From contig CAKKNE010000002.1 in assembly GCA_918797485.1 (NCBI GenBank), forward strand, positions 3,066,501 through 3,130,500: a DNA stretch of 64,000 bases, in the 5' to 3' direction. Position numbers and translations under genes: made by a program. Of the stretch, positions 1 to 64,000 are shown piece after piece. How positions within the stretch are numbered: the stretch's first letter is position 1; every line of letters starts with the position of its first letter. The DNA is from Pelagomonas calceolata. Taxonomy: Eukaryota > Sar > Pelagophyceae > Pelagomonadales > Pelagomonadaceae. The notes below the pieces were generated by a model, which was not told the DNA's origin, ran no database searches, and saw nothing but the letters and a program-made list of their open reading frames with translations.

Positions 1-837
1 CGCCGCGGGGCCGGCGCTCAGGTCGAGGCCGTCGAGGCCCCAGCTCTCCTCCTGCGGCGGCGGCGCCGGCGCTACCGGAGGTGCGGGCGGCGGCGCGGCG
101 ACGGGCAAGCCGAAGAGGTCGACGGCGCCCGTCGGCTGCGGCGCGGGCGCGGGCGGCGCGAGCGGCGTCGGCTGGAGCAGGCCGGGCACGGCCGGCGCCG
201 CGGGTGCCGGCGGCGCCACGTTCAGCGCGCCGGGCATCTGGGGCTTCGGCGGGAGCGGCTGCGACGGCGTGTACTGGGGGATCGGCGGCGGGCCGGCCGG
301 CTTCGGCGGCGACGGCCGCGGCGGCGGCGCGCCCATGGCGCCGGGCATCGCGCCGGGCATGGCGCCGGGCATTGCGCCGGGCATGGCGCCGGGCATGGCT
401 CCCGGCATGGCTCCCGGCATGGCTCCGGGCATGGCCGGCGGCATCCCGGGCATCATCTGCGGCGGCGCCATGGGCATCTGCATGCCCATCGGCGGCATGC
501 CCATCTGCCCAGGCATCATGGGCCGGGGCGGCATCATCCCAGGCATCATTCCCGGCATCGCGCCGGGCATCTGCCCCGGCATACCGTAGCCGGGCATGGC
601 GCCGGGCATGCCGTAGCCGGGCATGCCGCCGGCCGGCGGCGCCGGCCGCGCGAGCGCGTCGAGCGCCGAGATCGACGACCGGCGGCTCGCCGCGTCCGTC
701 GGCGGCCGGTGCTGGTTCGCTTGCTGATTGATCTGACCGGGCATCTGCATCGGCATCTGGCCGGGCATCTGACCGGGCATCATCGGCATCTGGCCGGGCA
801 TCTGGCCCGGCATCTGCCCCGGGTAGCCGCCCTGCAT
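1..837 (-). CDS. Pro/Met/Gly-rich low-complexity protein, cut by the left edge
   Basis: The minus-strand frame is open from an ATG at 837 to the window edge, so the C-terminus is missing. The start reads as MQGGYPGQMPGQMPG. It is followed by long runs of MPGA, MPGQ and MPMM units, a short conserved-looking patch (RRSSISALDALARP), then Pro/Ala-rich sequence with PPKPxxPPPIPQYTPS and a VDLFGLPV motif. Such DLF/DPF-type motifs with Pro-rich disorder are common in endocytic adaptor proteins, but no folded domain is visible here. It is divergent from the DPF-repeat gene at 1280, whose own C-terminus also has an MGAP/MGMP tract, so the two may be related. The plus strand across 269-589 is also open because of the repeats and is treated as a shadow. 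An upstream exon cannot be excluded, since the frame stays open for a short way 5' of this ATG. Confidence 0.6.
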   Translation of the reverse strand, partial: MQGGYPGQMPGQMPGQMPMMPGQMPGQMPMQMPGQINQQANQHRPPTDAASRRSSISALDALARPAPPAGGMPGYGMPGAMPGYGMPGQMPGAMPGMMPGMMPPRPMMPGQMGMPPMGMQMPMAPPQMMPGMPPAMPGAMPGAMPGAMPGAMPGAMPGAMPGAMPGAMGAPPPRPSPPKPAGPPPIPQYTPSQPLPPKPQMPGALNVAPPAPAAPAVPGLLQPTPLAPPAPAPQPTGAVDLFGLPVAAPPPAPPVAPAPPPQEESWGLDGLDLSAGPAA

Positions 838-1010
838 GGCTCCGCGAAACTGGGTCTCCTTTTTTTGGTGGAGGGCTGGCTCCCGGCCGAAGGCGTTTCC
901 TCGCAGCGGTGGTGAGCGCTGTTACGGATTATAACAATGCGGCGTAACGCACAATTATCCTCGTGGTCTCGCGCTCCTCCAGCCAGGCCTTTGGTCGGCT
1001 TCCTCTGGCT

Positions 1011-1033
1011 TCTAGTGGTCTTACGCCGCTAGC
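1011..1033. promoter_or_regulatory. CTAG dyad (promoter motif candidate)
   Basis: A 23-bp copy of the recurrent dyad: TCTAG, a 13-bp spacer containing GTCTTAC, then CTAGC. It sits between divergent start codons at 837 (minus) and 1280 (plus). The role is inferred only from its repeated upstream position in this window. Confidence 0.55.
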
Positions 1034-1279
1034 TGCGTTTTTCGGCCGACGAGTTAATCCGTCCAATGCACGGTCCGGAAGGCTACATCAGGGCGACCCG
1101 CGGGTCCAGCAACCAGCACGTGAGGAGCCGAAGACGCCAGGAGACTTGGAATTGGAGAGGGAGCCGCCGCTGCGCCGCGTTTGTGGCCCGGCGCACCATC
1201 TCATTCCGCCGAGGGCTGCCTCCCCCTCAAATTGGAACCAGTGCGTTGCCAGTAAACGGAGACACGCACCCAAACTCCA

Positions 1280-3571
1280 ATGGATGCATTCGCTACGCTG
1301 GGGCCCGCCGAGGACCGGCCGCTCCCGCCGCCGCCGGTTGCGGGCGGGATGACGATGCAGCCGGCGGTGCCCGACCCGATGTCCGGGGCGAGCTTGTTCC
1401 CGCCGGCGACGGCGATGCCGGCGCCGACCGCACCCGAGCCACCGATGCCGGCGATGCCGGCGATGCCGGCCGCACCACAGTCCGGCGCGAGCCTCTTCCC
1501 CGCGGCGCCGCCCATGCCGACGTCGGCGCCGGTGCCGCCCGTGCCGCCGATCCCCGCGGCGGCGGCGGCCGGCACCGGAGGGGCCGCGCCGGCGCTGCTC
1601 AGCCCCACGGGCACGGCCATTTTCGGCGCCGTCGCCGAGCCGACGGCGCCCCAGTCGAACACGCCCGAGTTCAACAACGTCCAGCTCTGGAAGGACGGCT
1701 TTCACCAGGGCATGGCTCCGGACACGGCGCTGCCGCCGGGCGCGCGCGCGATGCCGGGCATGGCCGCGATGCCGCCCGCGACGCCCGCGGCGAATCCGTC
1801 GCCGAAGCTCATGGTCACGCCGACGCCGCTCAAGGTGGCGAACATGCTCGCGGCGCCGCTGGACCTCGCGCAACCGCCGGCGCCCGCGCCCGCGCAGCCC
1901 CAGGCGCCGAACTCGTTCTCGGCCCCCTTGGTGCCCCAAGGGCCGCCGGCGCCGGGAATCGACTCGTTCGCGGCGCCGGCGGCCGCGTTCGCGGCGCCGC
2001 CGCCGCCGCCGCGCGCGCCCGAGGTCGCGCCGGACGCCTTCCCGCCGCGCGCGCCCGTGGCGGCGGTGACGGGCGGCGCGGCCCTCTTCGGCGCGCCGCC
2101 GCCGACGGGCGCGGCGCTCTTCGGCGCGGCGTCGCCGAGCGACGCCGACAGCGACGCGGCGAGCGCCTTCGGCACGCCGGCCAAGCCCGTCGTGCTCGGC
2201 GGCGGCGGGTCGCCGTCGCCGCCGCCGACGTCGCGCAGCGGCTCGTTCTCGCCGCGCGGCGCGGGCAAGCACTTCCGCGAGTTCACGCCGCCGCCGCCGG
2301 CCCCCGAGGAGGCCTTCGGCGCGCCGCCGCCCGTCTCCGTCGGGGGGTCCGCTGCCGCCGCTGCGGCTGCTGCGTTCTCCGCGCCCGCGGCGCCGGCAGA
2401 TCCATTTTCTGCGCCGCCACCTGTCAACCAGGTGCCGAGCGACCCGTTCGGCGCGCCCGCGGCGCCGAGCAATTCATTTTCCGCGCCCGCGGCGCCGGCC
2501 GATCCCTTTTCTGCGCCGCCGTCACCTGTCAACCAGGCGCCAAGCGACCCTTTCGGCGCCCCGGCGGCGCCGGCAGATCCCTTTTCTGCGCCGCCGCCAC
2601 CTGTCAACCAGGCGCCTGCCTGGGGCTTCGAGGCGCGCCTGCGAGAAATCTTTGATAGAGTAGATACGAGTGGCGACGGCGATATCTCCGTCGTGGAAGC
2701 AGTCAAAGCGCTGAGGAAGGACGATGACTTCGCCAAGGTGCTCGGCTTCGACAAAGCTACCAGAGTAAGACAGGAGGACGGTACCAGAGATCAGTTGATC
2801 CTCGCGCTCGGCGCGCTTGATGCCGACGGCGACAAGAAGGTGAGCTGGGCGGAATTTAGGAGGGTCGCCACTTGTTATATTCCGTTCGGCGCGCCGGCAG
2901 CGACCGATCCGTTTTCAGCGCCGTCGGCCCCTGTCGGCCAGCCGAGCGACCCCTTCGGCGCGCCGCAGCCGCCACCGCGCGCACCACAACCGCCACAGGA
3001 CGCCTTCGCGGCGCCAGCGCCGCCGAGCGCCGACCCGTTCCACGCGGCGCCGGCGGCGCCCGATGTGTATCATGGTGGCTGGGGCGGTCAGCAGCCGCCT
3101 CCGTCGAACGTTTTCGCGGCGACGGAGCCGGTTTTTGAGTCGCCCGCACCGAAGGCCGCCGCGCCGCGGAACACGGCGTCGCCCGACTTGTTCGGCGACT
3201 CCGTCGCGCCGTCGACCGTGTCGAGTGGCGAGAAGAAGAAGGCCGCGAAGAACTTTGATTTCGGCCTGCACTCGGAACTTGTGTCGTTAGATCTGAACGC
3301 GAACGGTGCCCCACCAAAAGCCAAGAGCGCCATCAAACAAAAACCTGCCGTCGCCATGAACAAGATGGCGACGACGGAACGGCGGTCGTCGATGCTGAGC
3401 ACGCAGCCCATGGGCGCGCCCCCGGCGATGGGCATGGGCGCGCCCCAGGCGATGGGCATGCCGCAGCCGATGGGCATCCAGGCCCACCCCGCGTTCGCGC
3501 GCTACACAGCCGAACAACAACAGTGGTTGCTGGCTCAAACCCCACAAGTCCAGGCACAGTACCTCCAGTAA
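1280..3571 (+). CDS. EF-hand protein with DPF/DLF repeats, endocytic scaffold-like
   Basis: A 763-residue single-exon ORF starting at ATG 1280. About residues 1-450 are Ala/Pro-rich with repeats such as SDPFGAPAAPADPFSAPP; DPF is the classic AP-2 alpha-ear binding motif of Eps15 and epsin-type proteins. An EF-hand pair follows at about residues 453-532, with loops DTSGDGDISVVE and DADGDKKVSWAE, so calcium binding is likely. More DPF repeats follow (residues 535-590), then a SPDLFGDS motif and a conserved-looking basic tail (NFDFGLHSELVSLDL, RRSSMLSTQ) ending in an MGAP/MGMP tract and a QQQWLLAQ helix. I infer a clathrin-adaptor-associated scaffold. There is no EH, ENTH or ANTH fold visible, so this is not a named family member. 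Its stop is 5 bp from the stop of the convergent armadillo gene. Confidence 0.75.
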   Translation: MDAFATLGPAEDRPLPPPPVAGGMTMQPAVPDPMSGASLFPPATAMPAPTAPEPPMPAMPAMPAAPQSGASLFPAAPPMPTSAPVPPVPPIPAAAAAGTGGAAPALLSPTGTAIFGAVAEPTAPQSNTPEFNNVQLWKDGFHQGMAPDTALPPGARAMPGMAAMPPATPAANPSPKLMVTPTPLKVANMLAAPLDLAQPPAPAPAQPQAPNSFSAPLVPQGPPAPGIDSFAAPAAAFAAPPPPPRAPEVAPDAFPPRAPVAAVTGGAALFGAPPPTGAALFGAASPSDADSDAASAFGTPAKPVVLGGGGSPSPPPTSRSGSFSPRGAGKHFREFTPPPPAPEEAFGAPPPVSVGGSAAAAAAAAFSAPAAPADPFSAPPPVNQVPSDPFGAPAAPSNSFSAPAAPADPFSAPPSPVNQAPSDPFGAPAAPADPFSAPPPPVNQAPAWGFEARLREIFDRVDTSGDGDISVVEAVKALRKDDDFAKVLGFDKATRVRQEDGTRDQLILALGALDADGDKKVSWAEFRRVATCYIPFGAPAATDPFSAPSAPVGQPSDPFGAPQPPPRAPQPPQDAFAAPAPPSADPFHAAPAAPDVYHGGWGGQQPPPSNVFAATEPVFESPAPKAAAPRNTASPDLFGDSVAPSTVSSGEKKKAAKNFDFGLHSELVSLDLNANGAPPKAKSAIKQKPAVAMNKMATTERRSSMLSTQPMGAPPAMGMGAPQAMGMPQPMGIQAHPAFARYTAEQQQWLLAQTPQVQAQYLQ

Positions 3572-3576
3572 ATTAC

Positions 3577-4392
3577 TTATTTCTTATCGCTCGCCTCGAG
3601 GTTTTCTAAAGCTCTTTGTGCTTGCGCGGCCGCCCTGGTACCTCTCGACGCCGCGATGTCTCGGAGTAGTGGAATGGCCCCTAAATCTCTCAACCGCGCC
3701 TTGTTGTCCGTATTCACCGAAAGATTCCTCAAAGCGCGAGCGCATTGCGATCGCAGATCGACAGAGGGTGCTTTAGCACCATCTAGAATAACTTCCAGCC
3801 CACCGACGCGCGCGATCTCTTGTTCATTTTTATCATTGACCGCCAGATTCGCCAACGCCGCCACGGCCTCGACGCGCACGCCAACATGGGGCGACCGCGC
3901 CAGCTCCACCAACGGGATGATGCCCTTTTCTTCTGCGACCCTTTCCTTATTCCGCACGTTGACGCTAATGTTCGCTAGAGCTTTCGCAGCTTGTCTTTGT
4001 ACGTGGATTTCGCCCTGGCACGCGAGTAATGCTATTAACACAGGTATAGCACCATCCTCGGCGAGCTTTATCTGGTTCTGCGCATCCACTGACAGATTAG
4101 CTAAAGCGTGCGCGGCGAGCCGTCGGACCTCCGCATCTCTTGAACGCGTGAGTGGCACCAACAACCTCAGACCGCCCAAGTTCACTATTTGTACTTGCCT
4201 TTCTGCTTTCACGGCGGCATTCGCGAGCTTCTCAGCAACTTCTCTCTGGAGAGTCGGGTCCGCGCTCTCGGCATACGCGATCAATCGTGTTAAATGTAAC
4301 TCGAGCTGCCTTATATATTCACCATCATCTTCATCATCCGACGCGTCCTTCTCCTCGTAGCGGCGGCGGCGGCTGCTGCGGGAGTTGCCCAT
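3577..4392 (-). CDS. Armadillo-repeat protein, Vac8/ARMC-like
   Basis: A 271-residue ORF from ATG 4392. Nearly the whole protein from about residue 35 is armadillo repeats with the usual signatures: GGLRLLVPLTRS, RRLAAHALANLSVD, GAIPVLIALLA, RQAAKALANISVN, GIIPLVELARS and RVEAVAALANLAVN. About five to six repeats are visible. The N-terminus MGNSRSSRRRR fits an N-myristoylation site (Gly2, Ser6) with an adjacent basic patch, so membrane tethering as in Vac8-type proteins is plausible. An acidic stretch (KDASDDEDDGE) separates this from the repeats. The fold call is firm; the specific function is unknown. The start is supported by the MGNSRSS signature. Confidence 0.85.
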   Translation of the reverse strand: MGNSRSSRRRRYEEKDASDDEDDGEYIRQLELHLTRLIAYAESADPTLQREVAEKLANAAVKAERQVQIVNLGGLRLLVPLTRSRDAEVRRLAAHALANLSVDAQNQIKLAEDGAIPVLIALLACQGEIHVQRQAAKALANISVNVRNKERVAEEKGIIPLVELARSPHVGVRVEAVAALANLAVNDKNEQEIARVGGLEVILDGAKAPSVDLRSQCARALRNLSVNTDNKARLRDLGAIPLLRDIAASRGTRAAAQAQRALENLEASDKK

Positions 4393-4542
4393 TGTTCAAA
4401 TCGCTCAGTGGGTGTTGTTGCCGGCCGGAGGGCTGCGTTTTTTTGCTGCCCCGCGCGTCGGCCTTGCGAATGAGCTGGACTGCCTTCCTACTTGGGCGTC
4501 TGCAGGCTCGATTGGCTTCGAAACGAGCCGCTGATGTGTAAA

Positions 4543-4566
4543 GCTAGTATGTGAGTGAGCGCTAGC
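4543..4566. promoter_or_regulatory. CTAG dyad (promoter motif candidate)
   Basis: A 24-bp copy: GCTAG, a 14-bp spacer starting TATGTGAG, then CTAGC. It lies 150 bp upstream of the armadillo start (4392, minus) and just before the DUF1294/HAD-SDR pair (plus). Confidence 0.55.
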
Positions 4567-4655
4567 TCGCGGTCGCGCGCAATTTTGTATTTGCGCGGCT
4601 TTCAGCTGGTACTGCTGCTATTTGACATCGCGGTGAGACGGCTTAGGAGTCGTGC

Positions 4656-4943
4656 TTGCCAGCGGCAACCAGAGAGCGCCAGATTTTAAATACGGCGCTG
4701 CGCACATATCCCACGCTGCTGCTCGTGCTGCTCGGCGCCCTCGACAAGGCCGCCGCAAAGCTCGGGCTGCGCAGAGTACCGGAGCAAACGCTCTGCGGCC
4801 TCGCCGTTGCGAGCGGTACCACCGGAGCGCTAACAGGTGCGCTCGCGCTCGTCCTGCTGCAGCACAAGACGCGCAAGCAGAGCTTCCAGCTCAAGTATCT
4901 CATCGCGACCGGGCTGGCCCTCGCTATCGATAACCTATTATGA
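4656..4943 (+). CDS. DUF1294-family small membrane protein, no ATG start
   Basis: An open frame of about 95 codons matching the bacterial-type DUF1294 family pattern: a hydrophobic start, GALDKAAAKLG, RVPEQTLCGLA, a GTTGALTGALAL helix, then the signature QHKTRKQSFQLKY and a second hydrophobic helix. Two to three membrane segments are expected. There is no in-frame ATG: an in-frame TAG lies just upstream, and TTG at 4656 is the first near-cognate codon. In fact no ATG occurs in any plus frame from 4567 to 4939. The frame ends at a TGA overlapping the ATG of the next gene (ATGA at 4940-4943). It is either translated from a non-AUG codon on a dicistronic mRNA, or it is the last exon of a spliced gene with a 5' exon I cannot place. 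The start is uncertain. Confidence 0.6.
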   Translation: MPAATRERQILNTALRTYPTLLLVLLGALDKAAAKLGLRRVPEQTLCGLAVASGTTGALTGALALVLLQHKTRKQSFQLKYLIATGLALAIDNLL

Positions 4944-6427
4944 CGAGCGTGCCGGACAAGTGCCACATCGGCACGCGGCGCGTCGAAACCCCGGCGGCGG
5001 CCCTCTTCGACGTCGACGGCACGCTCGTGGACAGCATGGGCCGCTTCTTCCCGTCGTGGAACGAGGCCGGCGCCAACTACGGGCTCTCGATGACGGAGGC
5101 GGAGTTCTACGGCTACGCGGGCATGCCTCTGCCGGACATCGTCGAGGACTTGTACCGCCGGTGCAAAGGTACTGAACCGCCGGACGGCTTCGTCGCGGAA
5201 TTCCTCGCTTCCAAAAAAGCGAAGCACGCGGCGCGGGAGGCGATCGACGGCCCGCCGCCGGTGATCGCCTGCGTGGCGGCGATCGCGCGGGCCTGGGCGG
5301 CCCGGGGCGTGCCCGTCGTCTGCGCGACGTCGGGCCTGCGGGACCACGTCGAGCCCCACCTCGCGGCGGCGGGATTGAGTGATCTGTTCCCGTCGGACAA
5401 AATTGTTTGTGCGGCCGATCTACCGAAGGGACGCGGCAAGCCACTGCCGGACATCTTTTTGAGGGCGGCCGCGGTCGCGGGCGTCGACGCTTCTCATTGC
5501 GTCGCTTACGAGGACGCCGAGGCGGGCCTCAAAAGCGCGTGGGCCGCCGGGTGCGCCGTGGTAGACGTGACCGGGCTCCCGGACTATCCGCTGCCGGAGG
5601 GCCTCCGCGCGGCCAAGGCGGCGCAAGTCCAACGGCGCGACTGGCTGCCTCCATCGAGAATATTGGTCACCGGCGGCACGCGCGGCATCGGCAGGGCTGT
5701 GGTAGAGGCGCTCGCGCGGCGCGAGGGCGTCGTCGTGTACCTGGGGTGCCGCGACCTTGCCGCCGGACAAGCGGTGGCGCCGCACGACGGTGTCGTGCCC
5801 GTTCTCTTGGACGTCACGGACCCCGCGTCGATCAAGACGGCCGTCGAGACCGTGCGGGCCGCGGGTGGCCTCGACGCCCTCGTGAACAACGCTGGTGTGA
5901 TGGATGAAAGTGATATGGAGAGGACGCTCGAGGTGAACCTCGACGGCGTCGCCGCGGTGACCACCGCCTTCGCGCCGCTCCTACGCACCGGTGGCCGCGT
6001 GATCAACGTGTCGTCGGGCGCCGGGCTCCGCGCGGCGGCGGCGTTGGCGCCGGCCGATCGCGAAGCTCTCGAGGCTGATTCCGTCGCCGCGATTCGCGCC
6101 ACAGCACAACGGCTCGCCACAACGGCCGACATCCCGGTCTACGGCATCTCCAAGGCCGCGGTCAACGCGTACACTAAATTAGCGGCGCGCACGTACCCGG
6201 CGCTGCGCGTGAACGCGTGCTCGCCGGGCTTCTGTCGCACCGAGATCGCCGGCCCGAACGCGGACTACTCCGAGCGCGAGCCCAAGGCCCCGGCGCTCGG
6301 CGCGGACGTGATCACGAAGCTGCTCTTCGACGACGCGCTCTCCCAGAACACGGGCAAGTTCTTCAAGGAGTGCTCGAAGCCCGGGACGGCTGTTGAAGAT
6401 GCGGTCTCCCGCGAGGAGCCCTGGTAA
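4940..6427 (+). CDS. HAD phosphatase - short-chain dehydrogenase fusion
   Basis: A 495-residue ORF from ATG 4940 (A at -3). Residues 20-225 are a HAD-superfamily hydrolase of the beta-phosphoglucomutase-like type: DVDGT at 24-28, the second motif CATSG at 128-132, a Lys in KGRGKP near 163-168, and AYEDAEAG at 189-196 as the acidic motif. Residues 240-480 are a short-chain dehydrogenase/reductase: cofactor-binding TGGTRGIG at 244-251, NNAG at 316-319, INVSS at 355-359 and catalytic YGISK (Tyr401, Lys405). Both active sites look complete, so this is probably bifunctional: one domain dephosphorylates a small phosphate ester and the other oxidises or reduces a carbonyl or alcohol with NAD(P). A shared substrate, such as a sugar or polyol, is inference. 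The linker is about 15 residues. The gene follows and overlaps the DUF1294 frame. Confidence 0.88.
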   Translation: MTSVPDKCHIGTRRVETPAAALFDVDGTLVDSMGRFFPSWNEAGANYGLSMTEAEFYGYAGMPLPDIVEDLYRRCKGTEPPDGFVAEFLASKKAKHAAREAIDGPPPVIACVAAIARAWAARGVPVVCATSGLRDHVEPHLAAAGLSDLFPSDKIVCAADLPKGRGKPLPDIFLRAAAVAGVDASHCVAYEDAEAGLKSAWAAGCAVVDVTGLPDYPLPEGLRAAKAAQVQRRDWLPPSRILVTGGTRGIGRAVVEALARREGVVVYLGCRDLAAGQAVAPHDGVVPVLLDVTDPASIKTAVETVRAAGGLDALVNNAGVMDESDMERTLEVNLDGVAAVTTAFAPLLRTGGRVINVSSGAGLRAAAALAPADREALEADSVAAIRATAQRLATTADIPVYGISKAAVNAYTKLAARTYPALRVNACSPGFCRTEIAGPNADYSEREPKAPALGADVITKLLFDDALSQNTGKFFKECSKPGTAVEDAVSREEPW

Positions 6428-6499
6428 GATACTTCTGGGTCCTCGTCCACGTCATCGCCGCTATCCCAGACGACCGTGAGGAACCTTGTAATAATATAC

Positions 6500-7192
6500 T
6501 TATGGGTCCTCGTCCTCGTCCTCGTCCTCCTCGCCGTCGTCGAAGCGCTGGATCCGCCGCAGCAATTTCGTGGCGAGTTTTTCGTCGCCGCTCCTCACCG
6601 CGTCGTCGAGCTGGCGCTTCATGTTCTCGCGCCGCTGTTGTAGTTTTTCTGCCGCTAACTCCTCGGGCGTGAGGAGGTCGTAGCCCTCCTGCTGCTCGCC
6701 CGAGCCCAAAACCCCGGCCAGGAACGGATTGGACGTCGCGTCGAAGTCGCTCCAGCCCTCCTCGCGATTGCCAATGGGCGTTAACCCCCCATTTTCCTCC
6801 GTGGCCTGGTCGAGCCACATTTTTATTATTGAGCCTTGCATCATTCGGAAGTCGTCTTCATCGCCACCGGCACGCGCGGCGGTGAAGTCCTCGTACCGCA
6901 GCCCCTTGCACACGTTGCGGCCATGTTTCCTACATAGCGCCGCGACGGCCAACGCCGCATCATCAAAACCTCCAACATAAACGCACTGCGACTTGTCGTC
7001 GTACAACGCCGCGGCCACGGTCATGGGTCGCGTCTGCGTCCTTGACGTCTCCTTCGCCCAGATCAACGCGTCTTCTTTAAACGTGGCCTCCTCGAGGAAG
7101 AGCCGGCGGATGGTCCGTCGTCGCGTGCGTGTGCTGTGCTGCTTGCAGGTGAACGCGGCTGCTGCGGTGTATAGGAGCGCGAGGCGCTGCAT
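6500..7192 (-). CDS. Unknown protein with signal or transit-type N-terminus, possibly GIY-YIG-like
   Basis: A 230-residue ORF from ATG 7192. The N-terminus (MQRLALLYTAAAAFTCK) is hydrophobic and followed by an Arg-rich stretch, as in secreted or plastid/mitochondrial precursors. Residues about 55-110 (MTVAAALYDDKSQCVYVGGF then DDAALAVAALCRKHG) recall the start of GIY-YIG-like domains of plant and algal organelle proteins, followed by ENGGLTPIGN. The catalytic Arg and Glu are not obvious, so this is a weak call. The C-terminal 70 residues are charged and helical (EELAAEKLQQRRENMKRQLD) and end in an acidic EDEDEDEDP tail. It is convergent with the HAD-SDR gene, with a 72-bp gap. Confidence 0.6.
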   Translation of the reverse strand: MQRLALLYTAAAAFTCKQHSTRTRRRTIRRLFLEEATFKEDALIWAKETSRTQTRPMTVAAALYDDKSQCVYVGGFDDAALAVAALCRKHGRNVCKGLRYEDFTAARAGGDEDDFRMMQGSIIKMWLDQATEENGGLTPIGNREEGWSDFDATSNPFLAGVLGSGEQQEGYDLLTPEELAAEKLQQRRENMKRQLDDAVRSGDEKLATKLLRRIQRFDDGEEDEDEDEDP

Positions 7193-7466
7193 CGTCGATT
7201 GATGCGGCTGTCTATAGTTTTATCTGCGGCGCCAGGTCCGTGCAATTAGTGGCAGCGCTCTCAATAGGCACGCCTCAAAAAGCCCTCCATCTCCAGCATG
7301 CATCACTGCTATTCCAGCTCCACTGCGCGGCGAACGGGTAACGAAGCTTGCCTCCTTTTGATCGCTGCGGCACGCATACTTCGCGCGCAGACAGAAACCG
7401 CCGACTGGCAGAGCGTCGCGCGTGGCGCCGGAGAGCGTCTGCCCCTCACGCCGCCGGCGCGTCGTG
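7193..7466. other. Divergent intergenic stretch
   Basis: This lies between divergent starts at 7192 (minus) and 7467 (plus). I see a TCTATAGTTTTATC AT-rich patch at about 7210 but no CTAG dyad and no convincing coding frame with an ATG. Confidence 0.4.
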
Positions 7467-8600
7467 ATGGTGCGCCGCGCCCTCCTCCTCCTCACACTAG
7501 CGCGCGCGCGCGTCCTGGAGTTGGACGCGGAGGAGCTCGAGCCGTTGCGACGGACGAGCCAGCTGCCGGCGGCGGGCGCCTCCGACCTCATCGAGGTCTT
7601 CACGTTACGGACGAAGATAGATGTACCATCTTTATTCGAGGAGGCCGTCAGGTTGGAGCACTACGCGTTAGCCTTCCGCAACCAGGGCGTCAGCTGGAAG
7701 GAGGCCTCGGAGGGCGAAGGCGTCGTGGCCGTGCACTATTTACCAATGAACGCCTCAGCTCTACTGGGCTTTCCGGATAGAAACGGTACATTCCCAGACG
7801 CTTCCGCGGACGTTTATGTGGACGCAAAAAAATTCGACCCCGAGTACTGGCGCGACGCGGACTACGTCGGGACGATCGGCGGTGCCGCGTTCGCGGGTTT
7901 GGCGCGGGAGCTCCCGTCCTATGCCACTTTGAATCCATTGTATAAAGCGGTGGATCCCGGCGCGGTGGATGGTGGCGCTTTCGTCTTGTGGTGCTTGGAG
8001 ACGCTGGCGGCGCATGGTGCTACACTGACACCACTAGCTAGGTTGGAGCGGCGCGTGCCTACCTTGTATGTGAAAAATGAGGAGGCTCCAGGTGACGCGC
8101 GCGCCTTCGCTCGTGATTTATCTCGCTGTGTCGCGGACCAACAACCGGAGAGCTACGACCTGTCGTCATTAGCGGCGACGTACGTTGACAACAGCGCGCC
8201 TTTACCTAGATGTCTGCGGAACAAAGCCGTCCCGCTCGCCGGTGGGTCGTGGGTCGCCCTCGAGGCGCCCTACTACGCTTACGTCGAGTCGTACCCGCGC
8301 GCGCCGGCGCCCGGCACGGGCGCGAACACGGAAAAGGGCTTCTCCGTCTCAGACCTGGCGCTTGTGATAGCTCTGATCGGCGTCGTCTTGGTCGGCCTCG
8401 GGCGCATCTTTGTGGTGAAGGGCTGCTGCGTCTGCGAGGAGGCGCGGCCCATGTTCGCGTCGTCGACGCGGCGGCGCGCGTCGCGGTCCGGCGACGAGTA
8501 CGGCGAGCTGATGACGGCCGAGACGGAGCTGCCCGTTCGTCGGTCCGTGTCGCCGCGGCCGGATGACGAGGACGCGAAGGAGGCCTCTGCGGTGGTGTAA
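7467..8600 (+). CDS. Putative type I membrane protein, unknown family
   Basis: A 377-residue ORF. I chose ATG 7467 because it begins a clear signal peptide (MVRRALLLLTLARARV); the frame is open further 5' but has no upstream ATG. The lumenal or extracellular part, residues about 20-290, has NAS and NGT N-glycosylation sequons, scattered Cys, and no domain I recognise. A single membrane helix (DLALVIALIGVVLVGLGRIF) lies near residues 300-320. A cytosolic tail follows with a Cys cluster (KGCCVCEE), Arg-rich patches and acidic patches, and ends in Val-Val. This order (signal, ectodomain, one TM, short tail) is seen directly; the function is unknown. Confidence 0.7.
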   Translation: MVRRALLLLTLARARVLELDAEELEPLRRTSQLPAAGASDLIEVFTLRTKIDVPSLFEEAVRLEHYALAFRNQGVSWKEASEGEGVVAVHYLPMNASALLGFPDRNGTFPDASADVYVDAKKFDPEYWRDADYVGTIGGAAFAGLARELPSYATLNPLYKAVDPGAVDGGAFVLWCLETLAAHGATLTPLARLERRVPTLYVKNEEAPGDARAFARDLSRCVADQQPESYDLSSLAATYVDNSAPLPRCLRNKAVPLAGGSWVALEAPYYAYVESYPRAPAPGTGANTEKGFSVSDLALVIALIGVVLVGLGRIFVVKGCCVCEEARPMFASSTRRRASRSGDEYGELMTAETELPVRRSVSPRPDDEDAKEASAVV

Positions 8601-8765
8601 GATGTGTTATTTGTGTATCGTAGTGAACCGGGCTGCACCCACGCAGCGGAACACAGCAATTGTTTTGCCGTTTTCATTTCTCGGGCGTACGGGCCTCGCG
8701 AGCCTACCGCGCGGCTTGGGGAGGGGTAGAAAGAAAGCAGAGGCCCCCGCACACACAAAACAGCC
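8601..8765. other. Intergenic stretch before the tRNA
   Basis: No coding potential seen. It is the 3' flank of the membrane-protein gene and runs into the oligo-A tract that serves as the tRNA terminator on the minus strand. Confidence 0.4.
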
Positions 8766-8784
8766 AAAAAAAAACAAAAAAAAA
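8766..8784 (-). terminator. Pol III oligo-T terminator of tRNA-Gly
   Basis: On the minus strand, two bases after the discriminator, there is a run of nine T, one G, then nine more T (plus-strand A runs at 8776-8784 and 8766-8774). Runs of four or more T terminate RNA polymerase III, so this is a strong double terminator. Confidence 0.85.
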
Positions 8785-8785
8785 G

Positions 8786-8856
8786 TACGCCATCCGGGAC
8801 TCGAATCCGGAGAATCTGCTTGGAAGGCAGAAGTGTTACCCTTACACCAATGGCGT
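8786..8856 (-). tRNA. tRNA-Gly, anticodon TCC
   Basis: The minus strand folds into a full cloverleaf of 70 nt plus a discriminator A. The acceptor stem is ACGCCAT paired with ATGGCGT (seven perfect pairs). The D-stem is GTGT/ACAC with loop AAGGGTA. The anticodon stem is TCTGC/GCAGA with loop CTTCCAA, giving anticodon TCC (reads GGA, Gly). The T-arm is CCGGA, TTCGAGT, CCCGG. The internal promoter is present: A box TGGTGTAAGGG and B box GGATTCGAGTCC. No intron. One oddity is the T-stem base next to the loop, where A faces C instead of the usual G-C pair. It is followed by the oligo-T terminator. Confidence 0.92.
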
Positions 8857-9126
8857 CTTTTTTTCGCGCGCGCACACCGATGGGTGCGCAGCGACGAGAG
8901 CTGGTTAGACTGAAACCGTGGGATAAATAGGAACGCAAAAGAAAACCCGTGGTGTGTACGGTCGTGTGCCGGCGCGCGTTCACGCGAGCTACAAGCATTT
9001 TTTAATCGTGCATTACCTTAACGTCAACGGGAACGTCCGTCTCCTCGCTGCGGATTACAAGTTACGAGGAGGTGTGCGTCCTATAAGTCAAATACTGAAC
9101 AACTGCTCGGCAGTTTCAAGAGCAGC
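8857..9126. other. Intergenic stretch upstream of the MgtC-like gene
   Basis: It contains a CGCGCGCGCAC patch next to the tRNA and AT-rich sequence around 8990-9100. No CTAG dyad and no convincing ORF are seen. Confidence 0.35.
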
Positions 9127-9720
9127 ATGCGACGAGCAATAATACTCTTCGCAACAACCGCCGCAGCGCTAGCACCGCCACGAATAACACCGCCGCGCTG
9201 CCTGCGTGAAACAACACGACGACATGCACTGCCGACGGTCTCGACCGAGGCGCAGCTCCAGATGTGCTGGCGTTTGGTAGTAGCCGCCGCGTCTGGAAGC
9301 GCACTAGGTTTTGAAAGAATAGGCCGCGGCCGCGCCACCAAACGGGATTCACCGGTGGGCGTGCGGACGATGGCGCTCGTGAGCATGGGCTCGGCGTGCT
9401 TCACGTGCGCGGGCCTCCTCATAAAGAACGGCGACGCCGCGCGTGTCGCCGCGGCGGCGGCGACGGGCGTCGGATTCCTCGGCGCGGGCGTCATCACGAC
9501 GTCTAACGGTATCGTGAGCGGGCTCACGACGGCCGCGTCGATCTGGATGGCGGCGGCGCTGGGCGTCGCGGCCGGCGCGGGCCTCTCGCTCTTCGTGGCC
9601 ATGGCGACGGGCTCCGCGATGGTCGTCCTGCGCATGCCGCGGCGGGCCGTCGGCCGGCGCGCGGCGCGCGACTTCGAGCGCGACTCGATCCCGCCGAAGG
9701 ACGTCGAGCCGGACCCGTAG
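9127..9720 (+). CDS. MgtC/SapB-family membrane protein
   Basis: A 197-residue ORF from ATG 9127. After a hydrophobic signal or transit-type N-terminus (MRRAIILFATTAAALAPPR), residues 45-170 match the MgtC/SapB family core: LGFERIGRGRATKRDSPVGVRTMALVS has the family pattern of a helix, GxER, then GxRT. Next come a glycine-rich helix (GVGFLGAGVI) and GLTTAASIWMAAALGVAAGAG, the most conserved family block. Four to five membrane helices are expected. Bacterial MgtC proteins are linked to growth at low Mg2+, and the family occurs in chloroplasts of plants and algae. The N-terminal extension suggests organelle targeting here. The substrate is unknown. The C-terminal tail is Arg-rich then acidic. 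Confidence 0.85.
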   Translation: MRRAIILFATTAAALAPPRITPPRCLRETTRRHALPTVSTEAQLQMCWRLVVAAASGSALGFERIGRGRATKRDSPVGVRTMALVSMGSACFTCAGLLIKNGDAARVAAAAATGVGFLGAGVITTSNGIVSGLTTAASIWMAAALGVAAGAGLSLFVAMATGSAMVVLRMPRRAVGRRAARDFERDSIPPKDVEPDP

Positions 9721-9807
9721 CTCGTGGTCCGCGAGGGTTCCTAGGTTAATTATACGTTTAGCACTATTCCAGGTTCGGATTTTGGGGCCAAGACAGAGCA
9801 ACAACGT

Positions 9808-9821
9808 CGCGTCGATGGCGT
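9808..9821 (+). repeat. Copy of 14-mer CGCGTCGATGGCGT
   Basis: An exact copy of the intron-associated 14-mer, here in the intergenic stretch between the MgtC-like and ankyrin genes. No clear splice sites flank it. It may be a remnant of an introner-type element. Confidence 0.5.
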
Positions 9822-9847
9822 AAGGGGGACAGAGCCAATGCGGAGGT

Positions 9848-9870
9848 GCTAGTGTGTCAATGGAGCTAGA
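9848..9870. promoter_or_regulatory. CTAG dyad (promoter motif candidate)
   Basis: A 23-bp copy: GCTAG, TGTGTCAATGGAG, CTAGA. It lies only 57 bp upstream of the ankyrin gene start at 9927. Confidence 0.5.
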
Positions 9871-9926
9871 TAACTTCCAGCGCTGCTCGACAAGGCTGCT
9901 AACGAAGACATTCGTGTCGGGGCAGC

Positions 9927-11197
9927 ATGGCCGAAGAGGAAGAGCCCTCGACGGGCACACCACTCTGGGGCGCGGGCAGCAGCGCCGACGCAGAGGGCCA
10001 GCAAACAAATGAAGAAGCGCCCGGCGCCGCCATGCGCCGCGTGAAGAAACGCGTCGAGGACGACGCGAGGAGACGCATCACGGGCGAGCCCAAGTTAGTT
10101 GTCCCTTGGGACAATCCCGCGAACTTCCCGCCCGAACCGGAACCGAGGGGCGTCGGCGAGGCGATACCCATGTTGAGAATCAGAAATGACCGGCCCGCGA
10201 ATATAGGAGAGGGCGAGTTCTGGCCCGACGAGTTGTTGGATCCGTTGGAAGGTATTGACTTCGAGTACGGCCCCGAAGATACGGAAGAGAAGGTCGTGAG
10301 AAAAAAACCGATTATTGAATATGTGAGGGACTTTGCGTTGTTTGGGGAATTGCCCAAGCTCATGAAGTGGGTCGAGGAGGGGAATGATGTGAACAGGCCC
10401 ACGGAGCACGGTACGACGCTATTCCATGAGTGTGTTGTGCATCAACAATTGCATTGTGCTTCCTACTTGATACAACAAGGCGCGGATGTGAACCTCGGGA
10501 ATTTACACGATGGCATCACGCCGTTACACGATGCGGCGCGCGAGGGAGATAGAGACGTCGTGGCCTTCGTCCTGCAAAAAGGCGCCCAAGTCGACAGTAG
10601 GTCAGAAAAGGGCACCACTCCACTAATGCGGGCGGCCGTCGGCGGGTCCGTGCCCGCGATTCGATGTTTGATAGCCTTCGGCGCCGACGTCACGCTCAAA
10701 GACAAGGCGGGCGCGACGGCCGAACGATTCGCGGTCAAGTACGGGAATAATGAGGCAAGGGACGTGCTCAAAGAAAGGGCGCGCGTCCTGGAGTTGGTGG
10801 CCTGGCACCGGGCGGCGGTGCGCGAGGCGGCGTTCTGGGTCCAGGAGGCCGCGGCGGCGGACGCGGCGGTTTTGCTCCAGCGTCCTTATTTCGTCGTGCG
10901 CGTCGATGGCGTCGAGGGGATCGATCACAATCCACCGCGCAGGCGCAGCACGCGATGGAGGCCGAGGCCGAGCGCGCGCGCGTCGAAGCGTGCGGGACCG
11001 GTGCGCGAATCAAACGCGTCGAGGGCGGCGGTGCACCCCATACGCCGTCGACGCGAGGTCGCTCGCGCAGGTACCGCCTCGAGCAGAAGGCCAAGGCAGA
11101 GGAGCGCGAGGAAAAGCGCAAGCAGAAGGCCGCGAAGGACCGGCAGCGCAAGCAGGAGGCGGAGGAAAGAAGGCGCAAGCTCAAAGCACTCTCCTAA
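9927..11197 (+). CDS. Ankyrin-repeat protein with basic coiled-coil tail (two exons)
   Basis: Starts at ATG 9927. The first 120 residues are acidic and disordered. Ankyrin repeats follow at about residues 130-290: TTLFHECVVHQQLHCASYLIQQGADVN, then DGITPLHDAAREGDRDVVAFVLQKGA, GTTPLMRAAVGGSVPAIRCLIAFGADV and a degenerate fourth. The frame then runs into a non-coding-looking stretch. A second frame from 10943 (AQHAMEAEAERARVEA) gives a highly charged helix (EEREEKRKQKAAKDRQRKQE) ending at 11197. Joining 9927-10868 to 10943-11197 preserves frame and gives 398 residues. The acceptor CCGCGCAG is clear; the donor (GT at 10869, or a later in-phase GT) is less certain. Ankyrin folds mediate protein binding; the partner is unknown. 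The stop lies 6 bp from the convergent cytochrome b5 gene. Confidence 0.75.
10869..10942 (+). other. Intron of the ankyrin gene, carrying the 14-mer
   Basis: A predicted intron with donor GTTTTG at 10869 and acceptor CGCGCAG ending at 10942, phase 0. It contains an exact CGCGTCGATGGCGT at 10899-10912, shared with other introns in the window. The donor could be a later in-phase GT. Confidence 0.5.
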
Positions 11198-11203
11198 CAA
11201 TGT

Positions 11204-11572
11204 CTATGTGTTAGTACTACTCGAGTCCGAGTCCTCCTCCCCCTCGGAAACGGGCAGGGGCGGCGCGCCCGCGACGGCGCCCACGCGGCACTTGCCCAGG
11301 AGCGCGTGGCCGTTGACCCAGCGGTGGGCCTTTTTGAAGGCCTGCGTGCAGTCGCCTCCAAATGAGCCCTCGAGCACTTGCACACCGCCGGGGTGGTAGT
11401 CGAGGTACGGCGTAATATCGTAGACCTGGCCCTCGTAGACGGTCCAGGCATCATTTGAGGTTGCGTGGCGCCGCAGCTCGTCGAGCGACACCGTCCCCGT
11501 CATTTTACAATCGATGCGCTTGCGGTTCCAGTCCATCAGACTAAATCCCGGCCGGACGCCCTTCTTCGTCAT
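11204..11572 (-). CDS. Cytochrome b5-domain protein
   Basis: A 122-residue ORF from ATG 11572 (G at -3, A at +4). The cytochrome b5-like heme-binding fold is clear: VSLDELRRHATSNDAWTVYEGQVYDITPYLDYHPGG contains the first axial ligand in HPGG, and the second axial His lies in KKAHRWVNGHALLG. A Ser/Glu-rich acidic tail (SEGEEDSDSSS) ends the protein and no membrane anchor follows, so it is probably a soluble electron-transfer protein or a module for a reductase or desaturase partner. Its ATG overlaps the TGA of the upstream 54-residue ORF, which suggests co-transcription. Confidence 0.88.
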   Translation of the reverse strand: MTKKGVRPGFSLMDWNRKRIDCKMTGTVSLDELRRHATSNDAWTVYEGQVYDITPYLDYHPGGVQVLEGSFGGDCTQAFKKAHRWVNGHALLGKCRVGAVAGAPPLPVSEGEEDSDSSSTNT

Positions 11573-11733
11573 GGCTTCTTCTTGTTCTCGTTGATGATTT
11601 TCTGGTTGTAGGCGAGCGTATCGTCGACGGCGTCCGGGCCAGACGTGAAGTACTGCCACGCTCCCACAACGGCAGCCGCGGCGGCCCAGCCCAGCAGGTT
11701 ACCCTTAGTCGGGACGAAGAGCTGCTTGAGCAT
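11569..11733 (-). CDS. 54-residue membrane-anchored small protein
   Basis: A short ORF from ATG 11733 to a TGA at 11571-11569. The protein is MLKQLFVPTKGNLLGWAAAA followed by a single hydrophobic helix (AVVGAWQYF), then a polar, Lys-rich tail (YNQKIINENKKKP). It resembles single-helix accessory subunits of mitochondrial inner-membrane complexes in size and layout, but I do not recognise the family. Its start context is weak (C at -3), it contains no other ATG in any frame, and its stop overlaps the ATG of the cytochrome b5 ORF. That makes a dicistronic mRNA likely. A 5' UTR introner-like intron is suspected just upstream. Confidence 0.6.
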   Translation of the reverse strand: MLKQLFVPTKGNLLGWAAAAAVVGAWQYFTSGPDAVDDTLAYNQKIINENKKKP

Positions 11734-11767
11734 GTGTGCGGCTGCGCGCGCTGTCGAGTTGGTGGTG

Positions 11768-11870
11768 CTGTGTGGCGCCGCTAGTCACAGCGCGTCGATG
11801 GCGTCTTCGCAGGCGTGCTCGCGCTGCTGCGAGATGCGTTTCGAGGCGTGCGCAGTCGCCACAACGGTCA
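11768..11870 (-). mobile_element. Candidate introner in the 5' UTR of the 54-residue ORF gene
   Basis: On the minus strand this stretch ends in CGCCACACAG (introner-type acceptor, AG at 11768). It carries an exact copy of the shared 14-mer at 11791-11804 and has TTGTGGCGAC near its 5' end (about 11855-11864), which pairs imperfectly with GCGCCACACA at the 3' end. The donor position is not certain. It lies between the start codon at 11733 and the dyad at 11906. Confidence 0.4.
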
Positions 11871-11905
11871 GCGGTCTCGCGTTCGTCGCGCGAGAGACGG
11901 TAGCA

Positions 11906-11930
11906 GCTAGTGTACTATAAAGACACTAGC
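11906..11930. promoter_or_regulatory. CTAG dyad (promoter motif candidate)
   Basis: A 25-bp copy: GCTAG, TGTACTATAAAGACA, CTAGC, with an ACTATAAA box inside. It lies between divergent starts at 11733 (minus) and 12078 (plus). Confidence 0.55.
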
Positions 11931-12077
11931 AAGCACTGCACGGAGCCGCGGCGCGGCATGCACGCGCGCTGAGCAACGCTGCGAAGCTGGACGCCTGCAT
12001 ATAGCTCCTACACGCAGCGCGCAGCTGCTCAGCCAAGCGAGCCAGCGCCGCCCGCGGGCGGCCCACAAACAAGCACC

Positions 12078-13778
12078 ATGCCAAGCGCAGCGAAGCGATC
12101 ACGCGAAGCGCAGGACGACAAGCCCGCTCCCAAGCGCCAGCGCGGCGCGGCGACGTCGAAGGCGTCGACAAGACGCGCTTTACGCGCCGCGTTATCTCGC
12201 TATGCGAGAGTAGGTCAGACGGCGTTAGCCGCCGTGCAACGAGCTGAGGTATTATCAAGACGAATAGAAGCGCAGACGCGAGAAGTCGAGGTCGCGCTGG
12301 CGGGCATGATGCCCATGGGCGCCGGCGGGCCCACGGCTTCTGCCCTAGGGCCGGACGTCACGGCGGCCCTCACGAAAGCAAAAAGACGACTCGCCTCGTC
12401 CCAACGGCCGGCGCCGGCCGATTTAGCTTTAAGGCTAGATGAGAAGGGCCAGCACGTCGACGCTTCTGGGAGAGTCGTGGATGATGAACGAAGGGTCGCT
12501 TCTCTGTTAGTCCACGAGCGACAAGAGGACCAAAACAAACCCAAAAAAGTAAACCCCTACACGAAATACGTGCCGGACCATGATGGATGTGATGTCAATG
12601 ACGATAGGGTTGTGACGAAGAAACGCGCGTCGAAGAAGGACCGCGCGTTTGCGTTCGTCCAGGAGGGCCACTATGTTAAGTTAGGTGAGGCTACAAGGGC
12701 CCGAGAGCAGCAGAAGCATTTGATGAATGTGCAGAAGCCCGAGGAGCTCGACGAGCAGCCGGAAGACATCTCTGATTTGGATGACGAGGAGGAGGACCGA
12801 CTCCCGCCGCGGTCGGAGCACTACGCTTCGGTGCCGGGTACCGAGTGGTGGGACGAGGCGTTTTTATCTCCTGAGAGGCAAGCGAAGCGGAACACGTCCG
12901 TTGCCGAAAGGATGAAGGACGACTACTCGAAGTGTCGGCTCGACCACAACCGGTTCCATGGTCTTATTCATCACCCGTCGCAAGTGCGGGCTCTTGGTGG
13001 CGAGAAGAAGCAGCCGGCGAACATGCCCTTCTACTTGACAGCGAGAGATCGGAAACGAGTGAGACGACAACAGCGCGCGGAGCGAGAGCGCGAGAGACAG
13101 GACAAGATCCAACTCGGGTTGATCCCGCCCCCGGAGCCCAAATTTAAACTCTCGAACTTCATGAAGGTGCTTGGGGAGCAAGCTGTCGCCGATCCGTCGA
13201 AATTGGAGAGAAGGGTCATGGAGCAGGTGCGCGGTCGACTCACAAAACACGAGATGCGGAATCAGGCTCGGAAGCTCACGCCCCAGGAGAAGAAGGAGAA
13301 GATGCGGCGGAAGATGGCCGAGGACACGTCTTCTGGGGTTGTGGTCGCTGTGTTCTATGTCGCTAGTCTACAAAGCAGCCAACATCGGTTCAAGATTGAC
13401 GTGAACGCGCAACAGCTAGGCTTGACGGGCGGCGTGTTGATATGTTCGGCACCGGATCTGCCCTGTGCTCTCGTGGTCGTAGAAGGCGGTCCTCGCGCGG
13501 TCAAGAGATTTTCAGCATTGATGAATCGGAGAATAGATTGGGCCGACACTTCAGAACTCCAGGGCGAAAACTACGCGCGGAACTGGGCCAAGGAGGTCTG
13601 GAAGGGGACCACTGTCAGACGGAACTTTGCTGCTTTCAAATTCCAGGAGTGCAAGTCGTCGCTGACGGCTAGACGGGTGCTCGATGCGAAGGGCGTCGCG
13701 CACTACTGGGACATGGTCGCGTCGGCGCACAAGCAGGGGCCGCCTCCTATTGAAGAGGACGAGTCCGACGAGGACTGA
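12078..13778 (+). CDS. PRPF3: U4/U6 snRNP protein PRP3
   Basis: A 566-residue ORF from ATG 12078. It matches the spliceosomal protein Prp3 along the second half: NPYTKYVPDHD, GTEWWDEAFL near residue 255, LTARDRKRVRRQQRAERER, the near-invariant QDKIQLGLIPPPEPKFKLSN near 335-355, EKKEKMRRKMAEDTSSGVVVAVFYV, and the C-terminal DUF1115-type domain (residues 420-555: RFKIDVNAQQLGLTGGVL, VVVEGGPRAVKRFSALMNRRIDW). Prp3 binds the U4/U6 duplex within the U4/U6.U5 tri-snRNP in the nucleus. The N-terminal third is basic with a nuclear-localisation-like patch (PAPKRQRG) and is less conserved. An intact splicing machinery fits the introns seen elsewhere in this window. Confidence 0.95.
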   Translation: MPSAAKRSREAQDDKPAPKRQRGAATSKASTRRALRAALSRYARVGQTALAAVQRAEVLSRRIEAQTREVEVALAGMMPMGAGGPTASALGPDVTAALTKAKRRLASSQRPAPADLALRLDEKGQHVDASGRVVDDERRVASLLVHERQEDQNKPKKVNPYTKYVPDHDGCDVNDDRVVTKKRASKKDRAFAFVQEGHYVKLGEATRAREQQKHLMNVQKPEELDEQPEDISDLDDEEEDRLPPRSEHYASVPGTEWWDEAFLSPERQAKRNTSVAERMKDDYSKCRLDHNRFHGLIHHPSQVRALGGEKKQPANMPFYLTARDRKRVRRQQRAERERERQDKIQLGLIPPPEPKFKLSNFMKVLGEQAVADPSKLERRVMEQVRGRLTKHEMRNQARKLTPQEKKEKMRRKMAEDTSSGVVVAVFYVASLQSSQHRFKIDVNAQQLGLTGGVLICSAPDLPCALVVVEGGPRAVKRFSALMNRRIDWADTSELQGENYARNWAKEVWKGTTVRRNFAAFKFQECKSSLTARRVLDAKGVAHYWDMVASAHKQGPPPIEEDESDED

Positions 13779-14694
13779 GGCCGCGCGGCGTAAAACTTTT
13801 AACTCCAGGACTTCGACGGGCTCGCTCGCGGCCTCTCGTCGACTACGGCCGGCCCGCGACTTCACACAGCCTCTCCCACGCCGCCGCCGACGACGCGACC
13901 GGTTGATCGATTCACTATGGTTAAGTCAGACGATAAGGGGGGTGGGGGGCGCAGGGGTGCGTCCGGTGTTGATGCCATATACTTGTGCCGAGCGCAGTTC
14001 GCGTGCGCTCCCATCTAAATTTGGCCAGCGGGGGCATAAGTCGTGGTAAGGACGTGGTTGATACCTGGAGGGGGGGGGAGCGGCCTCACGGCCGCCAGTC
14101 GATGGAGCCGCCGCCGCCGCGGCTCTGCGACGAGTCGCCGGTCGCCGAGTCCTCGGAGTTGAAGAGCGGGTAGTTCCGCGGCGTCACGCGCGGCACGCCC
14201 GGCGCCATGCCCGGCGGCGGCGCGGACCCGGGCCACTCGGCGGCGCGCGGCGTCGGCGCGCCGAGCGGCGGTATCGATGATTTCCTCCGATTTCGAGCTA
14301 GATCGCTGTGTAACTTCCGCCTAGTCGCGCGCGCCGCGTGTGATTCAAGTCAACTCTGAATTTTGGATTGGGCTACGGTAAAAAATGCGACGCACCGATA
14401 CGCCCCGCAAGCGACAACTTAATGGCCTCGAATCGGCAAGGTCATTAAAGCCGGCCAAGTCGCCGTACGCGATCGAAAGCTACGAAGCAAGCGCCCGCAC
14501 GGATCTTACGACGCGTCTCGCGCACGCAAAACCACAAAACCCGCATTCCGACAATTTCGATGATTGGCTTCGAGACGCGCCCCGCCGCGCCTGCCATTGA
14601 TTCGAGGCGGCGCTGCCGTTGCGGCAGCCCGATCGTCGCGCGACGCGCGCGCTGAGCCACCAGCAATCGCGCCACCGCTGCCCGCACGCTGCCC
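13779..14694. other. Gene-poor stretch with a coding-like minus-strand fragment
   Basis: No complete gene is seen. On the minus strand, about 14270 down to a TGA at 14091, one frame reads like the end of a protein (PRNYPLFNSEDSATGD, then a GGGGSIDWRP end), but no 5' exon or start could be placed. A loose, longer-spaced CTAG pair occurs at 14297-14325. Poly-G tracts lie at about 13937-14080. A 71-codon plus frame at 14385-14600 has an ATG but nothing recognisable. Confidence 0.4.
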
Positions 14695-15330
14695 ATGGCA
14701 TCGGACGACTCCTACCTGCGCAGCCTGAGCTCGCTGAGCTGCGGCCTGCTGGACGGATTGTGCCAGGCCGAGGACGAGGAGGAGTTTTCGGCGGAGGAGC
14801 AGCTGCCCGAGCCGGAAGAGGAGGCACCCGAGAGCGAGGAGGAAGAGGACTTCGCTCCGCGCGTCGTGAAACCCGTCTCGACGCCGACGCCCAAGAAGCG
14901 CGTCGCCGTTTCCAGAGATGCCATCGAGACCTTCAAAGAACATTTGAGGAAGGGGTTAGCTGTGACCAAACATTGCAGCAACGGCAAGACGAAACCGCGC
15001 GTCCTCTTCTGCGACGACGCGTGTTCCAAACTCGGCTGGCAGAAGCCGAACGGCACGCCGGCCAAGAACACTGATCTACTACCCTTGCGGTCCGTCGTCG
15101 AAATTCGAGCTGGGGTGGAAATCGACAAGCAGGGCAGTCGCGAGGACCCCAAGGGCCGGACCCTCATGGGCACGCCGACGCTACGGAAATGCATCGACGG
15201 GACGTCGGCGCGGCGCGTCTTCTCCTTCATCTTCCGGGACCGGACTTTAGATCTGGAGTTCAGCACGGAGGAGGAGTGCCGGCGCAATTTGAGACTGTTC
15301 AAGGTGCTCGTGGCGGAGGCGTCGAAGTAG
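14695..15330 (+). CDS. PH-like domain protein
   Basis: A 211-residue ORF from ATG 14695. An acidic, disordered N-terminus (residues 25-55) is followed at about 75-208 by a sequence with the layout of phospholipase-C-type pleckstrin-homology domains: LRKGLAVTKHCSNGKTKPRV as the first strands, a Trp in KLGWQKP, a basic turn, SVVEIRAGVEID, then SARRVFSFIFRDRTLDLEFS and the C-terminal helix EEECRRNLRLFKVLVAEA. PH domains of this type bind phosphoinositides or protein partners at membranes. The fold call is by pattern only; there is no catalytic domain. Confidence 0.65.
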   Translation: MASDDSYLRSLSSLSCGLLDGLCQAEDEEEFSAEEQLPEPEEEAPESEEEEDFAPRVVKPVSTPTPKKRVAVSRDAIETFKEHLRKGLAVTKHCSNGKTKPRVLFCDDACSKLGWQKPNGTPAKNTDLLPLRSVVEIRAGVEIDKQGSREDPKGRTLMGTPTLRKCIDGTSARRVFSFIFRDRTLDLEFSTEEECRRNLRLFKVLVAEASK

Positions 15331-15424
15331 TCCTCGTGAGGCGTGGGTAGTAATTCTTGCGTTAGGCCTGGCTCGTCGGCGGCGTCGTCGCGAGCATGAT
15401 CTCTCGCGCGGACTAAAAATGTTA

Positions 15425-15480
15425 AGTCGATGTTACGGTGCTAGGACTAGTTGAGTCGATGTTACGGTGCTAGGACTAGT
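15425..15480 (+). repeat. Two tandem copies of a 27-bp repeat
   Basis: Units at 15425-15451 and 15454-15480 are identical over 27 bp and end in GGTGCTAGGACTAGT. The core TAGGACTAGT recurs at about 15518-15527, and TACGGTTAGGACTAGTGG occurs at 42043-42060. Both sites lie just upstream of a CTAG dyad. Confidence 0.75.
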
Positions 15481-15549
15481 GGGCGGAGCCCCTGGGGGGG
15501 AGACACCGCGCGTCGCCGATAGGACTAGTCCAGAGTGGCGCGCGAAACT

Positions 15550-15573
15550 GCTAGTGTCTTACAAGACGCTAGC
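15550..15573. promoter_or_regulatory. CTAG dyad (promoter motif candidate)
   Basis: A near-consensus 24-bp copy: GCTAGTGTCTTACA followed by AGACGCTAGC. It lies 166 bp upstream of the start at 15739. Confidence 0.6.
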
Positions 15574-15738
15574 CTTCATCTCCGCCGTGAAAAAGGACAA
15601 ACGGCACGTAGACGGCAAAGATCACGGTTCAGAATTGCATGTGCAGCAGTTCTGAGCGTGCGCCACTGCTGCGCGAATCCTGTGGCCGCAGGAAGGCGGC
15701 GCGGAGCAGCACTGAGTAGGCACAGCAGACCCCTGCCG

Positions 15739-16896
15739 ATGGCGGCACATGAGCAACGGCTGACGGTCTATCGACCGGTGCTTTGGCGGGGGATAAAGAG
15801 ACAAGAATGGTTTGGCGATAATACGGTTTGGTTTCCTGGTGCCGACGACCACCATATTTTCGGCTGCTTCTTCAGGACCGAGGGTTTCTACGGGATCGAC
15901 ATCTTGAGGATAGATCCGACGGGACCTGGTTTACATTGGGCTCGGCGCGGCGCCACACCAACCGTATCTTTCCCCTACGACGGGGCGCACGGCGACGGTG
16001 CGTCTTGCATGATTAACATCGAGCGATTCGCACCGAACCGTGCGTACTTTAATCTCGAGCTCGAGGCGCTAGACGGCAGCGAAGAGCGCATCACCGAGAT
16101 CAAGTTCGACGGGAATCGGCTACGGTGCTACGGAGGTTGGGCCGTAGAGGATTCCACCACGGTCGCGCCGACCGTTCGCGAGCGCACGTGGCTCAAGCTC
16201 GACGCGGTCCTCGAGGATGGGCCGCCGCCACGACTACTGCTGCGCGTCGACGGCCAGCTCCTTTACGCGATGCCGACCTGGCACAAAAAAGGCGACGAGG
16301 CCAAGAACTGCCAGTGGGTGAGCGAGCTCCTGCCGACGCGCTGCGACGTCCACGGCGACGACGAAACGGCGCAGGAGGCGTGCAGAAAAACGTGCGACAC
16401 TTGCGAGTCGGAGCTGCCGCCGCCCCGGCGCTCGACCTTCGCGCCGACCGTCACGCCGTCGGAGGAGGAGGAGTGCCGGACCGATATCTGCCTAGAGCGG
16501 CATGTTGTCCCACTGCTCGAAGGGCGTGCCGCCCGCGACGTAGCCCCGGTAGGGCGCGACGGCGTGCTCGCCGGAAACGAGGGGCGTGCAGCCCGCGATG
16601 AAGCCGAGGAACGCGGCCATGGCGACGCGGCCGTGCTTGATCTCCGCGTGCCGGAACCAGCCGATGTTCGCCTCGACGGTGTCGACGCCGTACTGGGCGA
16701 GGATCGTGGAGCCCGCGAGGTCGAGCGGGTCCCAGTAGCCGGGCGGGCCGGGCATCGAGTTCTGGAGCGCCTCGAGGTCCGCCTTGGTTCGCGGGTGCTC
16801 GTGCCGGGGCTCGTCGGGCTTCGCGAACATTTCGTGCCTGGCGCGGCAGGCGAACATTCAATTCGGCCAGCACCTCGCGGCGAACCAGAGAAGTAA
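15739..16896 (+). CDS. ShKT-domain protein with novel beta-rich N-terminal region
   Basis: ATG 15739 is the first Met in the open frame. Residues 1-190 look beta-strand-rich (RLTVYRPVLWRGIKRQEW, FGCFFRTEGFYGIDILRI, YFNLELEALDGSEERITEIKF) and might form a lectin-like fold; no family is recognised. Residues about 190-225 carry a six-cysteine ShKT-type module (CQWVSELLPTRC, EACRKTCDTC). After about residue 250 the frame runs antisense through the FCP relic at 16492-16857, giving an Arg/Val/Ala-rich tail of about 130 residues that is probably not an ancestral part of the protein. The real 3' end may differ, for example through an unrecognised intron. There is no signal peptide at this start, which is odd for a Cys-rich ShKT protein. 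Confidence 0.6.
   Translation: MAAHEQRLTVYRPVLWRGIKRQEWFGDNTVWFPGADDHHIFGCFFRTEGFYGIDILRIDPTGPGLHWARRGATPTVSFPYDGAHGDGASCMINIERFAPNRAYFNLELEALDGSEERITEIKFDGNRLRCYGGWAVEDSTTVAPTVRERTWLKLDAVLEDGPPPRLLLRVDGQLLYAMPTWHKKGDEAKNCQWVSELLPTRCDVHGDDETAQEACRKTCDTCESELPPPRRSTFAPTVTPSEEEECRTDICLERHVVPLLEGRAARDVAPVGRDGVLAGNEGRAARDEAEERGHGDAAVLDLRVPEPADVRLDGVDAVLGEDRGAREVERVPVAGRAGHRVLERLEVRLGSRVLVPGLVGLREHFVPGAAGEHSIRPAPRGEPEK
16492..16857 (-). pseudogene. Truncated fucoxanthin chlorophyll a/c-binding protein (FCP/LHC) relic
   Basis: The minus-strand frame (ATG 16857, 121 codons) contains the first half of a red-lineage light-harvesting protein: LEALQNSMPGPPGYWDPLDL, then the first membrane helix with the pigment-binding signature IGWFRHAEIKHGRVAMAAFLGF, then YVAGGTPFEQWDNMPL and a stop. 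FCP proteins normally continue for another two helices (about 80-100 residues) and begin with a plastid-targeting presequence; both are absent. Only about 120 bp separate it from the next minus-strand gene end, so there is no room for a normal 5' exon. I read it as a relic cut at both ends. It lies antisense to the tail of the ShKT ORF. Confidence 0.75.
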
Positions 16897-16974
16897 ATAC
16901 GATGTGCCCCTTTTAGGCACGGGGGGGGATGTGCGTCGTAGCGCCTTGTGCGGCTACGAACGAGGGGCTGCCGC

Positions 16975-18909
16975 CTAGCCCTTCGAGAGGAGGAGGAGCG
17001 TCGCGGCGTCGACGTGGAAGGGGCCGCCCTTCGTCGGGTCGCGGTACGCCAGGAACTCGAGCGGCACGCAGTATTTGTTGCCGCGGCGCATCAGCTCGGC
17101 GTAGATCGGGAAGCCCTCGCGGCTGAGGAAGTTGTGGAGGGTCGCCCAGTGCTGCGACGGCCCGCGCGCGCGGTGCGCCCTGGAGAGCCAGAGCGCCACC
17201 GTGCCCGGCTCAGAAGCGCCGGCGGTGTTCCGGCGGTACGAGGCCACCGCGCCGAAGGCGTCGAGGCGGCGGTCGTCGGGCGAGGTCCGCAACAACCGGT
17301 CCCGGAGGCGGTCGCTCTCCGTGGCGAACGCGCCCCAGGTGCCGACGGTCGCGTCGAGCGCGAAGCGGCACTTGAAGAAGCCGCCGTCGAGAGGCTCGCC
17401 GTCGTCCTGCGTCGCCGGCGTCTCGCGCAGCAGCGAGAGGCCGATGGCGCCCATCGCCTCGACCGGGTCGAAGTCGAGCCCGCGGGCGTGGTCCCGCCCC
17501 GGCGGCCGCGGCGTCGCCGTCAGCGCCCACCGGCCCTGGCGGCCGGCATGGGCCCAGCCCTCGGTGCAGTCCGCGGCCGCCCTAGTCATGGCGATGGCCT
17601 CGCCGACCACCAGGCGCCGCAGCGTCGCGACGGCCTCGCCGGGCTTGCCGCGCCAGGCCCGCGCCGCCGCGACGCAGAGCGCGCTGCCCGCCGAGCCGAA
17701 CGCGTACCGTTTCGGCCACGGCCCGGCCTTGAGGATGACCCACTTGTCCTTGTACTTGACCCACACCTCCTCATCGTCCCGGCGGAACTCGTGGTCCTTG
17801 AGGAAGAGCTCGAGGTTGTCCGCGTCGACCTTGATCTCCCGCAGGCCCCCCTCGTCGAAGATCTCCTCCTCGACTAATTCGTTGTGCGCCTCCTCGGTCT
17901 CGCGCGCGCCGGCCGCCGCCGCCGCCCGGCGCGACAGTATCTGTGTGGGGCGTACAGATGCAAGATGCGCCGTCCTCGCCTGGTCGACGCGCGCCGCCTC
18001 GGCCTCGGCCGTCGCCGCCGCGAAGTTGCGCAACTGCGACTCGTTGAACTCGCCCATGCTTTTGAGCGCGTCCTCCCAGGACTGGGGCGGCGGCAGGTCG
18101 ACGACCTTCCACCCACCGCGCTGGACAACAGCCAAAGCGTCCGCATCCGAGCCCACGTTCGCGTTGTTAAAGCGAAACCCGGCGCCGCTGAGCAACGACA
18201 CGTAGGCCTGTGCTTTGCTGATGGAGGCGCCCTCGTCCACGTCGCGCGCCTCCCACTTGGCGCAGACCGCCGACGTGGCCGTGTTGTTGCAGAGCTGGGA
18301 GACGTAAGGTGCAGTGAGGCCGGGGAACGCCGCTGCTGCATCCTTGCGCGTCTTGAAGGGCCGCCACTTATCGTCGCCCTCGCCGGCGAGTCGTACCTCG
18401 CACGCCTTTAGTCCACCGCTGCCGGGCAGGACGACCTTCTCGCCCGTGCGCGCCTTCTCGGCCAGCTCGACGGCGGCGCGGAACTGGGCGAGCTCGCTGG
18501 AAGCTTCCGCGGTCGCGGCGCACGGCTGGCCCTCGTTCAGGTCCTGCTCCGCGAGCGGCGCGGGCTTGGCCGGCGCCGGCGTCGGCTCCGAGCGCTTGGC
18601 CGGCGGCGGCGGGCTCGGCGAGGGCGAGCGGCGGCGCGTGGGCGCGCGCCGCTTCGGCTTCTCCTGCTCGGGCGCCTCGGCTCGCTCGCGGTGGTCGCGG
18701 ACCTCGTCGAAGAGGAACCCCGACCCGGGGGCATAATCCCAACCCATCTTGACCCGCACGTCTTCTAGCAGGGCCTCGTCCCGACACTTCTTCTGGTCGT
18801 TGCCCGGCAGGTCCGCGTACTTGCCCTGGAGGAGGTCGACCGCGGCCTCGACCATCTTTTTCCGGCCTTCCGCGTCCGTCTCGGACTTCTTCGTGGTCTT
18901 CTTGCCCAT
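16975..18909 (-). CDS. Large unknown protein with Lys/Pro-rich N-terminus and a NUMOD1-like patch
   Basis: I chose ATG 18909 (MGKKTTKKSETDAEG); the frame is open further 5' but without an ATG. The result is 644 residues. Residues 1-70 are basic and helical, 75-160 are Arg/Pro-rich and disordered (EKPKRRAPTRRRSPSPSPPPP). A module with the shape of NUMOD1-type DNA-binding repeats follows at about 200-240 (RPFKTRKDAAAAFPGLTAPYVSQLCNN then KWEARD). The C-terminal 350 residues contain Trp-rich segments (EEVWVKYKDKWVILKAGPWPK) and end in PFHVDAATLLLLSKG. No catalytic motif is recognised. Antisense frames in the same stretch are long because of GC bias. Function unknown; the NUMOD1 suggestion is tentative. 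Confidence 0.6.
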   Translation of the reverse strand: MGKKTTKKSETDAEGRKKMVEAAVDLLQGKYADLPGNDQKKCRDEALLEDVRVKMGWDYAPGSGFLFDEVRDHRERAEAPEQEKPKRRAPTRRRSPSPSPPPPAKRSEPTPAPAKPAPLAEQDLNEGQPCAATAEASSELAQFRAAVELAEKARTGEKVVLPGSGGLKACEVRLAGEGDDKWRPFKTRKDAAAAFPGLTAPYVSQLCNNTATSAVCAKWEARDVDEGASISKAQAYVSLLSGAGFRFNNANVGSDADALAVVQRGGWKVVDLPPPQSWEDALKSMGEFNESQLRNFAAATAEAEAARVDQARTAHLASVRPTQILSRRAAAAAGARETEEAHNELVEEEIFDEGGLREIKVDADNLELFLKDHEFRRDDEEVWVKYKDKWVILKAGPWPKRYAFGSAGSALCVAAARAWRGKPGEAVATLRRLVVGEAIAMTRAAADCTEGWAHAGRQGRWALTATPRPPGRDHARGLDFDPVEAMGAIGLSLLRETPATQDDGEPLDGGFFKCRFALDATVGTWGAFATESDRLRDRLLRTSPDDRRLDAFGAVASYRRNTAGASEPGTVALWLSRAHRARGPSQHWATLHNFLSREGFPIYAELMRRGNKYCVPLEFLAYRDPTKGGPFHVDAATLLLLSKG

Positions 18910-19550
18910 GATGCGGTGGCCGTGGCGCGGCGACGGACGCAGGCAGGGCGGCGACGGCTTTCTGGCCTGTGAGGCAGACGCCGTCCGAGACCGCGCCCCG
19001 TCCGCGGCGCGAGCCCACGTCACCACGCGCGGCGCGCCTCAGAGCCGCGGGCCGCCACCGCCGCCTCGGCGGTCGCGCTGAAGCATCGCTCTCGCTGGCG
19101 CGGCGCCGGCGTCCTGAGGACGGCTGGTGCTTGCTCAGCTGAGTGAGATGCGGCGCCGCGCCGAGAGAGCGCGCGCGGCGCAGCGCGACAGCGCGCGCGC
19201 GCGGTCGTTAGATCGATCAGAAGGAGATCCGGTCGATTTCAACGAGTGGTCTCGTGTGGGCGGCCCCGAGCGATCGGAGATGCTCTCTGTCGAATTAAAA
19301 AATGGCAGTTGATAGTGTGAAAGACACTCTAGGATTACGGCGCTGGATGCTCACGCTTGCGTGGGTTCTGGCGCTGGTTTTTGAGCCAAATTTGGTGCGC
19401 CTGGCGCTACTTACGAGGCACGGGAAGATGTGGACTTGATCCGCGCGATTTTAGGTTCGAAGACTCTCTAGGGTTGGGAAGGCAGCCCTTACCCCAAAAC
19501 CACAAGCTGCCCCGCCGTCAGCGGGGGATAGCGATGGCCGCCCGACGACG
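18910..19550. other. Intergenic stretch, CG-repeat rich
   Basis: This is the 5' side of the minus gene at 18909. It contains CGCGCGCG-rich patches (19160-19205). A segment at 19447-19505 faintly resembles a tRNA on the minus strand (see rejected items). No gene is supported. Confidence 0.35.
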
Positions 19551-19813
19551 GACTCCCGCGTCGCCGTGGCGGGCGCGCTGGACGTCGTCGGGCGCCGACT
19601 AGCATGGTGCACTCGATCGCGGCCGCGAGCCGACGGCGCGGACCAGAGCCAGAAGGACCGCTCGCCGCCTCACCCGGGAACGGAGGAAAGACGCGGACGC
19701 CCGTGTCGCCGTGGCGGGCGCGCTGGACGTCGTCGGGCGCCGATTAGCATCATGCACTCGAAGGCCGCCGCGAGCCGACGCACGGAACAGAAGGACCGCC
19801 CGCCGCCAGCCGG
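19551..19813. repeat. Imperfect tandem duplication, period about 145 bp
   Basis: A block of about 120 bp starting TCGCCGTGGCGGGCGCGCTG at 19561 recurs at 19706 with scattered substitutions; the first 36 bp are nearly identical and the rest is about 75-80% similar by eye. Both copies carry the CGAxTAGCAT and AGAAGGACCG segments. No intact ORF explains the duplication. Confidence 0.65.
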
Positions 19814-20469
19814 GAACGCCATCGGCACGTAGGCCACCCAGGGCGTCGCGAAGGAGCGGAACGCGCCCAACGGTGGGCCCAGCAGTAAATACTGACTACG
19901 CCACGGCGTCGACGACAGAGCCCCGTTCACTGTCCTCGCTCCCGCGGTCAGGCGGCCGTGCAGGGCCTCTTCAGGCTGTAATGCCCAGTTGTCGAACACC
20001 CACGACGCCGCGGCCGACGTCCGCCACACGCTCACCAACGCCTCCGATGCGTCGGCAATGACATGATTCTAGTTGCCCGAGTCGATGGCGATGCTCGACG
20101 GGAGTAGTAAGTCCGGTTTTCTTAATAATATTCTGTCGCCCGGTCCGCCGGCACGGCCTTCTTCTCCATGGGCTCCGCGCCCGGGATGAACGCGCCGCCC
20201 AGCTCGTAGGACTCGCGTGCGTCTTCGACGCCTTCGCCCTAACATCCAAGCCTCTCTACTCTGTTATGATGCTGCTGGGGAACGCTCAATACGAGCATAC
20301 TAGACCCACAGGGCCCCGTCCCGCGTAGACCCGTTTTGCCCGAAAAACGACCAGATTACCCTCCAGCGCGAGGTCCCCCGGCGACGGGGTCGCCTGGAAG
20401 CTAGGCTCGAAACTTCCTTTCTTAATCCTCCGCCGGGCCCTTGTGGCGCGGCGGGACTTCGCCGACTCA
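19814..20469 (-). other. Coding-like fragments, probably decayed gene remains
   Basis: Two minus-strand stretches read like protein without a start or complete frame. About 20247-20106 ends in SYELGGAFIPGAEPMEKKAV and a stop, preceded by an acceptor-like GTTAG. About 20038-19820 contains LGPPLGAFRSFATPWVAYVP. They could be 3' exons of a gene whose 5' part I cannot place, or relics. I cannot identify a family. Confidence 0.35.
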
Positions 20470-21300
20470 TCACCGGCAGCAAAGAACCCCACTACGACGT
20501 GGCGTTCTCCGAGGCCTCTCCCGGGACCCGGAAGCGATAACCTGTGCGGGAATCAAAACGGAGTTGCGCACAGGCCCACCGCGGTCTGCGCGTTGCATTT
20601 TGGCACTGGTCCTACCTCCTGGGGCGAGGCCGTCGTCGACCCGGCGCCAGTCCGTGCGCGCGGGCGGCCAGTCGTCGCCGGGCGGCGTGTCCGCCTCCGG
20701 CCATACCTCGCGGCAATACTCGCGCGCGGCACCGGCTTGATTGCGCGCGGCGGCGAGCGGACCACCTGGGGCGAGGAACGCAGAGAGACGGGAGTCATCG
20801 CTATAATAATCATAATTCCCGCGCATGCGGCTGATACACACGCGCGCTTTGAGAGCTAACGCGACAGATCCAGTTTCGTGAGCCGCCAGCACAAGACGCA
20901 AACACAAGTCCCGGGTGAAGTCGGGCAGTCGTAAGAAGCACGCGCTCAACTCTTCGAGGTGCGTGGGGTCCGCGCTGCTGGTGCGAATTTCGGCGCTCAG
21001 CGCCCGATCCATCGCCGCGGGGATGGGAATCTCTGCCGCGCCAAGAGCATATGACATGGCCTCCCGTTGCGCCCGTGTTCCCGCCGCGGCCATGAACCGC
21101 TCGGCGAGTTGCAACTGGACGTAGTACACGTGGTGCCGACAGGCACGGCTCCTGAGCGCTTGCTGCACGTCGACGGCGAAGCCGCGTGACGTCGCGACCA
21201 AATCCCCGTCGAACGCCTCGGCGGCGCTCAGGAAATCCAAGATCAGTGGGGTCACGTCCGTATCAAAGACCCTGGCCAGGCCGGCGTAGGCCATGGTCAT
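20470..21300 (-). CDS. Hypothetical protein, helical
   Basis: A 276-residue ORF from ATG 21300 (a second Met two codons later). Residues 1-180 are helical with regularly spaced leucines and alanines (LARVFDTDVTPLILDFLSAA, HHVYYVQLQLAERFMAAAG, LSACFLRLPDFTRDLCLRLV), which could be an alpha-solenoid or F-box-like adaptor region; nothing specific is recognised. The last 60 residues (after NYDYYSDDSRLSAFLAPGG) become Arg/Pro-rich and may read past a real splice donor, because the sequence quality changes there. No signal peptide or membrane segment. Confidence 0.5.
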   Translation of the reverse strand: MTMAYAGLARVFDTDVTPLILDFLSAAEAFDGDLVATSRGFAVDVQQALRSRACRHHVYYVQLQLAERFMAAAGTRAQREAMSYALGAAEIPIPAAMDRALSAEIRTSSADPTHLEELSACFLRLPDFTRDLCLRLVLAAHETGSVALALKARVCISRMRGNYDYYSDDSRLSAFLAPGGPLAAARNQAGAAREYCREVWPEADTPPGDDWPPARTDWRRVDDGLAPGGRTSAKMQRADRGGPVRNSVLIPAQVIASGSRERPRRTPRRSGVLCCR

Positions 21301-21528
21301 TTCGCGCTCTTTTTGTTCTGGCTGTCAACTGACGCCTCGTACTCCGCGTGTAGAGATCACCGGCTGGCGCGAGAAGCACAACTTCTGCTGGAGGTATATA
21401 GAAGCTGTACCACGCGCCTCGAAGCGATCTCTATGGCCCCTAGGCGGAGGCAGGGGCATGCGCGGCCGCGCCGCAGAGCTGGCTCTGCGGCAGATTTCAC
21501 CTCCTTTATTCGGGGAGGTATCCACTGA
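21301..21528. other. Short gene-free stretch
   Basis: The 5' flank of the minus gene at 21300; no motif or ORF that I can support. Confidence 0.3.
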
Positions 21529-21825
21529 GGCGCGTACACGAGTGGGTGTGGACCTCTCGAGAGTCTCGGCTGGCCCGGCGTCTTCCGGGAGCTCAAGAGG
21601 GCCCTGCCGACAACGCACGTCTTCCTGCTCGTCGCGATGATGGGGGAGCTCTATTCGCTGACCGAGGCGAAGGACGTGTACGAGCTCGTGATGGGGGCGC
21701 TCCTTAAGGACACGAGCCAGCAATCCGCGGTAAGGGTGGCGGCGGCGATGATCTCCGTGGCGCCCATGGGCGACGTGCTGCGCGCCGTCGCGGCCGCAAA
21801 GGCGAAGGTGGCGCCGTCGGCCTAG
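21529..21825 (+). other. Coding-like fragment without a clear start
   Basis: From an in-frame stop at 21526 to a TAG ending at 21825, one plus frame reads as a plausible protein: LGWPGVFRELKRALPTTHVF, LLVAMMGELYSLTEAKDVYE, then LVMGALLKDTSQQSAVRVAAAMISVAPMGDVLRAV. The first ATG in it (21637) lies inside the apparently conserved part, so the fragment probably needs a 5' exon or is a relic. Function unknown. Confidence 0.35.
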
Positions 21826-22093
21826 ACTACCTACCGCGCGGAGCTTCGACTACTGACTGAGATGTGTAAAGAACATGATGTTTATATCCCATGGGAGTCC
21901 ATTTGACTGAAGTGACGGGTTTTGTCACTCGATGTCGATCCTCGAGAAAAAGTGGTCGCAGACGGCAAAGATCAACGCCTACGCAGCTGCTTGAAGCAGT
22001 TTTGAACGGTCCGCCGCCGCTGCGCGACCGGTGGCCACAGAGGAGACGTCAAAGAGCATCTCTGAGGAGCAGCCATACAGAGAGCACTGAGCC

Positions 22094-23151
22094 ATGATAC
22101 TCCTTACCGCACTGCTGCTGGCACGCCTCGAGGCCTACACGCCACAACAGAACCGCAAACACATCACAGCACTGCAAGCAAAAAGGCCCTTCGTCCACGT
22201 GCCCTACGGCCAGGACGCGCCCTCGGACGTGAAGACGCTCGCCTGCGACGGCCGCGTCCCCAAGGCCACGCTCGACCTGAGCCACTGGACGGACAACACC
22301 ACGCCCCAGGATCTGTATGCCGACACGTCGACCGAGATCGCCCTGAACCTCGCTCGAAGTTCAGAGTACGGAGAGTACGACACTGCCACAGTCGTCAACA
22401 ACCACTTCGACGTCGACGGCGTGCTGTCGGCCTGGGCGGCGACGGATCCTGAGAGTGCGTTGCCGCACTTTCAATTATTGTGTGACGCGGCGGCGTGCGG
22501 GGATTTTGGCGAATGGCCTTCCGACGAAGGCGTGAAGCTGTGTTATGCCGTGGCGGAATTGGAGGATCCGTCCGCCGACGACGGAGGCTACGCTTCCGCA
22601 CTGAAAAAGCTCCCCGACGTCGTGCAGAATTTAGCTGAGTACGAGCACTTGTGGGGCCCGGGCTTCGCTAGTGTTTGTGATGATTATGATGACATGGCGG
22701 AGGGATTCGGCGAGGTCTCGGAAGGTGCCGGTGATATCGCGCTGGTCATGGAGCCTCCTGGTAGGAGGGCGCGATCACCGGTATCGATTCGGCGTCCGGG
22801 GGCCTTCGACTCACGACGGTGCGACGCCATCGATGCGGTCCCGCGCAGGCGGTGGACCGCCAGCTTAGGGAAGCGGGCATAACGCCGACGCGGTTATTGC
22901 GGGCGTCGTTCTTCTGCGGCGCCTGGATGTACGAGTACGAGCTCGTGGGCCACGGCTGGGTCAAGCGGTTGAGAGATAGACGCCTCGCGCCTCCTATAAA
23001 TGTGGACGCGGTCGTCTCAGCATTGGGCAAGCCGTGGGCGCCGGGCGGGCGGGCAGGCCTATGCAAGGCCTGCCGGACGGCCGAGGCCGTTCCTCACGAG
23101 CCTCAGGCCATGCTCGAGTTGCTACTGGAGGCAGATCTGGGTGCATCATAA
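22094..23151 (+). CDS. DUF6687-family protein (two exons)
   Basis: Starts at ATG 22094 with a short hydrophobic leader (MILLTALLLARLEAYTP). Residues 30-190 fit the bacterial-type DUF6687 pattern as I know it: ACDGRVPKATLDLSHWTDNTTP, YADTSTEIALNLARS, the signature VVNNHFDVDGVLSAWAATDPESAL, then DAAACGDFGEWPSDEGVKL. NHFDVDG resembles the metal-binding loop of DHH-type phosphoesterases, so hydrolase activity is a possible inference. The first frame degrades after about residue 222. The family C-terminus (YEYELVGHGWVKRLRDRRLA, PPINVDAVVSALG) lies in another frame ending at 23151, so an intron is required. An in-phase solution joins 22094-22780 to 22849-23151 (329 residues). The leader suggests secretion or organelle import. 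Confidence 0.7.
22761..22848 (+). other. Intron region of the DUF6687 gene
   Basis: The acceptor CCGCGCAG ends at 22848. Candidate donors are GTAGGA at 22761 (needs a later acceptor to keep frame) and GTATCG at 22781 (in phase with 22848). The stretch carries ACGCCATCGATGCG at 22824-22837, one mismatch from the shared intron 14-mer. Confidence 0.5.
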
Positions 23152-23166
23152 ATCTATTTACACTTC

Positions 23167-25059
23167 CTATGAATTCTCAGAGCTCCGTGTGAGCTCGTCG
23201 TCCTTCGTCGGCGTGTCGTCGCTCGCCGGCCGCTCGCCGTCGACAAAGGGGTACGCGATGACGTCGCTGACCGTCGACGGCGCCTTGGCCTTCGGCACCT
23301 TAACCGCGCCCGGGTTTTTAGCAGAAAAAGCAGCGAGCCACGCTTCCGACAGCGACGCGTCGGCGTCGGGCCTAGGTCGCGCCCGCCACCCGCCCGCGCC
23401 CCTTGAGGCCAAGCCCCGCCGCACGAGGTCCGGTAAAGCAGCTAGCGCCGCGTCCGCCGCGGCGCCGGCCCGCGTCGGGTCTGCGGCATCGACGGCCGTC
23501 GTGGTCAAAATTTCGTTCCGCAGCCGCTCCTCGTCCACAGCGTCGTACTCGCCCCAGCTCAATCTACGTAAAGCGCCGAGACACAATGCCTTCGCTCTCG
23601 CGTCCGTTTCTACCGCATCGCGAGCGGCCGCGTCGCACACGGTCGCGCCCTTGGCCCGCACCCTATCCCTCAAAGCTCGCGTCGTCTCGAGCTCGTACAT
23701 GTTCCTACGGGCTTTCGTGTTGAACAACAAGCGAGACACCCACGCGAACACCGCTACCGAAGCGGCCACGTCTCCCCATACCGTCCCGAGTCTCTGGGCC
23801 GCCACCAGCAATAAAAATGTAGCACCGGTGACGACGTCGAAGCGCACGGCATCTAACGGTCTCACACGCAGTCGTCGCGTCGGCCACAGGGTCCCCAGCG
23901 TTCGCAACGGCACGTCCTCGTACAGCGCCAGGCCCAAGCGCCGAGGCCCCCGCTTCGCCGCTAATGATGGATCGGTAGCATGTAATGCTACCACCCTATC
24001 ATAAGCTAAACACCGTCTAGGGGGCGGTCGTCGCAATGCTCTTGCAGCCCCCCACAACGACGTCGCGTTCGTCAGGGCGCTGTCGACCGCCGCGCCCACG
24101 CCTCTCCTAGGTAATTCGACCCAGCCGTATTTCGGTCTGGTTGACTGCGCCAGGTCCGCCGTCGGACCGGCACACCCGACGCCATCTACAGCAAAGGCAG
24201 CGACATCGCACTCCTCCTCATCTATGGCTCTATTGGCGCCCCATCTTGTTAAGAGCTGTCTCGACGTTTTTGTCACAATACCGAGACACAACCGGAAAGG
24301 TTTCGTGACGACCCTTCGCACTCGAGAAGGCTTCGGCAAGTCCTCGAGGTCATAACTCTCGCCCTTCATCATCTTGGTAGCAATCGCCGCGTTCTTGGCG
24401 ATGTTGCCCACTCTTCTGCCAGATCGTTCGACGCTCTCCGACAATAAATACTCTAGAGCATCCGCGAACCCAAGGGGCTCATCGAAGACGCGGACACCCC
24501 TCCGCCAGCACCTCATTTCTGTTAAAGGTCGATCATCCACATCGACCCGCAAACCCGCATCTCTCGCGAGGGCATCACATAAGCCTCGCTCTCGCGCATC
24601 GACTTCCACATACCCAGCTCGTTCTAGCCACTTCGCCAACGCCCCGGAAAACCGTTTCACGGCGAGCTCCGCTTGCGCATTATCTAAGGCTTTTTCCTCT
24701 CTACTTCCGAACCAGGATCTACCTGGTATTCTTGAAGGCTGCTCCGCTCGCGGGGCTTCCCAGGCCTGCCTTGCGGCGGCGTACAAGTCCTCTAATCTTT
24801 TTTTGTCTTCGGACACTTCCGCTCCTAGGAGTCGTTCTAACGAATCTAACGACTCGCCACCGACCCTCGACGCCGACTGGGGCGCGATCTGGCCTCTTTC
24901 AGCCGCTAGTAACAGTCGTTGTTCGGGCTGCGGCCGCGCCATGCCGGGCCCGGCCAGCGACATGGATCTAGCGGTTGTGGCTAGGATGAGGACGTGGGAG
25001 ACCTCGAGGGCCGACGCCGTCGCTAGCGCCAGCGCCGCGGCGAGGTAGAGCTTCGCCAT
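23167..25059 (-). CDS. DUF3754/TMEM143-like membrane protein
   Basis: A 630-residue ORF from ATG 25059. A signal or transit-type N-terminus (MAKLYLAAALALATASALEV) precedes a long helical region with a KKRLEDLYAAARQAWE coiled-coil-like segment. The DUF3754 hallmarks lie around residues 370-450: LGLALYEDVPLRTLGTLWPTRRLRVRPLDAVRFD, then a hydrophobic helix pair (VVTGATFLLLVAAQRLG, VAASVAVFAWVSRLLF) and NTKARRNMYELETTRALRDRV. The family occurs in mitochondria (TMEM143) and plastids; its molecular role is not established. The C-terminus is Ala/Asp-rich and charged. The stop is 15 bp from the convergent DUF6687 stop. Confidence 0.8.
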   Translation of the reverse strand: MAKLYLAAALALATASALEVSHVLILATTARSMSLAGPGMARPQPEQRLLLAAERGQIAPQSASRVGGESLDSLERLLGAEVSEDKKRLEDLYAAARQAWEAPRAEQPSRIPGRSWFGSREEKALDNAQAELAVKRFSGALAKWLERAGYVEVDARERGLCDALARDAGLRVDVDDRPLTEMRCWRRGVRVFDEPLGFADALEYLLSESVERSGRRVGNIAKNAAIATKMMKGESYDLEDLPKPSRVRRVVTKPFRLCLGIVTKTSRQLLTRWGANRAIDEEECDVAAFAVDGVGCAGPTADLAQSTRPKYGWVELPRRGVGAAVDSALTNATSLWGAARALRRPPPRRCLAYDRVVALHATDPSLAAKRGPRRLGLALYEDVPLRTLGTLWPTRRLRVRPLDAVRFDVVTGATFLLLVAAQRLGTVWGDVAASVAVFAWVSRLLFNTKARRNMYELETTRALRDRVRAKGATVCDAAARDAVETDARAKALCLGALRRLSWGEYDAVDEERLRNEILTTTAVDAADPTRAGAAADAALAALPDLVRRGLASRGAGGWRARPRPDADASLSEAWLAAFSAKNPGAVKVPKAKAPSTVSDVIAYPFVDGERPASDDTPTKDDELTRSSENS

Positions 25060-25489
25060 GGCGTTATGCTGTTTTCGCTGTCTGCCAGTCGGTAAGCGCC
25101 GCGCCTTCGTGTGGGGGCCAAGGGCCTCAGTTATGGGTGTACCGCAGCCTCAGATCAGCACTGGCTTACGCCGCGGCCGCGGATATCCGCGATGAATAGG
25201 GCGGCCGCAAAACAGTGAGAGGCTTTGTGCGGGTGGCTCTCCGAAAAGAAAAGCTCCCAAAGACGCAGCCCCGCCTGCCCCAGCAATCATCCACACCTCT
25301 CGCGACGACTCGAGCCACAGGAACAGACAGAGCACTAGCAAATCGAACAGGTCGAGACGTTTCCCGCGCGGCTGCCCAAGAGCTGCCCCAAGCACCGCGC
25401 CAAGCACCGCGCATTGTGAGGTAGTTGCCCCGACGCAGCGCCCGACACCCGACGCAACGCCCGCGCGACGCGCCGCACGAAACGGAACC
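25060..25489. other. Divergent intergenic stretch without a dyad
   Basis: Between starts at 25059 (minus) and 25490 (plus). GC-rich, with repeats of AAGCACCGCGC near 25390-25415. I see no CTAG dyad here, so that motif is not universal. Confidence 0.4.
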
Positions 25490-26866
25490 ATGGCATCCCC
25501 GACCAAGAAGCCCGTGCTGCTCGACGTGAACGTGAAGAGGGCCATGCCCGCGTCGCCGCCGAAGATCGCCATGAAGCTTGCTGGACGCGCGCCCTCGCCC
25601 CAGAAGACGGCGCAGCAGCTCTTCGAGAAGCTCGAGGCGGCCGAAGCGCGCCGCGACGTCGAGCTCGAGGAGAAGAAGTTTAAAGCGCAAGCGATGGCCA
25701 CCATGAAGGGCACTGTTAAATCCTCGCCGACGAAGGCCGAAATTGACGAGAAGATGAAGCAGGCCCAGCGCAACCACGACTTGCGTATTACGGAGAAAGT
25801 GGAACAAGCGGCCCAGGAGACCATGAAGCTAGAGCAGGCGCGGGAGCGCCGGGAATTGTTGGAAAAAAGGTCGCGGGAGGTCGCGGCGATCCAGTACTCG
25901 GCGAAGGAGACCGATGCCGAGCGTCGCTTGCTTGGTTTGGAGATCCAAAGAGAGACGAAGCGTTTAGTGACGAACAACAAGCGCGAGAAGGTCTATGAAA
26001 GGTTGGCTGAAGATCGGGAGCGCCGGGCGGCTTTATTAGATGAGAAGCTTGAGAGAGCTGCCGAACTAAAAGGCCAGCATGATGATTTGACAAGACTACG
26101 AGCGGCGGCGACGTCGACGTGCCGGGTCGCGGCCGCGCAGACGCGCCGCGACGTCGACGACGCCGAGCGCCGCCTGCACGCGGCAGCCGAGACGGCGAAC
26201 AAGATGGAGGACGCTCAGAGAAGGAGGGAGATCGAGCAGCTCGATAAAGTGGTCCGGGCGGCGTCATTAGGATCCGCCGCGGTCGTGACGGCCGCGCGCA
26301 GACGGCTGCGCGACACGGACCAGCAGATGGAAACCGGCGCGCGCAATTTAGAAATTAAGCTCACCGGTGCTGAATTAGAGAGAAGGCGCAAGCTCGAGGA
26401 CGTCGCGGCCAAAGCTAGAGCCACGGGCACGGCTCGGGTGGAAGCGGCCGCACAGGAACGAAAGTACCGAGAAGATAGGGCCGAGATGGACGCCGAGTAC
26501 CGCCGCAATCAAGCGAGACTCGCCTCGTCTCGAGCGGAGGACGCGAAGATGCTCGTGGCCGGCAAGGCCTCGATGGCCAATGCCGAGAAAATGAGAAGAC
26601 GCCAGGAGAAAGAAAAAATGGAGTCCGATTTCTGCGAGGAGACGCGCGCGAAGCTCGACGCGAAGTTGCAAGATGCGGAGAAGCGCGTCGAGCAGGAGGG
26701 TCTGAGATTGCGCACCAAATATCAAGGCGTCCGCCGCGAGACGCCGCCGCCGTCGGACGGGCCCGGCAACTACTTCGCGGAGCACGGCGTGCTCATCGGG
26801 GGCTGCGTCGCCGGTGGGTTGGCCGCGGTCTTCGCGCTGTCTCGAGTGCTCGCGCGCTTCTCCTAG
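25490..26866 (+). CDS. Long coiled-coil protein with C-terminal membrane anchor
   Basis: A 458-residue ORF from ATG 25490 (CC-ATG-G context). The N-terminus is basic with SPTK/SPQK sites (SSPTKAEIDEK, PSPQKTAQQL) that look like proline-directed kinase targets. Residues 45-405 are almost continuous charged heptad-like helix (RRELLEKRSREVAAIQ, ERLAEDRERRAALLDEKLER, RRRQEKEKMESDF). A single hydrophobic helix (GVLIGGCVAGGLAAVFALSRVL) at about 435-455 is followed by two residues, which makes it tail-anchored. The layout suits an organelle tether or a structural membrane protein; no family is recognised. Confidence 0.75.
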   Translation: MASPTKKPVLLDVNVKRAMPASPPKIAMKLAGRAPSPQKTAQQLFEKLEAAEARRDVELEEKKFKAQAMATMKGTVKSSPTKAEIDEKMKQAQRNHDLRITEKVEQAAQETMKLEQARERRELLEKRSREVAAIQYSAKETDAERRLLGLEIQRETKRLVTNNKREKVYERLAEDRERRAALLDEKLERAAELKGQHDDLTRLRAAATSTCRVAAAQTRRDVDDAERRLHAAAETANKMEDAQRRREIEQLDKVVRAASLGSAAVVTAARRRLRDTDQQMETGARNLEIKLTGAELERRRKLEDVAAKARATGTARVEAAAQERKYREDRAEMDAEYRRNQARLASSRAEDAKMLVAGKASMANAEKMRRRQEKEKMESDFCEETRAKLDAKLQDAEKRVEQEGLRLRTKYQGVRRETPPPSDGPGNYFAEHGVLIGGCVAGGLAAVFALSRVLARFS

Positions 26867-27053
26867 AGGAAACGTGCTCTTTTCCGCGCGCCGGCAGCGG
26901 TGCGCGCAATAACATCCCCCGTTCTGACTAACCACCTACATGAACACTATTACTCCGTACTAGTACGCGCCGCGAAGGGCGCCGCGATGGCGTTCGACGA
27001 GATAACAGCCACCGAGACGCCGTCGACGTGGCCGCGCGAACGGGTTGGCGACG
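26867..27053. other. Convergent intergenic gap
   Basis: A gap of 187 bp between convergent stops. It contains the short palindrome GTACTAGTAC at 26958-26967 but not the full dyad. No ORF supported. Confidence 0.4.
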
Positions 27054-28388
27054 TCACCCGTCCACCTCGACGTGCGCGAAGAGCCCTCTTGTGGATAAAC
27101 AGATCGGCATGTCCGTGCGGCCCCAGTCGTCTTTCAGCATGCCGACCTCGAAGCCGTCCTGCTTCTGCCAGGTACTCGCGCCGTAGGCCGCTAGGGACGT
27201 ACCTGGCGCCCGGAACCGCCCGTTCGTCCGGCCTCTTTTATAGGCCCACTTTTCCTCCAGTGCCCGTACTCGATCAACTAAGACCGCGTTCAGGGACCAG
27301 TTCGAGTCCCAGGCGCTGAAGCATCGCATCGACGACCCGGCATAGGATGCGCAGTCCGCTACTCGATTGTTCTGGAAATCTCGACAATAAAAAGACCACC
27401 AGTTCCGCCGCCTTTCAAAGGTCGTCCGGCCGTTCCACTGGGGCATATTTCTATTGTCCTGGCACCGTCGAAAGGTCCCGCAGCCCTGGTCCTGGATGGA
27501 TCTTAGTCTAACGACAGCGGCGCCCCTTTTTGCCGCGACGACCGCGGCGGCGAGCTCCGACGCGACTTCGTCGAGCGTCGCGCCGGGCGCGACCGCGAAG
27601 TCCTTCTCCAGAAACAACACGTGGGTACTGGTAGAGACGGCGCAGGCCGCGGCGAAGGCCGCGCCGATCGTGAGGACCTCGCGTTTTACTTGTCTGGGCA
27701 TTTGTGGGCCTATCCTTTTTTGGACGTCGGACGGCAGTAGCACCTCGAAGCCGTGTTTTAAACCCAGCGCGACCTCGGACGGTGCCGGGTCGTTGAGCAT
27801 TAAGATGCGCTCGTCTACGAAACTCAACAGGCCGGAGTCGCGCCACGACAGCATGGAGTTCCGGAGCGTCGCAGGGGTTCGATACGATAGAGCGACGAGC
27901 GCCACCGTCGCGTCGTGCACACTTTCATAGGAAGTGCCGCAGTACGAGTTCGTATGATAGGTATGTTTTGACGGTTGCGCGCGCTTCAGAGCGGCCGCAA
28001 AGCCCCCCGTATAATTCCGTCGCGCCACCAAGCCTTCCGCCTCCAAAGAACTACGGGACGCATCCAGCTCCGCTTGCGTCAACTTCTTCCCCGCGAAGTT
28101 CACTCGATCCAGTTCCGCCGGCGTCGGCCTCCTTTTTAGAGTTGCCCACTCGCCGCTCGGGTTCGTCACGACGTATTCACATCCATTAACACGAGAACAC
28201 ACACTTAAACCCTTCTGGCACCGCTTCTGGGAGGGCGCCTCGCACCGGATCTGGCAGGCGCAGGTGTGCTTGCCTTCCGTTTCCGCACAGGGCACGTCGT
28301 AGAGGCTGAGGCCGCGCTGCTCGACTGCTCGTGCTGTGATGTGCTCTTGCGACGTCGTTCGAGTCGCGAGCAGGAGTAGGGCCCACAT
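27054..28388 (-). CDS. Secretory glycosyltransferase-like (GT-A fold) protein
   Basis: ATG 28388 begins a signal peptide (MWALLLLATRTTSQ); the frame is open 5' but has no upstream ATG. The product is 444 residues. A Cys-rich segment follows at 35-75 (CAETEGKHTCACQIRCEAPSQKRC). The main domain begins with VALVALSYRTPATLRNSMLSW and continues DERILMLNDPAPSEVALGLKHGFEVL, then STHVLFLEKDFAV; this is the beta-strand/helix order of nucleotide-sugar GT-A enzymes, with EKD in the place of the DxD metal motif. The C-terminal part is rich in Trp, Cys and Arg (NWWSFYCRDFQNNRVADC). It probably acts in the ER/Golgi lumen on glycans. Donor and acceptor are unknown. Confidence 0.7.
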   Translation of the reverse strand: MWALLLLATRTTSQEHITARAVEQRGLSLYDVPCAETEGKHTCACQIRCEAPSQKRCQKGLSVCSRVNGCEYVVTNPSGEWATLKRRPTPAELDRVNFAGKKLTQAELDASRSSLEAEGLVARRNYTGGFAAALKRAQPSKHTYHTNSYCGTSYESVHDATVALVALSYRTPATLRNSMLSWRDSGLLSFVDERILMLNDPAPSEVALGLKHGFEVLLPSDVQKRIGPQMPRQVKREVLTIGAAFAAACAVSTSTHVLFLEKDFAVAPGATLDEVASELAAAVVAAKRGAAVVRLRSIQDQGCGTFRRCQDNRNMPQWNGRTTFERRRNWWSFYCRDFQNNRVADCASYAGSSMRCFSAWDSNWSLNAVLVDRVRALEEKWAYKRGRTNGRFRAPGTSLAAYGASTWQKQDGFEVGMLKDDWGRTDMPICLSTRGLFAHVEVDG

Positions 28389-28464
28389 GTTTCGACGCGT
28401 TTGGGCAGCCCTGGCTGCCCTGGACAATTCCCACGGCTGCGGCTGCCCGAAGCCCAAGGTCGAA

Positions 28465-28487
28465 ACTAGTATGTCTCACCGCTAGGT
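28465..28487. promoter_or_regulatory. CTAG dyad (promoter motif candidate)
   Basis: A 23-bp copy: ACTAG, TATGTCTCACCG, CTAGGT. It lies between divergent starts at 28388 (minus, 77 bp away) and 28662 (plus, 175 bp away). Confidence 0.5.
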
Positions 28488-28661
28488 GGGCTCACTTCGT
28501 TTTTACGTGCGCGGGTGATTCAAGCCATAGAATATTAGTTTTGAGGTCACCGATATGAGGCCTTGCGCTGACTCGCGCAAAACTCCTGCGGCCCGTCGCT
28601 CATAGCGACAATTTTCAGTGGCTCTGTAAAACTCTTATTCGCGAGATTCGCGAGACGATAA

Positions 28662-29192
28662 ATGGGCTTCGTCCGTCCCGATTTGGCGCCGAACGGGACC
28701 AAATGGTCAGCCGACGGCGGCCACTCCGGTGGCCAGGCTTATAAGACAGTTGGTTTCTGGGTCGGCATCATGTGCGGGCTCGGTTTCATCGGTCTGGCTG
28801 TATACTGGCTCTACCTGAAACGCCACTACGAGCGCGTCGTCGCAGAGCGCCCGCGCGCCCGAGCGACGGTGGCCCGCGTCGCGCAGAAGCTGGAGGAAGT
28901 GCCCACCGAGGTGCGAACATCCGCGAAGGGCGAGTGTTCGATCTGCCTCTCGCGCCGGGCTGAATTCGGCGCTGCGGCCGCGGCGCGGCCGGTCGTCGTC
29001 CTGCCGTGCAAACACGCCTTCCATGCGAAATGCCTCGAGAACTGGTTCGCGACGAGTCTGGCGCGCCTGTCGGACGCGGACGATCTCACGTGCCCGCTGT
29101 GCCGTCAGGCCGTCCCCGCGGCGCCGCGACGGCGCCTTGACGGCGAGGAGCACAAGGACGCGACGGGCGACGTCGAATTACGTGGCGTGTAG
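28662..29192 (+). CDS. Membrane-anchored RING-H2 E3 ubiquitin ligase
   Basis: A 176-residue ORF from ATG 28662. One membrane helix (VGFWVGIMCGLGFIGLAVYWLYL) lies at about residues 30-52, followed by a basic helical linker. The RING-H2 finger spans about residues 90-148: CSICL, then VLPCKHAFHAKCLENWF, then CPLCR. The eight zinc ligands are all visible in C-H-H order, with a longer loop before the last pair. Proteins with this layout (short lumenal end, one TM, cytosolic RING-H2, like the ATL/RNF family) are E3 ligases at endomembranes. The substrate is unknown. Confidence 0.88.
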   Translation: MGFVRPDLAPNGTKWSADGGHSGGQAYKTVGFWVGIMCGLGFIGLAVYWLYLKRHYERVVAERPRARATVARVAQKLEEVPTEVRTSAKGECSICLSRRAEFGAAAAARPVVVLPCKHAFHAKCLENWFATSLARLSDADDLTCPLCRQAVPAAPRRRLDGEEHKDATGDVELRGV

Positions 29193-29285
29193 TTGTATTG
29201 TCCGAGTCGCGTTCGGACAGCTGTCGAAATGTGCATAGCTCCTTTGCTGTATCTAAGAAATGTCTAGCTGTCTCACAAAAGACTC

Positions 29286-30608
29286 TTACGTCACCTCCCG
29301 CGTCGCCGGGTCCGCGAAGGCCGACTTGGCGGCACTCCGCTTCGCGAGCTCGAACGTCGAGACGGCGTGGTGGAGCTTCTTCTTCGGCCGCGTCCGGCGC
29401 TTCAGCGTCGTCTTCTGGGCCGACGTGAGCGGTGCATCCGCGCGGTGCACCTGAGGCGACCCGAGGAGCTCCCGCACCAAATCCGTCCGCGGCGATGCGC
29501 GCGACGCGATCGCCGGCCGCAGCACGACGTTGGGGTCGAGCTTCGGCTTGACCGGGCTCGCGCGCCGCGCGACCGGCGCGGCGACCGGCGTCGCGGCGGC
29601 ACGGACCGGCGACGCGACCGGCGACGCGACGACCGGGCTCGCCGGCGCGGCGGCCAGGGGTTTCCCGGGCGGCGCGAGCACGCGGAAGCCACTCTTCTGA
29701 GGCGAGGGCGACGCGAGGAAGGGTTTTGGCTTGGAAGGAGGCGACTGCGCGGCGCGGCTCCGCAGCTTGGCCAGCGCCGCCTCTTCCGGATCTTGTTCCT
29801 TCTTCTGCGGTCGTAGCCGCCCATTGAGCGCGCCGCGGCCGCCGTGCGTCAGCGACGACGCCTCGGAGGACTGCGTCGCGCCTTGCCGTAAGGCTCGCAG
29901 CTCCGCCCAGCACGGGTGCGAAGGCGAGTGAATTGATCCTGCGTTCGCCTTGATGGAGTAGGCCGTCAACTCCGTCTCCTGCCGGATGAATTCATCCAAA
30001 GCGGCCTCCTCCGTGTTTTCGACGACGTCTCCATCAGACTCATTTAGTTTGTTATCATCCAACACTTCTAGAGTTGGTAAGGCCATGGCTATTGAATCGC
30101 GGTAGTCTTTTGTCGAGGCGATGGGGCATCCTAACAATGTCAAACAAGACAGCTTGTCGCACGTGCTCAACGCGTCTAATTGAGCTACATCTCCTATTCG
30201 ATTCGATTCCAGATCCAGGACCATCAAGTTCTCCTGAAACGCCAAAGCCGTGCAGTCCTCGACGTCGTTGAACGAGAGGTAGAGCTCCTCCAGCGCGGGC
30301 AGAGCCGCGACGCCATCAAAATCAGACACACCGCATCGCGCCGCGTGCAGCACCCTCAGATTCAGCAAGTCACAACCTAAATCACGGAAGGAACAAAGCT
30401 TCGACTGGCGGAACCGTAGTCTTTCGAGCCTGGGCAGCTGTTCGCCGAGCTCGTGCGTCGCTTCGCGTCCCGTGTCCAGGTTCACCAGCGTGACCTCGTC
30501 CACGTCCTTCAACGCATCCCTAGAAGTGTCCTTGAGCTGGGGACAAAAGGCCCGCACGTCGAAGACGACGCCCGCGTCCACAAACTCCTCTGTTGGTGAG
30601 CCCCTCAT
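29286..30608 (-). CDS. Leucine-rich-repeat protein, LRRC56-like
   Basis: I chose ATG 30608 (MRGSPTEEFVDAG); the frame is open 5' without an ATG. The product is 440 residues. Residues 40-200 carry SDS22-type LRRs: LPRLERLRFRQSKLCSFRDLG, LLNLRVLHAARCGVSDFDGV, ALPALEELYLSFNDVEDCTAL, NLMVLDLESNRIGDVAQLDAL, KLSCLTLLGCPIA. This order and the sequence ELYLSFNxVxDC with LDLESNxIxD fits LRRC56, a protein linked to intraflagellar transport and dynein-arm assembly. The C-terminal 200 residues are Pro/Ala/Lys-rich with repeated SPV units (VASPVASPVRAAATPVAAPV). If the assignment holds, it is a cilium-related gene. Confidence 0.75.
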   Translation of the reverse strand: MRGSPTEEFVDAGVVFDVRAFCPQLKDTSRDALKDVDEVTLVNLDTGREATHELGEQLPRLERLRFRQSKLCSFRDLGCDLLNLRVLHAARCGVSDFDGVAALPALEELYLSFNDVEDCTALAFQENLMVLDLESNRIGDVAQLDALSTCDKLSCLTLLGCPIASTKDYRDSIAMALPTLEVLDDNKLNESDGDVVENTEEAALDEFIRQETELTAYSIKANAGSIHSPSHPCWAELRALRQGATQSSEASSLTHGGRGALNGRLRPQKKEQDPEEAALAKLRSRAAQSPPSKPKPFLASPSPQKSGFRVLAPPGKPLAAAPASPVVASPVASPVRAAATPVAAPVARRASPVKPKLDPNVVLRPAIASRASPRTDLVRELLGSPQVHRADAPLTSAQKTTLKRRTRPKKKLHHAVSTFELAKRSAAKSAFADPATREVT

Positions 30609-30983
30609 ATTGCTGCCCAAGCACGGCGCGTCGACGCGCCTGCCGTCGTGGGTCCGCGCGGGGGACCACAGCGGTGGTGCTCAGGGCTGCCCCGGTCCCA
30701 ATTGCGGGCTGCCCTCCGCGCACGGCCGGCCTTTGCCAAACCCTCGGCGTTCAGCTGGGTGAAAGGTGCAGACCCCCCTACCCGCCCGCCGGGAGCGCTC
30801 GCGGGGCCCGTACTCCGTAGCGCACCCGGCGAGACGTGCCTCGACGCCTAAAGCCCGGGTCCGACGCCTCCCTGCCACGAGCCACGACACAACGCTGGGG
30901 CTCTCACAACAGCCCGTCGCGCAGCCCCGCAAGTCCACGGGGCAGCCCGAAACCGACGTTGCGCTGCGCGACACGCGACAAGG
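30609..30983. other. Divergent intergenic stretch without a dyad
   Basis: Between starts at 30608 (minus) and 30984 (plus). GC-rich, no CTAG dyad. CAACGCTGGGGC and GACCCCCCTACCCGCC patches only. Confidence 0.4.
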
Positions 30984-31502
30984 ATGGACTTCGACGCGCC
31001 CTGGCAGCACGCGCTCGGCCCCGGCGGCCACTACTACACTCCTTTTCAGGAGAGCGTCTCGGCGTCCTGCTTCCGCAACACGGCCGTGCCCACGAAGCGC
31101 CACGTCCAGCAACATGTGACGGAGGTGCCCGTGCCCGTGCTGTACCCGTCGTTCTGCGAGGGGAAGCAGCAGTCGTCGACTGAAGTGCGGCCGCGGCCGA
31201 GCGGCGTCCCGCGCGACGGCGCCCTCTGCTGGCCCCACGACGACGGCACGTTCCTGGGGCACCACGGCCGATTCGGAACCACTGAAAGTGGCGCGGGCGC
31301 GGCGCTGGACAAGCTGGTCCCTTTCGCGACGAAGGCGGCCGAGCGCTGGACGGCCCTCGCGGAGGGCGGGAATGCTGCCAGAGCGGCATTACCACCGAGC
31401 GAGCGCGGGGCCAAGGCGCTCCCCTACGACCCCGCGAGCGACTACGACGCCTGGCGGCGGGATCACCTGTCCGATGCGGGGCTCTCGCTGCTGAGCGCGT
31501 GA
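30984..31502 (+). CDS. Hypothetical protein, 172 residues
   Basis: An ORF from ATG 30984 (A-at-minus-3 type context AAGGATGG). Pro/His-rich with several aromatic short motifs (GGHYYTPFQESVSASCF, RHVQQHVTEVPVPVLYPSF, LCWPHDDGTFLGHHGRFG) and a C-terminal helix ending in SDYDAWRRDHLSDAGLSLL. No membrane segment, signal or known domain. It is divergent from the LRRC56-like gene, so a shared function is possible, but that is only context. Confidence 0.55.
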   Translation: MDFDAPWQHALGPGGHYYTPFQESVSASCFRNTAVPTKRHVQQHVTEVPVPVLYPSFCEGKQQSSTEVRPRPSGVPRDGALCWPHDDGTFLGHHGRFGTTESGAGAALDKLVPFATKAAERWTALAEGGNAARAALPPSERGAKALPYDPASDYDAWRRDHLSDAGLSLLSA

Positions 31503-31590
31503 CGTGTCCTATCTCGCGCGGCCTTTTCGAAGGGGGTGTTGTTACCTAAGTATGGGCTTGCCGCGATGTTTCCTCCGAATAGATCACTGC

Positions 31591-31614
31591 GCTAGTGTGT
31601 GTCGACACGCTAGG
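31591..31614. promoter_or_regulatory. CTAG dyad (promoter motif candidate)
   Basis: A 24-bp copy with extra self-complementarity: GCTAGTGTGTGTCGACACGC then TAGG. It lies 205 bp upstream of the start at 31819. Confidence 0.55.
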
Positions 31615-31818
31615 CTCCTGGTTCGGGCGTGGTGCGTATAACTCGGCGTAGCTGTCGTTACACTTGCCATTGGAATTGCACAATCAGAGCATTACCTGTC
31701 GCGCACCAGCAAGACAATAAATTTTTGAACCAATTGGCTTGACAACAGCTCTCAGAGCCTGTGTCAGCCTGCACCTTTGAGACCAGCTGAGTGACGCCTC
31801 TTGCCCGCTCTACTCGTG

Positions 31819-32619
31819 ATGATGCCTCTCAGCGTAGTTGCCGCCCTGCTGGGCGCGTCCTGCAGCGCATTTGCACCGAAACCGCTGCGCGGCACGCCAC
31901 GCCGCAACGCGAAACGCCAGTCGTTGCAAATGAATGTCATCACCGACCGGCCCGCAAGAGCCGCCCTCGCCGCCGCCTACGTCGGCTTCGCGGGCGCCAT
32001 CGCGACGTTTCCCGGCGAGTTCAACAACCCGGCCGACATCCAGCTCATCCAGGATGCATTGAACGACCCGACGTCCATGAATCCCGTGTTCTTCTTCGTT
32101 TTTAATTCCCTAGGACTGATCCCGGCGGTGAACGCGGCCGTGCTGCTGCCCGGCGCGAAGGACCAGCGGCCCCTCCCCGCGGCGCCGTTCGTCGCCTCCA
32201 GTTTCTTCGCTGGCTACGGTGGCGTCGGGCCGTATATGATTCTGCGCGAGCCGCGCTTCGGACCTATCAAACGATCGGAGCTGGGCTTCTTCCCCCGCGT
32301 CGTGACCGAGTCGAAGCTGTTCGGCGCGGGTTTGGTTGCGGGCGCCGTCGGCCTCTACGGCGGGCTGCTCACGCAGCTCTCGGGCGGTGCACTTTCAGAT
32401 TATATCGATCTGGCGGCGTCGTCGAAGCTCGTGTCCGTGAGCAGCGTCGACTTCCTCATCCTGTCGCTCTTCGCCTTCGAGCCGATCAAGGAGGACATGA
32501 GCCGGAGGGGCTGGTGGGGCTGCTATGGCGAGAACAATGTGGGGCGCCTCGCGGCCTTCTGCTTCCCGGTGCTCGGGCCCGCGGCTTACGTGTTGTTGAG
32601 ACCAGCGCTCAAAGACTAA
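31819..32619 (+). CDS. Plastid-targeted multi-helix membrane protein
   Basis: ATG 31819 begins a hydrophobic signal (MMPLSVVAALLGASCSAFAP) ending in the SAF-AP cleavage junction typical of bipartite plastid presequences in stramenopiles, followed by a basic Thr/Arg/Ser-rich transit stretch. The mature protein (residues 45-267) has about four to five hydrophobic segments: AALAAAYVGFAGAIATFPG, NPVFFFVFNSLGLIPAVNAAVLL, PFVASSFFAGYGGVGPYMILREP, FGAGLVAGAVGLYGGLL and a C-terminal FPVLGPAAYVLL. FFAGYGGVGPYMILREPR recalls a membrane protein shared by cyanobacteria and plastids, but I cannot name the family with confidence. The stop is 15 bp from the convergent gene end. Confidence 0.75.
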   Translation: MMPLSVVAALLGASCSAFAPKPLRGTPRRNAKRQSLQMNVITDRPARAALAAAYVGFAGAIATFPGEFNNPADIQLIQDALNDPTSMNPVFFFVFNSLGLIPAVNAAVLLPGAKDQRPLPAAPFVASSFFAGYGGVGPYMILREPRFGPIKRSELGFFPRVVTESKLFGAGLVAGAVGLYGGLLTQLSGGALSDYIDLAASSKLVSVSSVDFLILSLFAFEPIKEDMSRRGWWGCYGENNVGRLAAFCFPVLGPAAYVLLRPALKD

Positions 32620-32634
32620 GCACAACAATAAAAC

Positions 32635-34557
32635 TTAGAAAACTTCGAGCTCGCGCCCATGGTACCCGAATTGCGCCTTGTGCGTATCGTAGAGGCGCGT
32701 CAGCGCGGTCACGTAGGCGCCATGAAATTTCTCCACGTCGCTGCGCGTTGGGTTTGCGATTTTAGGCAAGTGAACGGGCTCCGCCACCACCGTATGCAGC
32801 GCGACGTCGTCGCGCGGCAGCAGCGGGCACCACCAGCGCGGGCCCCAGAAGACCGGTATGATGAACCCGAAGCGCGACAGCGTAAACTCACATATCGAAC
32901 GGTAGAGCGGCGCCCGCAAGTTCGTGTAGAGGTCGCTCTCGCCAAAGGTGAACGCCGGCAACAAACAAACGCCGTACTGCAGCGCGTACTTCACGAAGCC
33001 CGGCCTCGTATAAATTCTATCTCTACCTTTTTCGTACAAGGCCACTTCATGCATGCCACCTGGCAGTATCCCAAAGTCTATGCCCCGGTTCATCAGGTCG
33101 CACATGCGTCGCTTCGTGGCGGGCGTCGCACATCCAAAACCCAACAAAATCTGGCGTAATAATGGAATACGGAACAGCACTGGCGCCATCACGCCGTCGC
33201 ACGTCGCCCTTCTCTCTGATGGTACACCCTCAACAAGCTCGCGCGGCGCGTACCGCATATCGTCGCACGTCTTGAACCGCACGGCGCCGTTCAACGAAAA
33301 TCCGAACCCAATGGACGTGCCGTGCGGGTGCATGCACCACAGCGTCGACGCCGGGCCGCGCATGGCTTCGAGGCCGTCTCTCGTAACGTGGAGCCAGACC
33401 TCCGGGAACCAGCCCGCTGCTTTCAGGTAGGCCGCGCACAGTTTCGGGGAATGCGCACCGGTCGTGAGCGTGATCGCGACGAACGTGGCTAGCATTGTGG
33501 CGAGCGTCGCGTGGCCGCGCCAGAGGGCGATGAAGGCGGCCACGGGTAGACATGGGCCCAGAACCATGCAGCCCAGGATCGCGACGATGGACAGGGCGCC
33601 TCTTATCTTTCCCGCGTCGGGCTCGAGCCGGTGAGAGATCAGCTGCGAGGCGGGCACGCGGAGGTCCGCTATCAATGCGACGTGGTCCGACGGGTAGTTC
33701 CAGCCCGGCAGCCGCGCCTCCACTATTTCATCGTCCTCCGGCGGCAACAAGACCGCGTCCACGCCAACCTCCGGTGAGCAGAGGACGTAGTCGATGCAGT
33801 GGCGCGCCTCGGACGTCCCACGTTTTTTCCACGTCGTCCAGGCGGGCTCGGCGCCGAGCGCCGTCCTGTAGGCGGACCGCAGCGCGCTGGTCGTGGCGGG
33901 GTAGGCTTGGGCCGCGTAGGCAGCGTCGTGCGGCGCCGCGTTCATGTCCAGACAAATAACGCACGGGAGGCCCATCGTGTCCAGGCGTTCCATGAGCTCG
34001 CACACTTGCTTCTTGCGTTGTGCTTCGCCCTCGGCAGTTTTTCTCGCGACGAGGTGCGTGCACGCCACAATAAAGGAGGAGGAACCCGGCACGCGCACCG
34101 TCGCGAGGAGCGCGACCTGGTTCGACGCCGCGTAGTGCATCGTCTCCACACAGACCACGGACACGGTCGCCTCGCGGCAGAACAGGGCGCAGCCGTCCTC
34201 GAGGCCGCTGCCGGGTGCTGTTTTCAAACAAGGGCTCTTGGGCTTCTTCAGGAAGAACCCGCGGTAGCCCCGCTTCGATAACTGCGGCATGAACCAGTCA
34301 TCGAAGTGGTCGACCTCCTCCAGACAAATCACGTCCGGCTCGGGCCCGTGGCGGAAGAGCTCCTCGATCAGCCGTTCGCGCCGCGCCTCCCACTTTAAAG
34401 AATCCTTCGGCGCGCTATCGAAGCCGCCGAGCTTCGTGTCGCGGCCCGAGAGGCCGTCCGCGAGGACGTTGAATTGCACGACGCGCAGGTCCACTCCTTC
34501 TTTTTTTTTCGAGCTCTCGGCCCACCGCCTGCGGTACAGAGGTGCGCTGTTGGCCAT
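32635..34557 (-). CDS. EEP-domain (nocturnin-like) - DGAT2 acyltransferase fusion
   Basis: A 640-residue ORF from ATG 34557, with no stop or intron-like break. Residues 20-302 are an endonuclease/exonuclease/phosphatase domain of the CCR4/nocturnin type: VVQFNVLADGL, catalytic Glu in VICLEEVD (80-82), CTHL (166-169), DMNA (204-207), IDYVL (255-259) and SDH (290-292). Residues 320-365 are two hydrophobic helices. Residues 385-640 are a DGAT2/MOGAT-type acyltransferase: HPHG at 410-413, ILPGGMHE, RPGFVKYALQYG, TFGESDLY. DGAT2 makes triacylglycerol from diacylglycerol and acyl-CoA at the ER. Nocturnin-type EEP enzymes hydrolyse phosphates, including that of NADPH. Both active sites look intact, so I infer a bifunctional ER enzyme. 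Confidence 0.88.
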   Translation of the reverse strand: MANSAPLYRRRWAESSKKKEGVDLRVVQFNVLADGLSGRDTKLGGFDSAPKDSLKWEARRERLIEELFRHGPEPDVICLEEVDHFDDWFMPQLSKRGYRGFFLKKPKSPCLKTAPGSGLEDGCALFCREATVSVVCVETMHYAASNQVALLATVRVPGSSSFIVACTHLVARKTAEGEAQRKKQVCELMERLDTMGLPCVICLDMNAAPHDAAYAAQAYPATTSALRSAYRTALGAEPAWTTWKKRGTSEARHCIDYVLCSPEVGVDAVLLPPEDDEIVEARLPGWNYPSDHVALIADLRVPASQLISHRLEPDAGKIRGALSIVAILGCMVLGPCLPVAAFIALWRGHATLATMLATFVAITLTTGAHSPKLCAAYLKAAGWFPEVWLHVTRDGLEAMRGPASTLWCMHPHGTSIGFGFSLNGAVRFKTCDDMRYAPRELVEGVPSERRATCDGVMAPVLFRIPLLRQILLGFGCATPATKRRMCDLMNRGIDFGILPGGMHEVALYEKGRDRIYTRPGFVKYALQYGVCLLPAFTFGESDLYTNLRAPLYRSICEFTLSRFGFIIPVFWGPRWWCPLLPRDDVALHTVVAEPVHLPKIANPTRSDVEKFHGAYVTALTRLYDTHKAQFGYHGRELEVF

Positions 34558-34742
34558 GCCTGCTTTGCTTATACTCCCAAATTGACTGCTCAGGTGTGCA
34601 GTGGCACTGCCAGTGTCGATTCGTACGCAGCTGTGCGACCTTTTGCCCTTTTAGGTTTCAGGGCTGCAAAACGCTTCCTTTGCCCGCTTATTTTGGCCTT
34701 GTAGCGGTAGTAACGCACAAAAATGCCAAAGCATGCCAAGGA

Positions 34743-34766
34743 GCTAGCGACATGTAACACACTAGC
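34743..34766. promoter_or_regulatory. CTAG dyad (promoter motif candidate)
   Basis: A 24-bp copy, consensus-like on the minus strand: GCTAGTGTGTTACATGTCGC then TAGC. It is almost exactly midway between divergent starts at 34557 (minus) and 34957 (plus). Confidence 0.6.
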
Positions 34767-34956
34767 AAGCACGGGACGGCCTCCGCCGAGGCGGCTTACG
34801 CCAGGCGTGGTGCAGCAGGGCTCCTGGGAGCGAGGCGTGGCGCATCTCAACTATTGGGAGCGATCCGTCGTGCCGCCTCGCAGCCGCCGGACACGTCTGC
34901 AAGCTATAGGCTGTGAACAGCCAGTTTAGCAGCCAACAACAATAGCAGCCAAAACG

Positions 34957-37482
34957 ATGCAGCGGGGTTTCACGTCGAGCAGCCCGCGCGACAGCCAGGA
35001 GCGGCCGCGCAGCGTCGAACCGGCCGTACCCTTGAAGAGCGTGGTGCACAACCCCGGCACGTCTTCCTTGTTCCCGAGCTTCGCGAGCCTTTTTGACGAC
35101 GGCCCGGCTATTACACCTAGACATGCGCACGAGCTCAGCTTGCAAAGAGCCGTGACGAGTCAAGACGTGGCTCCCTTACTCAATTCAAGAATGAGAGAGC
35201 TCTACGCGCGCTTCAGCAACAATCAACCAGACGAGAACGTCGAGGACGAATCCACGCAACGGGAGCGTGCCGTGGCCGCGCGCAAAGCACTCCAGGACGT
35301 GCCGCGGAGCTTCTTTGCGGATGACGCGAGCTTTGAGCTCCAGAACGCGTCCAGTGCCTTCGCATCTAACTCATCTCTGGACGACGCCGAGCGAACAAAA
35401 CAACTGGACGAGGCCCAGGCCCACTTGGATGCGGTGGAAGGCGCTCTGGTAGCGCAGCTCCGCGATAGTTCCGACGACTTCTTTGACGCGCTCGGGGATT
35501 TCCGGGCGTTGTGGGGTCAGGTGTCGCGCACGGGCGCCCAAGTCCGGGCATTGAGGACGAAGCTGAGGGATACGCAGTCGGACGCCGTCGAGGGGACGAT
35601 GCGCGTGCCTCGGCTAGCTTGCAGACAATCTAATGTGGTGGCCTTCGCTAGTACGTTACGACAAGTGAAGGAGGTGCGAGACGCGTCGGAGAAAGCCAGA
35701 GCGCTCATGTTAGCTGAGGACTTCCCCGAGACGTGTCGCGTCATCCACGAGGCACGAGAGACGCTGGACGGCCCGCTCAAGGGTGTCGCCTGTTTAAAAC
35801 ATACGGCGCATCACCTCGCCCAATTCCAGGACCTAGCTTTGAGTTATATGGGCAACCAGTGGACGGCTTTAGCTGTCATCAACGCCTGGGACGGCGACGG
35901 TGGGGTGGGTCGGAGATCGGTTCCTGTCAGTAGAATAGCGCCGCTCGTCGAAGGTTTGCGGAGGGCAGGTCGATTACCTCAGGTTTTACAGAGGTATCGC
36001 CAACGCTTCGACGAGGACGCTAGAGATTTAGTGAAGACCGTGGTCTCAGAATGCGCGGGCGGAACTGATGATGACGTGTGCGGGGAAGTGGCCGCGGCGC
36101 GGCTGGCGGCGCTAGATGCGTCGGCCTTTCAAAGTTGTCTCGACTTGTGTCTGGAGCATCTTCTTGCGAGTGTTTGTGGCGCCGTGGCGTTACATAACGC
36201 TTTATCTGCATTACTTACATCTAGGGTGGACCCTACAGTACTAATCAAGAACGAGCCGCAAGCCCTTTCAGAGATAGAAGATGATGATTTGGTGCGGAAC
36301 TCGAGGGACGGCGTGGGCGAGTTGTGCGAGGGCGTCCTGAAACGCGTCGGGCGGCTGGTGCAGCTCCGGAAAGAGCAAAATGCTCGCCTCAAGCAGTCGG
36401 AGTTACGGAGAGTGTGGGCCTCGTCCCTAGCTTTCGCTTCATCAATAGAACGGGCCACGGGCGAGCCCGCCTTCGCGCTTCGAAGCGCTCTCGTGGCTCA
36501 GGCTCGGGCGTTTCTCGAGAAGAGGCACTCCGACGCGAAGGCGGCATTAGTAGCGTGCCTAGACGCGGAACGCTGGGCCCAGGCCGACGTGACGCCGGAA
36601 CGACAGTCACGGTTGGATCGGTTGAGCCAAGGTTTAACAAATGACGAGGATGATACCGTGTCTGATGTGACACCGCCGGCGCGAGACAAACGGAGTCTAC
36701 GAGCAGCAAACGTCGAAGGGCGCACGTATAAATGTGTGTGGAGTGGTCTGGTGCTGCTGGATCGCATTCTGGATGCGTTAGGTGCTGCGGCAGCCTTCCC
36801 TGTGATTGCCTCGGAGGCGACCGCGTGCGTCGTCGACCTAGCTAGATTCTTCGAAAGTAGAACTAGACAGTTAGTGCTGTTCGCGGGGGCTCTACATTCC
36901 TCGGCTCGCCTGAGAACTATAACAGCAAAGCATCTAGGATTGGCCTCGCAATCATTAAATTTGATCGAAGCTTTATTGCCGCACGTCCGAGCCGCTCTCT
37001 CGGACGCCTTGCAGAACAACGACTCCGAGCTGTTGAAGGAGGTCGATGCTGTTTCTAGAGATTATGCTGATCATCATCGGAAGATCCTGGCGAAATTCTC
37101 CACAATTATTGGCGAGGTCGTCGACGCCGCCGGCGCGTCTCTATCTCAATTCTCCTACGCTGCTTGCAGTGGCGAGGCGCCGTTCGCGCCTTTTGTGAGT
37201 GACGTGGCGAAGAATTTGACTGCCTTGCATGGAGTATTAGCGAAGCAACTCCCACCTTCGCAGCTCGAGGAGGTCTGTGGGGACATCTTTTCGTTGTTGT
37301 CCGTGCGGCTTCCCTTGTTGTTCCGGCCGGCGATTCCTTCCTCTTCCGAAGCGAAGGAGAGGTTGGTTGAGGATCTGAACTTTTTGAGGAGAGCGGCGAA
37401 GGAGTTAGATTCGGCCGCGGCGGAGAAATTGAGGCTGGACGCGTTCGTCGCCGAGGTGCGGGAGGGTAATAAGCCGTCGTAA
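34957..37482 (+). CDS. VPS54: GARP complex subunit VPS54
   Basis: An 841-residue ORF from ATG 34957. The N-terminal half has the Vps54 pattern: VPRSFFADDASFELQNASSA, a coiled region with DSSDDFFDALGDFRALWGQV, LRTKLRDTQSD, then LACRQSNVVAFASTLRQVKEVRDA and DFPETCRVIHEARETLDGPL. The C-terminal half matches the Vps54 C-terminal helical domain: RFFESRTRQLVLFAGALHSS, LRTITAKHLGLASQSLNLIEALLPHV, FSTIIGEVVDAAG. VPS54 tethers endosome-derived vesicles at the trans-Golgi together with VPS51-53. It is shorter than the human protein (just under 1000 residues), mainly in the N-terminal and linker regions. It lies next to the golgin gene at 38359-40740, another trans-Golgi tether. Confidence 0.88.
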   Translation: MQRGFTSSSPRDSQERPRSVEPAVPLKSVVHNPGTSSLFPSFASLFDDGPAITPRHAHELSLQRAVTSQDVAPLLNSRMRELYARFSNNQPDENVEDESTQRERAVAARKALQDVPRSFFADDASFELQNASSAFASNSSLDDAERTKQLDEAQAHLDAVEGALVAQLRDSSDDFFDALGDFRALWGQVSRTGAQVRALRTKLRDTQSDAVEGTMRVPRLACRQSNVVAFASTLRQVKEVRDASEKARALMLAEDFPETCRVIHEARETLDGPLKGVACLKHTAHHLAQFQDLALSYMGNQWTALAVINAWDGDGGVGRRSVPVSRIAPLVEGLRRAGRLPQVLQRYRQRFDEDARDLVKTVVSECAGGTDDDVCGEVAAARLAALDASAFQSCLDLCLEHLLASVCGAVALHNALSALLTSRVDPTVLIKNEPQALSEIEDDDLVRNSRDGVGELCEGVLKRVGRLVQLRKEQNARLKQSELRRVWASSLAFASSIERATGEPAFALRSALVAQARAFLEKRHSDAKAALVACLDAERWAQADVTPERQSRLDRLSQGLTNDEDDTVSDVTPPARDKRSLRAANVEGRTYKCVWSGLVLLDRILDALGAAAAFPVIASEATACVVDLARFFESRTRQLVLFAGALHSSARLRTITAKHLGLASQSLNLIEALLPHVRAALSDALQNNDSELLKEVDAVSRDYADHHRKILAKFSTIIGEVVDAAGASLSQFSYAACSGEAPFAPFVSDVAKNLTALHGVLAKQLPPSQLEEVCGDIFSLLSVRLPLLFRPAIPSSSEAKERLVEDLNFLRRAAKELDSAAAEKLRLDAFVAEVREGNKPS

Positions 37483-37678
37483 TTTATCACAACACGTCGC
37501 GTCGACGGCGCGGGGGTGGAGACTCCGGATGCCACGAGCTTCGTTCGGGTTCGCCTGTTTCGAGCCGGCGCCGCGGAGAGCTGGCGGAAAAAGGAGCCAT
37601 AAAGGGTCCGCTCACTGCGCCAATAGCAAGCGCGACGCGCCTAGGCAGCAGCTCGCACGCCGCCGCCGCGCCGCAAGA

Positions 37679-38362
37679 ATGGGCTGCTGCGGGTCCAGGA
37701 CAAGCGATGTGGCCCCCCGCGACGACGACCTGGAGCGCGAGACGAGCGCCTTCACGCCCCAGAAACTGAAATTGCTCCGCGAGACGCTCTCGCCGCCGCG
37801 CCGCGAAAAGCGCGGGAGCGCCTGCGGCCGGGCCTGCAAGGCCTTGTTTCTGATTACGCTCGTCGCCGCGGCGGCGTTTTCCGGCGCCGCCGCCGCGGGC
37901 AGCTTCGACTCGTTTTGCTTGGGTGCCGCGCCGCTGCCCAAGCGGGGCAGCAGCCGGGCGCCCATGGTCGAGAGTCGCGCCGAGGCCGCGGTCGGTCTCC
38001 GCAGCGGCGAGGCCTTCTGTTCAGCGGTCGATGTGGGCCGCACCGCCGTGGGTATCGGTCGGAAGGGCCTAGGCTACCTGCCGCCGCTCCCGGCCTTCAT
38101 CACGCGGCGGGTGCCCGCGCCGGTCCGGACGCTCTGGGACTGGGTCGCCGGCGGCGAGGAGCCCGCGGCGCCCGCCAAGGCCGCGCCACCACCGAGGCCG
38201 AAGCCGGAAGCGAAGCCGCCGGCCGCGAAGCCTGCGAAGCCTGCCGCAAAACCAGGCGCGAAGAAGCCACAGAAGCCTCGGCGGACCTCAAAACCAGCCG
38301 CGTCGTCCGCCGAGTTCCTTCGCAACGCAGCGAGGTCTAGCAAGCCTAAGGAAAGTTCCTAA
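37679..38362 (+). CDS. Dually acylated membrane protein with Lys/Pro/Ala tail
   Basis: I chose ATG 37679 because it gives MGCCGSRTSD, a textbook N-myristoylation plus palmitoylation signal; an in-frame ATG at 37529 only adds an Arg-rich stretch. The product is 227 residues. A membrane helix (ALFLITLVAAAAFSGAAAAG) lies near residues 60-80. The middle (residues 95-160) contains VGLRSGEAFCSAVDVGRTAVGIGRKGLGYL. The last 70 residues are Pro/Ala/Lys-rich (KPAAKPGAKKPQKPRRTSKP), H1-histone-like in composition. Function unknown. Its TAA overlaps the stop codon of the convergent golgin gene. Confidence 0.7.
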   Translation: MGCCGSRTSDVAPRDDDLERETSAFTPQKLKLLRETLSPPRREKRGSACGRACKALFLITLVAAAAFSGAAAAGSFDSFCLGAAPLPKRGSSRAPMVESRAEAAVGLRSGEAFCSAVDVGRTAVGIGRKGLGYLPPLPAFITRRVPAPVRTLWDWVAGGEEPAAPAKAAPPPRPKPEAKPPAAKPAKPAAKPGAKKPQKPRRTSKPAASSAEFLRNAARSSKPKESS

Positions 38363-40740
38363 GAGAGATCTAGCGCCGCGAGCGTCGCCGCGCGCTCGTC
38401 GCCCGGCGGCAGCTTGAGGACCTGCTGCAGCACGGGGAGCAGCTGGCGCTTGAGCTGCGCGTTGGGCGTCGACAGGAAGCACACGATCGTCGTCCGCAGG
38501 TACTCGAGCTGCTCGCCGTCCAACCCGGCGTCGACGGCCGCCTGCCTCAACACCGCGTCCCGCCGCAGCTCGTCTTGCTGCGCCGCCGCGTCCGTCGCGA
38601 GCTTGTGCGCCTCGGACGCGACGGCGCGCAGCAGCCCGAGACCCTCGGAGCGCCGCCGCACGGCCTCCACCAAAGCCTGCAGCCGCGCCTCGACACTTGT
38701 CAGCGCTTCCCGGTCCCGCTGCGCCCGCGCAGATGACTCGTCGTTGCATCGCCGCAGCTCGTCCCTTAACTCTTCCGCGTCGTCCTCCAGTGCTTTAACC
38801 AACTGCCGCGCCGCCGCCAATTCGTCGGCCCGCCGCTGCAGCTCCGCGGCCGTCGCCGGGCTCACGACGCCGCCGGCGTTTTCCGCGGCCGCTTCCAGGA
38901 GCGCGGCGGCGAACTCGCCTCCACTGCCAGTGCTGCCCAGCGCCTCGATGTTCGACTCGACCTGCTCGTGCGGCAGGTGTAGTAAAGAACGTAAAACAGG
39001 CAACAACCTTCGCACCGTCGCCGCGTCCGGCGCGCCGCCTCTCGGTGGCAAGGCCGTCCTCACGACTGATTTAAGGTACTCGACGGCGCCCTTCTCCTTG
39101 CCGTTTCTTCCGTTGGTCTCCACGAAGGCCTCGCGCGCCTCCCGCGTCGCCCGCCGCGCCGCGAGCAATTCCCCGTCCCGGTCGCCCACTTGCTTCTCCA
39201 GCCGTCCCGCCGACGACCGCAACTCCGCCACCCTAGCTTCAAGCAGCTTCTTGTCCCGTACCGCACTTCGTAATAAACCTCGCAGCTCCGCGGCGTCGCG
39301 ATCCTTCGCGTCGAGGTCCCGCGCGATCCTTAGTCTGTCTTGCGCCTCATCTGCATTCGTCCGCGCCATTCTTTCAGCTTGGGCCGCGCGTCTTTCAGAA
39401 GCCGCGACGCGCTCCCGCAGCTCCGAACACTCTCGTTGGTCGTCGCGGTGCTGCCGTTCTCGGGCATCCACCCTTGCCCTCTGTGCTCTGGCCGACGCGG
39501 CCGCCGCTCGTCTAGCGGCATCTAAGCTGAGCTTGGCCGCTCTCAATTCTTCCGTCGCCCTCGTGTTATTTGAGGAGGACGCCTTGAGAGTCTCGATCTC
39601 GTTGCGCGCGGCTTCGAGCTCGCTCCGGAGCTGCTCCGCCCTTCGCTTCTCGCGCCGCAGCGACGCGACCTCGGCCTGCAGACTATCGACTTCTCGCAAA
39701 GCCACGGCCTCGAGCTCGGCGGCACACGCGTCGCGCTCGTTCTGCGCCGCCCTGGCAGCTTGTTGAGCGTCCGCGCGCGCGACGCGGTGCCTTTCCAGCT
39801 CCGCATCACTTCGAGCCTTGTCCCGCCTCAACGTCAGGACCTCCGCTTCTAAACGAGCGGCGTCGGCGGCCCGCGCGGCCGCTTCACCTTCCCAGGCCCT
39901 TTCTTGTTGTTGAGTACCTCGTGTGACCGTCGTGCCGCGGAGCATCGCCGTGAGCGAACTGCGCGGCGGCGAGGGCGGCGGCTTTGGTGCCTTCGGCTTG
40001 GGTTTGGGCTTGGGTGGTGTTGGCGGCGGCGCCTTCAGTGAGGGCGCCGGCTTCGGTTTTGCCTTGGGCTTCGGCGCGGGCGGGGTGCCATCGTCCTTCT
40101 TGACCTTGTTGTCAGGCAACCGATGGACGGCGCCCGTGCCGTCCTCGGTCACGGAGTACGTGCCGTCTCCATTCACAGAAGTCACAATTCCCCGGTGCAC
40201 GGACTTGTCGGGCAGCCTAAAACGCGCGCGGTCGCCTGTTGCCAAAGTTCGCGGCGACGAGGCGGGCGGCGGCGGCGGCGCAGGCGCTTCCTTGGGCGCT
40301 TCCGGGGCTGCGGCCGGCGCTTCTGCCGGCGTCGCCGCTTCCGCGAGAGCTTCATTAGCCTCCTCTTCCGCCGGCGCGAGCCCCAAACTGCCACCTACGG
40401 TCTGCGCGTCCTTCTTGATGCGCTCGCCGGCGGCCACGAAGAAGTCGCGCGAGCTCGACAGCAGGGCCTCGGACTTTTGACGCATCAATTCCGTCTTCTC
40501 GCCGACGCTTTCGCCGAGCGCGGCGACGTTCTCGATGAGGCCCGGTCCCTCGTCCTCGACTGGTTCCGGCGTGTCATCAACGGCGGCGGGCGTCACCGTT
40601 TGAGTCTCGCTCCGCGTCGGCGGCAGCGCCGGTAAGGGTTCGCGCTTCTCGCACCCGACCTCTTCCTGGAGGTTATCCAGGTTCAGGCCGTGCTCGGACA
40701 GGTCCTTGGCCGCATTTTTTAAATCTTGGAAGAAAGACAT
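38359..40740 (-). CDS. Golgin-like coiled-coil protein with two GRIP-like domains
   Basis: I chose ATG 40740 (MSFFQDLKNAAKDLSEHG); the frame extends five codons further without an ATG. The product is 793 residues. A Tudor/SH3-like segment at about 163-215 (LATGDRARFRLPDKSVHRGIV, DGTYSVTEDG) is followed by Pro/Lys-rich linkers, then coiled coil (residues about 265-545). A GRIP-type block lies at 553-598 (VEYLKSVVRTAL, RRLLPVLRSLLHLPHEQVESN). More coiled coil follows, and a second GRIP-type block ends the protein at 743-787 (LEYLRTTIVCFLSTPNAQLKRQ, LLPVLQQVLKLPPGDE). GRIP domains recruit golgins to the trans-Golgi through Arl1; the key Tyr is present in both blocks (EYL). It probably acts as a vesicle tether. 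Confidence 0.78.
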   Translation of the reverse strand: MSFFQDLKNAAKDLSEHGLNLDNLQEEVGCEKREPLPALPPTRSETQTVTPAAVDDTPEPVEDEGPGLIENVAALGESVGEKTELMRQKSEALLSSSRDFFVAAGERIKKDAQTVGGSLGLAPAEEEANEALAEAATPAEAPAAAPEAPKEAPAPPPPPASSPRTLATGDRARFRLPDKSVHRGIVTSVNGDGTYSVTEDGTGAVHRLPDNKVKKDDGTPPAPKPKAKPKPAPSLKAPPPTPPKPKPKPKAPKPPPSPPRSSLTAMLRGTTVTRGTQQQERAWEGEAAARAADAARLEAEVLTLRRDKARSDAELERHRVARADAQQAARAAQNERDACAAELEAVALREVDSLQAEVASLRREKRRAEQLRSELEAARNEIETLKASSSNNTRATEELRAAKLSLDAARRAAAASARAQRARVDARERQHRDDQRECSELRERVAASERRAAQAERMARTNADEAQDRLRIARDLDAKDRDAAELRGLLRSAVRDKKLLEARVAELRSSAGRLEKQVGDRDGELLAARRATREAREAFVETNGRNGKEKGAVEYLKSVVRTALPPRGGAPDAATVRRLLPVLRSLLHLPHEQVESNIEALGSTGSGGEFAAALLEAAAENAGGVVSPATAAELQRRADELAAARQLVKALEDDAEELRDELRRCNDESSARAQRDREALTSVEARLQALVEAVRRRSEGLGLLRAVASEAHKLATDAAAQQDELRRDAVLRQAAVDAGLDGEQLEYLRTTIVCFLSTPNAQLKRQLLPVLQQVLKLPPGDERAATLAALDLS

Positions 40741-40931
40741 CCTTCGCGCCGGCAAAAATACTGAATTTTATGTGGGGCTGTTTTGGGCCTGCACTGCCGA
40801 GGCCGCCCTCTAGGACTGCTTTTATCTGAGGGCTGGCGCTGTGCAGTATAGATACGAACGTCTGCGGCAGTGTAACCCCGCCAGCAAGCTACGCAATGCA
40901 CCGATTTGTGTCGCGCTGCCGATGGCAAAAG

Positions 40932-40953
40932 TCTAGAGCGCGAGTGCGCTAGC
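40932..40953. promoter_or_regulatory. CTAG dyad (promoter motif candidate)
   Basis: A 22-bp copy: TCTAG, AGCGCGAGTGCG, CTAGC. It lies between divergent starts at 40740 (minus) and 41307 (plus). The spacer is GC-rich and lacks the TTAC core, so this copy is weaker. Confidence 0.45.
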
Positions 40954-41306
40954 TAGTCCGCTCGGCCTGCCGTCCCCGCGGATTATGCGTCTTATCGTGT
41001 CGAAAGACGTCTTCCGACAGGTCATTGGAAAGCTGACCGACACCCCCGGGCCATGCTCGGCCGGCCAGCAGCTTGTCCGCCGCGAAATTGCTAAAACTGC
41101 GCGCTGCAGCATTTCTGCCCAATCGTTCTTTTTCAGCTGCGGTAGATACGCATCTATCAGAACCGCGACTGTCTCTGATCCAACGAGCAACAGCAGCCAA
41201 AGCACATAGATCCAGCCTGCTTTCCAGCAGCCAGCGCGACGCACACGACTGCCGAGCGCGACGCACACGACTGCCGCCCGACTGCCGCAGCACCCCAAAA
41301 CCAACC

Positions 41307-41894
41307 ATGTCCAAGTTCCGCTTCGGCGCGCCCTCGCCCAAGCAGTTCATCGAGAAGCTCGCCGCCAACGACGCGTCCACGACCTCGGTCGACCTCTCGA
41401 ACAACGCTTTATTCAAGATGAAGGCCTACGAATACACGGGCCAGTTGGTAGCCGCCCTCAAGAAGAACACGCACTGCACTTCCTTAATTTTGAAGAGCAA
41501 TGAGATCGGCAACGCGGAATGTACGTATCTGAAGGAATTGCTACTCACGAACACGTCACTCACGACCTTGGATTTGGAGGGCAACAAGATCGACTCGGAG
41601 GGGGCGAAATTAATAGCGGAAGGCATCCAGAAGAACAAGACCCTCACTACTTTGATATTACTGTCGAACGGAAGCTTCGGCGAGGGCTGCATGGATTCCT
41701 GGTTGGCCGCATTTAACGACAACGTCACGCTCACGACGCTCAAGTGGCGCCTCGACTCGCGCAAGTCCTTCAAGCTCAACAAGGACATCACGCGCAACAA
41801 CTCCATCGTCAAGTGGCGCGCCGACGGCAAGGACTGGGAGACGCTGTTACCGGACCACCTCAAGCCGGCGCGGCTCCGCGGCGCCGCCCAATAA
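41307..41894 (+). CDS. Leucine-rich-repeat protein (ribonuclease-inhibitor type)
   Basis: ATG 41307 (ACC-ATG context); 195 residues. Residues 15-140 contain RI-type LRRs: TTSVDLSNNALFKMKAYEYTGQL, HCTSLILKSNEIGNAECTYLKEL, SLTTLDLEGNKIDSEGAKLIAEG, TLTTLILLSNGSFGEGCMDSWLAAF. It ends with KWRLDSRKSFKLNKDITRNNSIVKW, a further degenerate repeat. This type forms protein-binding arcs. Unusually for this window it is Lys/Asn-rich and Arg-poor. The open frame upstream of 41307 has no ATG. The specific partner is unknown. Confidence 0.8.
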   Translation: MSKFRFGAPSPKQFIEKLAANDASTTSVDLSNNALFKMKAYEYTGQLVAALKKNTHCTSLILKSNEIGNAECTYLKELLLTNTSLTTLDLEGNKIDSEGAKLIAEGIQKNKTLTTLILLSNGSFGEGCMDSWLAAFNDNVTLTTLKWRLDSRKSFKLNKDITRNNSIVKWRADGKDWETLLPDHLKPARLRGAAQ

Positions 41895-42042
41895 GCTCTG
41901 TGAAATGATCGGCTGTTCTATTCCTCTTCTCGCGTCGACGGCGTGCGGCCTCGGCGCTGCGCCGTCTCGGAGTGCGACGGAATCGTGCGCCGCGGCGAGG
42001 CGTTGTGGTCGGGTTTACTCGGCTTGTTTTGTGTTCGGTTGG

Positions 42043-42060
42043 TACGGTTAGGACTAGTGG
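42043..42060 (+). repeat. TAGGACTAGT-type element upstream of the SMG1 dyad
   Basis: TACGGTTAGGACTAGTGG, related to the end of the 27-bp tandem repeats at 15425-15480. It lies 17 bp before the dyad at 42078. Confidence 0.5.
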
Positions 42061-42077
42061 ACGCTGCGAGCCGGTGA

Positions 42078-42099
42078 GCTAGCGTGTAAGACCACTAGC
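42078..42099. promoter_or_regulatory. CTAG dyad (promoter motif candidate)
   Basis: A 22-bp copy; on the minus strand GCTAGTGGTCTTACACGCTA then GC. It lies 213 bp upstream of the SMG1 start. Confidence 0.6.
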
Positions 42100-42311
42100 A
42101 AAAGGACAAAAAGCAAGCAAGCGAGGGCTGGCTTTGAGCTAGCGCCTCAGCGCCTGTGGCTCGTGCAAAAGCATGGCGTTCCACACGTCGCACGACAGCA
42201 GCCATGACGCACCAGCAAACAAACGACGAGGCATGAGACAAGAGCATGGGTGAGCTGCTGCAGTAGCTGCGGAGACAGGCACTGCTGCCAAGCACTCACA
42301 CGACAGCGGCG

Positions 42312-45300
42312 ATGCCGCCGCCGCGCGGTCCGCCGCGACGACCGCCAAGGGCGCAGGCGCAGTACGCGGCCCACGCTTTACAACAGCACGGCGCGCTGCC
42401 GCCGCGGCCGCCTCCCGCGGACCCGGCTGTAACAACGGCCATTGAGGTGCTCGAGGCCTCGGCGAGATATGCGGAATCGCAAATAGATGTCCGTTCTAGA
42501 GATGCGGCGGTGGACGCGGCGTTGGGTGCTTGCGCACGGGCTTTGTCTCGAGGCGAAGTACCACTAGTCGCGCCCGCCGCACAAGCGGCGGCAAGAGTCG
42601 CCCAACTCGCGTCGGGCGCGCCGAACACCTTGCCACGATTAGCACAATTAGTGGATCAATTAGTAGGATGGGCTTTAGACGTGTCGATGGAACGGCGCGA
42701 CGCGAGAGCATTAACAGACAATTTAGCACGGTTCGGGCTGAACTGCTGGCGGTCCGAACGAGTGGTCGCTCAGACGTTAGTGAGAAACCTGGACCAGGAC
42801 CTGTCGCGACTATCAGCATCAGCCAGAGACGAAACGCAAGTGATACAAGTCGCAAGTGTAGCGCGATGCTTGTCCGCCGTCCTGAGGAATCTCGAGCGAG
42901 ATGCAGCTCATGCCCAGACCTGTTCAAGGTTTGTGGATGCCTTGTTAAGCGCAAGGACTGCGGCCCAAGAGCCTCATGCGTGGGATGACGTCTGCCACGA
43001 GCTCTGTATTGATTTACTGAAAGGGTCTGACTTTCGGTTGATAGAACAGCCGTATGGGCGGTGTTTGGAACAGCAATTGACAGCTGTGACGACGCACGCC
43101 CTCGACGCGGTAGGTGCGGACTCTTCCAAATCATCGGCGAAGCACGCTCGGAGATGTGGCAGAGCCGCGGGCCGCGTCGCGGCCTGGCTGTCCGTCCAAG
43201 GACCTCTGAGTGGTGGTGGGGCTTCGGAAATTCTAGGCGCTTGTTTAGATTCAACTCCTTCGAACGTCAGTACGGCCTTCCGCGACTGTCGACGAAGTCT
43301 AGTAATACAGGACGCCAACAAGGAACCATATACAACGTTATTTGAAGCGAGGAAGAAACTAGCGAAAGCATTGGCGGCGCTAGCGACTCTCGCGAGGCAA
43401 CCTGAAAGGGTAGCAAGGGCCGCTTCCATAGCTACCGACGCCGACGATTATGCTTTTTTCTTAGATGCCGCTCTACGAGATGTAGATGGTTCTGCGCGCT
43501 TATGCGAGGCAGCCCCTCAAAACAATAACAGGGACAACTGGGACGCGTGGTGCCGCACAGCTTCTTCTGTTGCCAAGGGCGCGGCGCAGCCAGCTAGATC
43601 GAGAGGTGCCGGAGCGGCGGCGCGACGAGAAGCATTAGAGAAGGCCCTGCAAGCGTTATGTAACGCGCCATCCTTCGAGGGCGAGTGCTTTCAAGCGCTC
43701 ACAGCTCTCTGCGACGCGCTACCGCATGGAGCAGGTGTGAAAGCTCTAGAAACGCGCGAGGCCCTCGCTACGAAAGCGCTACCCTCCTTGATAAAGCGAC
43801 TTAGAAGGAGACCTGTCTCGAATAAAGATCTCAATCACGCGGGGCCTGCCTTCGCGGCTTGTGCGTCTCGGTTAGCGTCTGGAGACGACCAGTACGTCGA
43901 CAGCGCAGCAACTGCCTCGTTACAAGTCATTACGAGCTTGGGCGGCGGCGGCGACGGCTCCGTGGCGTGTATCCGCGGTCTCGGCCGGCCGAAGGCGGAA
44001 GGAGATAGAGACGCTACATTACAACTAGTCTCGAGGGCCCAGGAAAGTTCATCAGGTGACCTCGCGGCCTTATTTGTTGAGGACACTACTGATGACACAC
44101 AACCCTTAGAAGTGGCCGTCATCGACCTCGAGGAGCACGTCACTCCAGCGCTCAAAACGAGACACGAGCGCGACGGCGACGCGCGAGCTTGTTTATTGGC
44201 TTTGCTGCGGCCGCAGACGCGCGTCTCCGTCTCGAAGAGCACGACGCCGCACAAGAAGGGTAAAAGACCACCTGCTTTACTGTTGCGGAGACCGGGGACG
44301 CCCCCACCTGATACAGACGACGACGACGACTCCGCTGCTCACCGCGCGCGAGCGGCGGCACCTTCAGCATTCGCGAAGACGGCCGCGACGCAGATCGTCT
44401 CACAGCTGCTGCGGAGTTGTCTAGGGGACCCTGCTCAGACGTTGGAACGTATTAGTAATGATGCCAAGGAAGCTGCTATGAGAGGTGACCGTGCACAACG
44501 AGTGAACATTTTAGCGTTGGTGGATGCTCTGGAACGGGAGATGGGCAGGGTCGCGGAAACGCGGCCCTCGACGCTTCCCGACGACGTTCAAGTGTTACTA
44601 GGTAACAATGAATCTGATGGGGAAGAAGAAGACAACCGGCCGCCCTGGGAGGTGGCCTTCTTCTTCCGGCAGAACCGGAAAGTGTGTGATGCCTGGCTGT
44701 CACAAATAAGAAAGGACGCGGCGGTCTGTGCTTTAAGAAGCGGTTCATTTGCGCAGGCCTCGTACCACGCGGCCCACGACTGTTCGGCCTGTGCTCTCCA
44801 ACTAAAAGAGGTGCGCGCCAAAGTTACGCAATCAAAGAAGACGCCCAAGGCTGAGATTGATGCGATCCGACGGTTCGAGGACGCGTTGGCGGTGTTGGCG
44901 TTAGCTCGGACGGCGCTCGGTGATGGGGCCGGTGTTCGTGGTTTGCACCGGTGGCACCGCGACGTCGCCGATAGTAGTGATGGGAAGAGAAGAGGGTGGT
45001 GGCTCGAAGCGGCCGCAGATGTTTGTATCAGTGTTGTTACTTTATATATAGGACGCGCATGACGAAGAATTTATTAACCGAACAGATATCTGACTTCATC
45101 TGATTATATTTCAAACCAATTCTCCGCCGACGCGTCGTTCCTTTCACACATATCGTTCGATGTGTGATATCCGCAACTCACACTTTATAACATAGGTCGC
45201 CGCCGGCCGCCACGCGGCGGCCCTGACGACCATTGCTCAGCGTTCTTTAAGTGACGACTGCCGCGCCGCCGCCGTCACTACTGCGTTAGAACTCGCCGCG

Positions 45301-48300
45301 AGATCAAGAGCCGCCTTAGGTCGACGCGACGACGACGCCTTCCGAGCCATATTAGAGCGAAGGAAGAACCTCGAGAAGCAGTCCAATAAGACGCTGCTCG
45401 CGGCCTTCGAGGGCAAGCAGGCGGCGCTCGCTCTTGGACGGTGGACAGCGCCACACGTGATGTGCCGCGGCGACCCCGTCGACTTGTCCGTGCGGAAAGC
45501 CGTGAGTGCGGACACGCAAACTAGGTTGGCGCTGACGGACATCTGCGCGAAGTTAAGGGATGCCAAACCTGCTGACGGTCCCTTCGGTAGATATGCTCGC
45601 TCGTTGTCTGTCGCGGCGCGAGCCGCAACGGCGGCAGCGACAAACTTCCCCGGCCCCTGTTACGGTCGAGGCGACGCGTTAAGACGCTTACGACGAGCTA
45701 CTGATGCAGGATGGGCCCGTCCGGTCATCGGCGTCGCGCAGGCTTTTAGTGATAACGTCCAGAGGACGCAACGCGCGGTGGAGGCGTGTGAATTGGAGGC
45801 CGCCGCGTCGGTCTGTTGTCGGCGGAACGATGATAGAGACGCGGCGGAGGACTACCTCGCTTCATTAACGGCGAGAGCCGCTCTCGTAAGGGAGCATGGG
45901 TCGAGGCACTGGAGACTAGTTGATGGCGCCCCTTTGCATGTCCTTGTGGAAAGGTGCCACCTCACGAAACCGGGCACGTTTCGCGCGCTGAAGAACGCCG
46001 CGCGATTAGTTGAACATGCTTGTTTGTTGCGAGAACAGGCCGGCCCGCCTACTCTGAGGACATTAACGGTATTAACCGAGCAAGACTCCCCTAAACTACC
46101 TCTCAAGCGATTCCTCGAACCTGACAGAATTGTTGGAGCACCGGTTGATGTTGCGTCCGACAAATTACATTTCTCGGCGCGGTGGCTCCGCAAGGCCTGC
46201 CGGACGGCTCTTAAAGTCACGACGAATATCGATTGGGACGCGGCGTTGACGGAAGCCGCACAACGTTGCTGTCTAGCGACCGGAGCTTTATCTTCGAACA
46301 ATGGGCCCGTCGACCTGCTGCGAGCTTGTGTGAGAGCAACACCGGCCGACGCGAAGTCCTGGCTCGAGCTAGGGCGGTGGACGGAGTCTTCACTAAATGA
46401 CGTCGACGAGGCGAGGCACGCCTACGCTAGGTGTTTGCAGGTAGGAGGTCTCTCGGCAAAACTAGCTAGTATTGCTGGTGCGCGTTTAATACAAGCTAGT
46501 GAAGACGCCAAGGGCTTGGACGAGCTCGCCGACGACACGCCGACGAACGCCTGGGTGTCCGTAGCCCCACAGTTACTCGGAGCGGCCTTCACGCCGTCCT
46601 CGACCTACTCGCCCACAAGACCTTGGTTCCGGTTATTAAGACGCGTGGCTCTCGAACGGCCGGAGGTCGTCGCCCATGCTGTGGTGGTGGCCTGTCGCGA
46701 GGCGAAGCGAGATAAAGCGGCTCTGCTGGAGGACGGGACCACAAAGCCATGGTTCCGAGGCGGCGCGGCGACTCGTACCTTACGAGCCGAACTTGCACTG
46801 TCGGGGGCGACGACGCGAGCGTTGTTGGCCGGTTCCGAGTTGTTAGCTGATGAGCTACATACTGTCGCTACTTTACCGGAGGATCGGTGGTGCTTAGCTC
46901 TGTCTCGACGCACCTGTGCGGAGTTACGAGACGCCCAACACTCCCTGCGACGAGAGTTAGCTCGTTCCTTGGTCGTGTTTACATCAAATGACACGACACC
47001 AGTCCCCGAATCCCTGAACAAAGATAGGCTCGAGGAGCTCATCGACAGTGTCCTCTTCAAGCGGAAATGTCTGGCGAGGCCCTTTTTGCGGTTACTAGAT
47101 AAAGCCGTCGACGATTTAATACAGGACAAGGACTTTCCTACAGAACATGCGCAGGAATTCCACCACGTCGCGCGGGCGGCCGTCGCTGCCGCGCGCGAAT
47201 CGCTAGAAAGTCCACCACGTTCGGTAGTGAGGGAATGGTGCCGCGGCGACCGGATTACGGGAGTAGATGGGTTTGGCGGTGCTATTGATGCGTTCGCTAA
47301 ATTACGCGGGGATGATATACAGCAGTGGTCTCCTGAGAGTGTCGCGCCTCGATTGACGCAAGGCCTTTCCAGTGAGGAACAAGTCTCGTTACCGGTAGCT
47401 TGTACTCCAAAAGCAAGATTACTATCTTTGACTGGTTCTGTCAGAGCTCTAGCCTCACGTACGCGGCCGAAGAAAATACATGTGGCTTGCGACGACGGCC
47501 TGACGAGAGCCTTCCTACTCAAAGGAAGGGAAGACGTCCATTTAGACGCTAGAGTGATGCAACTATTACAATGTGTGGGATGGGCCACGAAGGCGTCGAT
47601 CAACAGGTACGCGGTGCTACCTCTCTCGCGTAGTTCAGGCCTCATCGAGTGGGTGCCTAGAACTACACCCTTATTTACGTTGTATGAAAGGTGCCAAAAA
47701 AACAGGAGACTGACGAAGGCCATCGGCATCCGCCAGAAAAGATTGAGCGACGAGGCTAGTAATAACAATAAGAAGAAGCGGTCGCCGCGAAAGCCAAAGG
47801 GAGAGGAGATCGAGCGGGACGCGGCGCCGTCGCACCTGTGGCGGCTGGCTCTGTCGCGACGGAACATCGACCCTTCGAAACGCAACGAGTGGGACCTTTC
47901 TAAGATACGTTCCGCGTACGACGAACTGGCGGCCGACGCGCCTTCTGAACTCGTAGATCGAGCTCTAGCAAGGGCGCAATCTTCATGTTCAGACTACGTG
48001 CGAGCTCGAAGGATCTACGCGGAGTCGCTGGGGACGTCTTGCGTCGTAGCACATGCTCTCGGATTAGGGGATCGGCATCTCGACAATGTACTGCTAGACG
48101 CTTCATCGGCGAAGCTGTGGGACGTCGACTGGGGCGTTTGTTTCGACGCGGGTCATCGGTTGAGAGTGCCGGAAAAGGTGCCGTTTCGCTTGACGCCGTG
48201 TGTTGCACGACCCTTGGGTCCCGAAGGTGCTTCTAGATCAGGCGTGTTCGTGGAGTCGGCGCATCGATTGGCCTCTTCACTAGCAGGCGACGCGGGCCAA

Positions 48301-51300
48301 TCGTTGGCGGAACTACTTGCTTTATGCTGTCGCGACGCGAGAGTCGAGTGGCGCGCGACGCGGGGCCCGGCTCGGATCAAAAACAAGGAGCGCGACGAAG
48401 GAGCGAAGCAACGAGGTGTCTTAGCGTTGGCGTCCGCAAGACTCTGGGAGGACCGGCGTTCGCTCCGAGCGGACGCTTTGAAGAGATCCGAGGCCGTCAA
48501 AGCTTGTCTCGACGCCCGATACGCCTCCATCGACGCCTCAAAACTCAAAGACGAACCGGAGGAGGATGATATTCAGAGACCGAAGCAGGCCGAGCTCGCG
48601 CACGCCACGAAGGAGACGAAGCGGTTATTAGCTCAGAAACGCGAAGCTGAACGCTCCAGAGCGGACGCGTCGGACGCCGTATATAATTCTAAGATGGCTT
48701 TGGACGAAGCTCTGTCAAGAAGCGCTACTGAACGTCAACGACGGATCGATGCTAGGTTTAAGTTATCTACAGGTGACGACACGCTAGCTACGTTGGCTGC
48801 TACGTTGCGAGCAGCTGCGGCGGGCGCGGTTGGTGTCCCAGAACCAAACTTGGAATTACTTCGCCGAATCTTCGAGACGCGGCCGGATCTGCGAGACGTC
48901 GTGGCGGCGTTACGAGATGATAATTTGTTGAGTGACGGCATCCGAGCCGCGAGGGACCAGGTCCTGCAAAACGGCTCCATGTTCGCTTTTCAAGGGTATG
49001 AAAATACGAATGAAAAGGAAGACATGCGTGTTTTGGAGACGATCCATGCGGCTCTGTTGAGGACGCCGCCGGACCCGCGGCCGGCGTGTCGGGATGCGGC
49101 CACGGCGCTGGAGCGAGCTTCAGAAGCTCTACGCAGTGCCGCACCCTTGGTTGCGGCTGACGAATCCACGGAAGATCAGAATGGAGACGCTTTTGCTCAT
49201 GCCACATCGCTAGAAGAGTTTTTAGGCGAGGCCGAAGCTAGGTTAGCCCTAGCTCGCGACCTCGTCGAGGGCTCGGCCGCACCTCTGAGAAGCGATAGGA
49301 TAGCGTACGCGTTGCAGGTCCTAGATACGGCGAAAGATAACGCTCGATCACGAGTGAGGGACCAGATCAACGACGACGCCTTCGTTGGCGCCCTCAAGTC
49401 GCTACGACGCGCCCTCGACGCGACGGACGCGCTGCAAAGCATGAGTCAGAGGCCGGTCGTGAGCGCTTCGGCAAGGTGCCAGCGGTCCGTGTCGCGGCTG
49501 CGAGACGTCGACTCTTCCTCAAATAATGATGACGCTTTGGTAGATGCTGCTTGTCAAGCGCGAGCAGCACTCGACGATAGTGATGTAAGAGACGCCTCAT
49601 GTTTACATGAAGATGACCGTTCCATACGCATCGCGGCGCGTTTAGACTCGCTGAGGGATGCGGCCGTCGGCTTAGATCAGCTCCTGGATCAATATGATAC
49701 CAGTCAGGATATATTACATCACATTGCAAGAGGCTGCGACGCGGCGAAACGCCTATCGAGGGATGCCGCTAGACTATTCGCGGCCTCGGCGCTGTCAAGA
49801 CCATCCGACGATAAAGCTCGAGCGTGGCGAGCGAGAGCGTTCCATGCTGCTGATGATAGTGAAAACTGGCGCGCGTGTCTATCGTCGGTACGAGAAGAAG
49901 CTCCTGATGATGACTTGTTGATCCAAGCCCTGGACGCGCTCTGGGCGCCTCTCGCCGGTGCGTTGCGCGCTTGTAATGCCGAGGACGAGGGCATCGGGCA
50001 TGCGAGACGGGGCTTGTTGGCAGCTAGAGATTTAACTGGTGACGACGCCGAGCGGTCGGCCGGGTGTGCCTTATCCGAAGCGGCGTCTGCCGGTGCGGCG
50101 CCCCTAGAAAAACTTCTACTGAAGGAAATAGAGGCCTTCGCCAGCAAACTGCCGGCCACCGCATCGAGGTCGGACGCGGCCGTCTTGCTATCGGCGTCTT
50201 GCGCGGCGGCGCAGCTCAAGCACCTCCTGATGGAGCCGACGGAGTTAAACATGATCCTCCAGCATTTACAAAGACGCTGGTCGCGCTTTGACCAAGCGTG
50301 CGACTCATATACATCTAGAAGAGGTGCAGAGGTCGTGAAGGCGGCGCATCAAATCCAAGCGCGGTCGCCGACGGGGCTCGAAGGTGCCGCATTAAATGCT
50401 TTACGTAGAGCGTCGGACCGCATTTCGTTAGGAGAGGCCGCGCGGTCGTCGTTGCATGCCGCTCGTCAAACACTAGAGACGGGCTTGCGTGCCTTGGACT
50501 CGGCCCAACCTTTTGGTGCGTTGGGTTTGTTAGACGAACTGCAACCTCGCGTTCCAAGAGGAGACGGCTCCTGGGAGCAGCGGCTCAACAAGAGGCGGGA
50601 CGCCGTCCTTACGGTACGAAGGTGGGTCGCCGAGGCGATGGACGCCTGCGACGTCGTCTCGAGCTTGCCGGATCTCGGTGGTGTTATCAATGGTGATAAC
50701 GTCAATGATCTACAGGACGCCCTGAAGCATGCGCAACAGTACTTCGATGCCGGTGCGAGGATCGGCGACGCCGCGGATGCGGCCTACGCCGCCGCGCAGG
50801 CCCACTTAGCGTCATTGCGAGAACGAGAAAGAAAGGCCACCGCCAGTAAAGGTGCTTTAGGGAACGCCGCTCGCAAGGTGCGGTTCGCCAAAAAGAAGCT
50901 GCGGGAACGACAGGCCGGCGATGGGAGAGTGTGGAACGTGCTTCGAGGGCGGACCGCGGACCTCGGCGCGCTCTTTACTTCCGACAGTGTAGCAGCGGCC
51001 GAAGCGAAGGACCTGGAGGCGCGGTTCTGGGAGCTCGATAGGGCTGATTCGCAGTCGTCGAAGTTAATTATTACGGAGGGTGAAAGTGTCGTGTTGGCCG
51101 TCGAGGACCTGGAGGCCTTCGAGAAGGGGTCCAAGAGCAGTACGACTACGTTACCGTTCCATCGCCAAAGGGTCGATACGATCACGCGCGAGTTTGGCGA
51201 GAAGGCTAGTCAGCTTGTTGAATCGGCGGCGCCGTCCGAGTTGGACGTCAAGCCGCTCAAGGCCACGGACCGGACCTCCGTAGCGACCTTGGTGGCTCGC

Positions 51301-51597
51301 TTACTCCGGTTAGCTGACCGGGGGACTTCGCAGGGCCTCGCCCTCGACGACAACATTCAGAGGGACCTGAAACGAGCTCCGCCCTTGTCGTCGCCGGAGA
51401 CCGACGAGGAGACGGACAAGCCGGCGTCGCCGCGTCCCCAAGTGTCGCGCGAGGGCGCCGCCGAGGACGCCTTAGAAACGACGCGCGCGAAACTCGCTTC
51501 TTATGAAGACGCGGCGGTTGTCGACGACCTGGTGAAGACGGCGACGGATCCCGCCGTGCTCTGCCGCATGTACGAGGGGTGGGCGCCCTGGGTCTAG
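42312..51597 (+). CDS. SMG1: SMG1, phosphatidylinositol-3-kinase-related kinase of nonsense-mediated decay
   Basis: Two open frames are joined by an intron at 45021-45195 (phase 0): exons 42312-45020 and 45196-51597, 3036 residues. The first half is alpha-solenoid (HEAT-like). The kinase domain begins near residue 1660: DDGLTRAFLLKGREDVHLDARVMQLLQ, then LPLSRSSGLIEWV, catalytic GLGDRHLDNVLL (about 1860) and the DFG-equivalent DVDWGVCF followed by LRVPEKVPFRLTP, a sequence typical of SMG1. An insertion of about 1000 residues separates the kinase from the FATC end (VDDLVKTATDPAVLCRMYEGWAPWV, last 30 residues); this long C-terminal insertion is characteristic of SMG1. It phosphorylates UPF1 to trigger nonsense-mediated mRNA decay. 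Confidence 0.93.
45021..45195 (+). other. AT-rich spliceosomal intron of SMG1
   Basis: The first SMG1 frame stops at 45062 and the next in-frame stop before the second frame is TAG at 45193-45195. A phase-0 intron from GTTTGT (45021) to CATAG (45195) joins EAAADV to VAAGRHAAALTTIAQRS. The stretch is AT-rich, has no introner repeat or 14-mer, and holds a hairpin TCACACAT/ATGTGTGA near 45150-45175. A slightly later in-phase donor is possible. Confidence 0.65.
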
Positions 51598-51658
51598 GTG
51601 ACCCGGTTGCTCCTGCCCGCGTAACTGGGATTTGCGGCACTTTTCTAGAAATTCACAA

Positions 51659-52794
51659 TTAAGATAAGCTCATCAGCCGCCCCGCCGCGTCGCAGACCGG
51701 AGCTTCTTTCCGCGTGAGCAAATACGTCGTCTCGAAGAAGTAGTCGCAGCCGCGCTCGCGCCAGGACGGCTCGAGGGGCATGCGGTCCTCGCGCTTGAGC
51801 ACCTATGTGGAAATCAAATTTCGGGCGCCCCACGCCATCGACGCGATATTTTCTCCGTAGCTGCGTCTGCTCGATGGCATGAAGTTTCCAGGCCATCGAC
51901 GCGACATCATCGCAGTGACCGCTCGCATAACCTAACTCACTGGTTGATTTCCACACAGCTCTCGACTTCGATGTCGAAGTCGGCTGAGAACAACCGGTCG
52001 ACTTCAGCGCGCTCGATGGAATGCGGCGGCCCGAGCTTACCACCTTCAAATGGCGGGTGCTCGACGCTCACGAAGAGCACCCTGCCCCCCGGTCGCACGA
52101 GCCGCTTTAGCACCGCGGCGTAGGCCTCCCTATCATCTGGAGCGACGGCCACCAACCCTCCTCGGTCGAAGGCCGCGTCGACGAGCGGGCACCTGTGTGG
52201 AAATCAAAATTTTACGGCGCGGCCGCGCTGATTCTTCGCGTCAACCTCCACGCCATCAACGCGACGCCTGCTCGACGGCGTGGCGGTGCCGGTTGATTTC
52301 CACACAATTGGGCACGAGAAGTTGCCGAGAAAATCACCAGTATGCCAGGTCAAGCGCTTGGAGCCGCCCTCAAATGGCAGCCGCACGACGTGCATCGTCG
52401 CCAAAGCGCCGCGGACATCATCTCCGTCGTAGTCGTCGCACGCGTGGCCGGCAATTCTGCGAGCCTCGTCCGCACCATAAGTGGCCTTGAAGGCGTCGAG
52501 CGCCGCCGGGACGCCCTCGACCGCCACGACGCTATGGCCGCGCCACGCCAGATGGGCGACGTCGTGGCTCTGGCCGGCGAGCGGCACGAGCACGCGCGAC
52601 GGCTCGGGCAGCAGTCTCTCCTCAAACTCCGCGAGGCGCGGATGCACGGTCTTACCGAGCTCCCAGCCGCGCGTGTCGCCCTCCCAGCGCTTTCTCCACC
52701 TCGCCAGGCGGTCATCGCTCTGTTGGCAAGTCTGCTGCAGCGCCAGCGACGCGGCGATGCCCGCGGCGGCTCGCGGCAGCGCGCGGAGCATCAT
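51659..52794 (-). CDS. Thiopurine-methyltransferase-like SAM methyltransferase (three exons)
   Basis: ATG 52794 (a second ATG follows at once). Exons 52316-52794, 51967-52192 and 51659-51802 give 282 residues in frame. The TPMT-like fold is clear: RWRKRWEGDTRGWELG, SAM-binding VLVPLAGQSHDVAHLAWRGH, acidic strand end VVAVEGVPAALDAF, TWHTGDFLGNF, then across the first splice the family signature AAFDRGGLVAV, YAAVLKRLVRPGGRVLFVSVEH, and GPPHSIERAEVDRLFSADFDIE. The last exon continues LEPSWRERGCDYFFETTYLL as in the family. The acceptor substrate is unknown: thiols, thiocyanate, halides and metalloid anions are methylated by members of this family. Both introns are introner-like. A 73-residue ORF ends immediately before this ATG. 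Confidence 0.88.
51803..51966 (-). mobile_element. Introner-like intron 2 of the TPMT-like gene
   Basis: On the minus strand TGTGTGGAAATCAACC lies 9 nt after the predicted donor (GTCGAGAGC) and TTTGATTTCCACATAG ends the intron, giving near-perfect terminal inverted repeats. It carries an exact copy of the 14-mer at 51832-51845 and a near copy at 51893-51905. An alternative in-phase donor is GTGGAA at 51954. Confidence 0.75.
52193..52315 (-). mobile_element. Introner-like intron 1 of the TPMT-like gene
   Basis: The 123-nt intron starts GTGCCCAAT followed by TGTGTGGAAATCAA, and ends TTGATTTCCACACAG. The 14-nt terminal repeats are exact inverse complements. The first exon base run after the acceptor is GTGCCCGC, repeating the GTGCCC at the donor, so the donor GT lies in a target-site duplication. 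A near copy of the 14-mer (ACGCCATCAACGCG) is at 52250. Splicing here restores the methyltransferase frame exactly (phase 2). Confidence 0.85.
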
Positions 52795-53016
52795 CTACTT
52801 GCTCCGCAGAATGAAGACGAGGAAGAAGAGGCCGCCGATGCCGCAGGCGCTCAGCGCGACGGCGCGCCACACGTTATAGGCTGCGGTGGCTGCCGCGAGT
52901 ACGAGCTCTTCGTCGTCGTCAGCGGCAGCAGCAGCCTCGACGTCGTGGCCTTGCTTGTACTTGTGCAGGTATGCCGCCTCGCGCGCTGTGGGTTCAGCAC
53001 CACTGATGCGGCGCAT
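52795..53016 (-). CDS. 73-residue single-pass membrane protein, upstream ORF of the TPMT-like gene
   Basis: ATG 53016 to TAG at 52797-52795, directly followed by the ATGATG of the methyltransferase. The protein has a polar N-terminus (MRRISGAEPTAREAAYLHKY), an Ala/Asp acidic stretch, and one hydrophobic helix (AVALSACGIGGLFFLVFIL) ending RSK, so it is tail-anchored. The start context is weak (T at -3), and there is no other ATG in any frame within the ORF. Family unknown. The layout suggests a dicistronic mRNA with the methyltransferase. Confidence 0.6.
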   Translation of the reverse strand: MRRISGAEPTAREAAYLHKYKQGHDVEAAAAADDDEELVLAAATAAYNVWRAVALSACGIGGLFFLVFILRSK

Positions 53017-53069
53017 CGACTGCCACTGCGAGAAGAGTCACTTAGTAATGCGCAGTGCCTCCGCGAAGC

Positions 53070-53092
53070 GCTAGAGCGAGAGACACACTAGG
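53070..53092. promoter_or_regulatory. CTAG dyad (first of a pair)
   Basis: A 23-bp copy: GCTAG, AGCGAGAGACACA, CTAGG. It lies 54 bp from the minus start at 53016. Confidence 0.5.
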
Positions 53093-53094
53093 AT

Positions 53095-53114
53095 GCTAGT
53101 ATGTCTCGCGTAGC
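53095..53114. promoter_or_regulatory. CTAG dyad, shortened (second of a pair)
   Basis: GCTAGTATGTCTCGCGTAGC, 20 bp; the right half has lost the C of CTAGC. It begins 2 bp after the first dyad, in the divergent region between 53016 and the SRPK start at 53300. Confidence 0.45.
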
Positions 53115-53299
53115 TCATTTGGAAATCGAGCCAGCCGCTCGCTCGCGTCGCAGCGGCCTAGGAGGCAAACCAGCGTAGTGGGAACAACTAAGGACACAGC
53201 GAGGACGGTCAAGCCGCTGGTCCGAGCCCGACGCGCCGCCGGAGCCACCGCTGCCGCCAAATAGAAGAAAGCCAGACTCAGCGCGCGCCACGATATACG

Positions 53300-56007
53300 A
53301 TGGCGCGGAAACGGAGAGGAGGAAAAAACAGAAAGCCCCCGACTGCCCAGCCGCCCCCGCGCCAGGAGACGAAGGAGGCGACCGAGGCCATCACCTACGC
53401 GTCCGAGGACGACATCGATTCAAGGGACGATTTGGATGATGCCTACGACGACGACGACGCGTCGACGGCGGCGTCGACGACGTCGCGGAGCGACGTCTCG
53501 GAGTTGGATGGCGAGGGCTCGGAGGGTTATCGGCCGGGTGGCTACCATCCCGTTAGAATTGGAGACGTCTTCCACGCGCGGTATACTGTGGTAGAAAAGC
53601 TCGGCTGGGGCCACTTCTCGACGGTCTGGGCCTGCAAAGACGCGGACGGCGACGCTCTTGTAGCGCTGAAAGTGCAGAAGAGCGCGGCGCATTACGCCGA
53701 TGCTGCTTTGGATGAGATCGATCTATTGAGACATGCGAGAAGAGTCGCGGACGACGAGGCGAAGAACTGGAACAACCAGGGCGATGATCCCAGGGTAGCG
53801 TCGTCGCGCGTCGTGCGGCTGCTCGACCATTTTGAACATCAGGGCCCGAACGGGCGCCACGTGTGCATGGTGTTTGAGTTATTGGGAGTGAATTTGCTGA
53901 GCGTCATCCGGAAGTCGGAGTACCACGGGTTGCCCGTGGACGCGGTCCGAGCCATGACGAAGCAGATCTGTTTGGGATTAGATTTCTTACACAGAAAGTG
54001 CGCGATCATCCACACGGTCAGTGACTCAGCGTGGATATTGAACCTTACGCCATCGACGCGCGTCGTCTCCGTCAGACGAGGTCGTGGGTGGTCGCGTCGA
54101 TGGCGTCTACGCGCCCCGCGAGAGAGTCGCGGCGGTTTCGCGACGGCGTCCGTTCCACACAGGACCTCAAACCCGAAAATGTGCTCCTCAAGCGCGCCCG
54201 AGCACCTAGGCCGGTAGCTCTCAGAGACCGGACGAACGGCACCGTTTCACCGGACAAGCCCCTCTCCGCGAAGATCGAGGAGCTCTCGCAAGACCTGACC
54301 CAGACCAATTTATCGGCGGAAGAGCGCAAGAAGCTCAAGAAGAAGCTCAAGAAGCAGCGGCAGAAACAGCGGAAGAAGGGCGCGCTCGAGGAGGTCACCG
54401 AGTCACAATTTGATGTACTAAGATTGCCAGATGGTACTGTAGCTCGGTGTTCGCTGCAGGGCATGATCGCCGCGAACTTCGAGGATGACGCCGTGCCCTC
54501 GACGCCGGAACCGTTGCAAGACGAGATCCAGCGCATGGTGCTGAGGGTCGCTGACGACGTCGAGGAAGGGTCACTGCGCGCTCGAGTTGCGTTTGTCGCC
54601 CCATGGGCGAAGGTGTATGGGGCGCTCGGGCCGGACCACCGGAGGAAGCCTTATGTTCCTGAGGCGCTAGATAGAGCTCAATGGCGATGCGCTCTAGACG
54701 GCGCGGATGGCCGCGAGACGGCGGTCTTTGCTGTGAGGGGAGATGGCCGAGAACCGCAGACCGATAGGGTTTTGGCTCGCGCTGCAGCTACGGCGCTCGC
54801 TTGTACGGCGAAGACGCCGACGTCTGATAGCATCATGGGTTTGGCGGACCCTACTTTGTTGAGTGCGTGGACGGTGCGCTTCGACCCGTCGAAGGCCTTG
54901 GCTGTCCTAGGTTTCCTGGAGAGGAAGGCTCCGGGTCTGAGATTTATGAGTTGTGGGCCTCGGTCGGACGAGAAGGACGCGTGTGGCGAGCTCCGCGCCT
55001 TCGCGGACGCGCGGGAGTCTTTCGCTGGTTTGGTCGGTGTGGATTTAGGCTCCCTACAAGCTTGTACTACTACAACAGAACGAGTCGCGCGACCGAAACC
55101 TCTCGCAAGACGCTTACAACTTGCGGCAAAACGCGCGCAGCCCCCTTCTACGGAAGGAGGTGCTCCGTCAGCGCCGGATGCGCCGCCCCCGGTGCCCGTG
55201 CAGTCGCCCACATTGGAAGTAATGGACGAGCCGGCGACGTTGCCCCCACCTCCACCAGATGATGGGGTCCCCGACGACTTAGCATCCTTATGTGATGCCG
55301 AAGTAGCCGTCGTCGACCTAGGAAATGCCTGCTGGCGCCACAAGCATTTTACCGAGGATATTCAGACGCGGCAATATAGGTCTCCCGAAGTGATAGTAGG
55401 GGCACCTTATGATACCTCAGCTGATGTTTGGTCATTAGCTTGTGTGGTTTTCGAACTACTTACCGGTGATCTATTGTTCGATCCGCGAGCGGGCGGCGAC
55501 TATGATCGGGATGAGGATCATCTCGCGCAGATGCAGGAATTGTTAGGACGATACCCGAAAAAATTAGCGACGGCGTCTCGGGCTCGACGGTTCTTCACGC
55601 GACGAGGTGATCTCAAACACATCCACCAGCTGCGTTTCTGGGATTTGGAGTGCGTCCTCCGACAAAAATACCACATGTCGCCGGCCGACGCGCGCGAGGT
55701 CGCTTCCTTTTTGCGGCCTCTCCTCGAGTTTGCGCCGGACAAGCGATGCACGATGCAGGAGGCGCTGCGGCATCCCTGGCTGACCCGGCCGCAAGGAAGT
55801 TCCCCGCCACCTGTTGAGGAGGACGACGACGAGGAGGACAAGGAAGACGAGGAGGACGAGACTTTATCCACTTCCGATTCCGGGGGCTACGAGGATATTG
55901 ATGTGGAGGCGTCGGACGAGTTCGACGAGGAGGACATTGACGGGGAAGAAGCGGAGGAGGACGAGCCCGAGGAGGTCGGGGGGCCGGTCGAGGCGGGGGA
56001 CGTGTAA
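53300..56007 (+). CDS. SRPK: SR-protein kinase (SRPK), two exons
   Basis: Exons 53300-54016 and 54163-56007, 853 residues. The kinase N-lobe is at about 90-240: a Gly-rich loop in EKLGWGHFSTVWACKD, Lys in VALKVQKSA. The splice joins IIHT to DLKPENVLL, giving the HTDLKPEN catalytic loop that marks SRPKs. A spacer of about 370 residues (LKKKLKKQRQKQRKKGALEE and an unclassified folded-looking part) splits the kinase, as in SRPKs. The C-lobe resumes near 620: VVDLGNACWRHKHFTEDIQTRQYRSPEVIVG, then DVWSLACVVFELLTGDLLFDP. The tail is acidic. SRPKs phosphorylate Arg-Ser domains of splicing factors and control their nuclear import. Confidence 0.93.
54017..54162 (+). mobile_element. Introner-like intron of SRPK
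   Basis: A 146-nt intron, GTCAGT to TTCCACACAG, phase 0, interrupting the catalytic-loop codons. It holds a perfect 14-bp inverted repeat, ACGCCATCGACGCG at 54047-54060 and CGCGTCGATGGCGT at 54093-54106. The outer ends resemble the introner repeats but are degraded (AGCGTGGATATTGAACC against TTCCACACA). Confidence 0.8.
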
Positions 56008-56062
56008 TCTGGATTGGGGCTTTTAGTTTTTACTCCCTTGTGGTATGCTTACTCCCGAGCCC

Positions 56063-56506
56063 TCACGCAGCCTCCGCCGCAGCCTTCGCCGCCGCCGCCG
56101 CCTCGCGCTTCGCCTTCGCCGCGGCGGCTTTCTCGGCCTTCGCTCTCGCCTTGGCCTCGGCTTCTTGATGCGCCTGGTCGGCCTCCCACGTGATGACGGC
56201 CGTATCCCAGGGCCCCTTCTCCCACGGCGCGTCGTCGGCGGCGTCGACGAAGCTTACGACCTCCCGCATCGTCTGCAGCCGGTTCCGCGCAAGGTCCTCC
56301 ACCCCGTCGCGCGCGAAGCGGGTCAAGTCGCGTTTCGCGCCCGGTGGTATCTGGCTCCAGAGCAAGTCGTCGCAGCCCCATGCAGCGAGGCCTTCGGGCA
56401 TCGACGCCACGGGTGCAAGGCGCGGGCGCGAGAGGTGACGCGTCGGGACCAAGCCAAGAGCTGTTTGTGCCAAAAGCGCTGCACAAGCTATTTTCTGATG
56501 CATCAT
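56063..56506 (-). CDS. Small protein with targeting leader and Ala/Lys coiled tail
   Basis: ATG 56506 (a second Met follows); 147 residues. A hydrophobic leader (MMHQKIACAALLAQTALGLV) with a following basic stretch suggests secretion or plastid/mitochondrial import. The core (residues 35-100) is GLAAWGCDDLLWSQIPPGAKRD, LTRFARDGVEDLARNRLQTMRE, DAPWEKGPWDTAVITWEADQ. The last 40 residues are an Ala/Lys/Glu helix (AKARAKAEKAAAAKAKREAA). No known family. It is convergent with SRPK, with a 55-bp gap. Confidence 0.6.
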   Translation of the reverse strand: MMHQKIACAALLAQTALGLVPTRHLSRPRLAPVASMPEGLAAWGCDDLLWSQIPPGAKRDLTRFARDGVEDLARNRLQTMREVVSFVDAADDAPWEKGPWDTAVITWEADQAHQEAEAKARAKAEKAAAAKAKREAAAAAKAAAEAA

Positions 56507-57442
56507 GCTTCGCTCTCCGTCACTGGCGGTGCTCTCCCAGCGGGGGCCACGGGTTTCAGTGGCGTGAATTGAGGGCGCTCATACGCGGCCCCTTGAGAAG
56601 TTATATGCGCAAAAACCGGCGTACGGCCAGAGCATCCGCCGGACCCCAACATACCAGCTTTTTGGGCTGGAAAAGGGCGACGCCGGCGCGCAGCACAGTG
56701 TGAAAGGGCTGCCCTCTCCCCGACGGCTTTGGCTCCTTCCGCGGCGCGAGACGGTCTACCCGAGCGCGGGACCAAGCGTGGGGACCTACCGAACGATGTC
56801 GAACGGCCGGAGCGAACAATGAGGCCCGAACGGCTGCGGCGTCCGACGGCGCATTTCGGGGTGCGCCGATGGGCCGGCGCGATGTCATCGAATCGCCGCG
56901 GTGAGCCCACTGACGTGCGTGGGCCATCGCATGCGATCCTTATAGATGCTCCGTGGCCACAGTTTTGGTTCCATCGGCTCGGAATGCACAATTTAGGGTC
57001 CACAAAGTCGGCCTCGACGCCGCGTTCGGCCCACTGAATGTCGGCGTTGTGGAGGTTTTGAGCGGTCCGAACGGTTCGTACCCACCCATGGGTCAGCATA
57101 GAGGCCCCCAGCGGCTGGACTACGCGCGGAGGCAATTTTTGTGAATTTTCTAGTATGTAATTTGTGCCTAACATCTGTCAAACCTCATGATTTTTTCTCA
57201 AACTTTGTGTGAATTAAGATGAGGTCTATATACGCCCCCTGACCGGTTTTTGCGCATAAAATCTTCGACGCGACGCCGCTAGAGCCGGAGCAAAAACCCG
57301 TGGCCCCCCATCTCTCCCAGCCAAATCTCTGCAACCAAGTTGTAATCAGTCGCAAAACGGCACTGTACGCGCAACAAGCTCCCTCAGTCCGTCGGTTAAG
57401 CTGAGGCTAGGCTAGGCTAGCCGGATAGAAACATTAACATGT
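56507..57442. other. Gene-free stretch between genes
   Basis: Several open frames occur on both strands but none has recognisable protein character. It contains the inverted-repeat-bounded segment 56604-57258 and a short (GGCTA)n tract at about 57405-57420. Confidence 0.45.
56604..57258. mobile_element. Putative non-autonomous element bounded by a 16-bp inverted repeat
   Basis: TATGCGCAAAAACCGG at 56604-56619 is the exact inverse complement of CCGGTTTTTGCGCATA at 57243-57258, about 655 bp apart. Similar TACGCCCCCTGA-type sequence lies just outside the left arm and just inside the right arm. No transposase ORF and no clear target-site duplication are seen. Confidence 0.4.
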
Positions 57443-59224
57443 CTAACGCCTATACGGCGAGAACCCCGCGAACGACGAGGACGGCATCACATACGTCTCG
57501 TCCTCAGCGATCTCGACGGCTCCGCGGACCTGCTCCGCGTCGAAGACGCCGACGCCCCAGAAACCGGTCCCGCCGCGCCGGACATTTTTATGGAAGAGGT
57601 CGTGGAAGAAGCGGTGCGGGAGGCCGAGCTGGGCCTCGAGCTGGAGGCCGCCGCTGGACGGCCCCATCGAGCCCCGGATCACCAGGAAAAAGTTCGAGTC
57701 GTCGCAGTCGATGCCCAGGACGTCTTGCATCCTCTGATGGACGTCGCGCCGCGCCACGACGACGTAGCAGAGCAACAGGACGTGTTCTACCTCGGGCCGC
57801 GCATCGCCCTCGAACGTGTTCGGCGGCTGATCCGTCCTATCATAAAAGTTCGGCGGCGCCAGCGCCGTGCCCTGCGCCGGGCCCGGCTGCGGGAAGCGCT
57901 GGGCCAGCGCGGTGCACTTCGCGAGGAGCGCCGGGGTCAGCACGGGTTCGAGCAGGCTGCCGGCCGCCGGCGCGCCGCCGACGCTCGGCGGCGTCGGCGG
58001 GCGCCGCGCGCCCGGCGACGAAGCGCACCGTGCGCACGCCCGCGCGAGCGCCGCGCACGCGTCTTGAGCGCTCGCATTCGCGGGCAGGCCCTCCGGGCGC
58101 TCGGCGGCGATCGCGCGCGTGTCCCGGAACTCGCCGTGCCGGAAGCGCTGGTAGAGGTCGTCGCCGCAGTAGCCGGCGGCCGCGAGCGCGTAGGGCAGCC
58201 AGCTCAGACAGAGCAGGGGCATGCCGTCGTCGAACGGCACCACGAGCCCCAAATAGAGCAAGAACACCACCCACTCCTTGTAACAGGGCAACCTGCGTTG
58301 AGACACCGATGAACGTGGAGAAACGTCAACTCTCACGAGAATAGATCGAATTGTAGGCTCCTCGAGTCGACGAAACGCCGGCACCTACCAAGGGTAGGGC
58401 TTGATCAGCCCTATCGACCACCGTCTCCCTTCGTCGGGTGGAGGCGGCGGCGGCGGCGGCGGCGGCTCCGGCGGCGGCACCGGCGGCTGCGTCCGCGGGT
58501 CCGGCGACGAGCCCGGCGACGCCGGCGACGCTTGCAGCAGCAGCCGCGGCTGCTCCGGCAGCAACATCTGCCAATGCAGCCCGTCGAAGTGTCGCAGCTG
58601 CTCCTGTGGCAGGACGCGGCAGAGCAACTCGTTCCCAGGTGGCAGCGGGTCCGGCGGCGCCGCCTTCACGAGGTCCCGCAGCTGCGAATACCTCCGGAGC
58701 AGCGCGGCGGGGCCATAGTCCCCTTCCTGCCACGGCCGGATCGTGAAGCCGCGCTCGCGCGCGCGATTGAGGTCGATGACGAGGCCGTGGGGCCAGCCCT
58801 GGCGGCACACGTAGGCCGTGTTGGCCCGGCCGACCATGATCGAGACGCTTCTTTCGTAGCGCGAGTCGAAGTCTAAGGCGCTCGCGTCGAAGTTGTGCGC
58901 CGGCGGCTCCAGCGCAAACGTGCAGCCGCCGAGGTAGCAGCCCACGAGCGCCTCCGCGTAGCAGCCCGTGGTGATGGCCGCCGCGAACGCGCCCGGCACG
59001 TGGCCGCGCATGACGTAGGCGACTCGCTGCATAACCGATGACGTGTATGCATTCCCTGGCAGGGAATGCTCGAGCTCGTGCAGCGGATGCTTCACGAGCT
59101 CCTCCAGTTTTTGCTTGCGCCGGCCCAGGTCCAAGTCCTGCAAATACGTTGATAGCGCTTCTACTTCTGACGCAACTTCGGCCGGCAATGACGATGCATC
59201 ACTGTCGCTGGTGTTATTATCCAT
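57443..59224 (-). CDS. Unknown protein with Pro-tract and membrane segment (two exons)
   Basis: ATG 59224 (MDNNTSDSDASS); the frame is open 5' without an ATG. Exons 58389-59224 and 57443-58292 join in frame (561 residues). The 96-nt intron removes the TAG in GGTAGGT and splices PYPW to LPCYKEW. The N-terminal part has YLQDLDLGRRKQKLEELVKH and SGVMQR-like sequence (SSVMQRVAYVMRGHVPGAFA), then a poly-Pro run at about residue 260 encoded by a GCC/CGG-type repeat. The second exon begins with hydrophobic segments (EWVVFLLYLGLVVPF, LLCLSWLPYALAAAG), then a Pro/Ala linker and PEVEHVLLLCYVVVARRDVHQ, FFHDLFHKNVRRGGTGFWGV. I do not recognise a family. The last part may be enzymatic or structural. Confidence 0.65.
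58293..58388 (-). other. Intron (96 nt), GTAGGT to AACGCAG
   Basis: On the minus strand the donor is GTAGGT at 58388 and the acceptor TCAACGCAG ends at 58293. Removal restores a single frame across two ORFs. There is no introner terminal repeat or 14-mer, so this looks like an ordinary short intron. Confidence 0.7.
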
Positions 59225-59891
59225 TTTTACAGCGTTTTTGGACCTCGGCGACGTGCGCAAACGCTGTCGACGTAGAAACCCGCGAGCTCAGAGGCTCGGG
59301 GCTCAATCGCTAGTGATTTAGCTTTAGCTTTGTCTTAGACTCTACAGCCTTAGTGCTCGTCAGGTTGCTCCAAACAGCGCCACCTCGTCGGCGTTTCGCC
59401 CACAGCAACGACGCACGACACGCTTTTCGTTTGGTTAGGGCGATGCACTGGCGGCCGGCGCGAGGATGTACGCACGGTAGAGCAAAGACTCGGCGTTGCT
59501 CGGCTCGGCGCTGCAGAAAACTAGTAGGAAAAACCACGCACCTTGATGAAATGTAACGTTGCCAGAGTCCATTGAAGAAGAGAAGTCCGTGGGGCGAAAT
59601 ATTGGTTTCGACGCAGAGCGGCGACGGCGTGGCCTCGACAGACACGGCGCGCCGATGCCCTAGCCGCTGCTCTTTTCAGGCGTGCTTGCGTCGCGAGATC
59701 ACGCCGTAGACCTCGCGTGCTACATTCTACCGCACCACAATAGCCCTTGGCCGCAATTTTAGATAATTCGCCGCTTGTGACGCTGCACGTGCAGCAATCA
59801 CGTAGGCGCACAAAAATCCATGGTAGCAAACGGGTTTTCGCCGATTTTTCAATCCGCTCCTCCTCGAAGCCCCAAGTAAAGCTAAAAACAC
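59225..59891. other. Intergenic stretch upstream of the gene at 59224
   Basis: A partial CTAG motif (GCTAGTGATTTAGCTTTAGC, 59311-59330) lies 87 bp from the minus start at 59224. Open minus frames at 59310-59645 and 59521-60261 have no protein character I can support; the latter overlaps DPM1 out of frame. Confidence 0.4.
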
Positions 59892-60677
59892 TTAGAATAC
59901 CAATGACGCGACGTACGCAACCAGAACCACCAAGACAAAAAGCACCGCGAGGACCTCGTACCGCAGCGCGAACCAGTAGAGCCCCGCGAGCTGCTGGAGG
60001 TACTCGACATTCTGTTTCGCGCTGAGCTTCGACTCGCCCGCCGTCCGCTCGCGAAACGTGATGGGCACGTCTTCCACCGAAGTGCACCGGCAGCGGACCA
60101 TCACCTCCAGGCCGACCTTGAAGCCCAGCGGCCGTGGCTCGCCCTTCGCCAGTACTTTTTTGGAAGTGCAGAAGAAGCCGCTCATGGGGTCCGTCGACGT
60201 ACACAAAGGCCGCGCGAGGAGCGTCGCGCCCGCGGAAATGATGACTCTCACCACATTCCATTCGAAGCCGACGCCGCCGCCGCCCACATGTCGAGAGCCG
60301 ACGCTGAAGTCCGCCCGTCCTGCGAGGACGGGCGCCGCGACGCTCGGCACGGACTCGGGCTCGTGCTGGAGGTCGGCGTCCATACAGAGCACAGTATCAT
60401 ATTTCGCGCGCGCGAAGCCCAGCAGTACGGCCGAGGAGAGGCCCCGGCCTTGGCTGCGCGCGCGCGTCTCGAGGCGCACGTCAAAACCCTCCTTCCGCAG
60501 CTGTTGGACGATGCTTTGCGACGCGCCGGAGCCGCGCGACTCGTCGTCGGCGAAGAGGAGGTCGCAGTCTAGACCCGCGGCGCGGGCTGCTTTGAACAGC
60601 CGTTCCGTCAGCGGTCGTAGGTTGTCCGTCTCGTCGTAGGTCGGGACGACGACGGAGAGCTGCTTTTGCGGCGCCAT
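59892..60677 (-). CDS. DPM1: Dolichol-phosphate mannosyltransferase, yeast-type with C-terminal anchor
   Basis: ATG 60677 (MAPQKQLSVVVPTYDETDNL); 261 residues. It is a GT2-family GT-A fold: nucleotide-binding VVPTYDETDNLRPL, DDESRGSG at 44-51, metal-binding DAD at 100-102 in CMDADLQHEPES, the family block SVGSRHVGGGGVGFEWNVVR, then LCTSTDPMSGFFCTSKKVL and VPITFRERTAGESKLS. A hydrophobic helix (YEVLAVLFVLVVLVAYVASLVF) ends the protein, as in the single-subunit yeast type, so DPM2/3-type anchors may not be needed. It makes Dol-P-Man at the ER for N-glycans, GPI anchors and O-mannosylation. Confidence 0.93.
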   Translation of the reverse strand: MAPQKQLSVVVPTYDETDNLRPLTERLFKAARAAGLDCDLLFADDESRGSGASQSIVQQLRKEGFDVRLETRARSQGRGLSSAVLLGFARAKYDTVLCMDADLQHEPESVPSVAAPVLAGRADFSVGSRHVGGGGVGFEWNVVRVIISAGATLLARPLCTSTDPMSGFFCTSKKVLAKGEPRPLGFKVGLEVMVRCRCTSVEDVPITFRERTAGESKLSAKQNVEYLQQLAGLYWFALRYEVLAVLFVLVVLVAYVASLVF

Positions 60678-60932
60678 TTTTGTGCTTTGCAGCGGTTCGC
60701 TGCTTTGTTTTCGAGGTTTATCACGCCGCGCGTATTTTTGTGGGTCAACGACGTGCGAAATTGGCTGCAGGGTAGGCCCAAGCTCGATACGCGTTGATTT
60801 TTGCGGCCCGTAGCGCGGTTGAATGCCGTTTTTCGAGGCTGTTGGCTGCGCGTGGATCGGTGAGTTGCTTCTGTGCGACAAGAGCTAAAGTGGCCAATGT
60901 GTAAGCGCGACACGCGTTTCCACAAAGCGCTT

Positions 60933-60956
60933 GCTAGTGTCTTACAGGCCGCTAGC
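60933..60956. promoter_or_regulatory. CTAG dyad (promoter motif candidate)
   Basis: A near-consensus 24-bp copy: GCTAGTGTCTTACA, GGCCGCTAGC. It lies between divergent starts at 60677 (minus) and 61097 (plus). Confidence 0.6.
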
Positions 60957-61096
60957 CTCACAGCCGTGCCTAAAAAGCCGCATTGCTCGCGTCACACTTC
61001 GCGCGCCAGCCAAATCGTTCGTTTGTGAGCCGTTACAGCTGTGGGACAACGATCCTGCCCACACTACATTGTAGCCCACAGCCGACAGCACTAAAG

Positions 61097-61624
61097 ATGT
61101 CCCAGATGGGCGGCGGCCTCCGCTGGCACGGCGTCTCGAAGACGGGCTCGACGGCGACGTCGCGCATCATGAACGCCGCGAAGGCCGAGCGCGAAAAGGC
61201 TAATAGATCTGCCCCAAAGGTCGGGTCCGCCTCCGTGACCGATGGGGACGACTGGCTCGCCGTCGCTGCCGCCGAGAGGGCAGCGAGGGAAAGGACGGGC
61301 GCCACGGGCAACGCCTTCGCCGACGGCGCGTCGCTGGTGCGGGAGGCGAAGCGCCAAGCGACGGAGGACGACGACGAGTTCGCGATTCCGGCCCAATCTA
61401 AAAAGGCGCGCGTCGACGACGAGGCCGACGGCCCGCCGCCGACAGAGAAACCAACGGAGAAGGTGGAGCTCTCGCGGGAAGCGAAGCGCGAGGTCGAGCT
61501 GTCGATCATGGAGCTGCGGGACGAGCTCGAGGAGGAAGGGTTGGACGAGGACGCGATCGACGCGCGGTGCGACGCTTTGCGAACGAAGCTCCTCGAGAAG
61601 GCCGCCGCCGACGCTGTAAAGTAG
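61097..61624 (+). CDS. cwf21-like domain protein, possible splicing factor
   Basis: ATG 61097; the frame is open 5' without an earlier ATG. 175 residues. It begins MSQMGGGLRWHGVSKTGSTA and TSRIMNAAKAEREKANRS, a glycine-rich then basic start. An acidic, Lys/Arg-mixed middle contains AIPAQSKKARVDDEAD, a possible nuclear signal. The last 45 residues (LSREAKREVELSIMELRDEL, EEEGLDEDAIDARCDALRTK) have the shape of the cwf21 helix pair found in Cwc21/SRRM2-type spliceosomal proteins. The domain assignment is by pattern only and could be a generic helical hairpin. Confidence 0.55.
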   Translation: MSQMGGGLRWHGVSKTGSTATSRIMNAAKAEREKANRSAPKVGSASVTDGDDWLAVAAAERAARERTGATGNAFADGASLVREAKRQATEDDDEFAIPAQSKKARVDDEADGPPPTEKPTEKVELSREAKREVELSIMELRDELEEEGLDEDAIDARCDALRTKLLEKAAADAVK

Positions 61625-61655
61625 AATAGATAGTTTTTTTTTTACCCTCCGCTGC

Positions 61656-62111
61656 CTACTTCTTGGTCGCCGCCATCGTCTTGCCGCGGCGCCCCGTGGA
61701 CTTCGTGTGCTGGCCGCGCACGCGGATGCACCAGTAGTGGCGCAGGCCCCGGTGGGCCCGGATCTTCTTGAGCCGCTCCAGGTCCGACCGCAGCGTCGTG
61801 TGGAGCGTGTTCGCGAACGCCTGCGAGTACTTGCCCGTCTTGTAGTCCTTCTGTCTATTTAAAAACCAGGTCGGGATCTTGAACTGCTTCGGGTTCTGGA
61901 TGATGGCCACGAGCTTCTCGACCTCGTCGGCCGTCAGCTCGCCGGCGCGCTTGTGCGCGTCGACCGCAGCTTTTTTGCACACCACGTTCGCGAAGCGGCG
62001 GCCGACGCCGGGGATCGCCGTGATGGCGTACATGACCTTGCGCCGCCCATCAATATTCGTGTTGAGCACGCGCAAAATGTGCTGGAAGTCGGGGCTGATG
62101 ACGAGCGACAT
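61656..62111 (-). CDS. RPS18: Cytosolic 40S ribosomal protein uS13 (RPS18)
   Basis: A 151-residue ORF from ATG 62111, full length for the eukaryotic family. The match is end to end: [32 protein letters not shown], the helix-hairpin-helix region, [53 protein letters not shown]. It is a component of the small-subunit head that contacts 5S-bearing large-subunit elements and the P-site tRNA. It is convergent with the cwf21-like gene, with 31 bp between stops. Confidence 0.97.
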
Positions 62112-62669
62112 CGTCTCGGGGGATTTAACCTGCGGGCGCCGCGAAAGTGAGCGTGCTGGCCGCGGTGGGAGCTATGCCGGTGTGTGTGGTGACCTCTGCG
62201 GCCGCGTCTAGCGGCGCGGTCGCCCCGCGGCGGCCTATCTCGGCCTTGCCACAATATGGCGATTCAGCGGCGCGTCCACGTCGCGCGGAGCTGTAAGCTG
62301 TCCGACACTGTAACGCACGGCTCCGAACAGCCCTACAACCACAGCTAGAGGCGACAGCGGCTTTGCGCTGCGCAGTAAATTACAATCGCTGTCCGCGACT
62401 TTGACAATCACCAAGTCTTTGCGCCTCTGCGAACACAGGCTGTGGGGACGTCCAGCGGCGACATGGGAGTGGCTCTGACACCCCAGGGCTTTTTGGAGCT
62501 ATCTTTTTTCGTTCTAGTACGTCTACGACACTAGTAAACATCGACGCCGGCCGCAAAGCGTAGGACACGTAGGCGGCCGACGGACGCCACGATTCATATC
62601 TGCAGCCGAGACGAGTCATATCTGCAGCCGCGCTATATATCTCAACAAAAAACAGCAAAGCTCTGTGTG
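62112..62669. other. Divergent intergenic stretch between RPS18 and the oxidosqualene cyclase
   Basis: No ORF supported. A duplicated ATATCTGCAGCCG segment occurs at about 62597-62630, and a pyrimidine-rich stretch lies near 62500. It contains the CTAG dyad at 62513. Confidence 0.45.
62513..62535. promoter_or_regulatory. CTAG dyad (promoter motif candidate)
   Basis: A 23-bp copy: TCTAG, TACGTCTACGACA, CTAGT. It lies 135 bp upstream of the cyclase start at 62670. Confidence 0.55.
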
Positions 62670-64000
62670 ATGGCCTGCACCCCCGCCGTCGACGCGACCT
62701 CCTCTTTGATAGGAGCGGCTCTATCGGCAAGTAGCTGCAAGAGCAGATCTGTACCCATCTTCTACCTGCGCCGGGCTGGAATAGTCGTGTGCGGCTCGCT
62801 CACCTTTGTCGCGCTCTCAACGAATGACACGAGTACAGTAGCAAAAGCATCAATCGGCTCATTAGCAGCTCTACTAACATTAGGACGGTGGGACAACGCG
62901 CGCGCCGAACTCGCGCCGCGCTGGGAGCCCCACGGCCGCGGCGCGTCCGACGCGAAGGGTGAAATTTGGGCAACTTTAACTGTCTATGTTACTGGCGCCG
63001 CCTACGCCTGCTTGCTGAAAAAGCTTACGTTCTATTCACCTCTAGCGGGCGTCGCCGTGGCCTTGGGCGTGGCCTACGTCGCGTCGCGGCCGGGCGTGTC
63101 GAAACCGGGCGGGCCGCGGCCGCAGCCGATTGGAAGGAAACCGCAATTCGACGCGGCGCCGCGGCCGCCGGTCCGCGGCTGGCGCTGCGCTACGGGGAGC
63201 GAGAGTCATGAAGTCACGGCGTTGGCCGCGCAGAAGCACGGTCTGAACGCGTCCTTGAGCGGAGAAAGTTCAGGACGACAGATCTGGCACTTTGTTGGAG
63301 AAGAAAACGACGGCGCCGGAGGTTGCGAAGCTTTTGATCCCGCGAAGAACCCGAATTCGTCAGATCAGTTATACAGGAGGGAGCGGTTGCGGACTTGGCG
63401 GCAGAAACACGGCGACGACGTACCCGTAAAAGATCCATTAGAACGCGCTTTAAAGTTCTACCGCAAGCTCCAAGTCGACGACGGCCACTGGGCCGGCGAC
63501 TACGGCGGGCCCCACTTTCTCTCACCTGGACTTGTAGTTATGTGGTATGTTACTGGTAGAAGAGATAGCGTCCTAGATGCCAACCAAAGAAACGCCATGA
63601 AGCGGTACTACGAGAACCACCAGCAGAGTGACGGCGGCTGGGGCACGCATATTGAGTCTCCTTCGACCATGTTTGGCACTACTCTGACCTATGTGGCTCT
63701 ACGACTGCTCGGAGAGCCCGCGGAAGCACCACGCCTAAGGAAAGCCAGGACCTTCATCCATTATCACGGCGGCGCGACGTACACGGCGTCCTGGGCCAAG
63801 TTCGCGCTGTGTCTGCTGGGTTGTATGGATTGGGAGGGCCACGAGTCCGTCCCGCCGGAGATGTGGTTACTACCAAGGTGGTGCCCCTTCCACCCGTGTC
63901 GGATGTGGTGCCACGCGCGCATGGTCTATTTGCCCATGGGTTATTTATGGGGTAGTCGGTGGGTCTACGCCGACGCGGAAACTGATGAGACGGTGTTATC
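62670..64000 (+). CDS. Oxidosqualene cyclase (cycloartenol/lanosterol synthase) with N-terminal membrane extension, cut by the right edge
   Basis: ATG 62670, open to the window end (443 codons seen). Residues about 1-150 are an extension with roughly four hydrophobic stretches (AGIVVCGSLTFVAL, ASIGSLAALLTLG, IWATLTVYVTGAAYACLL, SPLAGVAVALGVAYVA). From about residue 205 the cyclase begins: RQIWHFVGEENDGAG, then KLQVDDGHWAGDYGGPHFLSPGL, QSDGGWGTHIESPSTMFGT, ARTFIHYHGGATYTASWAKF, LPRWCPFHPCRMWCHARMVYLPM. These are the N-terminal QW repeats and helices of eukaryotic 2,3-oxidosqualene cyclases, which make the first sterol skeleton at the ER. The catalytic DCTAE region lies beyond the window, so lanosterol versus cycloartenol specificity cannot be judged. 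Confidence 0.93.
   Translation, partial: MACTPAVDATSSLIGAALSASSCKSRSVPIFYLRRAGIVVCGSLTFVALSTNDTSTVAKASIGSLAALLTLGRWDNARAELAPRWEPHGRGASDAKGEIWATLTVYVTGAAYACLLKKLTFYSPLAGVAVALGVAYVASRPGVSKPGGPRPQPIGRKPQFDAAPRPPVRGWRCATGSESHEVTALAAQKHGLNASLSGESSGRQIWHFVGEENDGAGGCEAFDPAKNPNSSDQLYRRERLRTWRQKHGDDVPVKDPLERALKFYRKLQVDDGHWAGDYGGPHFLSPGLVVMWYVTGRRDSVLDANQRNAMKRYYENHQQSDGGWGTHIESPSTMFGTTLTYVALRLLGEPAEAPRLRKARTFIHYHGGATYTASWAKFALCLLGCMDWEGHESVPPEMWLLPRWCPFHPCRMWCHARMVYLPMGYLWGSRWVYADAETDETVL

Follow-up and report, generated by a model that had tools for sequence, protein, structure and literature searches.

A recurrent bipartite dyad in promoter regions of the pelagophyte Pelagomonas calceolata, candidate site of a general promoter factor

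Introduction

In yeast, Reb1 positions nucleosomes on both sides of its site whatever the orientation of that site, and poly(dA)/(dT) is found nearby, as described in the available part of PMC8163841. The set of yeast general regulatory factors varies between species, according to the accessible text of PMC2897762. Among oomycetes, INR and FPR together are well conserved in ≈ 13% of genes (PMC3599244, in the portion available).

Here we describe a recurrent dyad in the pelagophyte Pelagomonas calceolata. To our knowledge, the promoters of most marine algae have been little studied. Among the literature matches listed, with subscription papers and preprints mostly outside their scope, no paper reports a host motif at promoters, either for Pelagomonas or for other pelagophytes; neither 'motif' nor 'promoter' appears in the main text of PMC9481584, and the motif described in PMC5917014 is viral.

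Results

Copies of the dyad in the window

The window is the 64-kb stretch of P. calceolata DNA in which the dyad was noticed. A preliminary description had named 14 places. Two CTAGs in the register given there were present at 13 of these, and the remaining place, 53095, has one, as expected of what had been called a shortened copy. The strict pattern GCTAG-N(10-18)-CTAGC is matched by six of the 14 (shuffled sequence: mean 0.48, largest 3). With a gapped profile, 12 of the 13 full copies score at least 16, the exception being 40932 (6.4). The copies are as follows.

1009-1035, + strand: dyad in a divergent gap; profile score 18.6
4541-4568, + strand: dyad in a divergent gap, with CTAGTATGTG centre; score 21.3, exact GCTAG..CTAGC
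9846-9872, + strand: dyad in a tandem gap; score 22.4
11904-11932, - strand: dyad in a divergent gap, upstream of a Prp3 gene (Pfam PRP3); score 32.2
15548-15575, + strand: dyad in a tandem gap; a dispersed-repeat copy lies 28 bp away (repeat match 15460-15520); score 36.3
19309-19335, - strand: weak dyad, absent from the preliminary list; score 16.8, near threshold
28463-28488, + strand: dyad in a tandem gap; score 22.6
31589-31616, + strand: dyad in a tandem gap; score 19.5
34741-34768, - strand: dyad in a divergent gap whose right-hand gene is Vps54 (Pfam Vps54); score 38.8
40932-40953, no strand assigned: doubtful member from the preliminary list, misfits the profile; best score 6.4
42076-42101, - strand: dyad in a tandem gap, upstream of an SMG1-like gene (Pfam SMG1 just below cut-off); score 23.9
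53068-53094, - strand: dyad in a divergent gap; score 22.2
53093-53116, + strand: partial second copy adjoining the 53068 dyad, end approximate; score 14.7
60931-60958, + strand: consensus dyad in a divergent gap whose right-hand gene is cwf21 (Pfam); score 39.3, exact 24-mer at G000:C2:3127433
62511-62537, + strand: dyad in a divergent gap between a ribosomal S13/S18-family gene (left) and a squalene-hopene cyclase-family gene (right; Pfam); score 17.6

After removal of four short calls (one with a dyad, three without) from the 39 gene calls in the window, a Pfam match was found for 14 of 19 dyad-carrying genes and for 8 of the 16 others, which is no meaningful difference.

Genome-wide abundance and anatomy

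An exact-pattern scan of the 32.4-Mb genome gave 2971 matches to GCTAG-N(12-16)-CTAGC and 252 to the reversed pattern. The excess is restricted to spacers of 12 to 16; counts at other spacings are flat (226 versus 221, 248 versus 265). A strand bias among the at least 1000 matches listed was set aside, as that list is selective and reverse-orientation sites (e.g. C1:428766) are missing from it. The gapped profile found 64 sites in 264 kb, the same sequence on which it was trained, compared with 0.4 expected per shuffle (five shuffles) and one in reversed sequence; the exact-pattern counts are independent of this training. The preliminary observation of the dyad is confirmed, and the dyad is genome-wide. 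Extrapolation of the profile density in the 264 kb gives a total of ≈ 7000 to 8000 dyads per genome. The form GCTAGTGYCTTACN{1,5}CGCTAG, the only one tested for a virus origin, had 0 IMG/VR matches.

The dyad is bipartite and 24-28 bp long, and consists of two similar, unequal halves, TTGCTAGTGTCTTACA and GAGCTAGCG, read inward. These differ as CTAGTG on the left and CTAGCG on the right (at the differing place, T in 97% and C in 86%). The earlier proposal that the element has both a dyad and a polarity is strongly supported. The half-site spacing had been called regular. A CTAG-to-CTAG pitch of 18 is indeed the commonest (29 of 64 sites), but the spacer flexes over pitches of 14 to 19 (17 in 16 sites, 16 in 11, 14 in four, 19 in three and 15 in one). 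Nearly all left halves of the form CTAGT[AG][TC]CTTAC (31 of 32) have CTA(G) following at the correct distance, and beyond ≈ 28 bp of the dyad the 64 profile sites hold little sequence information. Covariation between the arms was considered, and no case could be made for it, with P < 0.05 at two of 12 symmetric positions (0.014 and 0.03, uncorrected). Judged from the sequence, binding by a dimeric factor is plausible, but the halves are non-equivalent and the spacer is flexible.

Placement relative to genes

Gene models were our own coding-potential calls, with approximate gene starts. Of 57 classifiable dyads in the 264 kb, divergent and tandem gaps account for 55, and a convergent gap and coding sequence have one each, which strongly supports the claim that the dyad marks promoter regions. 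Of the 50 dyads with a score of 22 or more, divergent and tandem gaps hold 44; the other six are at stretch ends and unclassed. By gap, dyads are found in 26 of 41 divergent, 28 of 61 tandem and one of 40 convergent gaps (Fisher P = 1.7e-9). Convergent gaps are short, and their plain share of all sampled bases would predict only 2.0 dyads there. With correction for length by share of gap bases, they hold one of 56 gap dyads where 7.6 are expected (P = 0.003), and at gap lengths of at least 280 bp a dyad is present in one of seven (Fisher P = 0.013 for the contrast with promoter-bearing gaps). Coding sequence contains one dyad versus 44.2 expected. This one, a weak site (17.6) in a predicted coding sequence, is the single departure among 64 sites from the statement that no full copy lies in a coding region, so that the statement nearly holds.

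At lengths of 280 bp or more, promoter-bearing gaps carry a dyad in 51 of 78 cases (26 of 41 divergent, 25 of 37 tandem), the large share of promoters that sites of a general regulatory factor should occupy. About one third are without a dyad. The earlier suggestion that the dyad marks a gene subset therefore gives way to a majority. Dyad and predicted coding segment are a median of 210 bp apart in tandem and 226 bp in divergent gaps, with a span of 59-462 bp. In tandem gaps the dyad has the same orientation as the gene in 10 cases and the opposite one in 18, and this bias is not significant (P = 0.18). Centring of the dyad in divergent gaps, judged on 26 of the 27, is likewise not significant once a minimum of 100 bp to either gene is assumed (P = 0.11). 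The half-site word CTAGT[AG][TC] alone is not promoter-specific: its density in convergent gaps (10 in 8.2 kb) exceeds that in promoters without a dyad (8).

Flanking sequence

AAAA or TTTT occurs within 30 bp of the dyad at 35 of 64 sites compared with 23% at off-dyad positions in the same promoters (P = 1e-6), an A/T-run association of the kind looked for in general-regulatory-factor sites; such runs are found in 41% of dyad-less promoters. On the gene side of the dyad, sense-strand ATG and CAT number 12 versus 23 at 14-39 bp (P = 0.09) and 9 versus 27 at 39-64 bp (P = 0.004). Since ATG is rarer than CAT from ≈ 40 bp onward, transcription starts could lie near the dyad.

A word scan around the dyads revealed no clear companion word at a fixed distance except the adjoining A/T runs. 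Weaker peaks were seen for GCTGG, GCAGC and TTCA. With the dyads masked, no other promoter word was of comparable strength; GGCAGCCC-like words were enriched in promoters versus coding sequence. A dispersed repeat adjoins several dyads.

Conservation in a sister species

Sister-species sequence was recovered from contaminated marine MAGs. For all 11 sister-species dyads compared, the matching P. calceolata slice also carries a dyad, one of them weak (13.9) and displaced; in seven of the 11 pairs the dyad is within or at the edge of the alignment that located the slice, and the independent pairs are therefore four (L044, L045, L048 and L049). There were seven GTDB matches; L022, L025, L027 and two G001:C182 sites stand outside the orthology comparison, and L026, on a contig whose title names a bacterial chromosome, is probably a chance match.

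One dyad is inverted in place (identity 0.68 in the same orientation, 0.89 when inverted), and another is shifted by ≈ 55 bp between L049 and L021. Conserved sequence starting at the dyad was seen in part of the pairs. In the tandem pairs L046, L047 and L054 the conserved stretch begins at the dyad and extends toward the gene only, with 81-86% identity over the 80 bp on the gene side and 44-59% on the other (unrelated mean 56%). The divergent pairs L053 and L051 have 68-93% identity on both sides, and in L044 and L049 flank conservation is not clearly above chance.

Discussion

We consider it fairly probable that in most Pol II promoters of this pelagophyte the upstream edge is marked by a candidate sequence-specific factor, which recognises the dyad and works like a yeast general regulatory factor; such a factor would probably be abundant. 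A putative protein would bind the dyad and, acting like Reb1 or Abf1, may open a nucleosome-free region, with initiation beginning on one or both sides. One dyad in a divergent gap would then serve both genes, and one in a tandem gap the downstream gene. The unbiased orientation and the one inverted ortholog would be compatible with a site that works either way round.

The preliminary description had also mentioned a core promoter element. Strictly taken, this would be contacted by the pre-initiation machinery and would fix the start site at a set distance. The scarcity of ATG on the gene side is compatible with starts close to the dyad, but the dyad lacks the significant orientation bias toward the gene expected of such an element, is inverted in one ortholog and moved in another pair, lies at widely spread distances from genes and has no clear fixed-distance companion besides A/T runs. 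We therefore regard a core element in the classical sense as unlikely. A site for a pathway-specific regulator (cell cycle, light or nutrient), its carrier genes forming a regulon, would account for the third of promoters that lack the dyad, and a long, specific site is what a dedicated factor would be expected to have. We nevertheless find this rather improbable given the high share of promoter-bearing gaps with a dyad and the mixture of carrier genes (Prp3, Vps54, SMG1-like, ribosomal S13/S18 family, cwf21, a cyclase and an acyltransferase).

In tandem gaps the dyad sits between the upstream 3' end and the promoter, and in three pairs conservation begins at it, as might be seen with a boundary or roadblock terminator between neighbouring transcription units. 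Its frequency in divergent gaps, where there is no 3' end to stop, and its rarity in convergent ones, also after length correction, make this quite improbable. The many copies, the dyad symmetry, the adjoining repeat and two identical dyads with common flanks in L004 (1570 and 2988), a local duplication, call to mind a dispersed mobile element, or else the terminal repeat or excision footprint of one. This origin was rejected because the 64 sites have no common sequence past ≈ 28 bp. Moreover, the adjoining repeat stops short of the dyad and is missing at one orthologous site that retains it, dyads are at matching places in two species, and placement already contradicts this origin; apart from the L004 duplication, neither homology beyond the site ends nor non-orthologous insertions of a MITE were seen. 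Highly improbable, too, is a role as an RNA hairpin within the 5' untranslated region. By inspection, the arms on one strand could pair in a 7-bp stem with one U-G, but on the opposite strand the same place is a C-A mismatch, and at position 4 the two halves agree in just 9% of sites. The hairpin was rejected because orientation is unbiased and CTTAC is conserved though non-pairing.

The general-factor reading can be taken further, though here we are tentative and would call the result possible rather than likely: one lineage-specific factor, with a long, polarity-blind bipartite site, might organise about two thirds of pelagophyte Pol II promoters in place of a TATA/Inr style. Occupied dyads would open chromatin and license initiation on both sides, including at tandem genes, and the dispersed repeat family would insert beside occupied dyads.

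A strong conserved sign at most promoter edges would aid the annotation of gene starts. The dyad would also supply a rational promoter for genetic tools, permit a direct search for its protein (28-mer pull-down) and provide a further promoter-defining factor site from a lineage other than animals, fungi and plants.

Heat-shock-factor sites consist of inverted nGAAn/nTTCn units, and by inspection the dyad profile is without these. The Phytophthora heat-shock-factor site TTCTAGAA (PITG_04701), also from a stramenopile, resembles the dyad in its CTAG, but in the available text of PMC11267843 it is 8 bp with one CTAG, whereas the dyad has two CTAGs 14-19 bp apart, flanked by TTG/TG and GAG/CG. The oomycete INR, FPR and DPEP are likewise stramenopile promoter elements found through over-representation; as described in the part of PMC3599244 available, they are short, oriented and at or near the start site, and their consensus words YCAYTYY, MWTTTNC and SAASMMS are, by inspection against the profile, unlike the dyad. 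The human M4/SBS motif (THAP11, ZNF143) is, like the dyad, a long composite promoter site at many genes; it differs in having another sequence, ACTAYRNNNCCCR, in not being a dyad and in its 520 copies in human promoter regions (PMC5006282, accessible portion). The yeast Reb1, Abf1 and Rap1 sites are promoter sites at nucleosome-free regions in the available text of PMC8163841. The dyad similarly recurs at promoters with A/T runs, but it is unrelated to these sites in sequence, bipartite over 24-28 bp with a flexible spacer, and present in about two thirds of the sampled promoter-bearing gaps.

Abundance and architecture of the dyad

The preliminary description placed the dyad at 14 positions in the window. 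Two CTAGs in register were present at 13 of these, and a single CTAG was found at 53095. It had also proposed a comparison with shuffled sequence and a genome scan, and both bore the element out: the strict form GCTAG-N(10-18)-CTAGC occurred six times in the window versus a shuffle mean of 0.48, and GCTAG-N(12-16)-CTAGC gave 2,971 copies genome-wide (32,445,274 bases, eight contigs) versus 252 for the reversed control. Six nuclear contigs, besides the plastid and mitochondrial ones, are reported for the 32.4-Mb genome of P. calceolata RCC100, with 16,667 genes and 0.45 intron per gene (PMC9481584). Genome counts at spacers of 18-22 (226 versus 221 for the control) and 6-10 (248 versus 265) showed no excess, so the enrichment belongs to a single spacing class. 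Allowing three mismatches or fewer, the 24-mer GCTAGTGTCTTACAGGCCGCTAGC had at least 1,935 genome matches and none in the reversed control. In six MAG genomes the dyad pattern was rarer than its reversed control (1-15 versus 20-307).

To describe the sites we used 20 stretches of 10 kb, taken at round-number positions on contigs C1-C6, together with the window (264 kb out of 32.4 Mb). A two-part gapped profile, trained on the same 264 kb that it scans, found 64 sites scoring at least 16, compared with a mean of 0.4 in five shuffles and one in the reversed sequence. This density, one site per 4.1 kb, extrapolates to about 7,900 sites in the genome; scaling by exact counts (26 in 264 kb, 2,971 genome-wide) gives about 7,300. 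The profile consensus is TTGCTAGTGTCTTACA on the left and [AC]CGCTAGCTC on the right, separated by a gap of variable length, and carries little information beyond about 28 bp. The CTAG-to-CTAG pitch was 18 in 29 sites, 17 in 16, 16 in 11, 14 in four, 19 in three and 15 in one. The halves are alike and unequal; read inward from the ends they are CTAGTG (T in 97%) and CTAGCG (C in 86%). When the left half had CTTAC, the right CTA(G) was present in 31 of 32 cases. The centre was CTAGT[AG][TC]CT in 41 of the 64 sites; the other 23 included CTAGTRTGTC (seven) and CTAGTRTGTTAC (four). A rare long-spacer form, GCTAGTGTCTTACCTGTACAGGCCGCTAGC or one change from it, exceeds the main form by 6 bp and lies at:

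C1:1866233
C1:3808150
C2:2050196

A left half related to this form, without the right CTAG, occurs in sample stretch L014.

Placement relative to predicted genes

Genes were our own predictions rather than annotation: a coding-potential model, fitted to these 264 kb, called 171 coding segments (69% of bases). The sites fell in divergent (27), tandem (28) and convergent (1) gaps and in coding sequence (1), with seven unclassed at stretch ends. The earlier statement that no full copy lies in coding DNA thus nearly held: there was one such copy, against 44.2 expected by base share. A dyad was present in 26/41 divergent, 28/61 tandem and 1/40 convergent gaps (divergent plus tandem versus convergent, Fisher P = 1.7e-9). 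Convergent gaps are short. Their fraction of the total sequence predicts 2.0 sites, and their fraction of the gap sequence predicts 7.6 out of 56, where one was seen (P = 0.003). Introns may account for many of the short tandem gaps. With the minimum gap length set at 280 bp, the fractions were 26/41, 25/37 and 1/7, respectively (Fisher P = 0.013). All classed sites scoring at least 22 (44 of 50; six unclassed) were in divergent or tandem gaps. The half-site word CTAGT[AG][TC] occurred 10 times in 8.2 kb of convergent gaps, denser than in dyad-less promoters (8) or coding sequence (15 in 182 kb). The half-site word is thus not specific to promoters; the association is with the full dyad.

The median distance to a coding segment was 210 bp for dyads in tandem gaps and 226 bp for those in divergent ones. 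In divergent gaps the sites lay near the middle (mean imbalance 0.23 versus 0.50 for random placement; 26 of 27 used, one very long gap being left out), but this centring is no longer significant once a minimum of 100 bp to either gene is imposed (P = 0.11). Dyads in tandem gaps had the orientation of the gene in 10 cases and the opposite in 18 (P = 0.18). The window genes bearing a dyad are diverse: Prp3, Vps54, an SMG1-like gene (below the Pfam cut-off), a ribosomal S13/S18-family gene, cwf21, a squalene-hopene cyclase-family gene and DAGAT.

A/T runs of at least 4 were found within 30 bp of 35/64 sites, versus 23% of off-dyad positions in the same promoters (P = 1e-6); the figure for dyad-less promoters was 41%. 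Untranslated leaders avoid ATG. Across 82 gene arms, on the side of the dyad that faces the gene, sense ATG was rarer than CAT at 14-39 bp (12 versus 23, P = 0.09), at 39-64 bp (9 versus 27, P = 0.004) and beyond 89 bp (67 versus 107, P = 0.003), which, given this avoidance, suggests that transcription starts shortly past the dyad. The opposite held on the far side; since in divergent gaps that side is the other gene's near side, the counts are not independent. In tandem gaps alone, ATG also exceeded CAT on the far side, a weak hint that transcription may run in both directions.

Conservation in a close relative

The form GCTAGTGYCTTACN{1,5}CGCTAG gave seven matches in GTDB genomes and, in that form only, no match in IMG/VR. 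Two of the matching contigs, L021 and L023, belong to a Spirochaeta MAG (MED672), and both align to P. calceolata, L021 at 83% and L023 at 83-94% in collinear blocks that span 10 kb of C6. Another contig of this MAG (pieces L040 and L042) matched C3 at 79 and 84%. Pieces L024, L030 and L035 of a second marine MAG (proteobacterial ERR599052_bin.23) each matched P. calceolata partly, L030 and L035 at two separate places each; these contigs may therefore be chimeric or rearranged, and orthology is least sure for L035. Judged by sequence, the contigs appear to be mis-binned DNA of a close P. calceolata relative in bacterial MAGs of GTDB. A further GTDB match, L022, has its dyad close to one end of a contig that looks bacterial (MgtE-like and MurB-like genes, judged by eye), which suggests a chimeric assembly join.

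Eleven dyads of the relative were compared with matching P. calceolata slices (L044-L051 and L053-L055). The dyad was present in 11 of 11 slices, the pairs having been chosen because the relative has one, and scored at least 20 in ten (13.9 in L048). In seven pairs it fell within, or at the margin of, the alignment by which the slice had been found; in L044, L045, L048 and L049 it fell outside. In L046, L050 and L051 it was in place with 92-100% site identity. It was shifted in L048, shifted by about 55 bp in L049, and in place but inverted in L045 (identity 0.89 when inverted, 0.68 when not). Over 80 bp, the flank facing the gene was 81-86% identical in the tandem pairs L046, L047 and L054 and the opposite flank 44-59%, for a mean of 56% in unrelated sequence. 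Both sides were conserved in the divergent pairs L053 and L051 (68-93%). The pattern was less clear in the remaining pairs: L048 (tandem; gene side 70%, other side 62%), L049 (probably tandem; 62 and 50%), L044 (about 60% on either side), L045 (68 and 60%), and L050 and L055 (no left neighbour assigned; conserved on both sides, 71-95%). At L021:3862-4429 the relative has a divergent promoter that lacks the dyad; its P. calceolata counterpart is well conserved and likewise has none.

A repeat beside the dyad

A dispersed repeat of about 155 bp had eight matches in the 264 kb, and the relative has it as well:

window 15460-15520, match
L004:2870-2978, match
L005:1920-2044 and 3739-3824, two matches
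L014:7738-7892, match
L009:113-173, match near a weak dyad
L017:5988-6020, match about 280 bp from a dyad
L003:10-52, match at the stretch end
L023:299-455, copy in the relative

Five of the eight matches, each in a tandem gap, end at a distance of 10-28 bp from a dyad, on the flank that does not face the downstream gene. Only 5.4% of intergenic positions lie so near a dyad (P = 2e-5; 6e-4 if the rate is doubled). By inspection, similarity among copies stops short of the dyad, and in L042 the relative's repeat abuts a dyad whose P. calceolata counterpart (L054) has no repeat. The repeat looks as if it had inserted next to dyads and been tolerated where it interrupted no promoter; its placement is consistent with the dyad marking the promoter's outer edge. 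An exception to the absence of common flanks among dyads is L004, where identical dyads at 1570-1595 and 2988-3013, 1.4 kb apart, share flanks; this is a local duplication of a promoter.

A second promoter word and a proposed role for the dyad

Some divergent promoters had been described, correctly, as lacking the dyad. A second word, GGGCAGCC/GGCAGCCC, frequently in several copies, occurs in the two dyad-less ones named earlier and elsewhere:

window 25377, 28403-28448, 30692, 30714 and 30940
L004:5704-5983
L014:2403 and 2797

GGGCAGCC was found in 8/27 dyad-less versus 7/51 dyad promoters (tandem gaps below 280 bp left out) and in 0/40 convergent gaps, with 12 copies in coding sequence.

On the simplest account, the dyad would be bound by a promoter-opening factor. 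The polarity of the site would not be needed, and a single dyad could be used by two diverging genes. The nearest counterparts in function would be the yeast general regulatory factors Reb1 and Abf1, to whose sites the dyad may be comparable; nucleosomes are reported to be set on both sides of such factors whatever the orientation of the site (PMC8163841).
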